Shown here: one piece after another, positions 1-64,000 of the stretch
Numbering within the stretch: position 1 is the stretch's first letter
Layout: every line of letters starts with the position of its first letter
Assembly (NCBI GenBank): GCA_032622095.1
Contig: CP136061.1
Location: 82,870,324 to 82,934,323 of the forward strand
DNA: 64,000 nt
DNA from: Siphonodentalium dalli
Lineage: Eukaryota; Mollusca; Scaphopoda; Gadilida; Siphonodentaliidae
Reading direction: 5' to 3'
Notes under the pieces: model-generated
The model's database searches: none
What the model was told of the DNA's origin: nothing
The model's input: the letters and a program-made list of their open reading frames with translations, nothing else
Position numbers and translations under genes: made by a program

Positions 1-2235
1 CCCAATCGTTTCACGGACAACTGTGTTCTCTCCTGTATTAGTATATCGTGGAATTAAAACACGAGCAGGCGTCATGGCTTTGTTCGCCGCATCCGGTTAA
101 TATATGCATGTTGGATATTAATGGAACGTACATTATTTTACAAACAACGATCCATTATTTCAATAACGTATGTTCAACAATCATCTAACTTAAGGGGTGG
201 TATTTATACTTTGGACGATTTCATTTCATATGACTTGTATATGCATGTATGATACCAAAATAAATGGATATATCCATACTAGACGAGGTTGGCACGGGTT
301 CTAACCCCGACATGGACAAAATTCTGGACCGTTTTTCTAGCTTGATTTGAGTTGCGGGATATCTCAACGTGTCATTCCAATCAATTACATGACCATTTCG
401 ATAACACGTGAGAGTTTGTTCAGTAATGTTCAATGAAGCAAGCTGAAAAACTAAACCCGCATACTGAGTCCGTGCCTACATATAAATCGTATATACAATG
501 GTGCTCTGACTGACAACTGGAAGTATATTAGAAGGGATATCCATATATAACCTCTTCACTCGCGGTGGGGGTATCTAACTTCAAATTCCAAGCCATTGAA
601 TTTTCACATTGTTAACATTTCCCGAATCTAAGCATACCATGTGCACCAATCGATCATTCAATTTAGAATTCCGAAATACGACGCGATAAATAATTTAATA
701 CAAATGGCGAAATGTAAGAGCAAAATCGTCGTGTTCAGTCAACGGTTTGAACAATCAATGGGTAATGCAAGTCCATCATGTTGACAACGTGTTAAGATGT
801 CACGACAATGAAGGGGCGGGATAGGACCGACCACATAGCACAACTCATTCGCTGAAATAATTTAAAGTTTGTTCAGCTATTATCCTATAATTTTACATGT
901 ATTACACTTTTGGTTTAGTTACTTTATCGTATGTAGGTGGTGACTCATTGCTCATTTTAATAGTTTTTGAATATTAAGGTTGCAGTTGGCTCAACATAGT
1001 TTACAAGTCCGTGTGCTAAATTATACCAGTGAAACAGTTTGACAAAACGGACCACGGTACCTGTATACCTACAGGTTTGAATAGGAAACTCGCTAATTGG
1101 AAGAAAGATTAATCGCGGATATATCAGATGATTAATCATATTCATACATGTACTATATCGTTCGAATGAAACTCCCTTATAAAAGAACAACGGGGCGGGA
1201 CTCGGTCCAAAAACAATACCATCCCAACCGACATCCCAAGCTGTTTGTGGACCGAGAAGACTTGGTCTAATGTAGACAAAATCATCGGTTCATTTCAATT
1301 CTAACTCCACAATTTGTGTTCTGTATTCAAGTGATGTGAAACATATTGAATGGAGAATAAACTTGCTCAAAGTAGTTATTTTTTTTTTTACAAATATTGC
1401 ATCTAAATTGACAATATACACACCGTCATTCTTATATATTTATTAAATGCAGTGACTCTCGATGGCGAAATAATTTACGTTCGTTTATCGCTGATAGTTG
1501 CGTCCCGAATCGAGAAGTAAATAATTACAATTGAGCGTAGTTCAGACGATGTTTTCAATTAAGTGGTACGGTCGATATCCCTTATATTTCGGTGATGCTA
1601 GTAGAATACTACATTCCTCCAGTTGCATAGCGTCTGAATATTACCGTATCGATTTCACGCACCGAACAAGTCCACTATATGTCTTTAACAATCAGATATT
1701 GGTAAAGTGAAATTAAGAACTTGTCACCATCGAGTTACACAACTCTAGTTATCGACTATACCATTTGTATTTCTGCTACCAACACAACATGTCATAACAC
1801 ACGTTGATGCGTAGGATGCGATGAAGTTAATGTCCTGTCCGGGGCAACCAGATAATATTGTATTATTCACAAAGGCGTTATCACAGCAAAGTAGGTCGGG
1901 TGGTTGGTTACACGACTGATAAATCAGTGTATTACTTGCGCACACGAGTAGGTCTTACTTTCATGCAGCCTTAACGTTACGGGAAAATTATCATTACGGA
2001 CCACGTGAACCACATTCGCTGCAGTTTTTCCAAGGGACACCTCCTCGTCAGGTTTGTCTCAACACATGAAGGTGTGCGACATATGTTTAGTTTTAAACAT
2101 AAATTATTAGAGATCACGCGGATAACTCCTCACCAGATTAAGGGTTTTGCTACACACGAAGGTATGTCACATAATACTTAATTACATGTCATTGGTAAAC
2201 GCCATGTGAAATATGACAATTATATTATGTACACA
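1..2235. other. Stretch with no supported gene
   Basis: I see no convincing exon, RNA gene or repeat here. The open frames are short, have no good splice sites around them and match no family I recognise. A run of T occurs near 1379-1391. Confidence 0.5.
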
Positions 2236-2682
2236 TCCCTGGTCATGCTAATATGCTATCATGCTGGTTGTCCTGCTGAATTGGTGTGATGCGGGTAGGG
2301 CAAACTAACGCCGTTACGAAAAAAAGTACCGTTGTTTTTGCTAAAGTTGTCATTTTTTCGGTGTTTGGTTAATCCGAGTGATTTGAGAAAAAATCAGTGT
2401 GTGTTTGAAACATTCAAGAACATACATATTTTTGAAATATATAATAATGCCCACAGCCAATATTAAAAATATTTTGCAATAAATATGTTTCTGAATGTTG
2501 GATACGCATAATCGCTTTTCCTGGATATGTTCAGATTATCGGAACACCGCGAAAAAGATAAATTAAAAACAAAAATAACGGTACGTTTTTGTTAACATAA
2601 TCAGTTTGCCCTAACAGCATCATATCAATTCAGCATGGCCCAACCGCATCATAGCACATTAGCAGGACCACTTGACCAAGGC
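2236..2682. mobile_element. Palindromic MITE with long terminal inverted repeats
   Basis: The left half starts near 2238 with CCTGGTCATGCTAATATGC and its imperfect reverse complement ends near 2681. The arms of about 100 bp also contain TGCTGAATTGGTGTGATGC (2276-2294), matched about 17/19 by the opposite strand near 2617-2635, and the exact pair TAGGGCAAACT (2296-2306) and AGTTTGCCCTA (2603-2613). No coding frame is present. The structure is that of a non-autonomous DNA transposon. The superfamily cannot be told, because I could not fix a target-site duplication. Confidence 0.65.
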
Positions 2683-3287
2683 TGATACAGTCCCTTCCTG
2701 TGGGATTTACATTTACAACAAATGATATATGGCTACCAACACACATATTCCTATTCAATAGGAGGCTAATTTTATTTTGGTGCCCCATCTATTGTTCTGA
2801 ATATTATAACAAAGATCCATGTATCTTACCTCGTATTAAAAGAACATGCGTGAGTGATAAAGATACCTGTACCTAAGAATAACTTAATTTTAATTACTGA
2901 CGCAAGAAAGATGGATCCGGAATGGATTGCATATAATGAATATAGCGGATCATTGCACTGATTACAATTAATAATAACTATTAAATATCAGCAGATTCAG
3001 TCATACTGTATGGAGTCACTGCCGTATATAATTTGGTCACCGATAAATACATGCATACTGTTGAATTTTGACGGAATGAACCAGAAATCACGCACAATTT
3101 TAACTTAGAACATTTACAGGGTGCACAAAACTACGGTGATTCACCATACAACGGATGAAACGGCATGGGACGATTACGACGGTCCGACGTCGTCAAACCG
3201 ACAGTATTGTTTAACAGTGTAAATAAGGTAAAACAAATCAGACGAACCTAGTGTGTTGTAAAAGATCCATATAAATGAGGCTTTAAT
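2683..3287. other. Stretch with no supported gene
   Basis: AT-rich sequence between the MITE and the tandem repeat. No exon, RNA gene or clear repeat was seen. Confidence 0.45.
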
Positions 3288-3490
3288 TTTTTGATTGTGA
3301 AATATACCCAACAATCAAACAACAGATTTGTGGTCCGTGTTCTATGTTCCAGTTTGAATATTTTGATTGTGGAATATACCCAACAATCAAACAACATAAT
3401 AGTGGTCCGTGTTATAGTTTGAATTTTTTTATTGTGAAATATACCCAACAATCAAACAACAGATTAGTGGTCCATGTTCTATGTTCCTAC
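3288..3490. repeat. About 69-bp tandem repeat, three copies
   Basis: Three successive units begin near 3290, 3360 and 3427. Each holds TTGTGAAATATACCCAACAA (or a one-base variant), followed by a block around GTGGTCCGTGTTCTATG. A further single unit appears near 6316, where the surrounding segment is duplicated. Open frames across the units are by-products of the repeat. Confidence 0.75.
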
Positions 3491-5650
3491 ATCGCTCGGA
3501 TAGTCATAATTTAAATTGGGCATATGTTTCGATTCACTTTTCCACTATAGTATTATAGTGATAACGCAGCATTTCATCAGGGAACGGCGTGATAAGTAGA
3601 TGGGCATAATATATGCCTATTTAAATTTTGAATGGCCTAATTTATCGAGGCCAATAGCACCATTTTCATGGTTGAGCACGATATGTGCCTATTTTATAAT
3701 TAGGGATATTAGGGAGTATTCTGAGCGCGGAATTTATAGATTTAAAAAAAAAAACAAGAACATCTTGGTCCCAACAACTACCATTCCATTCCTTTCCAAC
3801 TATATGGAACAACTTAGGTAACGAATTTACATCATAACAATCCAGACACACATTTAAACGGCGTTTACATGCCGATTGCATTAAAAAATATGCTGCAACA
3901 ATTAAATGCAACAATCAAAGATGTCCCGACTGTGTGGTAGCTCCTCAATAAGTGACTTAAGCAATCCTCAACCTCACTCAGCACATTCCTACCCGACTTT
4001 CAAGGAACAACTCACTGACAAGAAAGAGACAAACCATCGAGTAACCAATAAACGATTTATCTAGACGTATACCCTCCATGTATATAATGCAACCATTGTG
4101 TGATACATAATTATATAGATGTGCATTGTACAAGAAATCTTGACCGCCTATCGTAACATCTTTTCATTTTTAAGAGGTTGGCAGTAAGACAGTCTAGCCT
4201 GACTATGCCACCCCTCGAATATACAACATAATATTTGTCAAATGTATTATGCATTAATATGTGTATATTGCAATAAAATATCCTATCCTATCCTATCCTA
4301 GATTCCATCAATTTAGATCAGTGACTTGTGCTGCTAATATATTAGAGCAATGATATCACGCCCAATTTTTGCACTTTGAGTTAATGATGTAATAGTCATA
4401 GTTTGAAACAGCATAGTATATGCATACTTCGTTCATTCCAGATGTGGTATTAGTTTCATATATGCATATTAAATGCGGTTGGCATGACCTGCTTTGGGAC
4501 AGGGCCTTCTAAGGTGGACACATTTAGTGTGAACTCTGTAAATTTGCTTCGGGATTTATGCATTGAGTACGATCAATCTGGTAACAAAAAAACTAATAAA
4601 CAGATTATTCCGTTTTTAGTTAAAGATCAATTCACACATGTGCGCGACATGATGTCGTCTATAGCTTTGATTTTGCGAGATTAGATACCATTACTTCTGT
4701 CGGAGCCGGTAATTATTCAATATTCGTAGTTTGCTTCAATGGTGTGATCAGTTTATCGTATATAACTGTTGTGTCAGTATAAATCGGAGTGTTTGTTTCA
4801 ATTAACGCCATCCAATGTTGCGATTATGTAATATCAAATTCCTGCATGAGTAAGAGGGAATCTTTTTCCTTAGGGTATCATTCAGTTACATTACGTAACC
4901 TGTTATGGTGCCTCTCCTTTGTGAGAGACGCGTGGCATTTTTATGGCTGAATAGAGTTACCCAATATGGTTCCGAACAGGGTACTGGCTTATTGCTAGTC
5001 TCCGAGTTCTAGAAATTATTTTGTTTGTATGTCAAGCGTTTTTAGACAAAATTTTATCCAATTTTTGGGTACGATTAAAGATGTTTTTAGTTTGTATGTT
5101 GTGGGAATAGGCCCAACAGTTCAATGGTTTTGTTTTAGATGTTTTGACACATCGATCATATACATTGTATATATAGTGACTAATGTCAGATAAATGTGTG
5201 TATAGTATGCATATTTGCTGGCATCTGGTGATATATGTTCATTCCACGATAGCGTGATAGAGCATAGTACACACCTCTCTTCTCAGATATATGGGTTGAG
5301 ATAATGGTGCATTCTAGTTGGCTCACCTGTGTGTATATTCACCAAGACAGAGCATAATATCATATGATATTAGTAGGCCCTATGTGTCTTACAGGAATAT
5401 CAGAGCATGGTACCCATTGAATTCCCCAAATGAATGGATGAATTCAATTTGAATATCAGTAGGCCCCCGTGTGCACAGTGCACACGCATTGCTAGTTGGG
5501 AATGTTAGCCATTTCATAGCTAGAGTAGACAAATTTTACAAGCCATTTGAGTATGAATTTTCAGGTACATGGATGAAGACTTATTCTTAGAGACAATACT
5601 GTCACAGTACATTAATAGGTACAATTAGTTTTGATACTGTGTATAGTGTG
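3420..5650 (+). repeat. Segmental duplication, copy A
   Basis: This segment recurs, diverged and shortened, at about 6305-7735. Shared landmarks include the block around TGTTCCTACATCGCTCGGAT (3483 / 6372), GGGAACGGCGTGATAA (3580 / 6474), and the roughly 500-bp stretch starting TGTGGGAATAGGCCCAACAG (5099 / 7168). The offset shrinks from about 2.9 kb to about 2.1 kb, so the second copy has lost about 0.8 kb. No real coding frame lies in either copy: the 66-codon frame at 4484 is not preserved in the second copy. Confidence 0.75.
4281..4300. repeat. TCCTA microsatellite
   Basis: Four perfect copies of TCCTA in a row. Confidence 0.9.
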
Positions 5651-5659
5651 TAATCACGT

Positions 5660-6010
5660 GAAGATTTGAATATTCTAGTTGCTGTGTGTATAGTCACCAA
5701 GACAGAGCACAATATAATATGATATTAGTAGGCCCTATGCGTCTTACAGGAATTGAATTCCCAAATAAATGGATGAATTCAATTTGATTATCAGTAGGAC
5801 CCCGTGTGCACACGAATTACTAGTTGGGAATGTTAGCCATTTCATAGCTAGAGTAGACCAATTTGACAGGCCATTTGAGTTTGAATTTTCAGGTTAGTGG
5901 ATGAAGACTTTATGCTTCGAGACAATAATGTCACAGTACATTAACATGTACAATTAGTATTGATACTGTTTATCGTGTGTAATTATGTGAAAATTTGAAT
6001 CTTCTATTTG
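5660..6010 (+). repeat. Partial third copy of the duplicated segment
   Basis: The stretch from the block around CACCAAGACAGAGCACAATA (5695) to about 6005 repeats 5338-5660 in the same direction with small gaps. It is a local tandem duplication of the right part of copy A. Confidence 0.65.
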
Positions 6011-6304
6011 CTGTAGAAGTTAATCATTTAGAATATTCAGACACCAAGCTAGCTTTATCCCGGTGGCAAGTGGGTCCTTAAAGTGTCACATATACCTGTA
6101 AGGTATATTTAATTTCCGTGTATGTTTAATAAGTTTGTTTTTCATTTTGTATGATATATATTATATATATTAAACAGTATATACTTGTATAATATGGTGA
6201 CTATCCAAACAAGTAGGATCACACATAACACAGTTACATAGTCAAGAAGATTGGATCAGCCCCGTCTGCACGGATGAATCACAGGGTAACTTCACATAGA
6301 AAGT

Positions 6305-7735
6305 AATAGTTTGAATTATTTGATTGTGAAATATACCCAACAATCAAGCAACAGATTAGTGGTCCGTGTTCTATGTTCCTACAATGCTCGGATAGTCATA
6401 ATAGAGATTGAGCATATATTTCGATTCACCTTTCCACTATAGTATAATAGTGATAACGCGGAATTTTATCAGGGAACGGCGTGATAAATAGATGGGCATA
6501 ATATATGCCTATTTTAAATATGAATGGCTTGATTTGTCGAGGCCAGTAGCACCATTCCCATGGTCGTGCATAATATGTACCAATTTTATAATACAGCATA
6601 TTACATGCCAGTTCAATGATTAATCTGAGACCGGAATTTATAGATTCCATCAATTTAGATCGGGTGACTTGTGCTGCTAATTTATTATAGCAATTGTATC
6701 AGCCATAGTTTGAGCAAGCATTGTATATGCCTATTTTGTGAATTTTATATGCGGAATTATTTTGTATTAGCATATTATATGCAACTTTGAATGGCATGAC
6801 CTGTCTGGGACAGCGCTTTCAATTGTATACACGTTAGTGTGAATACTATAAGTTTCTTCAAGATTTATATATTGCATGCGCTCTGCATGTAATCTGGAAA
6901 TAACCAGTTAATTTTGGTCTTGGTAAGATCATTCACACATGTGGCACAACATGGCGTCGTGTTGTAGCTTTTAATGATGCGAGAGTTGATACGCCTGTTG
7001 GGAGTAGGTAATTAATCATTGTAAGTGATTTGTTTGCAATGGTGTTTACATTGCATTATCTGTCACTGCTGTGGGAATAATTCGAGGTATGGCTCTATCC
7101 TTTGTGAGAATATATTGCAGAGATTTCGAAATTGTGGCGAAGTTTTTATGTTTTTAGTTTGTAGGCTGTGGGAATAGGCCCAACAGTTCAATTGTTTTAA
7201 TTTTAGATGTTTTGACACATCGATCATATACATTGTATATATAGTGAATAATGTCAGATAAATTTGTGTACAGTATGCATATTTGCTGGCATCTGGTGAT
7301 ATATGTTCATTCCATGATAGCGTGATAGAGCATAGTACACACCTCTCTTCTCAGATATATGGGTTGAAATAATGGTGCATGCTAGTTGGCTCGCCTGTGT
7401 GTATATTCACCAAGACAGATCATAATATCATACGATATTAGTAGGCCCTATTTGTCTTACAGGAATATCAGAGCATGGTACCCATTGACTTCCCCAAATG
7501 AATGGATGAATTCAATTTGAATATATGTTGTCCCCCGTGTGCACACGCATTGCTAGTTGGGAATGTTAGCCATTTCATAGCTAGAGTAGACCAATTTTAC
7601 AAGCCATTTGAGTATGAATTTTCAGGTATATGGATGAAGACTTAATCTTCGAGACAATAATGTCACAGTACATTAATAGGTACAATTAGTATTGATACTG
7701 TTTATCGTGTGTAATCACAGACAATTTGAGTTTGA
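6305..7735 (+). repeat. Segmental duplication, copy B
   Basis: Diverged, shortened copy of 3420-5650, in the same orientation. It contains one unit of the 69-bp repeat at its start and the roughly 500-bp block from about 7157 that matches 5088-5650 closely. No gene is apparent. Confidence 0.75.
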
Positions 7736-7742
7736 ACTTTCA

Positions 7743-7835
7743 GGTGTGTGGAAGAAGGTTCCCAGAGTTTGAATTTGGTGATGCTAGCTTGCTTTGTGGG
7801 ATAGCGTCACTAAATTCACCACTTTGGGGACCTTA
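7743..7835. mobile_element. Short hairpin MITE remnant (GAGGTCCCCAGAGGGTG family)
   Basis: The left side reads GGTTCCCAGAGTTTGAATTT and the right side ends ACTAAATTCACC...GGGGACCTT, its approximate reverse complement. Two better preserved relatives lie at 49142-49203 and 54403-54495. The element is about 90 bp and non-coding. Confidence 0.6.
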
Positions 7836-8164
7836 ATTACACCAAATATGAATGAAATTGACATGTGTTATCGAGTTATCGTGCTATCGTACGGTTGTTA
7901 AAACAATAGGGAGTCAAGGGTCGTGACTCAGGTAAAACACATCGGACAAACCTGGTTTTCGAAATGATCCGATCTATTGTTGTGAATGATCCATATACCA
8001 AATCTGAATGAGATTGGTTAGCGTCTGTTTGAGTTATCGCGCTATCGGACGTAAAATTTCTATCAATAGAAACAAGTGGCCAAACTTTGGTTAGAAAGTC
8101 GTCTGCTTTTCTGTGTGCAGCTGACGTTTGTGGAAGTCCATCTACATGTACAGCACACCCGGAC

Positions 8165-8235
8165 GCCCGCCCACCAGCCCGCCCACCAGCCCGCCCACCA
8201 GCCCTCCCACCAGCCCGCCCACCAACCCTCCCTCG
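8165..8235. repeat. 12-bp CCCGCCCACCAG minisatellite
   Basis: About six copies of a C-rich 12-mer, some with CCCTCCCACCAG. It creates proline/alanine frames on + and GWWAG-repeat frames on -, all from the repeat itself. It stands out as very GC-rich in AT-rich surroundings. Confidence 0.85.
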
Positions 8236-9859
8236 CAAAACCATAAGTCGAGTTTTTGATGATAAAAATCTCGTCTAGTGATACGAATATCGACATATAC
8301 CGTAGGCACGAGCAAGTGCGGGGGCAAACATGACGTTAACAGTGCCATGCAAAAACCGACAGCAGTAGACCCGACCTAGGACATAGAAATATGATAATTG
8401 GATTATATATTGAATAATGCTGATGTGTGTTGATATACTCAAAAGCGTACCAATCTGAGGGATATATTAATGTGAAGATGACAGGTTATTATTTTATTTT
8501 ATGGCACATTATTTCCTAGAGTTGGTGTGGCCATTTGGGCTGACGGGGTCATTGTCACAAGGCATCGATCACATTCGTAGCTTGCATTTAAAATTGATCA
8601 CAAATGTAGTCAGCTGTTCAATGGCGATCCTTGCGTCCAAAAACGATAGAATTTGAAAATCTAACTAAAATCTAAAAGCTGTGATTGATTTGACAAGCTG
8701 GCTACGAACTTGTTCATGTCTTGTGATAATGACTCCATCGGTGGCAATTAGTGTGTTCTCCCGACTTTGAATGTATCGGAAAGCTACCGTGGCGAGTGAA
8801 CAGACTCGATTATCATGTCAAGCAATTAATCCGAGAGCCTGCTGGGTTCTATTTGCACAATCGGGTACGAAAGGTTTGATGCCACAGATTTGTTCCACCC
8901 AGGAACGTCTAAAGAAATCCGATTTCTTAAGTTCCGCATTCCTGGCGTTTAGGGGCCAGTAACCCCACAAAAACCCCCCAAAAAATGACTTCTATTTGCA
9001 CTTTTTAGTACAATGCTGATTTTTATATCAGTAGTTCTCCCACAATCACTGACCAATAATACACAATTTCTGACACGAAATTTCCTGGCGTTTTCATTTC
9101 AGAAGGGGGTTTCTGATAGTACCCACAAAACCCCCAAAATTTACTGCCTGAAAACAAGCCTGAAAATTTACTTTTAATTTCACATACTGTCGAATACAAA
9201 GCCCAATTTTAAGGTGAATCCGGAATAAATTTATATAAATATACAAATCTACTAACCACAAACGTTCCCTAACTGTGAGTATGACCAAACATCCCAAATT
9301 TACGCGCGTTTCAGGGAGGAAAATTCGTTATTTTTGGGTAAAAAAAAATGCATAAAAACATGTAAGAAAGTTAAAATTTAAATTTTAGTCCGGGAACCAG
9401 GTCAGTCAAACGTGCACTGCCCCCAGGATTAAACTTCATTCATTTTTCGTAAGGATGTCTGCTGAAACTATTTCGACGTTAAAACGTGACAGTGTACATG
9501 TATTTTCCTGGCAATATGGCGGCCATTTCCGGTAGTATACCCCACTCACTACATACATTTACAACAAAAACCCATTGTTCTTGATTCCATTTTCATTAAC
9601 AAAAAGTAACAAAAAGAGCATTGTATGGTAACTTTCACCATATATAGGTGCCAGTTGCGCCACCATACACGATGTCCAATCCTAATCAGATAATAGTAAG
9701 TCATAACCCGAGTTTTCAAAAATGACGATGAAAATGGCAATCGGAAGTCAACAATTGAAGTGCTTTTTTAATTTCTAACTTTTTAAACTAAATCTTCATA
9801 TATCGAATAAATATAAAGCCAATAAGTAGTGGTTTATATGCCATCATACAAGTTTCCAA

Positions 9860-11310
9860 AGCCACCAGCTAGTTTCAGAATACATCAAATGAGTTTCCCA
9901 AACCACTTAACGAGTGTACCAAACAATATACTGAGTCACATACCAAGTATCCAAACCCAATCTATGAGTATCCCAATCCATACGTCTGGTGCCCCAAATT
10001 CAAATATTGTCCCGAGTAAAGCAGGATAAATAATCCACCCAATGAGTTTCACAAACTACTAAGTAGTGCCGCATACCATATGCAACTGGTTCCCAACCCA
10101 CATAGATGGTCCGCGAGCCATGTATCCGGTGTCCAATCTCACACAATGAGTGTCACAAGCCATCTAAACTACCCCGATTATTGTCGTAACCATGCAACGA
10201 TTGTTCCAAACCACAGCGCATGGTAGTGCCCCAAACAATTCAACTGACGTTCCAAACTACACAGGTTTTGTCCCAAACTACCAAAACAATGTGTGTCCCT
10301 AGCCAACCAACGAGTGATCCAAATCATGCAAGGAGTGGGTAAATCCATCCAATGATTGCCCAAAACTAGCAAATGAGTGTCCCAAACAATCCAGCGAGTG
10401 TTCGAAAGGAAAAGAGTGTCCCATATGCACCAAATCTAGTGTCCCGGACCATCTGAGACGGAGAGTCCTATGTCATACAACATATGTCCCAAACCACCAA
10501 CTTTCGTCTCAATCCATGCAACGGCCTAATCAGTGAACCAGTCGACAAATGAGTGTCTCATTCATTCCACCATTCGTGTGTCCCATATGCACATCTATTG
10601 TCCAAAACCATCCAATTTGTGTCTCAAACTTTCCAATGGGTGGCACAAACAATTAAGTAGTGACCCGTACCATATGCATCTGATTCCCGAACTGCACAGA
10701 TAGTTCTCCAACCCATGAAGCTGGTGTGCTAACCCACACAATGAGTATCACAAGCCATCCATGGAGTGTCTCAATTCACCTGATCAGTATCGCAACCATG
10801 CAACGATTATTCCAAACCAAAGTGCGTGGTACTGCCCCAACTAATGCAACTGGTGTTCCTAACCACATACCAAAAAATGAGCGTCCCTAACCATCGAACG
10901 AGTGATCCAAATCATACGAGTGGGTTGATCCATCCAACGATTGCCCCAAACACACAATGAGTGTCCCAAACCATCCAGCGAGTGTTCGAACGGAAAAGAG
11001 TGTCTAATATGCACCCAATACCTCACAACCAGAGCCCCAGAGTCCTATGTCATATAACAGGTGTCTCAAACCACAAAAAAGACGTCTCAATCCATGCAAT
11101 GGCCAAATCATTGAACAAATCGACAAATTAGTGTCCCATTCAACCACACGTGTGTCTCATATCCACGTCGAGTGTCTCAAACCATGTAATGGGTGTCACA
11201 AACCACACAGCGAGTGACCCAAACCATAAAACTAGTATCACAAACTAGCCATTGAGTTCCCAATCCATCCAAATGGTGTCACAAACCATCTACTAACTTT
11301 CATTTCAATA
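9860..11310 (+). repeat. About 21-bp minisatellite, forward arm
   Basis: Degenerate units of the form CCCAAACCATCCAACGAGTG are repeated for about 1.4 kb, with frequent variants (CACAAACCA, AATCCATGCAA). There are also higher-order copies: 10600-11000 resembles 10040-10440. Frames through it are meaningless. The same motif in reverse fills 12925-13590. Confidence 0.8.
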
Positions 11311-11475
11311 CATCCAAATATGCGAGTCCCCCGCAGGGAGTCTTGCATATTTTATGAGAATTCCGTGGCTCACATGGCCAAGGTAAGTATTGTTAGGTCA
11401 ATGTATTTTCTTATATATGCCATGCGCTCTATGGCACAGGATTTTCGCAAAATTTCAAGAAGCTACAGTCATTAA

Positions 11476-12919
11476 CTCTTTCGCTGCCAAACGCGCATAA
11501 ATGCGAACTTTGTAGACGCTGCCAATCGCGCATTTTTGCGAATTTGGTATGTAGTCTAATGTATGGGATATAACTCTATTCTTTCCGGCATGTTTGACAG
11601 TGTACAATGTATTTATCTGTAGTACTGTTGCGCGCGAACAATTTAAAGCGACAATGTCCCCAAGGTCATGCTATTTCTGACGTTATGGAGGTACAGTCAG
11701 AGCCGGAATATTGCGTCATTGTTATTAGCACGTGGTTGTCAGTCGAAAATGGCTGCTCGCAAAAGACTCAGGACTGAAGAAGTTATTGTTATTACCTCTA
11801 TACTCTAATGATCGAGGGGCGCCTGTGGCGCATAAGTTACTTATACCTATTATTTGTGTGGGCAGTAGCCTCTATTATAGGGGCGCCTGCGGCGCATAAG
11901 ATACTATGGTGGCGGGATGGGGTGGTGGGTGGGTAACTAACCTCTATACTCTAATGATCGAGTGGCGCCTGCGGCGCATAAGACACTTATACCTATTATT
12001 TATGTGGGCAGTAGCCTCTATAGGGGCGCCTGCGGCGCATACGATACTATGGGTGGCGGGATGGGGTGGTGGGTGGGTAACTAACCTCTATACTCTAATG
12101 ATCGAGGGGCGCCTGCGGCGCATAAGATACTATATACCTATTATTTATAATACACCTTTACTGGTTTTGAACAACCCTTGTCTATTGTGTCGTTTTCCAG
12201 TGGTGATAACAGGCAACTAAATTAATAATGCTGGTGAGTTGACCATGCGTATACGCCCGCGTGACCCATATAATTCACATAAATCATCGTAAAACCCAAT
12301 TTTCCTGAAATTCAAGATGGTCGTCAAGATCACGTGACTTATAAGTGGCGGAGCAGGGTAATATGTCCCCCTGCAGGTATATATACATATGGGTATGGTT
12401 ATATTATATATATCTATATTTGGAATTGTACCTATCAGGGAATATTCAAGCAACAAAAGCACGAACTCAACAAAGTGCGCCATTGTATCCCATTTTGCTA
12501 CAAATAGGTGGCAACTTGCATAAATCCAAGATGGACGCCAAGGTCACGTGACCTATTTTATGTCCAAAGTGGGTTCATATAGGTTACTCCCGTGTACCTT
12601 ACTGTTGGACATCGTATAATTGGGTTGAAAATTAGAAAACAAATAACACACCCATTCATACCCACACAAACTGTACATATACAGGCAAATAGCCACTAAT
12701 CCAAGATGGCCGCCAATGTCACGTGACGTTGGTGGGCGTGTCCACGGCGGTATTCGACAGGGTATACCTATGTCTATATGCATGTGAAGTTTCAACTAAT
12801 TATATTAGAAACTGCTTGAGATATAATGTATTACCCATATATACCTGAAATATATGGATATATGTACAGGATGCGTGGCACTGGGGGTACGTCTGTGGTG
12901 GCGGGTGGCAGCGAAAGGG
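11476..12919. mobile_element. Non-autonomous piggyBac-like element
   Basis: The ends read CTCTTTCGCTGCCA (11476) and TGGCAGCGAAAGGG (to 12919), inverted repeats with one mismatch. They are flanked on both sides by TTAA (11472-11475 and 12920-12923). A TTAA target with termini of the CCCTTT...GCC type is characteristic of piggyBac/looper transposons. The 1444-bp interior has no transposase. It holds a 146-bp tandem repeat, subterminal GCGCAT...GCGAA motifs and three spaced copies of AAGATGG plus CACGTGAC. The element sits within the minisatellite of foldback element I, so it inserted later. Confidence 0.75.
11800..12150. repeat. About 146-bp tandem repeat inside the piggyBac-like element
   Basis: CTCTATACTCTAATGATCGA recurs at about 11798, 11941 and 12086. 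Within each unit GGGGCGCCTGCGGCGCATA also occurs, itself partly palindromic (GCGCCTGCGGCGC). About 2.4 units are present. The 104-codon frame here is only the repeat read through. Confidence 0.8.
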
Positions 12920-12924
12920 TTAAA

Positions 12925-13590
12925 GATCATCAAATGAGTGTTTCAAACCATCCAATGGGTTTACACACCAAGAGACACTCGCTGGGTTGATTGAGATATT
13001 CGATGGATGATTTTGTATAATAGTTGGGACAATAATTCGATGGTGTGGGACATTCTGCATTGGGTGGTATTAGATACCAAGTGGATATTTTTGAAACTCT
13101 TGGTCCTGGTGGTTTGTGGCAATCATGTTGCATGGGACGGCCATTGGATGGGTATGAACACTCATTGATTGGTTTTATTGGACACGCATCGGATGGTGTG
13201 GTGTTCTCTATTGATGGTTTGAAATGCTCGTTGTGAGGTTTGGGACACAACGTGCATGATTTGGGACATTCTCTGGATGATATATGTTTTCAATCGTTGG
13301 ATGGTTTGGATTAATCATTAGGGCGTGTTTGGACACCGTTTGGATGGTTTGCGACACTAGTCGGGTCGATTGGGATGCGTATTGGGTGGTTCGGGACACT
13401 GGTTGGCAATTGGTGATGCCCTTTCTATGGACTGCGTTGGTTTGTTATACTATATTAATTAAGATGGTGGTTTGAGATCCCCGATGCGTGGACTTAAGCT
13501 CCTTAGATAACTTGGGACACTGGTTAAGCGGTTTGGGCACTCATTGGATATGTTTGGATACAAGTTTGGTGGCTTTTCACACTCATATCA
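12925..13590 (-). repeat. About 21-bp minisatellite, reverse arm
   Basis: Units such as TTGGGACACTCGTTGGATGG are the reverse complement of the 9860-11310 motif. The orientation switches near 12965, just right of the piggyBac-like insertion: 12925-12960 is still in the forward sense. Confidence 0.8.
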
Positions 13591-14985
13591 TGGCATATAG
13601 GACTATTGGCTATAAATTATATGAAAAGGTTTAGTTACAATTTAAATCAATTTCGATGCCATGGAAACAGTCTGGTGAACTTTAGCCAAACTTGCCCAAT
13701 GTCACTGCTGTCGGTCGCCATTTTGTCCCTATTTTCGATATTGACGCCCTCATTTCTGCTAAAATTCATATCTGCCATCTTATTGGTACCCAGTATTCAG
13801 TACACTGGTGAGTTCAATTCCCCTCTGTGCATTACAATAATAATTGATATTTCTTCGAAATTGTGTTTTTAATCTATTTTAATTTGATGGACACTGAAGG
13901 GCCAAATCCTCGTGATATGGCCCATTATTAGCAGATATCGATTTTGCATGGTATATTTTTTCTAAACAAATGGAAATTATCTGGTAAAATGTAGTGAAAT
14001 GAGCACAATTTGACCACTTCCGGTCACCATTTGTCCGCTATTTTGGATTTTGTAATGATAACAATAATAATTTATTAATAATTCCACAAGGAACGAAATA
14101 TCTAACAATAAAGCCATACACGTAAATAGGACTTTTTATCAAAGAACTCTATAAAATTTCCCCCAAAGCGGATTTTGAAAATGTTGTTCCCCCGATTCTG
14201 CCCGAAAAAAATGCCAAAAATTTCCATTGTTTTATCGCTTATATGAGAATATGAAATGCCAGGTGTTACTGCACCATTTATTCTGACCTAGAATCATACA
14301 GATCTTATTTACAGGGCATCTACAACGAAATTCCGATAAATTTGCCAGGTAAATTTGACAGCGTGTGAGCGTACGGGGTCCATAACATTTTAGTATTTCA
14401 CAATTTTCCACACCGTTTTTAATTAGGGTGATTTCGTTTTCGTTTTACCATTTGGTCTGTGAACAATGATGATAGCGGAGATAGTATTAAGAAAAAATAT
14501 CATCTGTGCGTGTGGCATGCAAATAAAACTATTTTTTCGGGTTTTGGTTGGGTACTTAATTCAAACCCACCATCTCCTTATATAACACAGATCCCCAGAA
14601 CAAAAATTACCCACCCCAACAATACTTACTCATATATAATTAAGTATTATTGGGGTAGGGTCAATATTTCTCCTGGTGACCTGTGCTTCTTAAATGAAAA
14701 CGCACGGAATTTCGTTTCTTAAACAGTGTTTTTATGACCAGCGATAGCAGGATAACTATTGAGGAAAAAATCAGCTTTTTGTGCAAATGAAAGATAATAT
14801 TCGGGTTTTTGGGGGTACTTTAAAAAAAAACAATTCTGAAATGAAAAAGCCGGGGAATTTTGTTTCAGAAATTGTGTATTATTGATCAGTGATGACCAGA
14901 GCACTATTAATATGAAAATCAGCTTTGTACTCGAAAGTGCAAATAGAAGTCATTTTTGGGGTTTTGTGGGTACTTAAAACCCCCC
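13591..14985. other. Interior of the right arm of foldback element I
   Basis: No gene is supported. From about 14690 to 14985 there are degenerate tandem relatives (period about 150 bp) of the outer arm sequence, with TTTCAGAA...GAAATTCC and AAACCCC blocks. The 88-codon frame near 13606 has no supporting features. Confidence 0.5.
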
Positions 14986-15549
14986 CCCCCCCTTCTGAAA
15001 TGAAAACTCCAGGAAATTTCGTTTCAGAAATTGTGTATTGTTGATCAGTAATTGGTGGAGCACTATTAATACAAAAAAGTGCAAATAGAAGTAATTTTGG
15101 GGTTTTTTTGTGGGGTTTCTGGGCCCTAAACGCCAGGAGTGCGGAACTTAAGAAATCCGATTTTTTGAACGTTCCTGGGGTGTAACAAATCTTGGGCATC
15201 AAACCTTTCGTACTCGATTGTGCAAATAAAACCCAGCAGGCTCCCTGACTAAATCATACAACGCTGATTTTTAGCAAGACAATTGGTATCTACCCCCATG
15301 CATTAGTACCGTTATGGGGAGGCGGTGAACGATTTACAATTTATCATCGGTGATAAGTGTGTAATTGACAAGCACTCATGGCCAACAAAATATTCATTGT
15401 CAATAAAAAACACAGTAATGCACAGTATACTATTCCTTGGCTATCTACAGCCTATGCAATTTACTACTAACTTTTTCTAGGTGATTCGAGTGCTAACAGT
15501 GTGTTGGCTAATGGCCAGCAATTGAATGGCGCTGTTAACGCCATGAATA

Positions 15550-16100
15550 AATCACTATGTATCTCTTTGATACAAAAAAATGTAGATTGTTTCCTGGGTA
15601 TGAAATCATGCGTATGAGTTGGAAATCCCTGTCCGGAAACGCTTAAATCAACTAATATTGATTTTATTTAAAATATTTTATTATAAAATGAGATGATAAA
15701 GTGGGACACGTTATTGATCTATTTTTAGAACAGACCATTCATAGGATACCATGTAGCGATAGAGATCATTAGGTGTTTATATAGTTATGTTCCGAACGTC
15801 AAATGTCCCAGATTGATTGTTTGTAATCTTGTATTACAAGTTATAAGCAATAATGAGTCTACTTAATTTTTATTTGTGACAAAATTACACAATCCAATTT
15901 CTAGTCTCTGCTAACATTAACCAATATTGTTCCTTAGCTAAACAACCACACGTTTTTAGACCAGAACATATTCAAAATATTATCAATATTAATCGATAGA
16001 TGCATTTCCCGACATGGGTCTTCGATTCATATTTAATATTTTATACCCATATAACTATATAACACATGTTTACAAAGAGATAGACCATCTTTAAGATACA
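15550..16100. mobile_element. MITE family A, copy 1
   Basis: Inverted ends share TCCGGAAACGCTT / CATTTCCCGACATGGGTCTT and the TTTACAAAGAGATAGA terminus. The centre holds CATTTGACGTTCGG read in reverse (GAACGTCAAATGTCCCAGA). The same family lies at 16185-16700, 19860-20300 and 60915-61505. The full length is about 500 bp, the arms are over 100 bp, and no coding frame is present. Confidence 0.7.
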
Positions 16101-16184
16101 AGTGTATATACACGAAAGGCAATCCTGAAGAAAACATAGATGGAATAGAACACAACTGCCTTATAATTTTGTGGTGACGATGTG

Positions 16185-16700
16185 TGCCTAAAGGTTGATT
16201 ATCTCTTTGTAAACATTTGTTATATAGTTACCGGGATACAAAAATATTAGATCTGAATCGAAGTCTCCTGTCCGGAAATGCTTCTATCGATTAATATTAA
16301 TTCTATTTCGAATATGTTCTGGTCTAAAAAGGTGTGGTCGTTTAACTAACGAACAACAGTGGTTACTGTTAACAGAGACCAGAATTTTTATTGTGTAATT
16401 TTATCACAAATAAACGTTAATTATACTCAGTATCGCTTATAACTATGGAATAAAACAATACAACCAATAAATCTGGACATTTGACGTTCGGTACGTAGCC
16501 ACAGGAACAACTTAATCCTCTATATCGCTATATGGTATCACCCGAATTGTCTGTTTTAAAAATATACATATAAACTGTCCCAATAAAATATTCGAAATAA
16601 AATCAATATTATATGATAGAATCCTTTCCGGACAGGGCTCTTCAGTTCATATTTATTATTTTATACCCACTCAAATTTGTTAATTAAAGAGATAATCCAT
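16185..16700. mobile_element. MITE family A, copy 2
   Basis: Starts near CCTAAAGGTTGATTATCTC and ends near AAAGAGATAATCC. The internal blocks GTCCGGAAATGCTTCTATCG and ACATTTGACGTTCGGTACG are shared with the other copies. The terminal inverted repeats extend over 100 bp (ATATTATAGTTACC-type block, then GAATCGAAG...CCGGAAATGC). Confidence 0.75.
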
Positions 16701-16798
16701 CTTTAATATAATAATGGTACAGATAATCATTCTGATATTTAATAAATTTCCCTTACTCAACAGGAAATATATATTTTAAACCAGTGTGAGTAACTTTA

Positions 16799-16860
16799 AT
16801 GTTTGTCGTCGTCGTTGTTCCTGTTGTTGTTATTGTTTTTCTTGTTCTTGTTGTTGAAAG
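16799..16860. repeat. GTT/GTC trinucleotide microsatellite
   Basis: Runs of GTCGTCGTCGTTGTT and TTGTTGTTATTG, interrupted by single changes. Confidence 0.8.
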
Positions 16861-16984
16861 AAGGAAGAGCTATATAAAGCGTGTAGCTACTTCGACAAAC
16901 ATGGTAGTGCGCGTATTTAAAAACGAATACGGTACGGTATAAATCCAAAACATCGTCCTTATTACTTAAAGGTGGATTATAACT

Positions 16985-17240
16985 TCGGAGTGGCTAAAGA
17001 GCGGTATACCGCTCTTTAGCGACGAGGGCTAAAGAGCGGTATACTGCGCTTTATAGCCGGACACTAAAGATCGAGCAGTACGGATGATGATGTATACAAG
17101 ACCGTTCTTTATCGCGCCAAGACCATGTATAGCTAAATAGCGGTATATACGGGTGTACACTGTACACCACTATTGAGTGTATGACAGGTATACCGTTCTA
17201 TGGCGTTGGTCACTAAATAGCAGTATACCGTTGCAGGATC
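16985..17240. repeat. Palindrome cluster with AGAGCGGTATACCGCTCT core, left
   Basis: A perfect 28-bp palindrome lies at 16993-17020 (core AGAGCGGTATACCGCTCT). Degenerate half-sites follow near 17029, 17131 and 17216 (AAATAGCGGTATA, AAATAGCAGTATACCG). A 17-bp palindrome GGTGTACACTGTACACC is at 17153-17169. The same core forms a second cluster at 19690-19855. The two clusters may mark the ends of one element, since both are next to a GTGGCTAAAGA motif in inverted orientation. Confidence 0.75.
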
Positions 17241-17424
17241 CATGCGAGGCCTGACCCTATTTTGGACTTCGGTAGTGTGGAGTTTACCCATGTAAGACAT
17301 CCAGTTTGTTCGCCTAGACTATCATACCATTCTTTTCTGTTGACGACGCCTTCGTGAAGGAAGTTGAAAGCGAGACTGAACGTCATCCTCTTGATTTATC
17401 AAGTGGCAAATTATCTTTCTCCGA

Positions 17425-17915
17425 GCCTATCACCATGATCTTTTCAAATGGAATTCCTATATCATTTTCTCCGGAAGATCACTACTATTTTAAATTTGGA
17501 CTTGGACATTAAGCCGCGAGAATCCGGCATTGTATCAGTGTCATAAGACCTTAGGCAGACCTCCTTCCAAAAGCCAGATAGTAACATTCTTCCCAAGCTC
17601 TTTTCAAATGGAATTTCTATATCATTCTCCCCGGAAGATCACTACTATTTTTAATTTGGACTTGGACATTAAGCCGCGAGAATCCAGACATTGTATCAGT
17701 GTCATGCGACCTTAGGCAGACCTCCTTCCAAAAGCCAGATAGTAACATTCTTCCCAAGCTCTTTTCAAATGGCATTTCTATATCATTCTTCCCAGAAGAA
17801 CACTGCTATTTTAAATTTGGACTTGGACATTAAGCCGCGAGAATCCAGGCATTGTATCAGTGTCATGCGACCTTAGGCAGACCTCCTCCCAAAAGCCAGA
17901 TAGTAACATTTTTCA
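17425..17915. repeat. 161-bp tandem repeat, about three copies
   Basis: TTTTCAAATGGAATTCCTAT and its variants recur at about 17443, 17604 and 17765. Each is followed by GGACTTGGACATTAAGCCGC and CCTTAGGCAGACCTCC. The period is not divisible by three, so the 61-codon frames that appear twice are artefacts. Flanks are near-identical between units. Confidence 0.85.
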
Positions 17916-19055
17916 AGCTATGTCAGCAATCAATTCCTTGATTGGAAAGGATTAATACCCTCAGTTTGCAATAGTTTGTTTTCCGCATGCGGGGACGCAT
18001 ACATTTTCGAAGGCGTGGGTGGTGTGACGAGCACAGGATTCATATGCACAAGATTTATACACGACCCGGTAACAAGCTACATGTCCGGATTAAAAGCCAC
18101 TTCCTGTTTACGTTGTCAAGCAGACAAAATCATCTTGACAACGAAAGTAAATGTGGAAGCACAGATATCATCACACAAATATCGTTCCAATAAGCTATGC
18201 ATATTATATTAACCCAAATTATATTCCCTCATATTTATATCATATCAGGGCACATTTAGAAGCATTTATTTGGAAGTTTTGAGGTCGCATATGTATGTAT
18301 TTAACATTGAAGCGAGTGTGCCTCCGGCAATGTCGGAAGCTTTTTGGCCTGTGACCCCGGTTATCACAAATAGCGATTTTTCACATAAAAATGGTAACTT
18401 CCCATGATATATGATTATTATGCCTTTAATAATCATATATCAATGCACCCCTCCACAATTATCCAAACCCTGGAAAAGTTCGGGAAAGTCAAATATATTC
18501 AATTATAATACACCCCAAATTTCGACGCACATAAAATAAATCAACCCGGTGCTTCCAGATTTCCATAAATAGTGAGAAAACAACAAGGTCCCATTTGTTG
18601 AAATTATAAGGCAATTGTCGGGTATACATCACTATATTACCCCGAACAAATGCCAACCCGAGGAAAAGTCAAATAAGTGAGTTTTGATCCAAAAATATGA
18701 CGGCATATTTTTGCATTACGAATACTTGGCCGCCAGTTTCGTCACACTCACCTCGTCTCCGGAGTATGAATCTATTCCCGTCCATATACTTCCAATAGCC
18801 CAATTATAGTTATCAATAAATTTCTTATACATAACTGTAATTAAATATCCAGGTAAAATAGAAATGTCCCGAATTCCATAATACCTTGGAATTGCCATAA
18901 TTAAAATTAGACTGCGCGCAAGAAGGGAAATCCCCGGATCGCAAATATAGAAGCAGATCGGTGCTCTCAAGCTAGCCTGCGATTGGCTGGGTTTCAACGA
19001 TTCTGATTGGTTGCAACTTTGTGCCACCAGGTGCCCTGAGATGGGTATACAAGGA
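17916..19055. other. Stretch with no supported gene; one long hairpin
   Basis: At about 18406-18440 there is an inverted repeat with 14-bp arms, ATATATGATTATTA and its reverse complement, separated by 7 bases. Frames at 17976 (+) and 18716 (-) lack splice sites or motifs that would support them. Confidence 0.45.
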
Positions 19056-19213
19056 GGTCTCAGACCCGGAGAACCTCAGTTGGGTCACGGCTCAATTCAA
19101 TGTAAGCAAGCTCGAAGCCTAAGTGCTCGAAGCAAAAGCTCGAATCTTTAAGATCGAAGCACAAAAGCTTAACTAATTAAGGTGTTACCCTAAGTGGTAA
19201 ACCTTGGAAGTGT
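19056..19213. repeat. Hairpin-rich leader of the cloverleaf repeat
   Basis: Several short inverted repeats occur in series: GAGGTCTC with GAGAACCTC near 19050-19075, CTCGAAGC repeated three times near 19111-19165, and AAGGTGTTACC with GGTAAACCTT near 19180-19206. No coding frame is present. Confidence 0.5.
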
Positions 19214-19312
19214 ATAGAGACTAAGTGGGCAGTTTTACGAGGTTAAAACTGCCAAAGTCCTGCCAAGGGCAGAACTTGAACAGACAGTTAGCTGGAAACT
19301 GTCGGTCTCTAT
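19214..19312. repeat. Cloverleaf-like tandem unit 1
   Basis: An outer 8-bp stem ATAGAGAC / GTCTCTAT encloses three hairpins: GGCAGTTTTA with TAAAACTGCC, AGTCCTGCC with GGCAGAACT, and GACAGTT with AACTGTC. The same design recurs 137 bp downstream. Either strand could form it. It does not match tRNA, 5S, snRNA or the hammerhead core as far as I can see. Confidence 0.65.
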
Positions 19313-19350
19313 TGTGTTTACAGATTGGCAAGGCCAAGTCTGTGTAGTGT

Positions 19351-19448
19351 ATAGAGACTAAGTGGGCAGTTTTACGAGGTTAAAACTGCTAAAGTCCTGC
19401 CACGGGCAGAACTTGATAGACAGTTAGCTGGAAACTGTCAGTCTCTAT
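19351..19448. repeat. Cloverleaf-like tandem unit 2
   Basis: Second copy of the 19214-19312 structure. The differences fall in a loop (AAG to ACG), in linkers, and at one stem position where G-C becomes G-T, so every stem is kept. A linker hairpin between the units, CAGATTGGC with GCCAAGTCTG, lies at 19321-19342. Confidence 0.65.
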
Positions 19449-19689
19449 TGACCGGTAGAGAGGCCGAGACCAAGTCCCATTAGATATAGGGAGGGGTATA
19501 GTATAGTGTTTCCCTTGAGCACTTAGAAAAATAAGGGTGGTGGCCGCAACTTTATTTAGAATCAACCCAGACATTAAAATCCCCTTGGGCGTCTGGGCGA
19601 CCCACGAGTCGGAATCATATTCCTATGTTATGGCATGCAGTCGTTAGACTGCTCGGTTAGTTTGTACCCCGGTTGCATGTTACATATAC

Positions 19690-19855
19690 CGTTCTTTAGC
19701 GTGTCAGGCCCATATAGCTAAAGAGTGGTATACCACTCTTTAGCGTTTGGTACTAAAGAGCGGTATACCGCTCTTTAGCACCAAACGCTAAAGAGCGGAA
19801 TACCGTTCTTTAGCGTGTCAGGACCATATAGCTAAAGAGAGGTATCTTTAGCCAC
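19690..19855. repeat. Palindrome cluster with AGAGCGGTATACCGCTCT core, right
   Basis: The 50 bases at 19741-19790 form a palindrome with a single mismatched pair. They are centred on the same core as 16993-17020 and nested in a longer imperfect palindrome of about 76 bp. Further half-sites and the repeated block CGTGTCAGG.CCATATAGC occur on both sides. Confidence 0.8.
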
Positions 19856-19859
19856 GGCC

Positions 19860-20300
19860 TTATAACTTTGTAAACATATATTTTATAGTTACCGGGGTAT
19901 AAATATTAGATCTGAATCGCAAAATCCTGTCCGGAAATGCTTCTATCGATTAACATTGATTTTATTTCGAATATGTTCTGGTCTAAAAAAGGTCTAGTTG
20001 TTTAGCTAACGAACACTAGTAGTTACTGTTAACAGAGACCTTAACTTTCTTTGCGTAATTTTGTCACAATTAAACATTAATAATACCCATTATCGCTTAT
20101 AACTATGGAATAAAACAATAGAACCAATCAATCTGGGACATTTGACGTTCGGTACGTAGCCATAGGAACAGCCTAATGCTCTCTATCGCTATATCGTATC
20201 ACCCGAATGGTCTGTTCTAAAAATAGACAAATACAATGTCCCAATTTCGTCTCATTTCATGATAAAATATTCGAAATAAATCCAATATTATTTGATAGAA
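19860..20300. mobile_element. MITE family A, copy 3 (right end missing)
   Basis: Contains TAGTTACCGGGGTATAAATA, GTCCGGAAATGCTTCTATCG and GACATTTGACGTTCGGTACG in the same order as copy 2. It stops near 20300, where the next repeat starts, without the mirrored terminus. Confidence 0.7.
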
Positions 20301-20311
20301 ATATACTTCAA

Positions 20312-21945
20312 ATATACTTTGAAGTATATTCTCAAGTCGCATTAATTAATGTACCAGTTTAAGTCTGGTATCAATGGTATTGTATTGATGTCTATATTTC
20401 AGTGATGTATACCGGTATATAACAATTAAATGTATGTGCCAGCCCTGTTACTGAAACCATGACATTTGGACCTTGATGGTTAAAGGCACGGATGACCTTC
20501 GTTATAGGTTATAATTTACAAATAACAGTTACCAAATTATAACATGCTGTAAAGAATATACTAATAGTATAATATAATGATAGTATGAATGCCATATTAT
20601 CTTCAAAACACACTTTGTGTTAGTCGAACGTTTGTTTATATACAGCATGTAAAATGTGAGCGATAAGCACAACAGTCAACACCGTGGAAATGTTTTTATG
20701 AGGGTGATTCAAGGTGACCCATTCAACGCCGAAATATTGAAAGGTGAGGGTTAGCTATCGCTAAACTGAACGTTATAAACAATTTGGTGGAATTTATAAT
20801 CAAAGTTCACTTAATGCATGGGGTATCCCCGGCGATGACTGTTTTCCTTATCGCAGACTCTTTGCACACTTTTATTTACATAACATAGAGTTTATTTACA
20901 TGACTTTGAAATAGCATTTAAAGGTACTCAATCCGATCAGACGGTCCCCATATCATCAAGATACAAACAAAAATGTCCATCTTCATCAACAATTTTGTCT
21001 GAGACCGTCCGTTTAGCACGTGTTTCTGGGCCACATATAATTGCACATCTCTAATAATAATGAACTTCAAAAATCAACGTCTGATCACTCTGAGCTAAGA
21101 TGGGTGGGTTCCTCGACTCGAATCAAATATTTTTTAACCCCGAAGCCAAAAAAATAGTAATTTAGGAGCGTTAATTCGGATAATGCATCTTCAATACAAC
21201 TATTAATTATTTAAGTCCAGCGTTTAGGTTCATTGCATCTGAGCACGTATGTGTGAGTCAGGGTGCTATATATCAGCCATGTATTAACTCTGAAATGTTT
21301 GTAAAAGTAAAACATAAAGTGATCCAGACAGAATGATGGACAAAACCAAAGCACTGTCACTGATGGTTATTTAAAACCTAATTGCCGGCTACCACCTTTG
21401 ACCAAGAATCTTAACCAAATATGTACCATGCACATTTCCATTGCGAGCTGTTTCTGAAACTGAATAGAACCTGGTGTAAAATTGTCTGCTATGAGGGTTT
21501 ACGAGCAGATAATTTCACCCATTCACAATACAAACTGTTCATAACACTATGCATACATGGCCGCAATAGCTCGAAGACGAGTGTGACTCGCCACACAGTA
21601 GTAATTCAACCAGGTTCTACTCATGATTCATTCCATGAACTAGATATCACATGCACAATTATGCTACGATATGATAGGTAGAGCTATTTGTGCTGACGAT
21701 AGGATATATTGCGATTCAATTTAGACATGGAAACATTATTGAAATTTCAACACAGTGAAGAATGGTGGCCTGGTATAATGATAAATTTGTTTCAGTATTT
21801 TTAATAGCATGCCTTTCCTTGCCTATATTAAAATAACCACTCTGTAACAAATGAATTTCGTATCCGGAGAAGTTGGGCCCATTATTAGCTCAGAATAGTC
21901 ATTGCATGTACGCAGCATAATGCATTGCAAATAACTTTAAGTATA
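20312..21945 (+). repeat. Interspersed repeat B, copy 1, left part
   Basis: Begins TACTTTGAAGTATATTCTCA, as does copy 2 at 29464. Shared blocks continue to the insertion point of foldback element II: ACCGGTATATAACA, GGTTAGCTATCGCTA, TGATCCAGACAG, GACGAGTGTGACTCGCCACA. The copy resumes at 26693-26785. The 86-codon frame at 21421 is not kept in copy 2. Parts of this repeat (GCGATAAGCA.AACA.TCAACACCG) recur at 48550 and, reversed, at 49640-49860. Confidence 0.75.
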
Positions 21946-23439
21946 GAGTATGGGCTCTCGTTACACGAGGTGTCACCAGAAAGGGGAATTTCAGCGACCA
22001 CCATATTTATGTAGCCCAACTATGCTAGTTGCAGGATCCGGTTGTCGCGGGATCAATATCTGGGGCAAAATGTGATTTTTTCACATTTTCCTCATGCTAC
22101 CCAACCTTATTTTTATGCATTTTTCGGGTCAGTTCATGTGATGTTCATCGGTCTAAACTTCTTAGTCTATGTTCAATTTAACCTTAAGAGTTATGTGAGT
22201 TGTATTGAAAAAGGTTAAAAATTGCCAGATAATCGTTTGACGTTGACGTTTGAGCTGTGACGTTTTCGTTAATCGTCAACGTATTTTCTTCCATTGATTC
22301 AGCTAAATGTGTCAGTTTCAACTCCGTTTATCATAAACCTATCGGAAATTGTCACAATATTTATGCCTTTTTGTGATCCGTGTCATATCTGCTAGTCGAT
22401 GGGTGTATTATTGTGGCCCTGTGGCGTACGTGTCCCGAATACATGGCAAAAACTTACCCCTCCCCCAAAACGATATGTAGTAACGCGTTTTGACAAATAG
22501 TCAGATTTCTTATATATTATCATATTTGTTTGCTTGCTAAAGCCATCTTAAACATATTGGTATGCATAGTAGGTCTGTTTTCATGATTGACTTGTTGCCA
22601 TTATTTTATTTTGAAGTATTTGCCTAAAATGGGTTCAGCATAATTTAAAGAGCGTTTCGTTTGTACCAAAAACGATAGATGGTGCCATTTGGCGCATTAT
22701 GGTCGCTACGATTTGAAATGTTTTATCAAAGATTGCTAAGTATGAATCTCAAAGATATATTTGAAAATTTGGATATGATCCATGGGTTCTTACTGGCTAC
22801 AGTTGTGACCAGAACATAACATTGAACCATATGTAGATTCTTGTATTTTGGATAAATGGCACCATTTTGCGTATTATTATATATGAATTCAAATTTCAAA
22901 AAAAAAAACACTAAGTGTAAAACTCAGGCGCAGTTTGTGAAAAAGTTATATGTGACCATACTGTTCTCACTGGTTACCATTGTGATACAAATTTAACATT
23001 GAACACTATAGAACATATTTTGTTATTTTACTCGAACGTTGATAGTAATATTACTATGCAGCCACCAAGTTCTACTATAAGAATAGAAGTCATTCACTGT
23101 AACAATCAGTGATCTAATAATATATTTCATGAAATATAGTCGATATAGTTATGCTTATAGATACAGTACTTGACAAAAGTATGTGCACAATACTGTGTAA
23201 TGCCATGCTTCATATGTTGAGTCAAAAGAAAACTGATCATCAAACTACAGTTTGACAAAGTGACTATTTTGTAATTTATTGTTTAGCGATACGTGTTATC
23301 AACAGACAAGTGATTGAAGCCAAATTGTAAATATTAACGAATTGTAATGCGACAAATATACTGGTAAGTTATAGTTCGTCATCATTTCTGCCAGGAGTCT
23401 GTCACACATACATCAGGAGAGTATGTGTTTTCCAAATGG

Positions 23440-24760
23440 GTTTTACTGTCTATTATATGATATCCCTTCATCCTTTATATGGTGTCCAATCACCTTTATA
23501 TGGCATTCATTCACCGTTATATGTTGTGCATATGTCTTTATATGCTATCCATTCATTTGTATATGGTGTCCGTACACATTTATATGGCATTCATTAACCT
23601 TTATATTGTGTGCAAATGTTATAGTATGTCCATTCATATTTACATCGTATCCATTCACATTCATGATGGTGAGTACTGTTCTTTATGTGGTATCCATTCA
23701 CCTTGATGTGGTGTCCATTCGCCTTTATGTGATGTCCATTCGCATTTCTATGGTGTTCATTCACCTTTATATTGTGGGCAGATGTCTTAAAATGATGTCC
23801 ATTCACCTTTATATGGTGGGCAATTGTCTTTATATGATGTTCATTCACATATATATGGTGTGCATTCACTTTTATATGGTGTCAATTTGCCTTTCTATGG
23901 TATTTATCCGCCTTCATATGTTGTCCATCCACCTTTATGGTGTGCAAATATGTCTATATGTTTACTATTCAACTTTATATGGTGTCTGTTCGCCTTTAAG
24001 TGGTGCCCATTCACCTTTATATGACGTGCCCATGTCTCTATATGATGTCAATTCGCATTTCTATGGTGTACATTCGCCTTTCAATGGTGTTCATTCACCT
24101 TTATACGCGTGCAGGTGTCATATGAAGTCAATTCGCGTTCCTATGGTGTCCATTGATTCGCCTCGATGGTGTCCTTTATATGATGCGCAAATATCGTTAT
24201 ATGATGTCCATTCACCTTTATGACTATGAGCACTGTTCGTTCTGTGATGGCATTGCACGGTGTCCATTTATCTTTATATTGTGTCAATTTACATTTATAT
24301 GGTGCCCATTTACCTTTATGTGGTCTCCGTTCATCTTCATGTTGTCTCCATTCATCTTTATGTTGTCTCCGTTCATCTTTATTTGGTGTCAATTTACCAC
24401 TATGTGGTGTTGTTTTACCTTGGTGTGGTGTTGTGTTTCCTTGATAGTGTGTCTATTTACATTTATATGGTGTCTGTTTACATGTATGTGATGTGTTTTA
24501 CCTTCACAACCACCTTCGTATTATGTCCTAGTGTCAATTCACATGTATGTGGTGTCCATTCACTTTCATATTTTATCCATTTACCTTTATTATGGTGTAT
24601 ATTTAACTCTATATGATGTGGGTTTTACCTTTATTTTGTGTCCATTGACCTGTATATGGTGTCCATTTACTTTTATCTGTAATGTAATTATATTCTTTAT
24701 ATGATGTACATACGACTTTATATGGTGTACAAACGACTTTATATGTCATGTGTAATGGTC
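23440..24760 (+). repeat. About 24-bp minisatellite, forward arm of foldback II
   Basis: Degenerate units of the form GTCCATTCACCTTTATATGG are repeated about 50 times. The unit length being near a multiple of three gives several long frames rich in Y, M, V and S (one of 266 codons from 23423). These are products of the repeat and should not be called genes. Confidence 0.85.
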
Positions 24761-24779
24761 TATATTATATGGTATATCA

Positions 24780-25220
24780 TGATGGTGAACGGACAACATA
24801 TAACGATATTTTCATGTCATATTAATACATCTCCACCATATAATACTACAATTGAAAATCATATACAGATGAATGGACACCATATACTGGTGGAACCACA
24901 TAATTTAAAGACGTATGCATATCACATGGAGAGCAGATGTCACAGTCTCAATGGTGAAAACACAACATAGAAAGGAAAATGGACAATATATCAAGATGAA
25001 TGCACACCACATAAGGAACTGTGCTCGTCTGACGGACACGCTATAAAGTCATAAATGGTTTGCACACCACATAAATGTGAATTGTCACCATATGAAGGTG
25101 ATTGGACACCATATACAGATAGAACGGCATCATATAAGGGATGACAACCACATAAGGTAGCTATGGTTTTCCATAGAAAACACAGAATCGCTGGATGCAT
25201 GTGTGATGGCGATGATGGAG
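24780..25220 (-). repeat. About 24-bp minisatellite, reverse arm of foldback II
   Basis: Units such as GAATGGACACCATATACTGG and AATGCACACCACATAAGGA are the reverse complement of the forward arm. The arm is shorter and more diverged than the forward one. Confidence 0.8.
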
Positions 25221-26692
25221 AATGGTTTGTAAATATATCTGTCACATTACAACTCGTTGTGATCTACAATTGGCTTCAAAAATAGTCAGCTGATAACAGG
25301 TGAATGAAACTTTAATTGACTATATATTCACATCGTTAAAAAAAACTATGGTCTTGTAATATTTTTTCGTATGACTCAACATGCATCAGCCTGTATGATA
25401 TCGGGGTCATTACAAATCATTCTACACATACTTTTGTCATGTACTGTATATAGAAGCATAACTATATCGACTATTTCACGAATTAGATTACTGATAGTTA
25501 CAGCGAGTCAGACGCGATTGTCTCGTCTTAATATAGTAGCACGTGGTGGCCGTTTTGTGATATTAATATCATAGTTCGAGTAATATAATGAAATATTTGC
25601 CGTAGTTCCAATGTTAAATTTTTATCGCAAATATAGTCAGTGGGAAATTGGGAATATTCTGACCACATCCGAATTTTCCCAAACTGCGCCTCAGTTTCAC
25701 ATATAGTAATTTTGAGAAATTTCAATTCATATATCATACGCAAAATGGCGCCATTTAATTATCCAAAATACAAAAATCTACATAGTGTTCAATGTTCATT
25801 TTTTATCACAACAGCGGCCAGTAAGAACCCACGGATCATATCCAAATTTTTCAAATATATCTTTGAGGTTCATACTTAGCAGTTTTTGCGACAACATTTC
25901 AACTCGCACCGTTTCATAATACACCAAATGATGCCATCTATCGTTTTTGATGAAAACTAAAAGCTCTTTAAGTTATGTTGACACAATTTTAGGCAAACAC
26001 TTTAAAATTAAATAATTGAAACAAGTCAATCCTGATAACAGACCTACTAGCCATACAAGTGTGTTTTAAGATGGCTTTTAGCAAGCAAAAAAATGTCATA
26101 TGATATAAGAAATCTGACTATTTGTCATACGCGTCACTAAGTATCGTTTTGGGGGAGGGGTCAGTTTTTGCCCTGTATTCGCGCTACCTACGCCACAGGT
26201 GCACAATAATACAACCACCCAATACCAGATATGCCACGGATCACAAAAAGGCATAAATATTGAGACAATATCAGACAAGTTTCTGATAAACGGAGTTGAA
26301 ACCGACACATTTAGCTTATTTCAGTACGTTCAAGATTAACGAAATACGTCACAGCTCAAACATCAAACGATTATCTGGCAACTTTTTTACCATTTTCAGT
26401 ACCACTCACATGACTCCCTCCCAAATCAAAGGAAGAAAAGGTTAAATTGAACATAGATTAACACGTTTAGATTGATGAACATCACATGAACTAACCCGAA
26501 AATGCATAAAATAAGGTTGGGTAGCATGAGGAAAATGTGAAAAAAAATATCATATTTTGCCCCTGCTATTGACCCCGCGACAACAGGATCCTGAAATTAG
26601 AATAGTTGGGGCTACATAAATATGGTTGTAGCTGAAATTCCCCTGTTTGGAGACATCTCGTAGACATCTCGTGTAATGAGAGCCCATAATCA

Positions 26693-26785
26693 TAAGTATA
26701 AATTGAGCAGAAATGTAGAAATGACAATAAGTTTGCACAACAGTCCCCCGAAGCACCATGCAATTTGCCCGAAAGTTCCACCAAT
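26693..26785 (+). repeat. Interspersed repeat B, copy 1, right end
   Basis: GTTTGCACAACAGTCCCCCG...CATGCAATTTGCCCGAAAGTTCC matches 30915-30965. This is the piece of repeat B left on the far side of foldback element II. Confidence 0.75.
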
Positions 26786-27251
26786 TCGCCCACAAATTGT
26801 CCACGTTTTATGCTTGCAAATCGTTCTGGGGGGTGCAACCCCTGGCTCATTTTGCCAATTAAATGCCGAAAACATTTAACGCAGACGTAGAACCTACACT
26901 AGAGTAGAGACACGCAAATATAATATTTAAACCAACCGACATCTGATAATGCATGGTACCCTGAATGATTCGAAATTAAGTTATGACATTTTAGTCGCGA
27001 AAACTCTGTCTAAATGTTGATAATTGACTCGCAAGTCAGAACAATCACTTCACTAAATATAGTGGTACTATTAGTCTGACCGCATTTCAATTCGAACTAA
27101 CAGTAACATATATATTAATATTAATAACATATAATATTAAACAATTTGTACAATTTTAACATAGACCGTAAACCTGACTTGTAGATAATCAGATTGATCT
27201 GAATTAGAATGACCGGGTTCACAGACTAATTGCACACGTGGAAACGCTCAC
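26786..27251. other. Stretch with no supported gene
   Basis: AT-rich sequence with TATTAATATTAATAACATATA near 27111-27131. No gene is supported before the LINE remnant. Confidence 0.4.
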
Positions 27252-27635
27252 ATGTCAAAATATCTCAAAAACTTAGTACTGCTTCTCAACAGGACTACCT
27301 ATGCCAACAATTTATTGTGTCATCTCTGCAGCGAAGTGTACTCGAACGAAATCGACCACGCCATGTTCGTATGCTCTTATCCAGCCACACTCATTATTAT
27401 AAACTCTTTTTGGGAAGGGATTATCTCCCGTTTCGGAATACCCGAATATTTTCACCTTGCGTCGTTAGCCAGGGATTACCTGGTAGCAACCCTCCTCGGA
27501 AGTTCTCTGGAAACCATAACAGAACACATATATCACTGCCTCAAGGAACTAGTACTATATTCTGCGAAGTTCCTGTACGTTCTCAGCACAATGATCAGGA
27601 ATGGCGTACAGCAACCTGTGTCACGTCCATTGTAA
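27252..27635 (+). pseudogene. C-terminal fragment of a non-LTR retrotransposon ORF2
   Basis: The frame has a Cys/His motif CX2C-X9-H-X4-C (residues around CHLC...DHAMFVC, about 20-45), followed by a hydrophobic C-terminal region. This is the usual zinc-binding tail after the reverse transcriptase of many LINE ORF2 proteins. The same spacing occurs in the fragment at 34822-35031. No reverse transcriptase core is present upstream, so this is a 5'-truncated or degraded copy. The ATG is only the first in the frame, because the frame is open further upstream. Assignment rests on the motif only. Confidence 0.45.
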
Positions 27636-27899
27636 GTATCTTCTCAACACCCACGCATGTTGTAACGACTAACTTTCATATCTGTTGGACAAATAAGATT
27701 TTCCTGCAACAAAAGCTGTAGTGAACATTGAAATGCATTAATGCTTCACTCTCGTGGTTTCCAACACCTCTCCATACTTGTACATAACGACCCACCACAC
27801 TGGCCAGGGGACCCCATTTTAATCCAACTGTATTTATATGTCATGTATATCGATCTCTCCTATACTTGAAAGTAATAAAGATATCTCTCATCGTGACAA

Positions 27900-29355
27900 A
27901 ACAAATCAGCATCTATCTTACATCTTCTTAATTGTGTGTCGATCCGTCGTTACGGACAACCACGTCTCCGTGTATTTACATCGATATGTGAAATGCCCTG
28001 TTCAACATCACCACCACATATATACACTATATACATACAACAGTTGTGTGAGTTCTACCACCATAATTACATCTTCAAATGCAATACCTATCAACTTACC
28101 GCCCGAAGGGTGACATTTTGCTACCAACCCGTGGATCATTGCCCATGGTAGGGTTCTACATGGTTGTACACGGGAGAGCCATTTATGTCCCCACCTGATG
28201 GGATGGCTTGATCAAACGAGTGTCATCCCTATACATGACACCTGACGGCGAGCATTACCACTTAAAACACCTCGAGGCATACACAGTACTTGTAGGCAAA
28301 TTCAGAGCTCCCGACTTTTGTTTTTGTCGAGGATCGAGATGAATCGATCCGGAGTCTAAGCGAAACATCTGGCCTGTAGCCGAACACGTTAACAATTCGG
28401 CCGTCCAACTCCGGCAACGCTTTCATTTCGATGCTTTCACTTTCAAATTATCTAATTACAAAGTATACAAAATTAAGTAGCATTGCATGGCAATATTTCT
28501 AAAAAAAATTGAATAATTTCACATTACCAGTATTTCTTTACTTTGGTCAAAATCAAGAGTTGTATTACTTTCACAAAACTAGCACTATTCACATTCAAGT
28601 TAAACTAAGCTAAAATATCTATACTCGTTTAATTCACTATGTGTAAAACATGATCACGGTATTCACCGGCAATCTGATAATTAGGATAAGATAATTTTGA
28701 ACTAACGGTAAACAAAAAAAAGACGAAGTCAGAATAATTCCTCACGTCCAAGATGAAGCCTAATTTTAAATTTAGTAATTACCACTATGCTACTTCACTA
28801 GTACTACTAAACAGTTCTACTGTTGAAAGTCATACACATGCTACCTACATGATAACCATCCTCTTTTTCATTTCAATTTCAATGATTTTCTTCATTTTTG
28901 TTTTGAGAATTGTCCCGACCTTGGAGTTTAACCAGGTTTAACCGGAAATGTGTTTTGATTTTTTTTCGGTCTTCGCTAATGACAAAAGTTACTGTTGTTA
29001 AACTTTGGAGTTGGACCAGAGACTGCGAAGTGTTAATATATATAGCTTTCATCGCATCCTTTTGTTGTGTGGTAATTTGTGGAAATACTAACGACGAGGT
29101 GGTTTAGCAACAACCATGCCCATGCTACGCCAAATCTGATTGGTTAAGATAGACAATCTGACCAATAGGGAAACCGTTTTTATTGCGGATTTTCCTTACT
29201 AGAGCGCCACATTACGGCTCTGATACTATGTTTAGGTAACATGGTCTATATATAGAACACAATAATACAGCTTCATAGGTATACGGATCTCATTCGCGTT
29301 ACCTTCATGAAAACTTTCAGATTTCGCTTTGCGAAATCTGATTAAGTTTTCTATT
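27900..29355 (+). repeat. Duplicated segment C, copy 1 (includes promoter-like block)
   Basis: Matches 32465-33640 in the same orientation with gaps. Shared blocks include GTCTCCGTGTATTTA, GTATTCACCGG.AATCTG, GACGAAGTCAGAATAATTCC, AGAATTGTCCCGACCTT and the terminal 110 bp ending GATTAAGTTTTCTATTAA. The second copy leads into the PAN-EGF gene. This copy is followed by repeat B and no exon. Confidence 0.75.
29139..29255 (+). promoter_or_regulatory. Duplicated CCAAT/TATA promoter-like block
   Basis: An ATTGG at 29139-29143 and a CCAAT at 29162-29166 form an inverted CCAAT pair. TATATATAG follows at 29247-29255. The arrangement is the same as at 33414-33535. Downstream, the 12-codon ORF at 29307-29345 is conserved with one silent change. 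No coding exon follows. Confidence 0.4.
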
Positions 29356-29463
29356 AATATGATAAGAACGTACTACGTTATTCGAAAACTTACTCCATCC
29401 AAGGCCATGCTATGTAAATATACAATTAGATTAGATGAATAATAATTGTACCCTCACAGGTTG

Positions 29464-30970
29464 ATACTTTGAAGTATATTCTCAAGTCGCATGTGCCGGT
29501 TTAAATCCTGTTTCAATGGTGTCGTGTATTTATATTTCACGGACATGTACCGGTATATAACAGTTGAATGTATGTTCCATGACGCACTGTTACTGAAAGC
29601 ATACATATCGTTTGGACCTTATTGGTTAAGACATGGATGGCCTTCGTTATAGGTTATAATTTAGGAATACCAGTTACTAAATTATAATACCCTGACCCTG
29701 TATGTTGTAAAGAATATACTAATATTATACTATAATAGTATAATACTATGATAGTATGAATGCCATATTATCCTCAAAACACACATTGTGTGAGTCGAGC
29801 GTGTGTTTATATACAGCATAGAGAGTGAGCAATAAGAACAACACTCAACACCGAGTAAATGTGTTTAGGAGACTTATTCGCAGTGACTCATTCAACACCG
29901 AAATCTTGAAAGGTGGGGGTTAGCTAGCGCTATACTGATACGTTATAAACAATTTGGTGGAATTTCTAACCAAAGTTCACTTAATGCATGGGGTATATCT
30001 GGCGATTAGTGTTTTTGTTATCTCATACTATTTACATACTGTTTGTTTACATAACATGGGGTGCATATACATGTTTAAAAATAGCATTTAATACAACTAT
30101 TAGTTATTTAAGTCGGGCATTTAAGTCCTCATTTTGGAAGATTCGTCAGGACTCTATATATCAGCCATTTATTAACTCTGAAATATGTTTGTAAAAGTAA
30201 AACATAAAGTGATCCAGACAGACTGATGGACAAAACAAACCAAAGCACTGCCACTGATGGTTATTTAAACCAAATATCCGGCTACAACCTTTGACCAAAA
30301 AATCTTAACAAAATATGTACCATGCAAATTTCCATTGCGAGCTATTTCTGAATACTGAATAGAACCTGGTATAAAATTGTCTACTGTGAGGGTTTACGAG
30401 CAGATAATTTAACCCATTCACAATACAAACCGTTCATAACACCATACATACATGGCCTCAATAGCCAGAAGACGAGTGTGACTCGCCACACAGTAGTATT
30501 TCAACCAGGTTATACTCATGATTCATTCAATGAACTGGATATTGCATGTACACTTCTGCTACAGTGATTGGTACTTGATAGCACTATTGGTGCTAATGAA
30601 TAATGATATGATATTATATGCATATCGCGATTCAATTTAGTGTTTTAGACTTGGAAAAATTATTGAAATTTCAGCACGCAGTGACGAATGGTGACCTCGT
30701 ATAATGATAATTTTGTTTCTCATTTATAATAGCATCCTATTCCATGCCTAAGCTAAAATAAACACTCTGTAACAAATGAATTTGGTACCCGGAGAAGTTC
30801 CAAAAAAAGGGGCACACTATCAGTTCAGAATATGCATTGCATGTACGCAGCAAAACACATTTCAAATAACTTGAATTATAGGTATAAACGGACTGAAATG
30901 TAGAAATTACAGTAAGTTTGCACAACCTTCCCCGAAGCAGCATGCAATTTGCCCAAAAGTTCCACAAATA
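29464..30970 (+). repeat. Interspersed repeat B, copy 2 (uninterrupted)
   Basis: Colinear with 20312-21945 plus 26693-26785. It carries the empty site of foldback element II near 30871-30890 (TTGAATTATAGGTATAAACG). It ends where the duplicated segment with the TIR element begins. No coding frame is shared between the copies. Confidence 0.75.
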
Positions 30971-31017
30971 GAGAGCGCCACTGTGTGGTAGTATTTACAT
31001 GTCATTATGACATAAAC

Positions 31018-32464
31018 TAGATCATGCCATGAATCTCTACTAAAGCTGACGCCCGTAGAGATCATATTCCACCTGTACAAAACCCGGGAACTTTTTTTAA
31101 GTTTTGACAGGGAACCTTATAAAGTCAAACAAAATAACATGGGGAATGTACTTCATTGTTCATACATGTACCTGTGGCTTAATGATTTATTCATCGGTAC
31201 GTGAAGTTCCCAGCTCGATATTACAGAATTGCTTTCGCGTTATGTCGCTTAGGCCAAAGAAAAAAGATTGAATGTTTCCGGTAACGGAGCGAAAAAATTA
31301 GGGTAGGTTGGTAGGGAAATTTTTGTTTTTAATTTTATTTCGATATTGTTTATCCAGCTGCAGAAATATTGAACTACATCGACCGAAGTGACATAAAATG
31401 CCAACCCGTGTTGTGTGGAAAGTATTACTTGATCAACACAGTGGAAACTGGAAATATACATTAAGGTTGATAAAAAAATCAAATTTCATGCTTAGGTATG
31501 TTTTTTATTATTCACATACATGACATGTAGCACATTTTCATAAATGTGGCTATAAACTTGGTAGGAAATTGATGTCACTAACCTTTTATAAGAATTTTAC
31601 CAATAATACCGCCATTATATATACTGTACTGTACTTGTATTGTGACGACTACATCCCATTGTCTGGGTGTAGCCAGTACATCCACCGAGCATGCCTGGTT
31701 TTTGGAGACAGTAGCTATACCCCTAACATATGTGGTGATAACCTCTATACATGTATATTTATACACCCACCATGTCTGTTGATAGTGTTCCATAAGTCCC
31801 AAACAAGACATAAAACTGAAAGCACTGTAAAAGCAGGCAGGAGATAGTCTGAGATAAAATTGCAAAATGTATGCCCATCAATCCACAACCCATCACACAC
31901 CTGGGGCCTTAAATTGAGACAGCCGTCAATTCATGGTCACTTCTCACAAGGATATGTAAGAAACCATGTGTTTTGCAGACTAAAGGTCATCAATATTTAT
32001 GAGTATTAGTGGTAAAAAACAGTAAATTTTAGAACATTTTGACTTTTTCTCAAAATATCAATAAAAAGTTTAGGGTCGGCGGGTTATTTTGCCGTAGTGA
32101 ATTGCCGAAGCTGAAAAATCTGAATTATGAGGGCTGTTTTTAGGGCCGGTCGATGTACGGAAACATAATATCTTTTTACTTTGGCCTTACGACAATAATT
32201 TTCGTGACAGGGAATAAAATAAATATTTATCGCGGAATCGTGTCTCAAAAGTCACGTAAATAATATAACCTCGAGCTGGGAACTTCATTTACCGATGAAT
32301 AAATCATTAAGCAACAGGTATGAACAAAGAAGTACATTCCCAGCATTACTTTATAAGATTCCCTGTCAAAACTTAAAAAAAAATTCCTGGGAATTGTAAA
32401 GGTGGAATATGATCTCTACGGCGTTCTAGCTTTAGTAGAGATTCACGAATCATGGCATGATCTA
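31018..32464. mobile_element. TIR element with 9-bp target duplication
   Basis: The exact 9-mer GACATAAAC stands on both sides (31009-31017 and 32465-32473). The termini are inverted repeats starting TAGATCATGCCATGA. The TIRs are long, at least 215 bp and probably about 300 bp, because GGCCAAAG.AAAAAGAT...ATGTTTCCG is also mirrored. The interior has no transposase, and the overlapping frames at 31569-31865 show no recognisable domain. A 9-bp duplication with long TIRs is typical of Mutator-like elements. A related single terminus is at 42030-42200, and a short piece is at 37215-37255. Confidence 0.8.
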
Positions 32465-33118
32465 GACATAAACAATCAGCAATCCATCTTACTTGTGTTG
32501 ATATGTCGTTTGGGACAAGCGTGTCTCCGTGTATTTATGTATCCTATTTATGTTACTTTAAAAAAACTAGCACTTGTAGTATTCACATTCAAATTAAACA
32601 AAGCGGAATGTATATACAAATAGTACAATCCTTGAATTCACGTTGTGACAAGTGAGTAGTGAAAACTGGTAAATGTGATCACGATTAACGGTATTCACCG
32701 GAAATCTGGCCAAATCATTAATTAGAATCAGATAATTTTGAACTAACGGCGTAACGCCCGCTAAATCCACGTTGAAAAGACGAAGTCAGAATAATTCCTC
32801 ACGTCCAAGATGAAGCCTAATTCATTTCAATTTCAAGGATTTTAATTTTTGTTTTGAGAATTGTCCCGACCTTGTCCTTCACCTTGTTGGAATAACCGGA
32901 AATGTGTTTGATTTTTTTTCCGGTCTTCGCTAATGACAACTGTTGTTAACTTAGTTAAGCTTTGGAGTTGGAACAGAGACTGCTGAGAATTGATAAATTA
33001 GACGCATTTCTACGATTAAATTCATTCAGTTGATGGCACCTATGATATAGTTATCTTGCCAAGTTAACTTTCAGTTAATCATTCATTGAAACGTGAACGG
33101 CAATAACAAAGACTCCGA

Positions 33119-33141
33119 GTTTGAAACTGTCAGTTTCAAAC
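33119..33141. repeat. 23-bp palindrome GTTTGAAACTG-T-CAGTTTCAAAC
   Basis: Perfect 11-bp arms around a single T, inside segment C copy 2 and not obvious in copy 1. Confidence 0.8.
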
Positions 33142-33413
33142 ACAAACTCGACCAAGTCAGACTCAAACAACGGAAGTCTCAAATCACAGTAAAAGAGGTG
33201 TTTGGTGACATTTTTCGGTCCGACACACTATATGAAGTACAATTTTTTATTTAGATCACTCACCTTCTATGTATATAGTTTTCATCTCATCCTTTTGTTG
33301 TGTGATAATAGGTAATTTGTGGAAATACTAACGCCGAGGTGGTGAGTTCTGTATTTGAACTACAAGGCTTAGCAACAACCATGTATATGCAACGTCAAAT
33401 CTGATTGGTTAAG

Positions 33414-33535
33414 ATAGACAATCTGACCAATAGGAAAATCGTTTTTATTGCGCCTTTCATTTAAGAGAGCGCCACTTTTCGTTACGTTAAGCGCGTGCTC
33501 TGATACTATTCTCAGGTAACGTAAACTATATATAG
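33414..33535 (+). promoter_or_regulatory. CCAAT/TATA promoter-like block upstream of PAN-EGF gene
   Basis: An inverted CCAAT pair (ATTGG 33414-33418, CCAAT 33427-33431) lies about 100 bp upstream of TATATATAG (33527-33535). This order and spacing fit an RNA polymerase II promoter. Initiation about 30 bp later would fall near 33558 and give a 5' leader of about 430 bases before the ATG at 33985. The link to the gene is inferred from position only. Confidence 0.45.
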
Positions 33536-33586
33536 AACACAATAATACAGCTTCATAGGTATACGGATCTCATGCGCGTTACCATC

Positions 33587-33625
33587 ATGAAAACTTTCAG
33601 ATTTCGCTTCGCGAAATCTGATTAA
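33587..33625 (+). other. Conserved 12-codon upstream ORF with hairpin
   Basis: Encodes MKTFRFRFAKSD and overlaps a perfect 11-bp hairpin with a 3-base loop (33597-33621, arms TCAGATTTCGC). Copy 1 at 29307-29345 encodes the same peptide, and its only difference is a synonymous TTC/TTT change in the loop. An in-frame ATG five codons earlier (33572) exists only in this copy. It could be a leader ORF of the PAN-EGF transcript, or chance conservation of a hairpin. Confidence 0.35.
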
Positions 33626-33984
33626 GTTTTCTATTAAGTTTATCTGTCTAGTAGAGGATGCTTTATCTGTCCAGTAGACGGATATAGGCGTGGTTTATCT
33701 GATGGGCTTTATATGTAAACTTTGTAGTAGAGAGGGGTAGGAGATGGATACAAATGTGATATATGCACAATGTGCCTGTACAGATTCATGTATCGCGACG
33801 TGGCTCGTGTTCGTGGTCATATAGCAACTCGCCGACCAATGTCGCCTCGTCGCTATACGACAACGCAAATGAGCGAAGTCGCGATACAGACCGTGAATCG
33901 GTACAAACACATTGTGTGAATGACACATGATATATGTATGAAAATTTACTATTTATATTAGAGGGTCTTCGTTTTAGTCTGAAA

Positions 33985-34281
33985 ATGGTTCTATGTGTGA
34001 CAGTATTCGTGGCTCTAACATATTTGACGTGGGCGGTGCATGGCAAATCAACAGTTCTCCATGAAACTAAACACAGAGCCATCAGCACAACAGATGATGG
34101 ATACCTTCAGTCTATCACATCACACAGCTCCCTGAAATGTGGTCGACGATGCTCAGCACTGGGGGTATGCATGTCTGCGTCGTTCAATAGAGCGACGGAC
34201 GAGTGTCGGCTATCATCACACTGGTATGAAGTCCCAGCTGACCAGACGGATGCCGATCCCGAGAGTGACTTCATGCAGAAG
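33985..34281 (+). CDS. Secreted PAN/Apple-EGF protein, first coding exon
   Basis: The 99 residues start with a clear signal peptide (residues 1-20: hydrophobic VLCVTVFVALTYLTWAV, then HG). A short PAN/Apple-like core follows at about residues 45-80, with cysteines 52, 56, 62 and 74 (CX3CX5CX11C) and the typical CMSASFN stretch. I chose the ATG at 33985 (AAAATGG context), not the in-frame ATG 51 bases upstream, because it puts the signal peptide at the N-terminus. The exon ends at a strong donor, AAG|GTGAGG, in phase 0. That matches the phase-0 start of the EGF exon at 35287. PAN modules bind protein or carbohydrate ligands, so the product is probably extracellular or membrane-anchored. Later exons were not identified. 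The open frame runs on to 34329, but the donor makes that part intronic. Confidence 0.7.
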
Positions 34282-34329
34282 GTGAGGAGAGTTAGCTATT
34301 TCGCGAAGGAAAACGTTCTGAAGGGGTAG

Positions 34330-34620
34330 GTTGTGGCTGAATGTTCGTCCTGTATGGTTTGGATGTGGAATCACCGAATAGAATGTCGTGCTTGTAGTTT
34401 TAATAAAGGTGGGTTTGTTTGCCAGTACGACGGCATGGACGTTTTTTTCTCTTGTTGGATTTATTTGCACTTGTTCCAGCCCATGGTCAATACATATGTC
34501 GATGAGTCCTATCTGGATATAAATATCAGCTGTCCCATGTTTCACAAACATTTTGTCCCAATTTATGTCTGGACAGTTGAAGTCTACTGCGATAAATAAC
34601 GCGCTTGTTATATTAGTCAA
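34330..34620 (-). pseudogene. LINE endonuclease fragment in the PAN-EGF intron
   Basis: Read on the minus strand from 34620, the frame contains VDFNCPDINWDKM, then a stretch with LIDICIDHGLEQVQINPTR and VLANKPTFIKT. This is the C-terminal half of the apurinic-like endonuclease of non-LTR retrotransposons (GDFN-PDI-W, later ...PTR...LDLVFTN-P). The expected following SDH catalytic motif is not seen, and the sequence runs into the antisense of the PAN exon, so the fragment is truncated. It lies opposite in orientation to the host gene. Confidence 0.75.
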
Positions 34621-34821
34621 CGGTTGCTAGGAATGCCACAAAAGCGAGGGTTAGCCACTGGTGTGCACACAAGCGATTTTAGAGACCAGAACAGTGAGGG
34701 ATTTCAGGAAAACCCAAACACACACTGCTTGTGGTCGCCGCGACGCAGAGGTGTGGCGATGTTAACGCTAACTTGCCATAATTTCAATATGGTATCTGCA
34801 TTGACATTACATGTGTCATAA

Positions 34822-35031
34822 TTGCGTATTGAAATCGGCAGGCGGACGAGAGAGGATTTGGATGAGCGGTTATGTGTGTTTTGCGATAGGAATATTATTG
34901 AGGATGAACTCCATTTCATGTTTTCATGTGGAGCGTACGACGACATCATGGTTGATTTATTCGGAAAGATAAACTTCTGGATAAATGGTATCAACACTTT
35001 TAGTTTCATGGCTGATTATCTAAATAAATGA
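34822..35031 (+). pseudogene. LINE ORF2 C-terminal zinc-binding fragment
   Basis: The frame reads LRIEIGRRTRED...RLCVFCDRNIIEDELHFMFSC and ends in a stop at 35031. LRIE-GR followed by CX2C-X9-H-X4-C is the conserved tail of LINE ORF2 proteins. The first codon is TTG, so there is no true start, and an upstream stop shows decay or truncation. It sits in the same intron as the endonuclease fragment but in the opposite orientation, so the two are not one insertion read straight through. Confidence 0.75.
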
Positions 35032-35286
35032 CTAACTTTCCTCATCAAAAATATAATTGTGTACATAAAGCATTCAAGATGAGACAATACATAGTTTCGA
35101 CACCACGCAATGCAATTTCATGTAAGCATTGGACTTAACGTGACTTATATGCATTAACGGCCGAGTGTATACCTTGACTGAGTGAATACCGCACTTGCCC
35201 TCGAATGTATTTCTTTATTTTATTCGTTTAATTTTAGGGTATCACCTACCTTCATCCTAATATATTGTTCATGTTGTTAATTCCAG

Positions 35287-35374
35287 GTCCTCTTCTGTCT
35301 CAATGGAGGTGAACTGCAGAATGGCAAACAGTGTTCGTGTCGATCGGGATTCACAGGCGAGCACTGTGAGACAG
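35287..35374 (+). CDS. PAN-EGF protein, EGF-like exon
   Basis: The acceptor (AATTCCAG) and donor (ACAG|GTCAGT) are both good. The 29 codons plus one base encode FCLNGGELQNGKQCSCRSG followed by FTGEHCET. Cysteines at exon residues 4, 16, 18 and 27 give a C-NGG...C-C...GFTG-HC pattern, the short four-cysteine EGF form common in secreted invertebrate proteins. The position of the usual third cysteine is leucine. The exon starts in phase 0, as required by exon 33985-34281, and ends in phase 1. No phase-1 partner could be recognised downstream. Confidence 0.75.
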
Positions 35375-36800
35375 GTCAGTATAGTGATATTGTGCATTTA
35401 ATGATAATTAAAATATCTTAATAGCGACAACAAGTGTTTACATATTCAGATGATAAATACAGATTAATAATCTTATAATGTTAATACGAAACCTATACTA
35501 TAAACAACCAACATTACATTACACCAAGGACGAATATAGTTGCACATGTATGTTATCGAGAGGGAGCGGCGATTATTTTACTGGAATGATCCATTATATT
35601 TTGACACAATGGGAGCTCTCCGCTTTAGAAACTCGAATCAGAATCTTGGCAGTATCACCGCCAAGCCCACACAGCGTCGATATCCTCTCATGCATGTGCA
35701 TTATCATTTTGCCGTGAGCCGAGAACTTATTCTGGTAGACATGGTTTCATCATGTTCATTTCATCCATATAAAGACGAGTAACGTCATCATGACGTGTTC
35801 ACCATTGACCGAATTCGTGTGAATCGGAATGTATCTTCTGCTTTTTTTTGTTCATAATTATGTGTTACTTTTCAATTCAAGAAAATATTGGAATGTCTAT
35901 GGATTAATAGATGCATATATGTACTACGTAACCCTATGATAATAATTGATTACATATTTAAAAACTTTTGGTTTTTCGTTTCGCAAGGTAGTCTCTAGTA
36001 GAGACGCTATATACTGTATAACGAAAAACAGTGCTGTGTATTGACTGGAAAATAAAGTACATGCACATCAGTATTTGGCTCTGATGCATCTCGCACTGGC
36101 ATGCTCATTAAAAATAAGCCTTAATCAATGTAGGACTATAGCAGAAATTTGGGTAGATTTATTTTATTATATTTTAAAACTAAATATCCACATATTTGGG
36201 CCACAAGCCGTTTGTCGTGAACATTAAAATTACTGAATACATTGTGCAACCGAGTGTTGTCCAAAAACTGTCCGCATCCAAAGAATATGTTCCAGGGGCC
36301 CGTCAGAAATAATTGATAGGCCTATATACCCTTATCAATCTAAAATAAAATAATAACGTTTATATAACCATATTAGAAACCTTTCGCAAAATCACGAATA
36401 CAACAGTTATGGACAATGTCCTGTCAGTATACGGCCACAATTCGATCTTTACCCGCGGGGGTTCTTATGTGAGACGAAATATACCCTACTCAGATTAATT
36501 ATGTGAGGAGGTGTCAAGGATGTGCAACTGTTCCTGCGTGGGTCGCTCTAACATTAGCCGCGTGGTGTATAACACACATAAAAGAACATGGGATCTTAAA
36601 GAGACACAGATTGCATCTTCTATCAAATATATATGTGAATAGAGTGGGCATATGCCGTCTAAATAAATAACCATCATAGGTAACTTGTGATGGTGTCCAC
36701 ATTACTAGGGAAATCTATCCTATCCGTAATCGTAATAGTGATTTTGCGAACGATCTCTATATATACCATGATCACGTATTCTACTATACACTTTTAGAAA
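35375..36800. other. Stretch with no supported gene (presumed intron)
   Basis: AT-rich, no exon with matching phase and no clear repeat. The frames at 35478-35782 lack splice sites. Confidence 0.4.
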
Positions 36801-36870
36801 TTACCGTCGATTCGACGGTTTTGGGCCGTCATAATCGACGGTCCCATACCGTTTCATCACTTTGACGGTC
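36800..36870. repeat. CGACGGT inverted-motif cluster
   Basis: ACCGTCGATTCGACGGT is a 17-bp palindrome near 36804-36820, followed by further CGACGGTCCCAT and GACGGTCCCAT copies. Related ACGGT motifs form the 192-bp repeat at 44791-45176. Confidence 0.7.
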
Positions 36871-36881
36871 CCATTTATTTT

Positions 36882-37091
36882 ATGTGCCTTTCAACAAGTG
36901 GACAATTTGTCAATAATAGCTTGAACCTTTATTCTGCATGTGAACGAACGGCGGCTGAAATATCTGCTGCCAAAATTAGATTTGTACCTGATGACTCCTA
37001 CAAGGCGACATATACATACGGTGCGGTGAACGTTTTGCGCAGTGGCATTGTGGACGAGTACCTCAAGTTCATTCCGGGCTTGGTTTGGTGA
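36882..37091 (+). other. Unassigned coding-like frame
   Basis: The 69-codon frame has more GC and more balanced residue use than its surroundings (for example ISAAKIRFVPDDSYKATYTY and a GIVDEYLKFIPGLVW end). It might be the last exon of a gene or a transposon remnant. I recognise no family. There is no good acceptor in the phase needed by the PAN-EGF gene: the weak CAACAAG at 36892-36898 would need a different phase. Confidence 0.25.
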
Positions 37092-37960
37092 TCGAGACTG
37101 TTACCGGTTCGATTGAGGACAGTTAAGACGGTCTGATTTCAGTTCCTTTGATAACCGGACAATTTTGAATTCTGCGAAGACGGTCTTAATCATTGACAAT
37201 TTCCACTAAATTCGAGAGTAGAGATTCATACCAATCGATTCATGGCATGATCCAGGGTCTGACTTCATTCGACTCCGGGCTGATGTTGAAATTGACAGTG
37301 TTGTGACCTAGTATCAAAACACTGGCACATTTAATGACACAAGAGGATACAGGTATAATTAACACGAGCTTCGATGTCAACCAATAGTGACAACAGTAAC
37401 AACAACAACGAGCAGCTATTACTACTAGAATGTTGGCAATCCAGTTGACAGTGTTCTGAATCTGATTGTTTCAAAGCAACTACATGTACAGTTACAAGAG
37501 AGGATATACATGTAATGTACGCACCAGTGTAATTCACAAGAGCTTCAATGTCAACAACAACACCGTAAGCAATGAACTGACGCTGCGCAGTGACGGATGA
37601 TCACATATCTACAATTCCAACTTTACAATTACACGGCCCAATTCACCCCGTGTTCATCAATTTTCATTGAAACGTGTGGATATGAGACATTGTCATCATT
37701 CGCCATGTTATCGTCAAGTTATTACGATAATTTACCGGGAGTACACTATTGGTTGGATGTTCTTATCAAACTATCTTTGGCTGACTCACTGATATTGATA
37801 CTAAGTGTCGTGATACCAGCAGTATTCAGTTCGATGCATCATGCATTAAAATTTCATGGAAAATGTGCGACTACAGGAGAACATTGTCCCCAAGTCATTG
37901 CGCACAGTTATTATGGGATCTGCTGTTGTCTTGAAGGTTCCAACCAAAAGAAGTGGTATG
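37092..37960. other. Stretch with no supported gene
   Basis: Contains a short remnant of the TIR element terminus (TTCATGGCATGATCCAGGG near 37239) and AAC/CAA-rich patches near 37387 and 37553. A 161-codon frame from 37597 has a hydrophobic stretch (LIKLSLADSLILILSVVI) that recalls a receptor helix, but it ends in repeat sequence and has no other support. Confidence 0.35.
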
Positions 37961-38371
37961 TTAAGCACGCTATTTTCGCGCCCAATATCGCAATAATATT
38001 GCAAGTGGAAACACTTATAAGCATGTCGCTTGTGATATTATCGCAATATTTTGCGCGTAATATCTCAATAGTTTGTGCTTAATATTGCGACATCATGCGC
38101 TCAAAATTGTGACATTTAAATCAAATTATTGCTTCTTCTATATTGTTTATTGTATAAATAGAGAAAATGTTTTAGATATGTATATAATTATTGTTGTAAA
38201 TGCTATATGTACACTATATGCACAGTATTTATCTAACATAAATATAACGCTATCGGGTCTGTATGAAATTTAGCGTGCTTAGTATCGCAATATTTTGCGT
38301 TCAATATTGAAATAATAAGCGCGACAGATTTTTGGTATTGTGGTATAATCACGCCTTTTTCTAAATTAAGC
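37960..38371. repeat. TTAAGCACGC / TATCGCAATATT repeat cluster
   Basis: TTAAGCACGCTA-like motifs at 37960 and 38355, with a reversed TAGCGTGCTTA at 38271, and several TATCGCAATATTTTGCG copies. The palindromic element at 38377 begins next to one of these motifs. Confidence 0.55.
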
Positions 38372-38671
38372 ACGCTCACACCGACCATTCGAAAACGCGC
38401 ATCTGTGTTGCCAACCGCGCTTCTACGACGATACAACCGCGCATCTCTAGTTTTATGTTGCAATTTCTGGTCACGAAAAACAGAAAAATACGGTTATCAA
38501 TTAATTTTGACAGAATGGAACGGTTGGTATAGTAGAAGTTACATTCGCTCAAAACCTCGATATTTGCCGGGTTGAATTCGATACAATTGTGTATATTTCG
38601 TTAAAGCATTGAGGTAGAAATAGGCTGCAGAAACAGCCCGGGGTCCTAATTTTGGCACATATTTTTTCACA

Positions 38672-38854
38672 ATGTATCGGCATTTAGCAACACGATTGAG
38701 TATTTTCTCGTCGATTTTTTCGGATTCCTTTAGTCAAATGTTCCTGCAATCACCTTGCGTTGAAATTTGGGTTCATCCTGTAGCCAATGTCCATAAAATG
38801 AGTCGATTTCGGAAGTGGGTATATCGAAAAATATACGACAGTGCTTCTTTGTGA
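38672..38854 (+). other. 60-codon frame in left palindrome arm
   Basis: Starts MYRHLATRLSIFSS, ends KIYDSASL, and differs from the right-arm copy (43605-43787, - strand) by one residue (S to T). It has no recognised domain. Conservation may simply reflect arm identity. Confidence 0.25.
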
Positions 38855-39289
38855 CCAACAACCAACCATCTATGTTGCCGAATTCCTGTCTGATTATAAC
38901 TAATGTAAATATCGCGTGTATATGTGTCCGAATCGATGTCCAGAGGAGACTATTTCATTTCCTGAACTAGATGTAGTCAAATTCGTCTCGACTCGTGCTC
39001 AACTGACACATTCGACAAATTATGTTAGTCAAATCAGCTGGTAAACGAGTCCCATATGCAATTGAATGTTGTAGCATGATATACTGGATAATCAGCTGGT
39101 TGTCCAGTGCAGATGAGGTCGCATGCATGGTTGTAGGAACGTTTTGTAAAGGACTCTGCTATCATTGAACAGATTTTCTTAGTCAGATTTATCTGCGTGA
39201 AAGAATACGCGTTTAACACGTCATATCGGCGTTATATTGGAAAACAATAGGTAGGGTCTATGATGTATTTATACACATCACATATTATT

Positions 39290-39660
39290 CCTTAGTAACG
39301 CCCGTCAATCAACGGCTATACTGGTGATGGATACACACATCTGTTTAGTGCATCAAACATGTGCATCGTCTAAATTATCGAACCATACTATACATAGCGA
39401 ATATTGTCATTAATAACCTCACGCATGTGAGATATTCCTTGGTGACGCCCACCAGCGGTCACACGGATGCGATATATGTAAAAAAAAAATCTGCATCCAA
39501 GCATGTGTATAATGTGGTATTCTAATTAGTCTATGCATGCATATTATTGGATTACCATAATAATCTCACGCATGTCAGATATTGCTTAGTGACGACCATC
39601 ATCGATCACACGGGTGCGATCTATGTAACTTCGTTCTGCGTATCCATTTAATGTATAATT
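39290..39660. repeat. About 155-bp tandem units inside palindrome arms
   Basis: GATATTCCTTGGTGACGCCC, GATATTGCTTAGTGACGACC and TTATTCCTTAGTAACGCCCG begin three related units. Each is followed by a CACACGG(A/G)TGCGAT block or a degenerate form. The mirrored set is at about 42800-43175 in the right arm. Confidence 0.6.
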
Positions 39661-39747
39661 TGTTTCATAAATAGTCTACATTACGAGTTATACCTTCAGC
39701 ACTCGAGAACACGAGTACTATGTCTACATTGTATATACAATTATACA

Positions 39748-39937
39748 TCATTCGCATGTGATCATTATATTATCATATGTTGTGGGTTGAAAACTCGATT
39801 CGCTATCATCAATCAACGGTATTGTCCCATCGGCTCCTCCGTCCAACAGGAATGTTTCTACGTCCAAGTCAACATCCCCTGCTAATGGAACAAAATCTTC
39901 TGGTGCCATCGATATCTCACTGTTCAACTTCTTGTCT
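39748..39937 (-). CDS. Candidate last exon: acidic cytoplasmic tail of a membrane protein
   Basis: On the minus strand the acceptor ACTTTTATTTCCAG precedes 62 codons and a TGA at 39748-39750. The product is acidic (…EDFVPLAGDVDLDVETFL…, …LIDDSESSF…) and ends TTYDNIMITCE. Without the splice the frame opens further upstream into HCMRK, then a 24-residue hydrophobic segment, then SRDKK, which looks like a membrane helix with charged flanks. The tail could therefore be one exon with the helix, or the helix may be an artefact of the pyrimidine tract. The last ten codons recur, in frame, at the right-arm edge as YDDIMITCE plus stop. I do not recognise the family. Confidence 0.4.
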
Positions 39938-40189
39938 CTGGAAATAAAAGTGCATAGAATTAAAAAAAGGACCAGAATAATAATTATGCATTCAACTATA
40001 TTAATCAACATGACCAATTTCCTCATACAGTGGTTAAAATACACAATAACACTGGCTACTAGTGCATATATATGTATATCGCAACCGTAAGGCCGGATGG
40101 TATGAAGCACTTGTCATGTGTATTTTCCGACAAAACTATATTATATATTACATATAATGCACATTCGAGAGTAATTTCATATATATATG

Positions 40190-41790
40190 AATAGTGAATA
40201 TATAAGAAAGTATTGTCCATTATGTTGCGCTGATTAAAATACAATGTTCTCGCACATGTTACATCCATATGGCCGCAATTGTCGCTATGTCCATATAACA
40301 AGCTTGTTTGTGAAAAGTTATTGACTTTGGGTTGACTGAAATGTTAACGGATATTTATGCTAGCACGCTTATGCACAGTGGGTAATAAAAAGTGTTTAAT
40401 ATATATGAATCATCTCGCCTTGAGATAAGACAAAATACGACGATATGTGGTTTAACGAAATATGAAAACCGTAATATATATATTAATTGTATCGAAAGAT
40501 TATTTTTCTGCGAAATCTGTGGCAGATGTAAGTATAGCGTAGACCAAAAATTATTACCGAGATTATCATAGCACTTACATGTACCGATTAAACCCAGAAC
40601 AGCGAGCACTGGCTATGTCACAATCGAACGGATTGATGTCATGATACCGCTTGGTTCACGCTAGGTTTTGGTGGAAAAAGATTATGTGTTGATGACAAAT
40701 GTTACCAGGCTGAGCAAATGAAATCGAAAATATATAAGAGAGTATTGTCCATTATGTTGCGTTGATTAAAATAAAACGTTCTCGCTTATGTTACATCCAT
40801 ATGGCCGCACTTGTCGCCATGTCGATATACCAAGCTTGTTTGTGGAGTGATTGACTTTGGGTTGACTGAAATTTTAACGGACAGCTATACTAGCACGCTT
40901 ATACATTGTGGGTAATAAAACGTTCTTAATATATGAATAATCTCACCCTAAGATAAGACAAAATACGACGATATGTGGTTTAACGAAATGTGAATACCGT
41001 AATATATATTAATTGTATCGGAAGATTATTTTTTTGCGAAATCTGTGGCAGATGTAAGTATAGCGTACGTAGACCAAAAATTATTACCGAGATTATCATA
41101 GCACTTACATGTACCGATTAAACCCAGAACAGCGAGCACTGGCTATGTCACAATCGAACGGATTGATGTCATGATACCGCTTGGTTCACGCTAGGTTTTG
41201 GTGGAAAAAGATTATGTGTTGATGACAAATGTTACCAGGCTGAGCAAATGAAATCGAAAATATATAAGAGAGTATTGTCCATTATGTTGCGTTGATTAAA
41301 ATAAAACGTTCTCGCTTATGTTACATCCATATGGCCGCACTTGTCGCCATGTCGATATACCAAGCTTGTTTGTGGAGTGATTGACTTTGGGTTGACTGAA
41401 ATTTTAACGGACAGCTATACTAGCACGCTTATACATTGTGGGTAATAAAACGTTCTTATTATATGAATCATCTCACCATAAGATAAGAAATATTAGGACT
41501 ATATGTGGTTTAACGAAATGTGAATACCGTAATATATATTAAATGTATCGGAAGATTATTTTTTTGCGAATTCGGTGGCGGAAGTATGTATACAGCGTAG
41601 ACCAAATAGTATTACCGAGATTACGAGATTATCATAGCACTTACATGTAGACCGGTTAAATCCAGAACAGCGACCACTGCATGGCTACGTCACAATCGAA
41701 CGGATTGATGTCAAGACACCGCTTGGTTCACGCTAGGTTTTGGTGTAAAAATATTATGTGTTGATGACAAATGTTACCTGGCTGAGCAAA
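40190..41790 (+). repeat. 530-bp tandem triplication
   Basis: AGTATTGTCCATTATGTTGC occurs at 40209, 40741 and 41271, and all intervening blocks are in the same order. Units 1 and 2 share long stretches exactly, as do units 2 and 3 (for example ACATCCATATGGCCGCACTT). The third unit diverges in its right half. It occupies the centre of the palindromic element. Confidence 0.9.
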
Positions 41791-42029
41791 TGAAACCAGT
41801 ATAAATCCACGATGGATTAAAATGGTAAGATATATAGAATTACTCAATACAAAACGTGAACCGTTTGAGGGACGACCACATTATACAGCGTGTGCATGGT
41901 GCGCGCTTATATGTTTGCCCGTATCACTATATAACGGTATGAGATGAAACATGCCAATTACAGGTTGTTTATAACAGTTTGTAATGCTTTTTGACATTGA
42001 AATGCTTATTATTGATCGATCATAAAAGG

Positions 42030-42200
42030 TTTACAGCATGCCATGAATTTCTATTCTGACTAACACCCGTATATATAAATCATATTCCACCAGTACAAGA
42101 TATGGGAATTTTTTGAAGTTTTGACTGGAGCATTATAAACTCGAAAATATAACGCCGGGAATATATTTCTTAGTTATTACCTGTTCCTTAATTATGTAAT
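42030..42200 (+). mobile_element. Solo terminus of the 9-bp-duplication TIR family
   Basis: CATGCCATGAATTTCTATTC, CATATTCCACCAGTACAAG and TGAAGTTTTGACTGGAGC follow the left end of 31018-32464 in the same order, without a matching right end nearby. Confidence 0.65.
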
Positions 42201-42280
42201 TCACTCTGCGCGAAGGTCGCAACTCTAAATTTAGCGATTTCAGTGACTTTGTGAGAGTGTTTGCTTTGCGTTGCTTACAG

Positions 42281-42472
42281 TTAAGGAATTTCTCCTCGAT
42301 AATAAATTCAATGTTTATTACGATATTGGCTCACAAAAGTTACAGAAAAGCATGCAATCTCAACCTGATACCACCCAAAATATGCAACAGATTATTGAGG
42401 AACAGGTATTAACAAAGACAAGAACCAGCGACCCATCACCTTTGACTCGGATGAACTACAGTAACCCGACAG
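42281..42472 (+). CDS. Candidate internal exon, phase 1-1
   Basis: A good acceptor (TTTGCGTTGCTTACAG) and a fair donor (GACAG|GTAATC) bound 192 bases open in one frame and symmetric in phase 1. The frame includes KEFLLDNKFNVYYDIGSQKL and ends TRMNYSNPTG. No ATG starts it, as expected for an internal exon. The product is hydrophilic and glutamine-rich, and I recognise no domain. It lies in the spacer of the palindromic element, on the opposite strand to the tail exon at 39748. A captured gene fragment is possible. Confidence 0.3.
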
Positions 42473-43604
42473 GTAATCGTCTGCCAATCTGCGAACACGG
42501 TATTTAATTATAGAATACCTGCAATCCATTCCATATCGTGGGCATTTGTAAACACTGATATATTCTTTATTGCCTCCTTTTGAGGAGAGAGATAGTTAGT
42601 ACATGGTTATTTACAAATACATTGTACATAAATCAAAAGATCAAATCACAAGCACATGCACTCAATGTATAAATATAGTCATATGACGATATAATGATCA
42701 CATGCGAATGATGTATGATTGTATATACAATGTAGACATAGTAATCGTGTTTTCGAGTGCTGAAGGTATAACTCGTAATGTAGACTATTTATGAAACAAA
42801 TTATACATTAAATGGATACGCAGAACGAAGTTACATAGATCGCACCCGTGTGATCGATGATGGTCGTCACTAAGCAATATCTCACATGCGTGAGATTATT
42901 ATGGTATAATCCAATAATATGCATGCATAGACTAATTATAATACCACATTATACACATGTTTGGATGCAGATTATTTTTTACATATATCGCATCCGTGTG
43001 ACTGCTGGTGGGCGTCACCAAGGAATATCTCACATGCGTGAGGTTATTAATGACAATATTCGCTATGTATAATATGCTTCGATAATTTAGACGATGCACA
43101 TGTTTGATGCACTAAACAGATGTGTGTATCCATCACCAGTATAGCCATTGATTGACGGGCGTTACTAAGGAATAATATGTGATGTGTATAAATAAATCAT
43201 AGGCCCTACCTATTGTTTTCCAATATAACGCCGATATGACGTGTTAACGCGTATTCTTTCACGCAAATAAATCTGACTAAGAAAATCTGTTCAATGATAG
43301 CAGAGTCCTTTACAAAACGTTCATACAACCATGCATGCGACCCCATCTGCACTGGACAACCAGCTGATTATCCAGTATATCATGCTACAACATTCAATTG
43401 CATATGGGACTCGTTTACCAGCTGATTTGACTAACATAATTTGTCGAATGTGTCAGATGAGCACGCGTCGAGACGAATTTGACTACATCTAGTTCAGGAA
43501 ACGAAATAGTCTCCTCTGGACATCGATTCGGACACATATACACGCGATATTTACTTTAGTTATAATCAGACAGGAATTCGGCAACATAGATGGTTGGTTG
43601 TTGG

Positions 43605-43787
43605 TCACAAAGAAGCAGTGTCGTATATTTTTCGATATACCCACTTCCGAAATCGACTCATTTTATGGACATTGGCTACAGGATGAACCCAAATTTCAAC
43701 GCAAGGTGATTGCAGGAACATTTGACTAAAGGAATCCGAAAAAATCGACGAGAAAATACTCAATCGTGTTGCTAAATGCCGATACAT
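43605..43787 (-). other. 60-codon frame in right palindrome arm
   Basis: Mirror copy of 38672-38854. The only residue change is near the C-terminus, KIYDTASL instead of KIYDSASL. Confidence 0.25.
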
Positions 43788-44087
43788 TGTGAAAAAATAT
43801 GTGCCAAAATTAGGACCCCGGGCTGTTTCTGCAGCCTATTTCTACCTCAATGCTTTAACGAAATATACACAATTGTATCGAATTCAACCCGGCAAATATC
43901 GAGGTTTTGAGCGAATGTAACTTCTACTATACCAACCGTTCCATTCTGTCAAAATTAATTGATAACCGTATTTTTCTGTTTTTCATGACCAGAAATTGCA
44001 ACATAAAACTAGAGATGCGCGGTTGTATCGTCGTAGAAGCGCGGTTGGCAACACAGATGCGCGTTTTCGAATGGTCGGTGTGACGCT

Positions 44088-44790
44088 GAATATCGCAATA
44101 AAGGTGCGCCTAAAAATACCACTTCTTCTGACTGGTACAATATTGTCATGATGTACGTATTCACCTGTTAAAACAAAAACTGTGTTTACAAGTGACTGGA
44201 CAATTTCACGCCTTACATGGTACCAAAAAGTATGCCATTAAGATATTTTACTTTTATATGTACAGAAATTTGAATTTTAACTGTGAAACATGTAGCTTTG
44301 TTTTTCTTATAGCTTAAAAGGGCATGCCGATTCATGTTTTAGAATGGTCGAAATTAGTATTGCTCATAACTGAATAGTGATGGGTTGGCTTATCAGCTAT
44401 TACTAGTATCGTTTTTTATTTACAGCCATTTGTATTTAGTAGTTAGTGAAAGGCAAACACATTACGCGTGCGCAGCCTTTTTCCGGATTAAATTCTACGA
44501 GGCAGATAACAAGCTTGATCCTCTGCAAACTGCAAAGTTTCAAAAGTATTGTCTATCACTTTATGCATTGAGGATTTACATTTCATCAAAACTATGATCG
44601 TAACATAAGAACTAAGATGTATTTTTCAGTTACGAATAATACTAGTTTCGACCATTCAAAAACATATGAATCGTAATGCCTACCATATTGTGACCATGGG
44701 AACCTGGCTAATTATATGGTAAATTAGCAAATTAAGAGCAAAAAATTGGTGTTGACCCATGAAAAATACCATTGGTCTGACCTTTATTAG
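44088..44790. other. Stretch with no supported gene
   Basis: No exon or repeat could be supported. The 70-codon frame at 44385 lacks context. Confidence 0.4.
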
Positions 44791-45176
44791 TTACGGTCTT
44801 GATATTAATTAAACGGTGTTGAACCGTAACAAATACAACTGTCCTACAGTTACTGGTTACGGTCTGCCAGTTACTTAAACGGTTTTATACGGTGGAACAT
44901 GCTACGGCCTGATCGTATGTTTAACGGTCAAATGTTGGCAGCGATGTTGTGCGGTCTCAGACCGTTAAAGCGACGGTCTTTTTTACGGTCTTGATATTAA
45001 TTAAACGGTGTTGAACCGTAAAAAATACAACGGTCTGACAGTTACTGGCTACGGTCTGCCAGTTACTTAAACGGTTTTATACCGTGGAACATGTTACGGC
45101 CTGACCGTATGTTTAACGGTTAAATGTTAGCAGCAATGTTGCATGGTCTCAGACTGTTAAAGCGACGGTATTTTTC
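44791..45176 (+). repeat. 192-bp tandem pair rich in ACGGT motifs
   Basis: TTACGGTCTTGATATTAATT occurs at 44791 and 44983. The units share TTAAACGGTTTTATAC, CTACGGCCTGA.CGTATG and GGTCTCAGACCGTTAAAGC. Each unit holds many ACGGT / ACCGT inverted pairs, including the near-palindrome CGGTCTCAGACCG. Confidence 0.85.
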
Positions 45177-45279
45177 TTACAGTGTAGTAATATGATCGTA
45201 CGTGACACGTAATGGAGCAACCACCAAGTTGATCATTAAGTTCAATGTTACAATAATTATAGGATGTACCTTACATGTT

Positions 45280-45807
45280 ACTACATGTGCTACACCACTC
45301 GGAGAAATGTCTGTGTCGTCACACAAATACCATGCTAGAACTTGGATTAATATATTCGTAATCGTATATAGTCACCAATAGCCGGGTTACTACCGTAGTA
45401 ACGGACATTGCCCATCTAGTGAACTATTGAAACCCAGCATTAAAATCATGGCAATAATCAATCCAAATATATGAGTAAAGTCCGAACATAAGATAATAAT
45501 AGCTGAGAACCTGGTGCGAATTGAACTGTGGTGGGGCCTCAAGCATATCTACCCCTGCACGTCAGAACAGAATTATGCCATGAAATGGCATAAGTAGCTT
45601 GAGGATGGAAGTGAACCATCATCCCACAGCGAAATCAATCAGGCCTGTTGGGTTTGAATAGTTCACTAGATGGGCAATGTCAGGTACTACGGTAGTAACC
45701 CGGCTATTGGTGACTATATACGATTACGAATATATCAATTCAAGTTCTAACATGGTATTTTAGTGTGATGACACAGACATTTCTCCGAGTGGTGTAGCAC
45801 ATGCAGT
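45280..45807. mobile_element. MITE with about 160-bp inverted arms
   Basis: The left end ACTACATGTGCTACACCACT and the right end, read in reverse, ACTGCATGTGCTACACCACT match. The mirrored blocks include CGGAGAAATGTCTGTG, AATCGTATATAGTCACCAAT, GCCGGGTTACTACCGTAGTA and CATCTAGTGAACTATT. The centre of about 210 bp is unique and non-coding. No target duplication could be fixed. Confidence 0.8.
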
Positions 45808-45812
45808 ACCCT

Positions 45813-45840
45813 GTATATATATATATACATATATATATAT
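45813..45840. repeat. TA microsatellite
   Basis: Alternating TA with one C in the middle. Confidence 0.85.
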
Positions 45841-45889
45841 CACAGCAGAAGTTTCCTTAGAATTAATGGATGGAAATGGAATGCCTCTA

Positions 45890-46300
45890 ATATTTGTATT
45901 ATTTGAGTCAGACATAGATTACCTTAGCTGCAGGCAATCAATGCAATACATGTAAACTATGTAGAAAAAGAAATTATTGAATAAAGTGTAGTGAATATGA
46001 TGCGTCATTTTAATATTTGAGTCGGACATAGCTTACCTTACCTGAAGGCAATCAATGCAATAAGTGATGTAGAAACAGAAATTATTGAATGAAGTGTAAT
46101 GAATATGAAGCGTCATTTTAATGCAATATCGATTGGGAGGAAGAGAAATGTCAAATTAATAGTTAACGATGATATACATATATAATTATAGATTATCCCC
46201 ATTGAAGACGATCAATGCAATGACCAGTGTAGACATGGACAAAAAATGTTGCCTGCATGAATCGATGTGTGAACATAAAGTCTCACTTTAATGAAATGTT
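45890..46300 (+). repeat. About 113-bp tandem repeat, about three copies
   Basis: GAGTCAGACATAGATTACCT (45906) and GAGTCGGACATAGCTTACCT (46019) start two units with GCAATCAATGCAATA and GAAATTATTGAAT.AAGTGTA blocks. A more diverged third unit follows near 46190. Confidence 0.75.
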
Positions 46301-46509
46301 GAAATGATGGAATCAACGATGAATTTACAATTTCTGTAATGATGAAATTGGTTCACATACCGGTATATACATGTATATGCAGCTGAAAATGTGATTGACT
46401 GAAATGTAATTATGAAAGTGTCAATGACACTGTAGCTCAACGAGGAAAGGGAATAATTTCACGTGTTACAGTTAATGGAGCGATTAGGAATGTGGAAAGT
46501 TGAAAGGGC

Positions 46510-48090
46510 GAGTTATGCAAAGATTAAAATCCAAGATGGCCGCGACAGCCATCGTTTTTTTGCCAAATGACCCAAAAAAGACTCCTTCCTATTTACATGT
46601 CATTGTTAACATCCTTCACAAATTTCATGATGATCCGACAAAAGATACGACATGTATCCCGTGTCAAAGGATTTAGTCGTGTAAAGAGTAAAATACAAGA
46701 TGGCTGCTGGCGACCAGGTTTCTTGGTTCAATTCAAAATGAATCTTTTCCCATCTAAATGTAATTGTTAACATCCATGACAAATCTCATGATGATTGTAC
46801 CAGAGATTCGACTTGTAGCCCTTGACAAAGAATTTAGTCATGCAAAGAGTATAATCCAAGATGGCTGCTGGCGTCCATGTTTTTGGCCGAACAACCCCAA
46901 AATTATTCATTTCCCATCTACATGTCAATGTCAACATTCAGGACAAATTTCATAAAGATCAGACCAAAGGTACGACCTGTAGCCCGCGCCAAAGGATTTA
47001 GTCATGCAAAGAGTAAAATCCAAGATGGCTGCTGGTGGCCATGTTTTTTGGTCAAACTACCCCAAAATGACTCGTTCACATCTACATGTCAATGTCAATA
47101 GCCATGACAAATATCATAATGATCTGACCAAATGTACAACCTAGAGCCTGTGCTGAAGGATTTAGTCAAGCAAAGAGTAAAATCCAAGATGTATTTTGGC
47201 CGAATGACCACAAAACAGCTCGTTCCCATCTACATGTCATTGTTAACACCAATGACAAATTTCATGAAGATCCGACCAAAGATACGACCTGTAGCCCGCG
47301 CCAGAGGATTTAGTCATGCAAAGAGTAAAATCCAAGATGGCTGCTGGCGGCCATGTTTTTTTTGCCGAACGACCCCAAAATGGCTCGTTCCCATTTGCCT
47401 GTCATTATTAACATCCATGACAAATTTCATGATAATCAGACGAACAGTATGACCTGTAGACCACGCGAATCGATTTAATTTTGAAATACAAGATGACTGC
47501 CAGCGGCCATGTTTTTTGGACGAATGACCCCAAAATGACTCGTTCCCATCTACATGTCAATGTCAACATTCAGGACAAATTTCATAATGATCTGACCAAA
47601 GGTACGACCTGTAGCCTGTGCCAAAGGATTTAGTCATGCAAAGAGTGAAATCCAAGATGGCTGCTGGCGGCCATGATTTTTGGCTGAATGACCCCAAAAG
47701 GATTCCTTCCAATCTACATGTTATTGTTAACATCCATGACAAATTTCATGAAGATCCTACCAAAGCTACGACCTGTAGCCTGCGCCAAAGGATTTAGTCA
47801 TGCAAAGAGTAAAATCAAAGATGGCTGCTGGCGGCCATGTTTTTTGGTGGAACGACCCCAAAATGACTCGTTAACATCCATGACAAATTTAATGATGATC
47901 AGACAAACAGTAAGACATGTAGACCGCGCCAATCGATTTAATTTTGAAATCCAAGATGGCTGTCAGCCGCCATGTTTTTTGGCCAATGACCCCAAAATGA
48001 CTTGTTCCCATCTACATGTCAATGTCAAAATTCATGACAAATTTTATAAAGATCAGACCAAAGGTACGACCTGTAGCCCGCGCCAAAGAA
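46510..48090 (+). repeat. About 160-bp satellite, about ten copies
   Basis: AAATCCAAGATGGCTGCTGG or a close variant recurs at about 46528, 46690, 46852, 47017, 47178, 47328, 47490, 47650, 47812 and 47956. Shared blocks include CCAAAATGACTCGTTCCCAT, CTACATGTCAATGTCAACAT and TACGACCTGTAGCCCGCGCC. One or two units are deleted internally. Several frames of 60-149 codons cross the units (…MTNFMKIRPK…GFSHAKSKIQDGCW…). They reflect the repeat and show no start or splice logic. Confidence 0.9.
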
Positions 48091-48094
48091 AATT

Positions 48095-48360
48095 GTTGAC
48101 GGACACACACACGCACACATGGACGTCGTTGAGCTAATAATGAATATGTGATGTGTCGCTTTTAATGAATTGGTAATGACAGCAGTATGGAAACGGTCAC
48201 TGCGGTGGAGTTACGATACATGCCGTTAGGTTATGATACACGGTCTACAGCCCTACAGGTATTAGCGGGTTGTCACACCAGATGTTGAAGAAAATTATGA
48301 TATATGTCCATGAGGATCTTTTTAAAGATTGGGTAAGTGTTGGCGCTGGGTATAGCTGTT
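48095..48360. other. Short stretch with no supported gene
   Basis: Starts with a short ACAC run after the satellite. Nothing else recognised. Confidence 0.4.
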
Positions 48361-48369
48361 GAAACAGTC

Positions 48370-49870
48370 ACATCCGTTAAACCGCCATAAACAGAATTAA
48401 TATTATAAACAAACCTTGTTCTTATACCAATCATAAATACATGTATCACATTAATTTAATGTATCACATTTAATGTTGTTATTTTAGTACTTTGTGTTAC
48501 ATTGTATGTAAGCAAACGTCATCTTATGTAAACAAACAGTACATGAATGTAAAGAGTATGCGATAAGCAAAACACTCAACACCGAGTAGATCCCCACTGC
48601 ATATACATGTATATTAAATTTTGTTAGAAATGCCACCGTTATTTCACGCCTTTAGATTAGGCTAATTTGGGGACATTGTGGGGGACAGATGTGATGTTTG
48701 AGTGAGGGGGGTACCCCCTTGTGACTATTGGGGGTACTTTTTAAAGTAAACGTAAAGTGGGGGCTGTCTGTTTGTTCTGAAGCATATGAAAGGTGAAAGA
48801 AATGAACCAATGGCCCCCATATCATTTCCTGGCAACTTAGGCTTATATCAGCATTCAGCAAGTTATGTTACATGTACCCTTATATTTTCAAGTTTTGTAG
48901 GTAACAATTTATTGAATATTGGGAATATTGGATCATTTGACATCAACAAAGCCATTTTATAGATGTATGGTGCTTGAAACTTCACCAAGCAGTTCACCAA
49001 CACACTGATCATGGGTATTTCCAATTAAACTTTAATTTAATCCAAGTTAAATCGCATAATCAAAGTAATTAATGGCTGAACATCACCAACTTCAACTGTG
49101 GAATCTGATCCAATGCCACCCATACAGAGAGGCCTAAGCTGAATGAGGTTCCCAGAGGGTGAATTTGGTGATGCTAGCCCTCTGGGGACCTCATTCCGCA
49201 AATGTCAGCCACACTAAATTCAGGCTTGGGGACCGCCCACCTCTAGTTCTATTGAGAATCATATATTAACCATTCCTTTACTAAATGATTATTGACAAGT
49301 AGATGTTGTGGGAAGTGTTCAGATAAAGTCGTTTGTTGAACTTTTCTGAACATTTCCAACCAATTAATAGATATCCTTCTACACATGTACATGTATGTCT
49401 TATCTGTTAGTCTGTTGTCATCTGCTTGCATTTCCTGAACACCCCTCTGAATGAATATTAGATCATTCAAATAAATTCTATTTTACTTGGTGGGAGAATC
49501 CATTTAGTAAAGAAAGGGTTATATCACATTTTCGCTACGATAAGGCAGCAATGATTCATAGCCCCTACAATTCAGTGGAATCATGAACTTATTTACAACA
49601 TACCGCATCACCGGTATAGCCATTTAATAAGCTAAATCTCAGATTTTGGTGTTGAATGGGTCACCATGAATCACTCTCAACCTAATCAATCGCCACAGTG
49701 TTTTGCTTATCGCTCACTATTTACATGCTGTATATATACAAATGCTCCGCTCACACAAAGTGTTTTGCGGAAAATAACGCATTCTTAATATGATCATTAT
49801 TCTACATGTATACTATTAGGATATTTTTGAGGAAATTTTCATAATTTGGTAACTGTTATTTCTAAATTAT
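48370..49870. repeat. Composite of interspersed repeat pieces in inverted orientation
   Basis: GCGATAAGCAAAACACTCAA (48560, +) reappears reversed near 49700. TTATTTCTAAATTATTAC and GAAATTTTCATAATTTGG at the right end match repeat B and 59230 in reverse. The left CCGCCATAAACAGAATTAAT block matches 58540. This looks like a 1.5-kb foldback or two nested fragments. No gene is seen between. Confidence 0.5.
49142..49203. mobile_element. Short hairpin MITE, nearly perfect
   Basis: GAATGAGGTTCCCAGAGGG and CCCTCTGGGGACCTCATTC form a 19-bp stem with one mismatch around an 18-base loop. Same family as 54403-54495 and 7743-7835. Confidence 0.8.
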
Positions 49871-49889
49871 TACTTATTACGTGTACATA

Positions 49890-51480
49890 TGTACATGTAC
49901 ACATGTACCGGCAGACTTTCATTTTTAGAAAATATAGGCGCGCAGAGTCCCGCTCGCTGGGTTTTGGCCAGGCGCGCGGTTTCTATCAAGATAAAATAAA
50001 CAGCGGAAATACATTCATAAATGCCGCGTAAATTTAATTTGTTTACTCACGATCGATGTCCAGTGAATCTCTTTGATGGTTTAACACTGCTTAATCCACT
50101 ATCCATAAGCACAAGTGAATGTTACACACTATGTTTTATATTCTACATGCACCTATCTTAAATGTAATTCATAATTATTAATAAGGAATCAATTTAATAC
50201 TCAGATTCCAAGCTGACAGAATAAATATCAACATCTCCCGGCCACGTGGCTTCGCTTTGATTTTCGAGGAATTTATGTGACGTCATAAGCCATACCGGTA
50301 CATAGAAATGTATTTTTAGCTTCGATTCATTCAGTCTCAGACAGATAGTACATTTGACACGTCACACCGTGTGACCTCGTCTGGGTAGACACTGATAATA
50401 GCGTTATCATGTTCGCTCTCTGTATTTGGCCTAGGTGCGCAATCGATCGCTCGTTGGTTTTCAGTTTTAGCCGTGCGATGGTGCGCAAGAGCGATCGCGC
50501 GCCTCAAAAATGAAAGTCTGTACCGGTACACTTAGCTGGTGTGCCTGACTTCATCCGGGCTCTTTTGGGAACAACATTGCCAACCGGTATACATGTACAA
50601 TGTATGAGTACATATCGAGGTCGCTGTCAAGGACACAGTCGCATGTGAAATTGGACCCACCCATATAGTTCCCGGGATCAAAGTAGGCCTTTGGTACATT
50701 AATACCAAATTTGAGTCCGATCAGTCGTGCAGTTTTCAAGTCTATAACACACAGAGACAGAAGTTCTAAAATATAACATAATAGACCAAATGATGTACCT
50801 GACTTCGTCCGCGCTATTTAGGGATTTCTCTATGATCGCCCCCGTTTGGACAAAATATACAGCATCTGGTCAGTGGAAAAACGATCAGTCCAGGTCCAGA
50901 AACCGATGAGTGTATATGTGCGCTACCGGTAGGTCAATGTCAAGGACAGTCGCATGTGAAATTAGACCTCCCATATTGTTTCCAGGATGAAAGAAGCCTA
51001 CCGTGCATACAATGTACATGTACATGTACCAATCGATTGGTTGAGGTCCAGACACATGCCTATAGTATATGAGCATATACCTACATGGTCACTAATGAAA
51101 TTGGACCCGCCCATTTCCTGGATCAAAGTAGACATACAATACATGTACCCCGCTGGACAAAACAAGTATCCATTGGCACCGCAGTGTATTTGCTGTTCGG
51201 CTGCGGTGTCAGAGTTTGTAACTGCAGTTGAGCACCGCAGCCGAACGGCAAGTACCGGTACACTGCGGCCAAACGGCAAGTTCGAATGGCATGTTCACCA
51301 TGGTTAGATTTCTGGTTTGTATTGTCTTTTTTCAGTTTGATGAAAGTACACCGTGGCAAATACACCATGCCGAATGGCAATTACATCACGACCCAATTGT
51401 AGTTAGCCGGTGGCGCCGCGGTGTTATTGCATTTCAGCCGCGGTGGCAATGCTAACCGCACCGCAGTTAAGTGGTCCCAC
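49890..51480. repeat. Repeat mosaic with CpG-rich inverted ends
   Basis: ACCGGCAGACTTTCATTTTT (49905) is mirrored at 50505-50530. GGCGCGC and GCGATCGC words cluster nearby. From 50620 to 51130 the block GTCGCATGTGAAATTGGACC...GATCAAAGTAG recurs three times in part. From 51150 to 51480 GTACCCCGCTGGACAAAACA and CCGCAG/CTGCGG inverted words appear, and these recur at 51910-52035. No gene is supported. Confidence 0.5.
50278..50285. promoter_or_regulatory. TGACGTCA palindrome (CRE-like)
   Basis: Perfect 8-bp CRE consensus. A GCCACGTGGC palindrome (E-box/G-box type) lies 28 bases upstream at 50241-50250. Function is unknown without a gene nearby. Confidence 0.3.
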
Positions 51481-51800
51481 ACACAGAAAAATTTCCGAAA
51501 AACAACCGATGAACAAATGACCTATGATGAAAAACAACTAACGAAAAAACACACCGGCTGACGAATGGTGGCAAATGACAGATAAATGACGAGGATGACG
51601 ATGGCAAATGGCAACAAACAACAACGAAGAAAAGTACCGACTGATGACAAAAAATGACTGATGACGAAAAACAAATGGCCAACGACTAACACGATGTCGA
51701 ACTATCGATGACGAAAAATTACTGATGACGAAAAACAAACAGCCAAAGATGAACACGATGTCGAATGATCGATGACGAAAAATGTCTTGATGACAATCAC
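51480..51800. repeat. GATGACGAAAAAC-type minisatellite, block 1
   Basis: Degenerate copies of (TGATGACGAAAAACAAA) with ACACGATGTCGAA inserts in a purine-rich strand. Long minus-strand frames rich in F, S, V and H come from the repeat. Confidence 0.8.
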
Positions 51801-52029
51801 ATCGACCCAGGCCTGCAGGTTTCAAAATTATGTGTAACCTACAGTACATGTATTTTTTTTTCGCCTGGTTTGTGCTTAGGTAATCCTAGTCCAAATCTAC
51901 GGGATATAATGTACCCTGCTGGACAAAACAAGTTTCCACTTGACCACGGTGACGTTAGCATTGCCACTGCGGCCGAAATGCACTACATTGTACACCGCGG
52001 CTCCACTGGCTAACTACATTTGGGCTGCG

Positions 52030-52235
52030 GTGTACTTGCCACAAAAACCACGACTGATGACAAATGAACAACGGATGAAAACAAACGACCAACAATAAAC
52101 ACGACGACAAACTACCAAGGACGAAAAACGACAGACGACAACCAAACACGAATGACGACAAATACACTGACTGTGACACTGATGACCAACGAATGACCAC
52201 GACAAATTGTCAACTGATGAAAAATCATTAAATGA
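52030..52235. repeat. GATGACGAAAAAC-type minisatellite, block 2
   Basis: Same motif style (ACGACAAACTACCAAGGACG, AATGACGACAAATACACTGA) after the second GCTGGACAAAACAAG block at 51910-52035. Confidence 0.75.
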
Positions 52236-54400
52236 AATAATAATCAAAATTAAAGTTTTAATTTAAAGCAAACAGACCTACCTTTAAAAAAATCTTGGAT
52301 TTGGAGAAAAATGCCTCCAGGAGCACGCATTGTGCTGCTGTGTTCACAACACCACCAGAATCCTCAACAGATATCAATTCCTTGAACTTAAGTTGAAGTT
52401 GAAGATGGTAACTAGGAAACATACTACAATTTTAGTATCACAATTTACACGTAACACATAATTCGTTCTTTCATTTTTTTATCTTTCTTTGAACTTCGAA
52501 CTTTTTGGTTGATTGAATGATTCAGGAATCTTGATCATTGTTGTCTGTAACAGTTTACAGTGAAGCCTAACTCAGTAACTGTCAATTGTCACGAAATCAA
52601 GCGATTAATTAAGCTACGTACATTCGTACATTTGTGAAAATTGTTTGCCATGAAGCGAAGGGTAAAGACACTTCGCAGAACTTGTGACCTTACGAAGGTG
52701 AAGGCCTTATCGGTCTATGGGATATACGGAAGTAATTTCCGATCAAGTAGCTGCCGTAAGCCGGATGACACTGACAGGACGGTCGCTTGACGGGGGATAA
52801 TTAATTATTATGCTAATGATATACCAATGATTTTTATCAGATGAAAAGGCTGTAATTAATCCTCAGAAAGAACTGAATAGGGTAAAGTTGAAAGTCGGGT
52901 ACATTCTAGAATCTGGGAATTAATTTGATCAGTTGTTGTTCTCTGCATATTCCTCCGTTAAATCGGAGCACCCTGTAGTTTCTGCTGGATTCTGCGCAGT
53001 CACCACCCGGAAGTCACGTGTTAAATTCACAAATAAACGTACCCGGTACTTTCTCTCATGGTATAAAGACATATATAAAAATTATATGAAAATTATATGA
53101 CGTCATAATTCACATGCATTTAGGTAAAAAGCACCCTTGGTGGTTGCTATTAACGGTCATTGTGAAACAAAAAGTTGTTAATCACCACTGTGTGTATAAA
53201 GGCCTGTTGTGGGTATAAACGCTTCCCGTACGTTTTGAACCACAAAGTGCTATACCTAAGGTAGGGACTACAATGTCGCATTACAGTAACACCGGTATTA
53301 AGCATGCCGTAGCAAAATATAGTTCCAGGTTGACGCGTTAATAACGACCCCCGAGCTCGGGTCGTGTATAGGTAACAGGCGGGCGTGCGTACTTGTGACG
53401 TCACACATAAATGACAGTATACCGTGAAGGAGAAATTTTTATTCACACAACATTTTTGTGAGAAAATCACGTGACTTCCGGCAGTGGTTTCACAAAATCG
53501 CGGAATCAGATATGAAACGAATTTTCTACTTCACAACTTCTGATATGTGGCAATGGACAACTGCTGTATTTATTTATTTATAAACAGTAAGTTATGAATA
53601 TGTCATACATAGGTTCATATTAGATTAGTTTCACTTGTTAACAAAGTGAAGGCAGTTAGGCGTAATGTCGTCAAAGCGTCATTTGTCTCTGCGCCAGAAT
53701 CCAGACATGACTGAACGTGTCATGTCATCTTCGCGGACAACTGATTTCACCTCACTATATATAGACAAGCCATATAATGATTGATGTATTGATTGAGCGT
53801 TTAATCCGTGGTCATACACAAGTAATCTTGAGTTAATTATAATATCACATCAAGTTTTACATGTAAGTGCAGCGAAGTGTTGATTTTTCTGAAGTCAGCC
53901 GTCAATACGATGTTTATGTTTACTACTTCCCACTTCATATCAACGGTGTTCATTTATAAAGGTTTAACTGTATCATAAAGATTATGTAAAACACCGGTAT
54001 TCAATAAAAATATAATTCTTACTATTATGACGGGGTCGTTCTATATGCCTTGCATAGTATCATATTAAACAAAACGTTAATTATACTTTCATAAGTATGT
54101 GATATTAGATGACACCTGTGATATTATATGACACTGTTCGGGGGATCGGTGTGATGATGATGTTGTCGATGGTCATGAGTGGTTCCCGTTCTATTGGTGT
54201 TGACACGTTCTATTGTGCGAAACTTCTGGTCCCTATGCAACAAGTTTTGACTTTGTGGGTAATAGTTTAAAAAAATGTGACGTAACCGCTTATATACACC
54301 ATACAGTCGTTATAGACGAGCGTATATATGGCATAATATTAACATTAACTAGATATGCCCTGTGTAATGTCAGCGCGCGAATTGTATATATCATAAAACA
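52236..54400. other. Stretch with no supported gene
   Basis: No exon, RNA gene or clear repeat. Two perfect TGACGTCA sites lie at 53098-53105 and 53396-53403. CpG words are frequent around 53330-53400. The 106-codon minus-strand frame at 53150 has no start, splice or domain evidence. Confidence 0.4.
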
Positions 54401-54402
54401 GC

Positions 54403-54495
54403 CATTTGCAGAAAGAGGTCCCAGAGGGTGAATTTATTGACACTATCACACATAGCGTGCTCGTATCACTAAATTCACCCACCGGGGACCTCATT
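54403..54495. mobile_element. Short hairpin MITE, about 90 bp
   Basis: GCAGAAAGAGGTCCCAGAGG / TCACCCACCGGGGACCTCATTCTGC form the arms, with ATCACTAAATTCACC mirrored to GGGTGAATTTATTGAC. Related remnants follow at 54600-54735, including the compact pair GAATGAGGTCCTCAGACCTC near 54702. Confidence 0.75.
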
Positions 54496-54745
54496 CTGCG
54501 TAGGCTTCATCTCTAGAAAGTGTCTTTATTATCAAATGTCTATAGAAACTTCTTCACATAGATTATATTTAGTTCTCTAACCCCAAATTGGCAGACGATA
54601 TATTGTATAATCGAGGTCCCCAATGGGTGTGCATCGACATGTTCACCACTTGGGAAGTTCAATCTGAGCCTATGTCTCCCATAGCAGATGATGCCATGCA
54701 GAATGAGGTCCTCAGACCTCTTTCTGCAAATAGTATGCACACTTG

Positions 54746-57609
54746 TAGTCCATGAGCCAGGTCCGAGAATGGTACCATTTTGGTGGGCAAATTCCATCAA
54801 CATTTTTCTCAAAGCTCATAATCTGAAGTTTATCGGAGTGCTGGGGCGCACTGTGGCAGTGTAGCTTTGTGTGCAAAATTTGTGTTTCCATGGCAACAGA
54901 GGGTGTTTTTGGCCAGTATAAAAAATATGCCTGTAATGGTCTACAACTTGAAAGTTTAAAGCAGTAACTCTATCTTTGCATTGATATGGGATGAAACCCT
55001 TGGTGTACTTTCTTTGGCATGGGGGATTTCATCGTTAGAGGTCAAGATCATACACAAAAGTCAAGGTCATTTACCAAAATATTAGCTTTTTTCATATCGC
55101 GTCATACATTTTCTACCCACAGGTTTTATATATTTGTTCTGAATACGTAATCGTTGCTCCTAAATAAGCTGTAGCGTATATGCTGGACGGAGAACTGTTA
55201 TTGTTGAAACTGACATGTCAGTCATGAGATATAGGCCTTTAAAATTGGTGACCATTTTCCAAAATGTGTCAAAAGCATGAAACTTCCAACATATGTTCCT
55301 TAGACATAATCTTTTCATTTTCAGATATAGACCCCATAAAGACATGGCCCTGCTTAGCAACGGTTGCTAGGCAACTACCCAAAGTATTACATGCTTATAT
55401 AAGGATGTATTACAGTATTTCATTCAACTTTAGTTGTTGTGAATTGCATAGTTGAGGTATATGTGTGACATAGGATGAATTACAAAGACTTTGTTTCTTA
55501 TCATAATGTCCATAACAACCGTTGATATGCAACTACCCAGACAGTAAAATGAATATTTGGCACTCTTCTCGATGGCATTTTGGGAATATTTGATGGTAGA
55601 TTAGTCTGAGATACATTTTACTTATGCTAACACATCACATGATATATGTTAAATAGAGACGGATAGTTTCTACGGTTGGAAGGTGTCATTGCGACCGTTT
55701 TTAAGAGACCAACCCATATTATTTTTAAATTTCAAAAGCATCGATGATAATAACGCAAGTTGTGGTTGATGAACAAAGTTGACTATGCTGTCTTATATAC
55801 ATGGAATACTAACATTTCTGACGCACCTTGATTAGTTGCTACTATTTTAACCACTGACATAATAGAATTATTGTGTTTTTCTATCACATATTTGGCATCA
55901 AAATCGGCAAAAATTCACTTTTCAGGTCTGGACCATTTTTTCAAGTAAAATGTAACTATAGTTGGTATCAAAGGTGCTTATAGTTTTTTTTTGTCATAAA
56001 TGTGTCACACTGATGTGTTTTGTAGACAAAATAACTGAAGATGGCTTACAAAATGGAAACCAGATTTGGTAACAAAAAGAAGTTGATTTTCCACATATAT
56101 CCTAACATTATTCTCTGCTGTTCGGAAAGTGTAGCAAATTGTGACTATGTTGGTTTTTAACCATGTTACTTTATCAACATACAACTAAAATTAATGTGCT
56201 TTTCTGTTTGTCCCAGTACCTTCTGAGATATGATATTTTCATTTTAAAAGATGCAGTGTGGAATTTTGCCAAAAACGTCTCATATTTTGAATGGAAATGC
56301 ACAGAAACGGAACTGAGCGGGACCATATTATTTGGCTACTGTCGCACATTAGCATAAACAACATTTGACTTAATACATGTTGTATGTCGACATGGTAGCC
56401 AGGGAGTGACTGTTGTGATGTGAGGTGAATAGTTATACAATGAGTGGCTATATGGTAATGGGTAGGGTCCACAGTGAGATGAATGGGAATATAAGGAGTG
56501 GTCATGTGCGAGGTGGATATGCATACATATACATGGAGTGGATATATGGTCATTGATGTGGTGTATGTTTAAAACAAGAGTAGCTACACAGTTGTCTGTG
56601 ATGGGGATTGATTTCATGACTAAGGCACTAGGGGTAGCGGATTATGAGACATTTAACAAAACAAATGACCAAAATATCACATTTTTCCCAATGACTTTGA
56701 CATTTGCAATTGACCTTGACCTTATATGTTTTAGTTGCCCAGTCAGTTTGATGGAACAATAATGAGTTAGCTATGAGTTAGCATAATTTCTTCAAACAAA
56801 GGTTCCTTGATTCTCAACAGCGGCATTTTCAAATTTTTCTTCAAATATATGGTGCCTTTGTCATGGAAACCTGAATTTACAACGACATTGGGCCCCACCC
56901 CACCTGGGCACGCCATCCAAAAAGTTTTCCCTATGACTAAGTAACATATATTTGTATAAATTTCATGCCTTAGTCAACAAATTCACAATTCAACCATTGA
57001 AGGACCCCATATGAGTAAATAACTCTAAAATATACACACAAGCACGATATCTTGGGGAAATAACTGATTTTGACCCATTTTGGAAAATGGCCACACAGTT
57101 TAGAGGCCTATATCTCATGACTGGCGTGTCTGTTGCAACAATATCACAGTTATCCGAGTAGCCTATTTGCTCTAGATTAATTTCGAGTAAAGATAACTTA
57201 TTCAAAACTGATATATAAACTCAGTGGATAGACAATGTATGACCCGATATGAAAAAAGCTAATATTTTGGTCAATGACCCTGACCTTTGTATATGACGTT
57301 GACATCTAGTGGTGAAATCTGCAGTGTCAAATGAAAGCCCAACAAGGGTAGCACCCAATATCAATGCCAAGATAGAGTTACGGCATTAAACTTTCTTGGT
57401 ATAGACCGTTATATGCATATTTTTTATACTGGCCAAAAACACCATCCGTTTCCATGGAAACACACATTTTCAATACTAAGCTACACTGCCCCAGTGTGCC
57501 CCAGCACTGACATAAACTTCAGATTATGAGCTTTGAGAAAACTTTTGGTAGAATTTGCCCACCAAATTGGTACCATTTTCCATTTTTGGGGAGCCTGGCT
57601 CATGGACTA
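54746..57609. mobile_element. Foldback element III
   Basis: The ends are TAGTCCATGAGCCAGG and its complement. The arms of about 600 bp mirror each other: CATAATCTGAAGTTTAT, GTGTTTCCATGGCAAC, TTTTTGGCCAGTATAAAAAATATG, AATATTAGCTTTTTTCATAT and ATGAGATATAGGCCT all have reversed partners. The centre has unique sequence shared with foldback element IV (CTTTTCAGGTCTGGACCATT, 55919) and a short minisatellite. No transposase is seen. Confidence 0.75.
56390..56570. repeat. Minisatellite at the centre of foldback III
   Basis: Degenerate units of about 30 bp containing GGAGTG(G/A)(T/C)(C/T)A.ATGGT.AT, for example ATGGAGTGGATATATGGTCA. A related motif fills the centre of foldback element IV. Confidence 0.6.
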
Positions 57610-58002
57610 TTAATTCAGGCTTGTTCTTTCTTACATACAGCGCCAGCAAATTGCCATTGGTTGTGATTTCATAACAGCAAGCCTGCCTCGGTCAATAATA
57701 TTGATTGCTGTTCAAACTATACCACGTCGGGAACATAGCTCCCGCTATTCCACCCCAAGGCAGTCAATATATTTATTACATACTTGTTCCTAACTTCCTA
57801 GTATTACAATTTTCTTGCTGTTCCATATATACAAATCCGTGTGGAACATGTGCATCCCATTGATATCATAGGACGTACCTGATGTTTCCTCAACCATGAA
57901 CTAACAATTAAAAGCATCACAAACATGAATGTGCCTGAATTAAACTTCTAATTTATTTTTTTATTCTAGGACAGGTGTCGGGTAATAAAGACAGAACTCC
58001 AC
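57610..58002. other. Stretch with no supported gene
   Basis: Nothing recognised between foldback element III and the hairpin at 58003. Confidence 0.4.
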
Positions 58003-58126
58003 GTGTGTTAATGTGTTTGTCGATACGGCACATTTGCCATTGCGGAAGGATTGAACTCGAGGCTGCGTATCTAGTTATATCCTCCGCGCTGATACTCGTG
58101 CTGTATCGACAAACACATTAACACAC
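58003..58126. repeat. Long stem-loop upstream of a start codon
   Basis: A perfect 24-bp inverted repeat (58003-58026 and 58103-58126, starting GTGTGTTAATGTG) extends inward by a G-T wobble and GCAC/GTGC to about 29 bp. After a 10-by-10 internal loop, a second short stem GCGGAAGGAT / ATCCTCCGC follows. The hairpin spans 124 bases. It may be a precursor-microRNA-like fold, a tiny MITE, or a 5'-leader structure of the gene at 58148. Confidence 0.6.
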
Positions 58127-58147
58127 TCGTATCGTTCTGTGTATACC

Positions 58148-58258
58148 ATGGTCAACCTCTTTTTCGTTCTAGCTGTCATGACAGTTCATATGTACACACA
58201 CTTCGATAATAATGGCGTTTTTATCGATGTGCTAAAGATCGAATTCAATGGAAATGCG
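58148..58258 (+). CDS. Candidate first exon of a secreted or type I membrane protein
   Basis: The ATG lies in a near-ideal context (ACCATGG). The 37 codons begin with a signal-peptide-like segment, MVNLFFVLAVMTVHMYT, continue with HFDNNGVFIDVLKIEFNGNA, and stop at a strong donor GCG|GTAAGTTT in phase 0. The frame stays open after the donor, but the composition there looks intronic. G-x-F followed by hydrophobic alternation and N recalls the N-terminal MNNL segment of Notch ligands. That similarity is short and is offered only as a possibility. A phase-0 exon at 60358-60432 could follow. Confidence 0.5.
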
Positions 58259-58499
58259 GTAAGTTTAAGTCATAATGTGCGCCAAAGTACTTCTGAGCTA
58301 TTGTGTGTCAATTTTCCAATCAACGTCGACACTCCTGTCAACCGCATGTTGTCGAAATATTGTTGTAATATCCAACGAAAAACACAATGGTACTATACTT
58401 GTGAAATAAAACGAGAATTAACAAACAAATATCCGAGTTGAATCTTCGTGGACGAGTATCCATTTTCCAACAGCAAATGTTTAAAGATACGGGCGGCCT

Positions 58500-59260
58500 C
58501 CCCTGTGTGTAGGTATGAAAATACTCACATCCACTAAAACCGCCATAAACAGAAATAATATTATATAATAGACATATGTTGTTCGCATACCAATCATACA
58601 CGTTGCGTATACTTTGCATGTTATTGTCACGTTTGTACCCTTGTTCATATAAACAAACATCACAAACGTTACGTTACGATTGTTTATAGACAAACACTTG
58701 GAACTACCGTATCGTCCAATGAAAATGTTCCGTTGCGCTGTGGAATACGTAGACAAAACTATTGGCGCAATCAACAATCGCATTCAAATCACACCAAATT
58801 GTATTATATTTTAATCGAAGCATTCTACCCGCTGTCAGCTCAAAATCAAACTAATCTACGCTACTTCATGATTGGGAAATGATCAGACAGAAAACATAAT
58901 ATAATTGTTCTTGCAAAGAGATGAATATTTTTCAATCCAGTTAGTATGTTCTCCTAACCTATATATGTTCAAATGAGGAATATTACTATGAGCGTATTGT
59001 GGGTTGTACGTTGTAGGCGCACCAAGTTAGGGGTTTTACAACCGACGTATACAGCGCGCGAATCTAAATAAGGAAATGGCGCAATATCGTGACTGCTTAT
59101 AAACAAACTACGTTTTTTTTCGAGAAACTAAACAACAGTCCACATATATTTTCTCCGACACAAAGCGTGTTATGTGAATAATATCGCATCCATGTCATCA
59201 TTATGCTATACTATTAGTTTATTCTTGAGGAAATTTTCATAATTTGATCATGTTTTTTTC
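58500..59260. repeat. Remnant of the 48-50 kb interspersed repeat family
   Basis: CCGCCATAAACAGAAATAAT (58541) matches 48381. ACACAAAGCGTGTTATGTG and GAGGAAATTTTCATAATTTG (59158-59246) match 49755-49845. The intervening part is not clearly shared. Confidence 0.5.
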
Positions 59261-60357
59261 TAATTCATAACCTGCAAGGCCGCCCGTCCCTTCAATACAA
59301 CCTGGAAATACTCAAATGAGAGACTAATTATAGCAATACACAATATTAAAATTACAATTATTAACAATGGACGACCTTCGCATACTGAACCACTATATAT
59401 AAAAATTACGAATAGCTAATTGTAGTTGTGTTTCTTTTTTTTGGACGGTCCAAAAACATCGTAGAATTGAAAATTACGAGTCTGTTTGTGAGAAAATCGT
59501 GCTTGCCACTTACAGTAAGGGAGACAATCGTGCTTGCCACTTGCAGTAATGGGATCATGGTCCTGATTTTCGTGATTATTTTATTATCATGTCACACATT
59601 AACGCGTTGCGTTTCGCAACGAATGATTTGATTGACACTAATAGACTAACAGACACAAATTCAGGCCTCAAGGCGATCACATTTTAAGGATAAGTAAGCT
59701 TAGTCATCTCCCACATTGAGGAGCTGAGAAACTATAACGAACTTATTACTACATGTGTGTGTTTTGTTGAAAATCTGAAACCGTAATCGTAACCATGGCC
59801 ACGGAAAAATGACAACGAATAGAATGAACATGAATGTTAGTGACTTAGTATCCTATTCCTAATTATTATTTGTAGTACATGTAGTTCATTGTGAGAAAGG
59901 TTTTCAACGAAAAAATTAATTTTTTGCGAAATACGAACAGTACGCGAAGGCAATACAGAAAACAATGAGCGAAATTATGGTACTAAATAAAAGCCGCTAA
60001 CATTTACGAAACGACTGCAATAATGTGAAATAATGTGAAAATGATAAATTTATATAATAATATATGACAACATTTTATCACATTAAATAATACTTATCAA
60101 AATATATGAAAGGATATACAAGATGCATTTTATGAAGTCAACAACAACATACGTCTGAATATGTCTGTTCGTTCTTCCGATATCGGCGGCTATTCCCGAG
60201 CCGAGAGTTCCGGTTCAGTTTTCAGTATAAACATTTCGCCGTCTACGGTTCCGATTATTTCAAATTGAATTAGCTCCCCCGTTGATTAGAAACTAATTCC
60301 AAAATAGTACCAACAGAGTGCCAGTGGCATTGCTTCTGATTTGCCAATTATTTCCAG
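59261..60357. other. Stretch with no supported gene (possible intron)
   Basis: AT-rich, with a short direct repeat TCGTGCTTGCCACTT at 59498 and 59528. No exon recognised. Confidence 0.4.
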
Positions 60358-60432
60358 CTGCCATTACCACTGCCTGGGAATTGCCTGTCATCAAACCTCG
60401 GTGTTAGCATTGTGACTGCAGATCAGAATACA
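60358..60432 (+). CDS. Candidate second exon of the 58148 gene
   Basis: A pyrimidine-rich acceptor (CCAATTATTTCCAG) and a strong donor (ACA|GTAAGTAT) bound 75 bases that are open only in the phase-0 frame: LPLPLPGNCL, then SSNLGVSIVTADQNT. Both ends are phase 0, so it fits directly after exon 58148-58258. One cysteine is present. No family can be named from this. The joining is inferred from phase and splice-site quality only. Confidence 0.4.
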
Positions 60433-60914
60433 GTAAGTATATATTGCGACGAAGTTGTATATACTTTAAAAATTGTTACATGTTGCACATAAGTAGGAAA
60501 CTTTGTCTAGTATACACACCATCGTTTTAGCAAAACCTTCACATATTAAATCTACAAATACATTCCAAATCGATCATTTACATCTACATATATAAACAAA
60601 TGGTATTAATTCCGCCAACGGGACCATAACGTATATTTATATATCGCATTAAACCCCTATTATATCATTAAAAAGGCCATTGCATATTTCCTTATTCGTC
60701 ACTAGTGATGAATAGGCGCGTGTTATATATAACTTGGCATCGAGCCAAACAAATGACCGCGCCGTTGCACTGACGAAAATAGACACAAAACAACGAGACA
60801 AATTGGGGAACTATATTTTCCGTTACCAACACAAAGCGCGCAATACTGTCGTTTGCGGTTTTGAAGCGTCTTCACCAGCGCCGTAAATTTATGTATTTTG
60901 CAACTTCTTTTACA
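60433..60914. other. Stretch with no supported gene
   Basis: No exon or repeat recognised. Confidence 0.4.
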
Positions 60915-61505
60915 GATGGTCTATCTATATGTAAACATGATTTATATAGTTACCTGGGTATAAATATGGTCTATCTCTTTGTAAACATGATTTATATAGT
61001 TACCGGGGTATAACGATGGTATATCTCTTTGTAAACACGTGGTATATACCCACCGGGGTATAAAATATTAGATATGAATCGAAGACCCCTGTCCGGAAAT
61101 GCTTCTATCGTTTAATATTGATAATATTTCGAATATTTTCTGGTCTAGACAAGACATTTTATTGTGTAATTTTGTCACAAATAAGTGTTAATTAGACTCA
61201 TTGCCACTTATAACTATGTAATAACAGAATAGATACAATCAGTCTGGGACATTTGACGTTCGGAGCATAGCTATGGGAACATCCTAATTATCTATATCGC
61301 TATATGGTATCGCATGAATGGTCTCTTCTAAAACTAGATCAATTCAGTGTCCCACTTTATCATCTCATTTTATAATAAAATCATCGAAATCAAATCAATA
61401 TTAATTGACAGAAACATTTCCGGGCCGGGATTTCCAACGCATACGCATTATTTCACACCCAGGAAACTATCTAATATTTGTTATTTAAAGAGATAATCTT
61501 TAGGA
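60915..61505. mobile_element. MITE family A, copy 4, with triplicated left end
   Basis: The left terminus is repeated three times with a 50-bp period (ATGGTCTATCTATATGTAAA at 60916, ATGGTCTATCTCTTTGTAAA at 60966, ATGGTATATCTCTTTGTAAA at 61016). It continues into CTGTCCGGAAATGCTTCTAT and ACATTTGACGTTCGGAGC and ends AAAGAGATAATCTTTAGG. Confidence 0.75.
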
Positions 61506-61599
61506 TTTGATTTACTAAAAAGTCATAAAGCTTTAGTTTGTTGCATGTGGTATACAAGATCTTCAAATCGTTATGTTGGGATTAGTGGTACCATGACAC

Positions 61600-63940
61600 C
61601 CCTTGGGACTTAACTTCACCCCACTCATTTTGTTCCTTATTAGCAAATATTCACTTTTCAGGTTTGGACCATTTTTTTTCAAGTAAAATGTAACTATCTT
61701 TGGTATGAAAGGTGCTTATTGTTTTGGTCTATCTTAAATGTGTCACTCTACGGTGTTTATAGCCCAAATAGCTTCCAAAATGGCAACCAAATTTGGTAAA
61801 AATTCGATTTTGTTTACATATATCCCGAATATTATTCTCTGCATTTTCCGAAAAGGCAGCACTTGATTATTATACATGTTAGTTAATTAACTGACAACTG
61901 CATGTTCTATTCTGGTTGCTGTATGGAATTTTGCCGAGAACTTCTTTTGTGATTCTGACCATATTATTGAAAGGAAATGGGCAGAACTTACAAGGAGTGA
62001 CTACATGGTCATAGGTCATGTGTGGAAGTATACCCAGTGTGCCTGCATTGTGACTCATGGCTGTATGGTCATTTGCGGTGTGTACGGGTGTAACCAAGTA
62101 TGGTTGTATGGTCAAGTGTACGTGTATATAGTGCCACTCCATATATACAGAAACACCACAAAAATGACAATACAGTCACCCACTTTATACCCGTATACCT
62201 GACCCACGACCAAACAACCATACTTGGTTATGCCCGTACACACCACAAATGACCATACAGCCATAAGTCACTATGCAGGCACACCGGGTATACTCCTACA
62301 CATGATCAATGACCATATAGTCACCCATGTGCACCTATTCTCCACTCACATGGCCAAATAGTCATTCAAGATATGCATAAACACCACAACAATTACCATA
62401 TATTCACATCAGGTATACACATGCACCACACCAATGGCCATCCAACCTTTCCGGATATACCAATACCCACACATACGACCACTCATACCTCACATACTTG
62501 CATATACACCTCACACATGACAATTCAGCAATTGACTGTATATTAATACACGCTATCCACGATCACACAGCTACTCCATATACACACCAATGATAATACA
62601 TCCACGGCATATATCGATATACATCCCACCATTTACCACAATGGCACTCTCTATATACCCACACGCTCGCCAATGACCATCCAGCTTACTCCAGGTATGC
62701 ATATACACTTCAATCATGACCGTACAGTCGTTCCATGTACACATATACACATTATTCATAAACATAAAATCACTCCCTATTTATCCACACACCCCATCCA
62801 TGATCATACATACAGTACATGTATACATAAACACACACATGTCACAATACAATCACACACGGTACACCTGTACATCCCACCCACGACCTTACGGTCACCC
62901 CATATATTCACAAACAACACACAGATGACCATGCAGTTACTCTCGTTATATCCATTCACCACATCAATGTCCATACAGCCACATCGGTTACACCCGTACT
63001 GGGTACACACAACCATACACCATACAGTCAATACATGTATACCGATTCACCCCACACGTGACAATACAGCCACTCCTTGTATATATATACATTTCACCAT
63101 GCACACCCCACCCTATTCACATCACCAATGAATACACAGTGACTCCATGGCTGCCTTCTTGGCATTCACCTTGTATCCAGTTGATAATGTTTTATCCTAA
63201 TTAGCCAGGATAGCCACATATTAGGGTTCATCTCAGTTCTCTCTTAAAGTTCTGCCCATTTCCTTTCAATAAAATGACCAGAATCACACACGAGGGTCTC
63301 GGAAAAAATCCATACTGGGACAACCAAAATAGAATATATAGTTGGCAGTTTATTAACTAGCATGTATAAGAACCAAGTGAGTCATAAGTTGCAACCTTTT
63401 CGGAAAGCGCAGAGAATACTATTCTGGATATATGTACAAATTTTGGATGCCATCTTGAGCAATTTGGTCTATAAACACCGTAGTATGATACATTTAAGAT
63501 ATACCAAAACAATAAACGCCTTTCATGCCAATGATGGTTACATTTTACTTGAAAACATTGTCCAAACCTGAAAAGTGATTTTTTGCTGATATTTATGACA
63601 AGTTTGTGAGGGAAAAATCAAATATTCCTGGTAATGTCAGTGGTGACAATAGTAATAATTAGCCATGGTGCATCAGACATGTTAGTATTCAATGTATAGA
63701 ACGCAGAATAGTTAATATAATTCATCAACCGCAACTTATAAGCGATTGCAGGACACGCTTAGGCAAAGTCTACAATGTTCCATATTTTGGCGGCAATTCT
63801 GGCAGTCATTTTGAGCCAAAGTAACAATTTTGGTTCCATTGAGTTAGAATATGGATAGGTAATAATATGCCTCACTTATATTACAAAGTTCTGTTCATTT
63901 CTTGTTGAAATATGGCTAGAATCACAATTTTGAGGTATCG
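61600..63940. mobile_element. Foldback element IV, same family as III
   Basis: The left arm (about 61640-61990) has CTTTTCAGGTTTGGACCATT, AGTAAAATGTAACTATC and TATTATTCTCTGCATTTTCC. The right arm (about 63230-63760) carries the same blocks reversed (GTCCAAACCTGAAAAGTGA at 63559). The right arm also extends into sequence matching 55740-55920 of element III. The true right end may lie past the window. No coding capacity is seen. Confidence 0.7.
61985..63150. repeat. About 35-bp minisatellite in foldback IV, reversing direction
   Basis: Units such as CACACCAATGACCATACAGCC...GTATAC run forward from about 62140. Their complement (GTATGGTCAAGTGTACGTGT) runs from 61985 to 62135, so orientation flips near 62140, close to the left arm and not at the centre. 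Frames of up to 152 codons rich in H, T, I and P come from the repeat. Confidence 0.8.
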
Positions 63941-64000
63941 GAAGGGGCTAGGACCCCAATACTTACATATTTCATTGCTCCAATTATCAGTTAATATAAA

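Follow-up and report, generated by a model that had tools for sequence, protein, structure and literature searches.

Foldback transposons are a structural oddity, and FB of Drosophila and TU of sea urchins are both foldback elements whose arms contain short tandem repeats; to our knowledge, no foldback Academ element with arm minisatellites is known. Galileo, a Drosophila element of the P superfamily, is described as having long arms with internal tandem repeats in some copies, the number of which varies separately in each arm, and one copy's arm took in 69 bp of the end of an open reading frame (PMC4168063, PMC3573991, PMC3688188). These arm repeats hold secondary sites bound by the DNA-binding domain of the transposase, as seen by EMSA (PMC3688188). 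Tetris/DAIBAM of Drosophila virilis is reported as a foldback element with ~220-bp tandem arm repeats, no apparent coding capacity, target duplications of 8–10 bp and, in that account, no transposase-encoding partner (PMC4079207). For the AcademX branch, marked by a nuclease as against a helicase, the description gives target duplications of 3 or 4 bp, with 0–4 bp for PHIS elements and 3 bp for Zator (PMC10045372).

The window analysed here, a stretch of 64,000 nucleotides from the scaphopod Siphonodentalium dalli, holds four foldback structures (I–IV, Table 1). They share the foldback build and arm repeats of Galileo and Tetris/DAIBAM, but their target duplications are 3 bp long and not 7–8 bp (Galileo) or 8–10 bp. 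The published Galileo repeats (~140 or ~210 bp) resemble a 154-bp arm repeat of family I, unlike the 21- and 42-bp periods described below, and Galileo has a P-type transposase with a THAP domain, whereas no THAP was found in the long frames studied here. The observed duplication length matches that given for AcademX; Academ is compared by its description, and a long single frame is found here. The four structures are real mobile elements, and it is likely that they are foldback-form non-autonomous cut-and-paste transposons of one superfamily, for which Academ (nuclease-bearing AcademX branch) is the best candidate.

As claimed in the initial annotation, the arms are inverted in all four structures. 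The matching segments are 8826–9140 and 15252–14952 in I (81% identity), 21946–23530 and 26691–25061 in II (75%), 54746–55277 and 57609–57065 in III (81%), and 61638–61989 and 63591–63247 in IV (78%). The edges first proposed had to be redrawn for I (now 8827–15251) and for IV, which runs from ~61583 past the end of the window to ~64409 in window numbering (C1:82934732). An unrelated insertion (11474–12926) is nested between the two arrays of I, and the direct repeats in its right arm correspond to an arm repeat of ~154 bp in other family I copies. The statement that transposase is lacking held as far as tested, since tblastn of a 1344-codon reference frame gave no match in the window; Rfam gave no match at gathering scores.

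Table 1. Features of the foldback elements and of related repeats, in window coordinates.
Feature	Position	Strand	Remarks
Element I (family I)	8827..15251	.	ends TAATCCGAGAGCC / TAGTCAGGGAGCC; AAT duplicated, 8824–8826 and 15252–15254
Left arm of I, outer part	8827..9140	+	inverted match and dispersed copies
21-bp array of I, inward from left arm	9840..11330	+	
Centre of I, between arrays	11335..11473	.	common to separately inserted copies L002, L003, L010, L013
21-bp array of I, reverse orientation	12930..13600	-	
Right arm of I	14687..15251	-	holds direct repeats of ~150 bp
Element II (family II)	21946..26691	.	ATA duplicated, 21943–21945 and 26692–26694
21-bp array of II	23447..24745	+	unit TTATATGGTGTCCATTCACCT
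21-bp array of II, reverse orientation	24770..25140	-	
Uninterrupted paralog of the insertion place of II (empty site)	30668..30969	+	
~164-bp tandem repeat	46511..48088	.	serves as empty site
Element III	54746..57609	.	ends TAGTCCATGAGCCAGG; flanks TTG / TTA, duplication inexact
Inner part of III, kin to arms and array of IV	55757..56640	+	
Element IV copy	61583..64000 in window	.	left end damaged, near 61583
42-bp array of IV, short left part	61990..62130	+	orientation only; too short for period signal
42-bp array of IV, reverse orientation	62135..63140	-	

Opposed arrays that flip orientation at the centre are present in I, II and IV. The unit, initially given as 21–35 bp long, measures 21 bp in both I and II, and 42 bp in IV. 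The top lag was higher than in the best of 200 mononucleotide shuffles for five stretches, namely the two arrays of I, the two of II and the long array of IV; the short left array of IV, 161 bp in length, did not surpass its shuffles. Lags 21 and 42 were not raised over the 311 bp at the centre of III, where the strongest lag, 94, was barely over the shuffles (0.396 vs 0.384); III scores with the unit of IV on one strand only, at ~56396–56640. Thus, the proposed plan of an inward array flipping at the centre, with tandem repeats of opposite orientation in both arms, describes families I, II and IV and not III, where the array is short and one-sided. The two arrays of one element are unequal (1.5 vs 0.67 kb in I, 1.3 vs 0.37 kb in II), and the units of I, II and IV are dissimilar in sequence, yet the period is 21 or 42 bp in all.

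Dispersed copies with defined ends and target duplications, sought by genome-wide search, were found, and the flanks and paralogous empty sites agree. One terminal sequence gave 480 genome-wide matches for family I (238 + 242), 216 for family II (96 + 120) and 1001 for family IV (490 + 511), and the left end of family III gave 236 (118 + 118), with no match to the reversed-pattern control in each case. Counted by eye among the 100 matches listed for each, neighbours lying ≤12 kb apart were forward-then-reverse 15 times in family I and 30 times in family IV, and never reverse-then-forward. The ends share a signature that begins with TAG, and in four of six compared sets GGAGCC or GAGAGCC stands no more than a few bases further on. 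Variants occur in III and in II, the ends of the latter having in common with the signature only TAGT and a GGGCTC.

Equal 3-bp flanks were observed in 24/28 rows, compared with 56/756 in mismatched pairings, and agreement over 4 bp in 0/28. Counted by independent insertion (the 28 rows minus four same-flank rows, plus L060–L063 and the window copy of IV), 24/29 have the 3-bp duplication and five lack an equal 3-bp flank. This count leaves out copies with the flanks of L002 (L006, L009, L012, which also has a damaged left end, L052/53, L054/55 and L054/58) or of L015 (L056/57), loci in which both ends were not determined (L018, L019, L021) and loci with an unresolved right end (L022, L023, L024, L027). 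An early guess of an 8–9 bp duplication for II was dropped in favour of 3 bp. A match spanning the joined flanks was obtained for 5 of 20 insertions; four were aligned and L016 was left unaligned. The empty paralogous sites concern family I (L001, L002), family II (L014) and element II of the window. Relatives of the ~164-bp tandem repeat were hit elsewhere by the insertions L002 and L014.

Gene-bearing relatives exist in the same genome. A 6.8-kb element has an uninterrupted 1564-codon frame, 738-bp terminal repeats and the flanks ATA/ATA, its end signature and duplication length being those of the window elements; a second relative has an uninterrupted 1369-codon frame, with ends that we read as TAGAC, flanked by TAT on both sides. 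Family kinship through arm sequence was discarded, as agreement with the 6.8-kb element is limited to the tips. Its 738-bp terminal repeat has no match in the window or in L001, L014, L020, L028, L030 and L060, so that no coding partner was found for any window family. The 11.8-kb family I copy (L010 + L011) was rejected as an autonomous element because its long frames look LINE-like, on a reading without domain search.

The superfamily was approached through these long frames, which had neither a Pfam match above cut-off nor any solved relative that was convincing. Among all scanned frames, the domains that passed the cut-off were a FLYWCH inside L001 and a zf-RVT in a frame lying next to a copy of family III; Pfam reported neither a named transposase domain nor THAP, the latter also in the N-terminal parts of the long frames. 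DUF6589 gave a weak match, short of the cut-off (E 0.00055), to one frame and was not reported in the other frame. Weak DUF7731 matches came from five of the nine C-termini in the alignment, with E 0.0011 at best, and from L060, with E 0.18. The C-terminus comparison was made without L034, L041 and L042, which have stops, and also without L043, L001, L004, L028 and L030; L001 and L028 were taken into another set. In our reading, the C-terminus carries motifs in the order EADT / DTD / GCD, which would fit a FEN1/XPG-type nuclease. The profile of the C-terminus brought up three Exonuclease 1 sequences (E 0.62–0.65) ranked below plainly chance matches, and a second C-terminus profile brought up none. 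hhalign brought GCD and an EXO1-like exon into the same register (E 0.031), though with a probability of 1.6%, and left the acidic exon of a further gene of the XPG family unaligned. A PF00867 search found none of these long frames, and NCBIfam gave one match to the C-termini, at chance level.

These data bear on which transposase moved the elements. An affiliation outside Academ, with a group of ~3-bp duplications such as PIF/Harbinger or Zator, or with an undescribed superfamily, is conceivable though unlikely: the lack of Pfam matches above cut-off and of a convincing solved relative favours it, and the duplication lengths given for PHIS and Zator suit it (PMC10045372). PIF/Harbinger fits by duplication length, but Pfam reports no transposase domain of this kind in the long frames, and the motif order would fit the nuclease that marks AcademX. 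Mobilization by a superfamily already known for such a build (P/Galileo or MULE) is very hard to credit. Galileo does offer arms with tandem repeats and recruited internal sequence (PMC4168063, PMC3573991, PMC3688188), but its 7–8 bp duplications disagree with the 3 bp seen here, and neither THAP nor a named transposase domain was reported by Pfam among the scanned frames. FLYWCH domains occur in some MULEs, and the one inside L001 made such a source of mobility worth considering; however, this segment is bounded by inverted ends of its own and is unmatched in the other loci compared, and is therefore nested, and no MULE domain was reported in the other long frames. Academ (AcademX type) is kept as a putative name that probably applies.

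A different question is whether the foldbacks were made in place. The initial annotation proposed that the genome repeatedly makes them by hairpin replication slippage, the arrays being by-products, and this is now quite improbable. Unequal arrays within one element (I, II), the axis of L030, read as falling in a small inverted repeat within the gene, and the 13/30 family IV pairs of forward and reverse ends outside the two main length classes (among the 100 ends listed) speak for slippage. Against it, ends are near-identical and flanked by 3-bp duplications at dispersed sites, and 17/30 of the same family IV pairs (among the 100 ends listed) fall into two narrow length classes. The centre of I recurs in four independent insertions besides that of the window (91–94% over ~139 bp), and the centre region of II aligns in 4/4 long copies; since the family I centre (0.14 kb) is common to independent insertions, finished palindromes spread by transposition. 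In addition, there are two types of tip, and each of the 14 family I elements compared carries one of either type. Slippage may still account for the unequal arrays of one element. The several families noted at first are there, but are better read as belonging to one superfamily.

Outer arms of family I were compared over 28 ends with the first 9 bp removed. Mean similarity was 0.942 to the own mate (0.949 without same-flank copies), 0.937 to other ends of the same type and 0.930 to other ends of the opposite type, so that arms without tips are slightly nearer their own mate than other copies, in line with slippage. The best other end was of the same type in 17/28 ends, and in 10/22 without same-flank copies. 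Beyond the tips, the outer arms thus give no signal of copy over mate, which leaves room for exchange between arms, at which family I hints. The figure of 27/28 family I ends closer to another copy's end than to their own mate was abandoned because it set the best of 26 against one and included the tips.

A transposase of the kind found in the gene-bearing relatives would move the non-coding copies in trans. A possible origin of the palindromes is illustrated by the related palindromes L030 and L028, in both arms of which the 3' part of the gene is present as a truncated, divergent copy, the two lying back to back; this suggests inverted duplication. The axis of L030 was read as lying inside the gene's small inverted repeat, and hence fold-back events do occur. 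A palindrome would start with the inverted duplication of that part of a copy which carries one end together with the gene's 3' portion, presumably through fold-back template switching; once formed, it would spread as a unit, and the arrays in its two arms would afterwards change length separately. A single genome presents, side by side, relatives with an uninterrupted gene, palindromes with back-to-back gene parts and coding-free minisatellite palindromes, and this coexistence allows the stages that would turn an ordinary transposon into a foldback to be put in order and tested.

Units of 21 or 42 bp recur every two or four turns of DNA, and the arrays are for this reason proposed as possible phased binding sites, present or past, at which the transposase or a protein with an architectural role would bind, by analogy with the secondary sites in the arm repeats of Galileo (PMC3688188). 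One joint reading, which we regard as improbable, would have a clan of palindromes derived from the inverted 3' half of a nuclease-bearing transposon, in which unrelated 21- and 42-bp arrays arose at least three times as helically phased end-docking arrays, and in which the structure-specific nuclease of the element tolerates or processes hairpins. With three dissimilar units of 21- or 42-bp period, the arrays allow a passive role to be tested against that of phased binding sites. Intervals between neighbouring units are exact multiples of 21 bp in 113/158 cases in II (five arrays) and in 51/108 in I (four arrays), and multiples of 42 in 21/40 in IV (two arrays). The choice of anchor or homogenisation of the arrays could also produce such spacing. 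The signal of a preserved register is weak in I and IV; the arrays of II suggest that register is preserved better than sequence, and in the arms 0.25–0.41 gap openings occur per substitution.

Self-comparison of the repeat-rich window, in which an Rfam scan gave no match at gathering scores, recovers inverted arms at all four places, and the limits of elements I to IV were set from the ends of other copies (table). Throughout the genome (2.23 Gb, nine contigs), the terminal sequence of family I is matched 238 times forward and 242 times in reverse with ≤2 mismatches; with ≤3 mismatches, the counts are 96 + 120 for family II, 118 + 118 for the left end of III and 490 + 511 for family IV, and reversed control patterns gave 0 matches for each family. 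As the best 100 come first in each family's search, the listed matches lean towards well-kept copies. Forward-then-reverse neighbours within 12 kb number 15 among the best 100 of 480 matches for family I and 30 among the best 100 of 1001 for family IV, with no reverse-then-forward neighbours among the best 100 of either. These 30 family IV pairs among the best 100 matches comprise nine spanning 4895-4958 bp, eight spanning 5184-5284 bp and 13 elsewhere between 0.36 and 9.6 kb.

Coordinates of the foldback elements and associated features (window positions unless a contig or locus is named)
Feature	Limits	Inverted arms	Arm identity	Remark
I	8827-15251	8826-9140 vs 15252-14952	81%	
II	21946-26691	21946-23530 vs 26691-25061	75%	
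III	54746-57609	54746-55277 vs 57609-57065	81%	
IV	~61583 to ~64409	61638-61989 vs 63591-63247	78%	left end damaged; extends beyond window end
Tandem family I/III ends	C5:124122504-124133580			spacing 3355 bp
Tandem family I/III ends	C9:168284163-168294303			spacing ~4.9 kb
Tandem family I/III ends	C4:49754008-49767367			spacing ~6.67 kb
Empty site of II	30668-30969			triplet of II: ATA
~164-bp tandem repeat	46511-48088			
5.7-kb element	38376-44083	1.4 kb	98%	CGC on both sides
Insertion nested in I	11474-12926			
Separate repeat family	15560-16697; 19860-20304; 61011-61498			1.1-kb palindrome at 15595-16669
Element nested in L001	L001 3270-4570			FLYWCH gene part

Four elements of this clan in 64 kb (8827-64000) lie far above the even-spread expectation from terminal counts, which omit decayed copies; window IV itself would escape them, and the excess may reflect clustering or under-counting. 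Ends of families I and III also occur thrice in tandem, at near-constant spacing, at three loci. On the right, beyond the inner right end, the family III copies L022, L023 and L024 have ~1.8 kb of additional sequence in common, and their left flanks differ, so that a longer unit seems to be mobile.

Insertion is accompanied by a 3-bp target duplication. The three bases before the element equal the three after it in 24 of 28 rows, against 56 of 756 mismatched flank pairings, and four bases agree in 0 of 28. Removal of four rows with flanks in common with others leaves 20/24. Five loci were then added: L060, bearing the second long frame (equal flanks TAT, by reading), the family IV copies L061, L062 and L063 (TAT, ATA and TAG, with the element start taken as TAG) and window IV, whose flanks are unequal. 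Overall, 24 of 29 independent insertions carry the duplication (11/13, 4/5, 2/3 and 4/5 in families I to IV, and 3/3 among other related elements). Empty sites are uninterrupted for the copies L002 (family I, TAG) and L014 (family II, ATT) in the ~164-bp tandem repeat of the window and for L001 (family I, ATA) in the palindrome L028; that of window II also lies within the window. The ~164-bp repeat is related to the targets of one family I and one family II insertion, and copies of a single family I insertion within it, with identical flanks, are present at six or more loci (L002, L006, L009, L012, L052/53, L054).

The initial annotation proposed a common plan in which minisatellites of 21-35 bp units oppose each other and flip. 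Two-strand scoring of units along the elements, together with lag autocorrelation against 200 shuffles of the same stretch, upholds this plan for I, II and IV, with a clean flip in these three and in the copies L006, L015 and L020; III and the family III copy L024 have a short one-sided array. Autocorrelation instead gives a unit of 21 bp for I (0.407 and 0.398) and II (0.565 and 0.451) and, for the longer array of IV, one of 42 bp (0.438), all five values lying above the best of 200 shuffles. In IV, the left array, only 161 bp long, does not rise above its shuffles; in the centre of III (311 bp) lags 21 and 42 are not raised, and the top lag is 94 (0.396 vs a shuffle maximum of 0.384). Visual comparison shows no likeness among the units of I, II and IV.

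Centres, tips and arms bear on how the palindromes are inherited. The ~139-bp inter-array centre of window I recurs at 91-94% in L002, L003, L006, L009, L010, L012 and L013, which amount to four independent insertions besides window I, given the common flanks of L002, L006, L009 and L012; L001, L004, L005, L007, L008 and L030, which are gene-bearing or short, lack it. For II, all four long copies (L014-L017) have an alignable centre (79-85%), and the two short ones (L018, L019) do not. Family I has two tip types, and each occurs once in 14/14 elements compared. Shared centres and paired tip types are what the copying of a ready-made palindrome predicts. Against such copying, once the first 9 bp are removed, the outer arms of family I do not group according to end type, and an arm resembles its own mate slightly more than it resembles other copies; exchange between arms is therefore likely as well. 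In family IV, the two arms of a copy agree at 93.6-97.7% across 1.0-2.0 kb (L020, L062, L063) and at 96% across the outermost 0.56 kb (L061), a likeness similar to that between copies.

Coding relatives bear on the origin of the palindromes. L001 holds a 204-codon fragment without Pfam match, for which a genome search gave at least 170 matches when 150 of 1777 first-look candidates were scored. Several sit within family I elements and many form divergent pairs 1-2 kb apart. A nested element in L001 has ends TTCTCACTTGTCCGGCA. L030, 5.9 kb long, is a palindrome that has family I ends and is flanked by the duplication TAT; its two gene copies begin at residues 893 and 908 of a 1344-codon reference frame, with 8 bases between them near the axis. 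The gene copies of L028 (ends TAGTTCGG, duplication GTA) are also divergent, around a less symmetrical centre. A 6.8-kb element on C5 (L029+L031) is bounded by 738-bp terminal repeats (90%), has duplication ATA and contains a single stop-to-stop frame of 1564 codons. No sequence of the 1344-codon reference gene was found in the window elements. The palindromes may have arisen from a part-element bearing the 3′ end of the gene, and the minisatellite-bearing forms would afterwards have lost coding sequence, or never had any.

The elements have an end signature in common, with variants. Family I ends read TA[AG]TCCGAGAGCC (or TAATCAGAGAGCC) on one side and TA[AG]TCAGGGAGCC on the other; those of II, III and IV read TAGTATGGGCTC, TAGTCCATGAGCC and TAGTC[AG]GGGAGCC, and L028 has TAGTTCGGGAGCC. 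L060 is bounded by TAGACATTGGGCTG and TAGACGTGGGCTG, and the 6.8-kb element ends in TAGTCCGAGAGCC, its terminal repeat matching the other loci tested no further than the tips. For the two long frames, a search for solved relatives gave none at E 10 for one and two unconvincing ones at E 1.7 for the other, and Pfam gave only DUF6589 in one frame (E 0.00055, below cut-off). Five of nine aligned C-termini match DUF7731 weakly, and the C-terminal domain has the motif order EADT ... DTD ... GCD (alignment A1). One C-terminal profile finds Exonuclease 1 at E 0.62-0.65, amid chance matches, and a second does not; an EXO1-like exon from this genome places GCD in register at E 0.031, yet with a probability of 1.6%, and no alignment with the domain results for another XPG-family exon. 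According to PMC10045372, duplications are 3- or 4-bp in AcademX and 9- or 10-bp in AcademH, a difference tied to nuclease versus helicase. AcademX is therefore, with moderate confidence, the best name.

The foldback build with tandem repeats in the arms is already known from Tetris (PMC4079207) and Galileo (PMC4168063, PMC3573991, PMC3688188). PMC10294476 reports an expansion of Academ in bivalves and its scarcity in the remaining molluscs. No foldback Academ appeared among the papers listed by literature searches, a weak absence as the search word also matches ordinary words.

Other repeats accompany these elements in the window. The 5.7-kb element, with ends TCACACCGACCATTCG and an internal 0.53-kb tandem repeat in three copies, has arms far more alike than those of I-IV. 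The insertion nested in I, whose ends resemble TTAA plus CTCTTTCGCTGCC / GGCAGCGAAAGGG, is presumably piggyBac-like. A separate repeat family forms one palindrome and is otherwise represented in the window by single arms.
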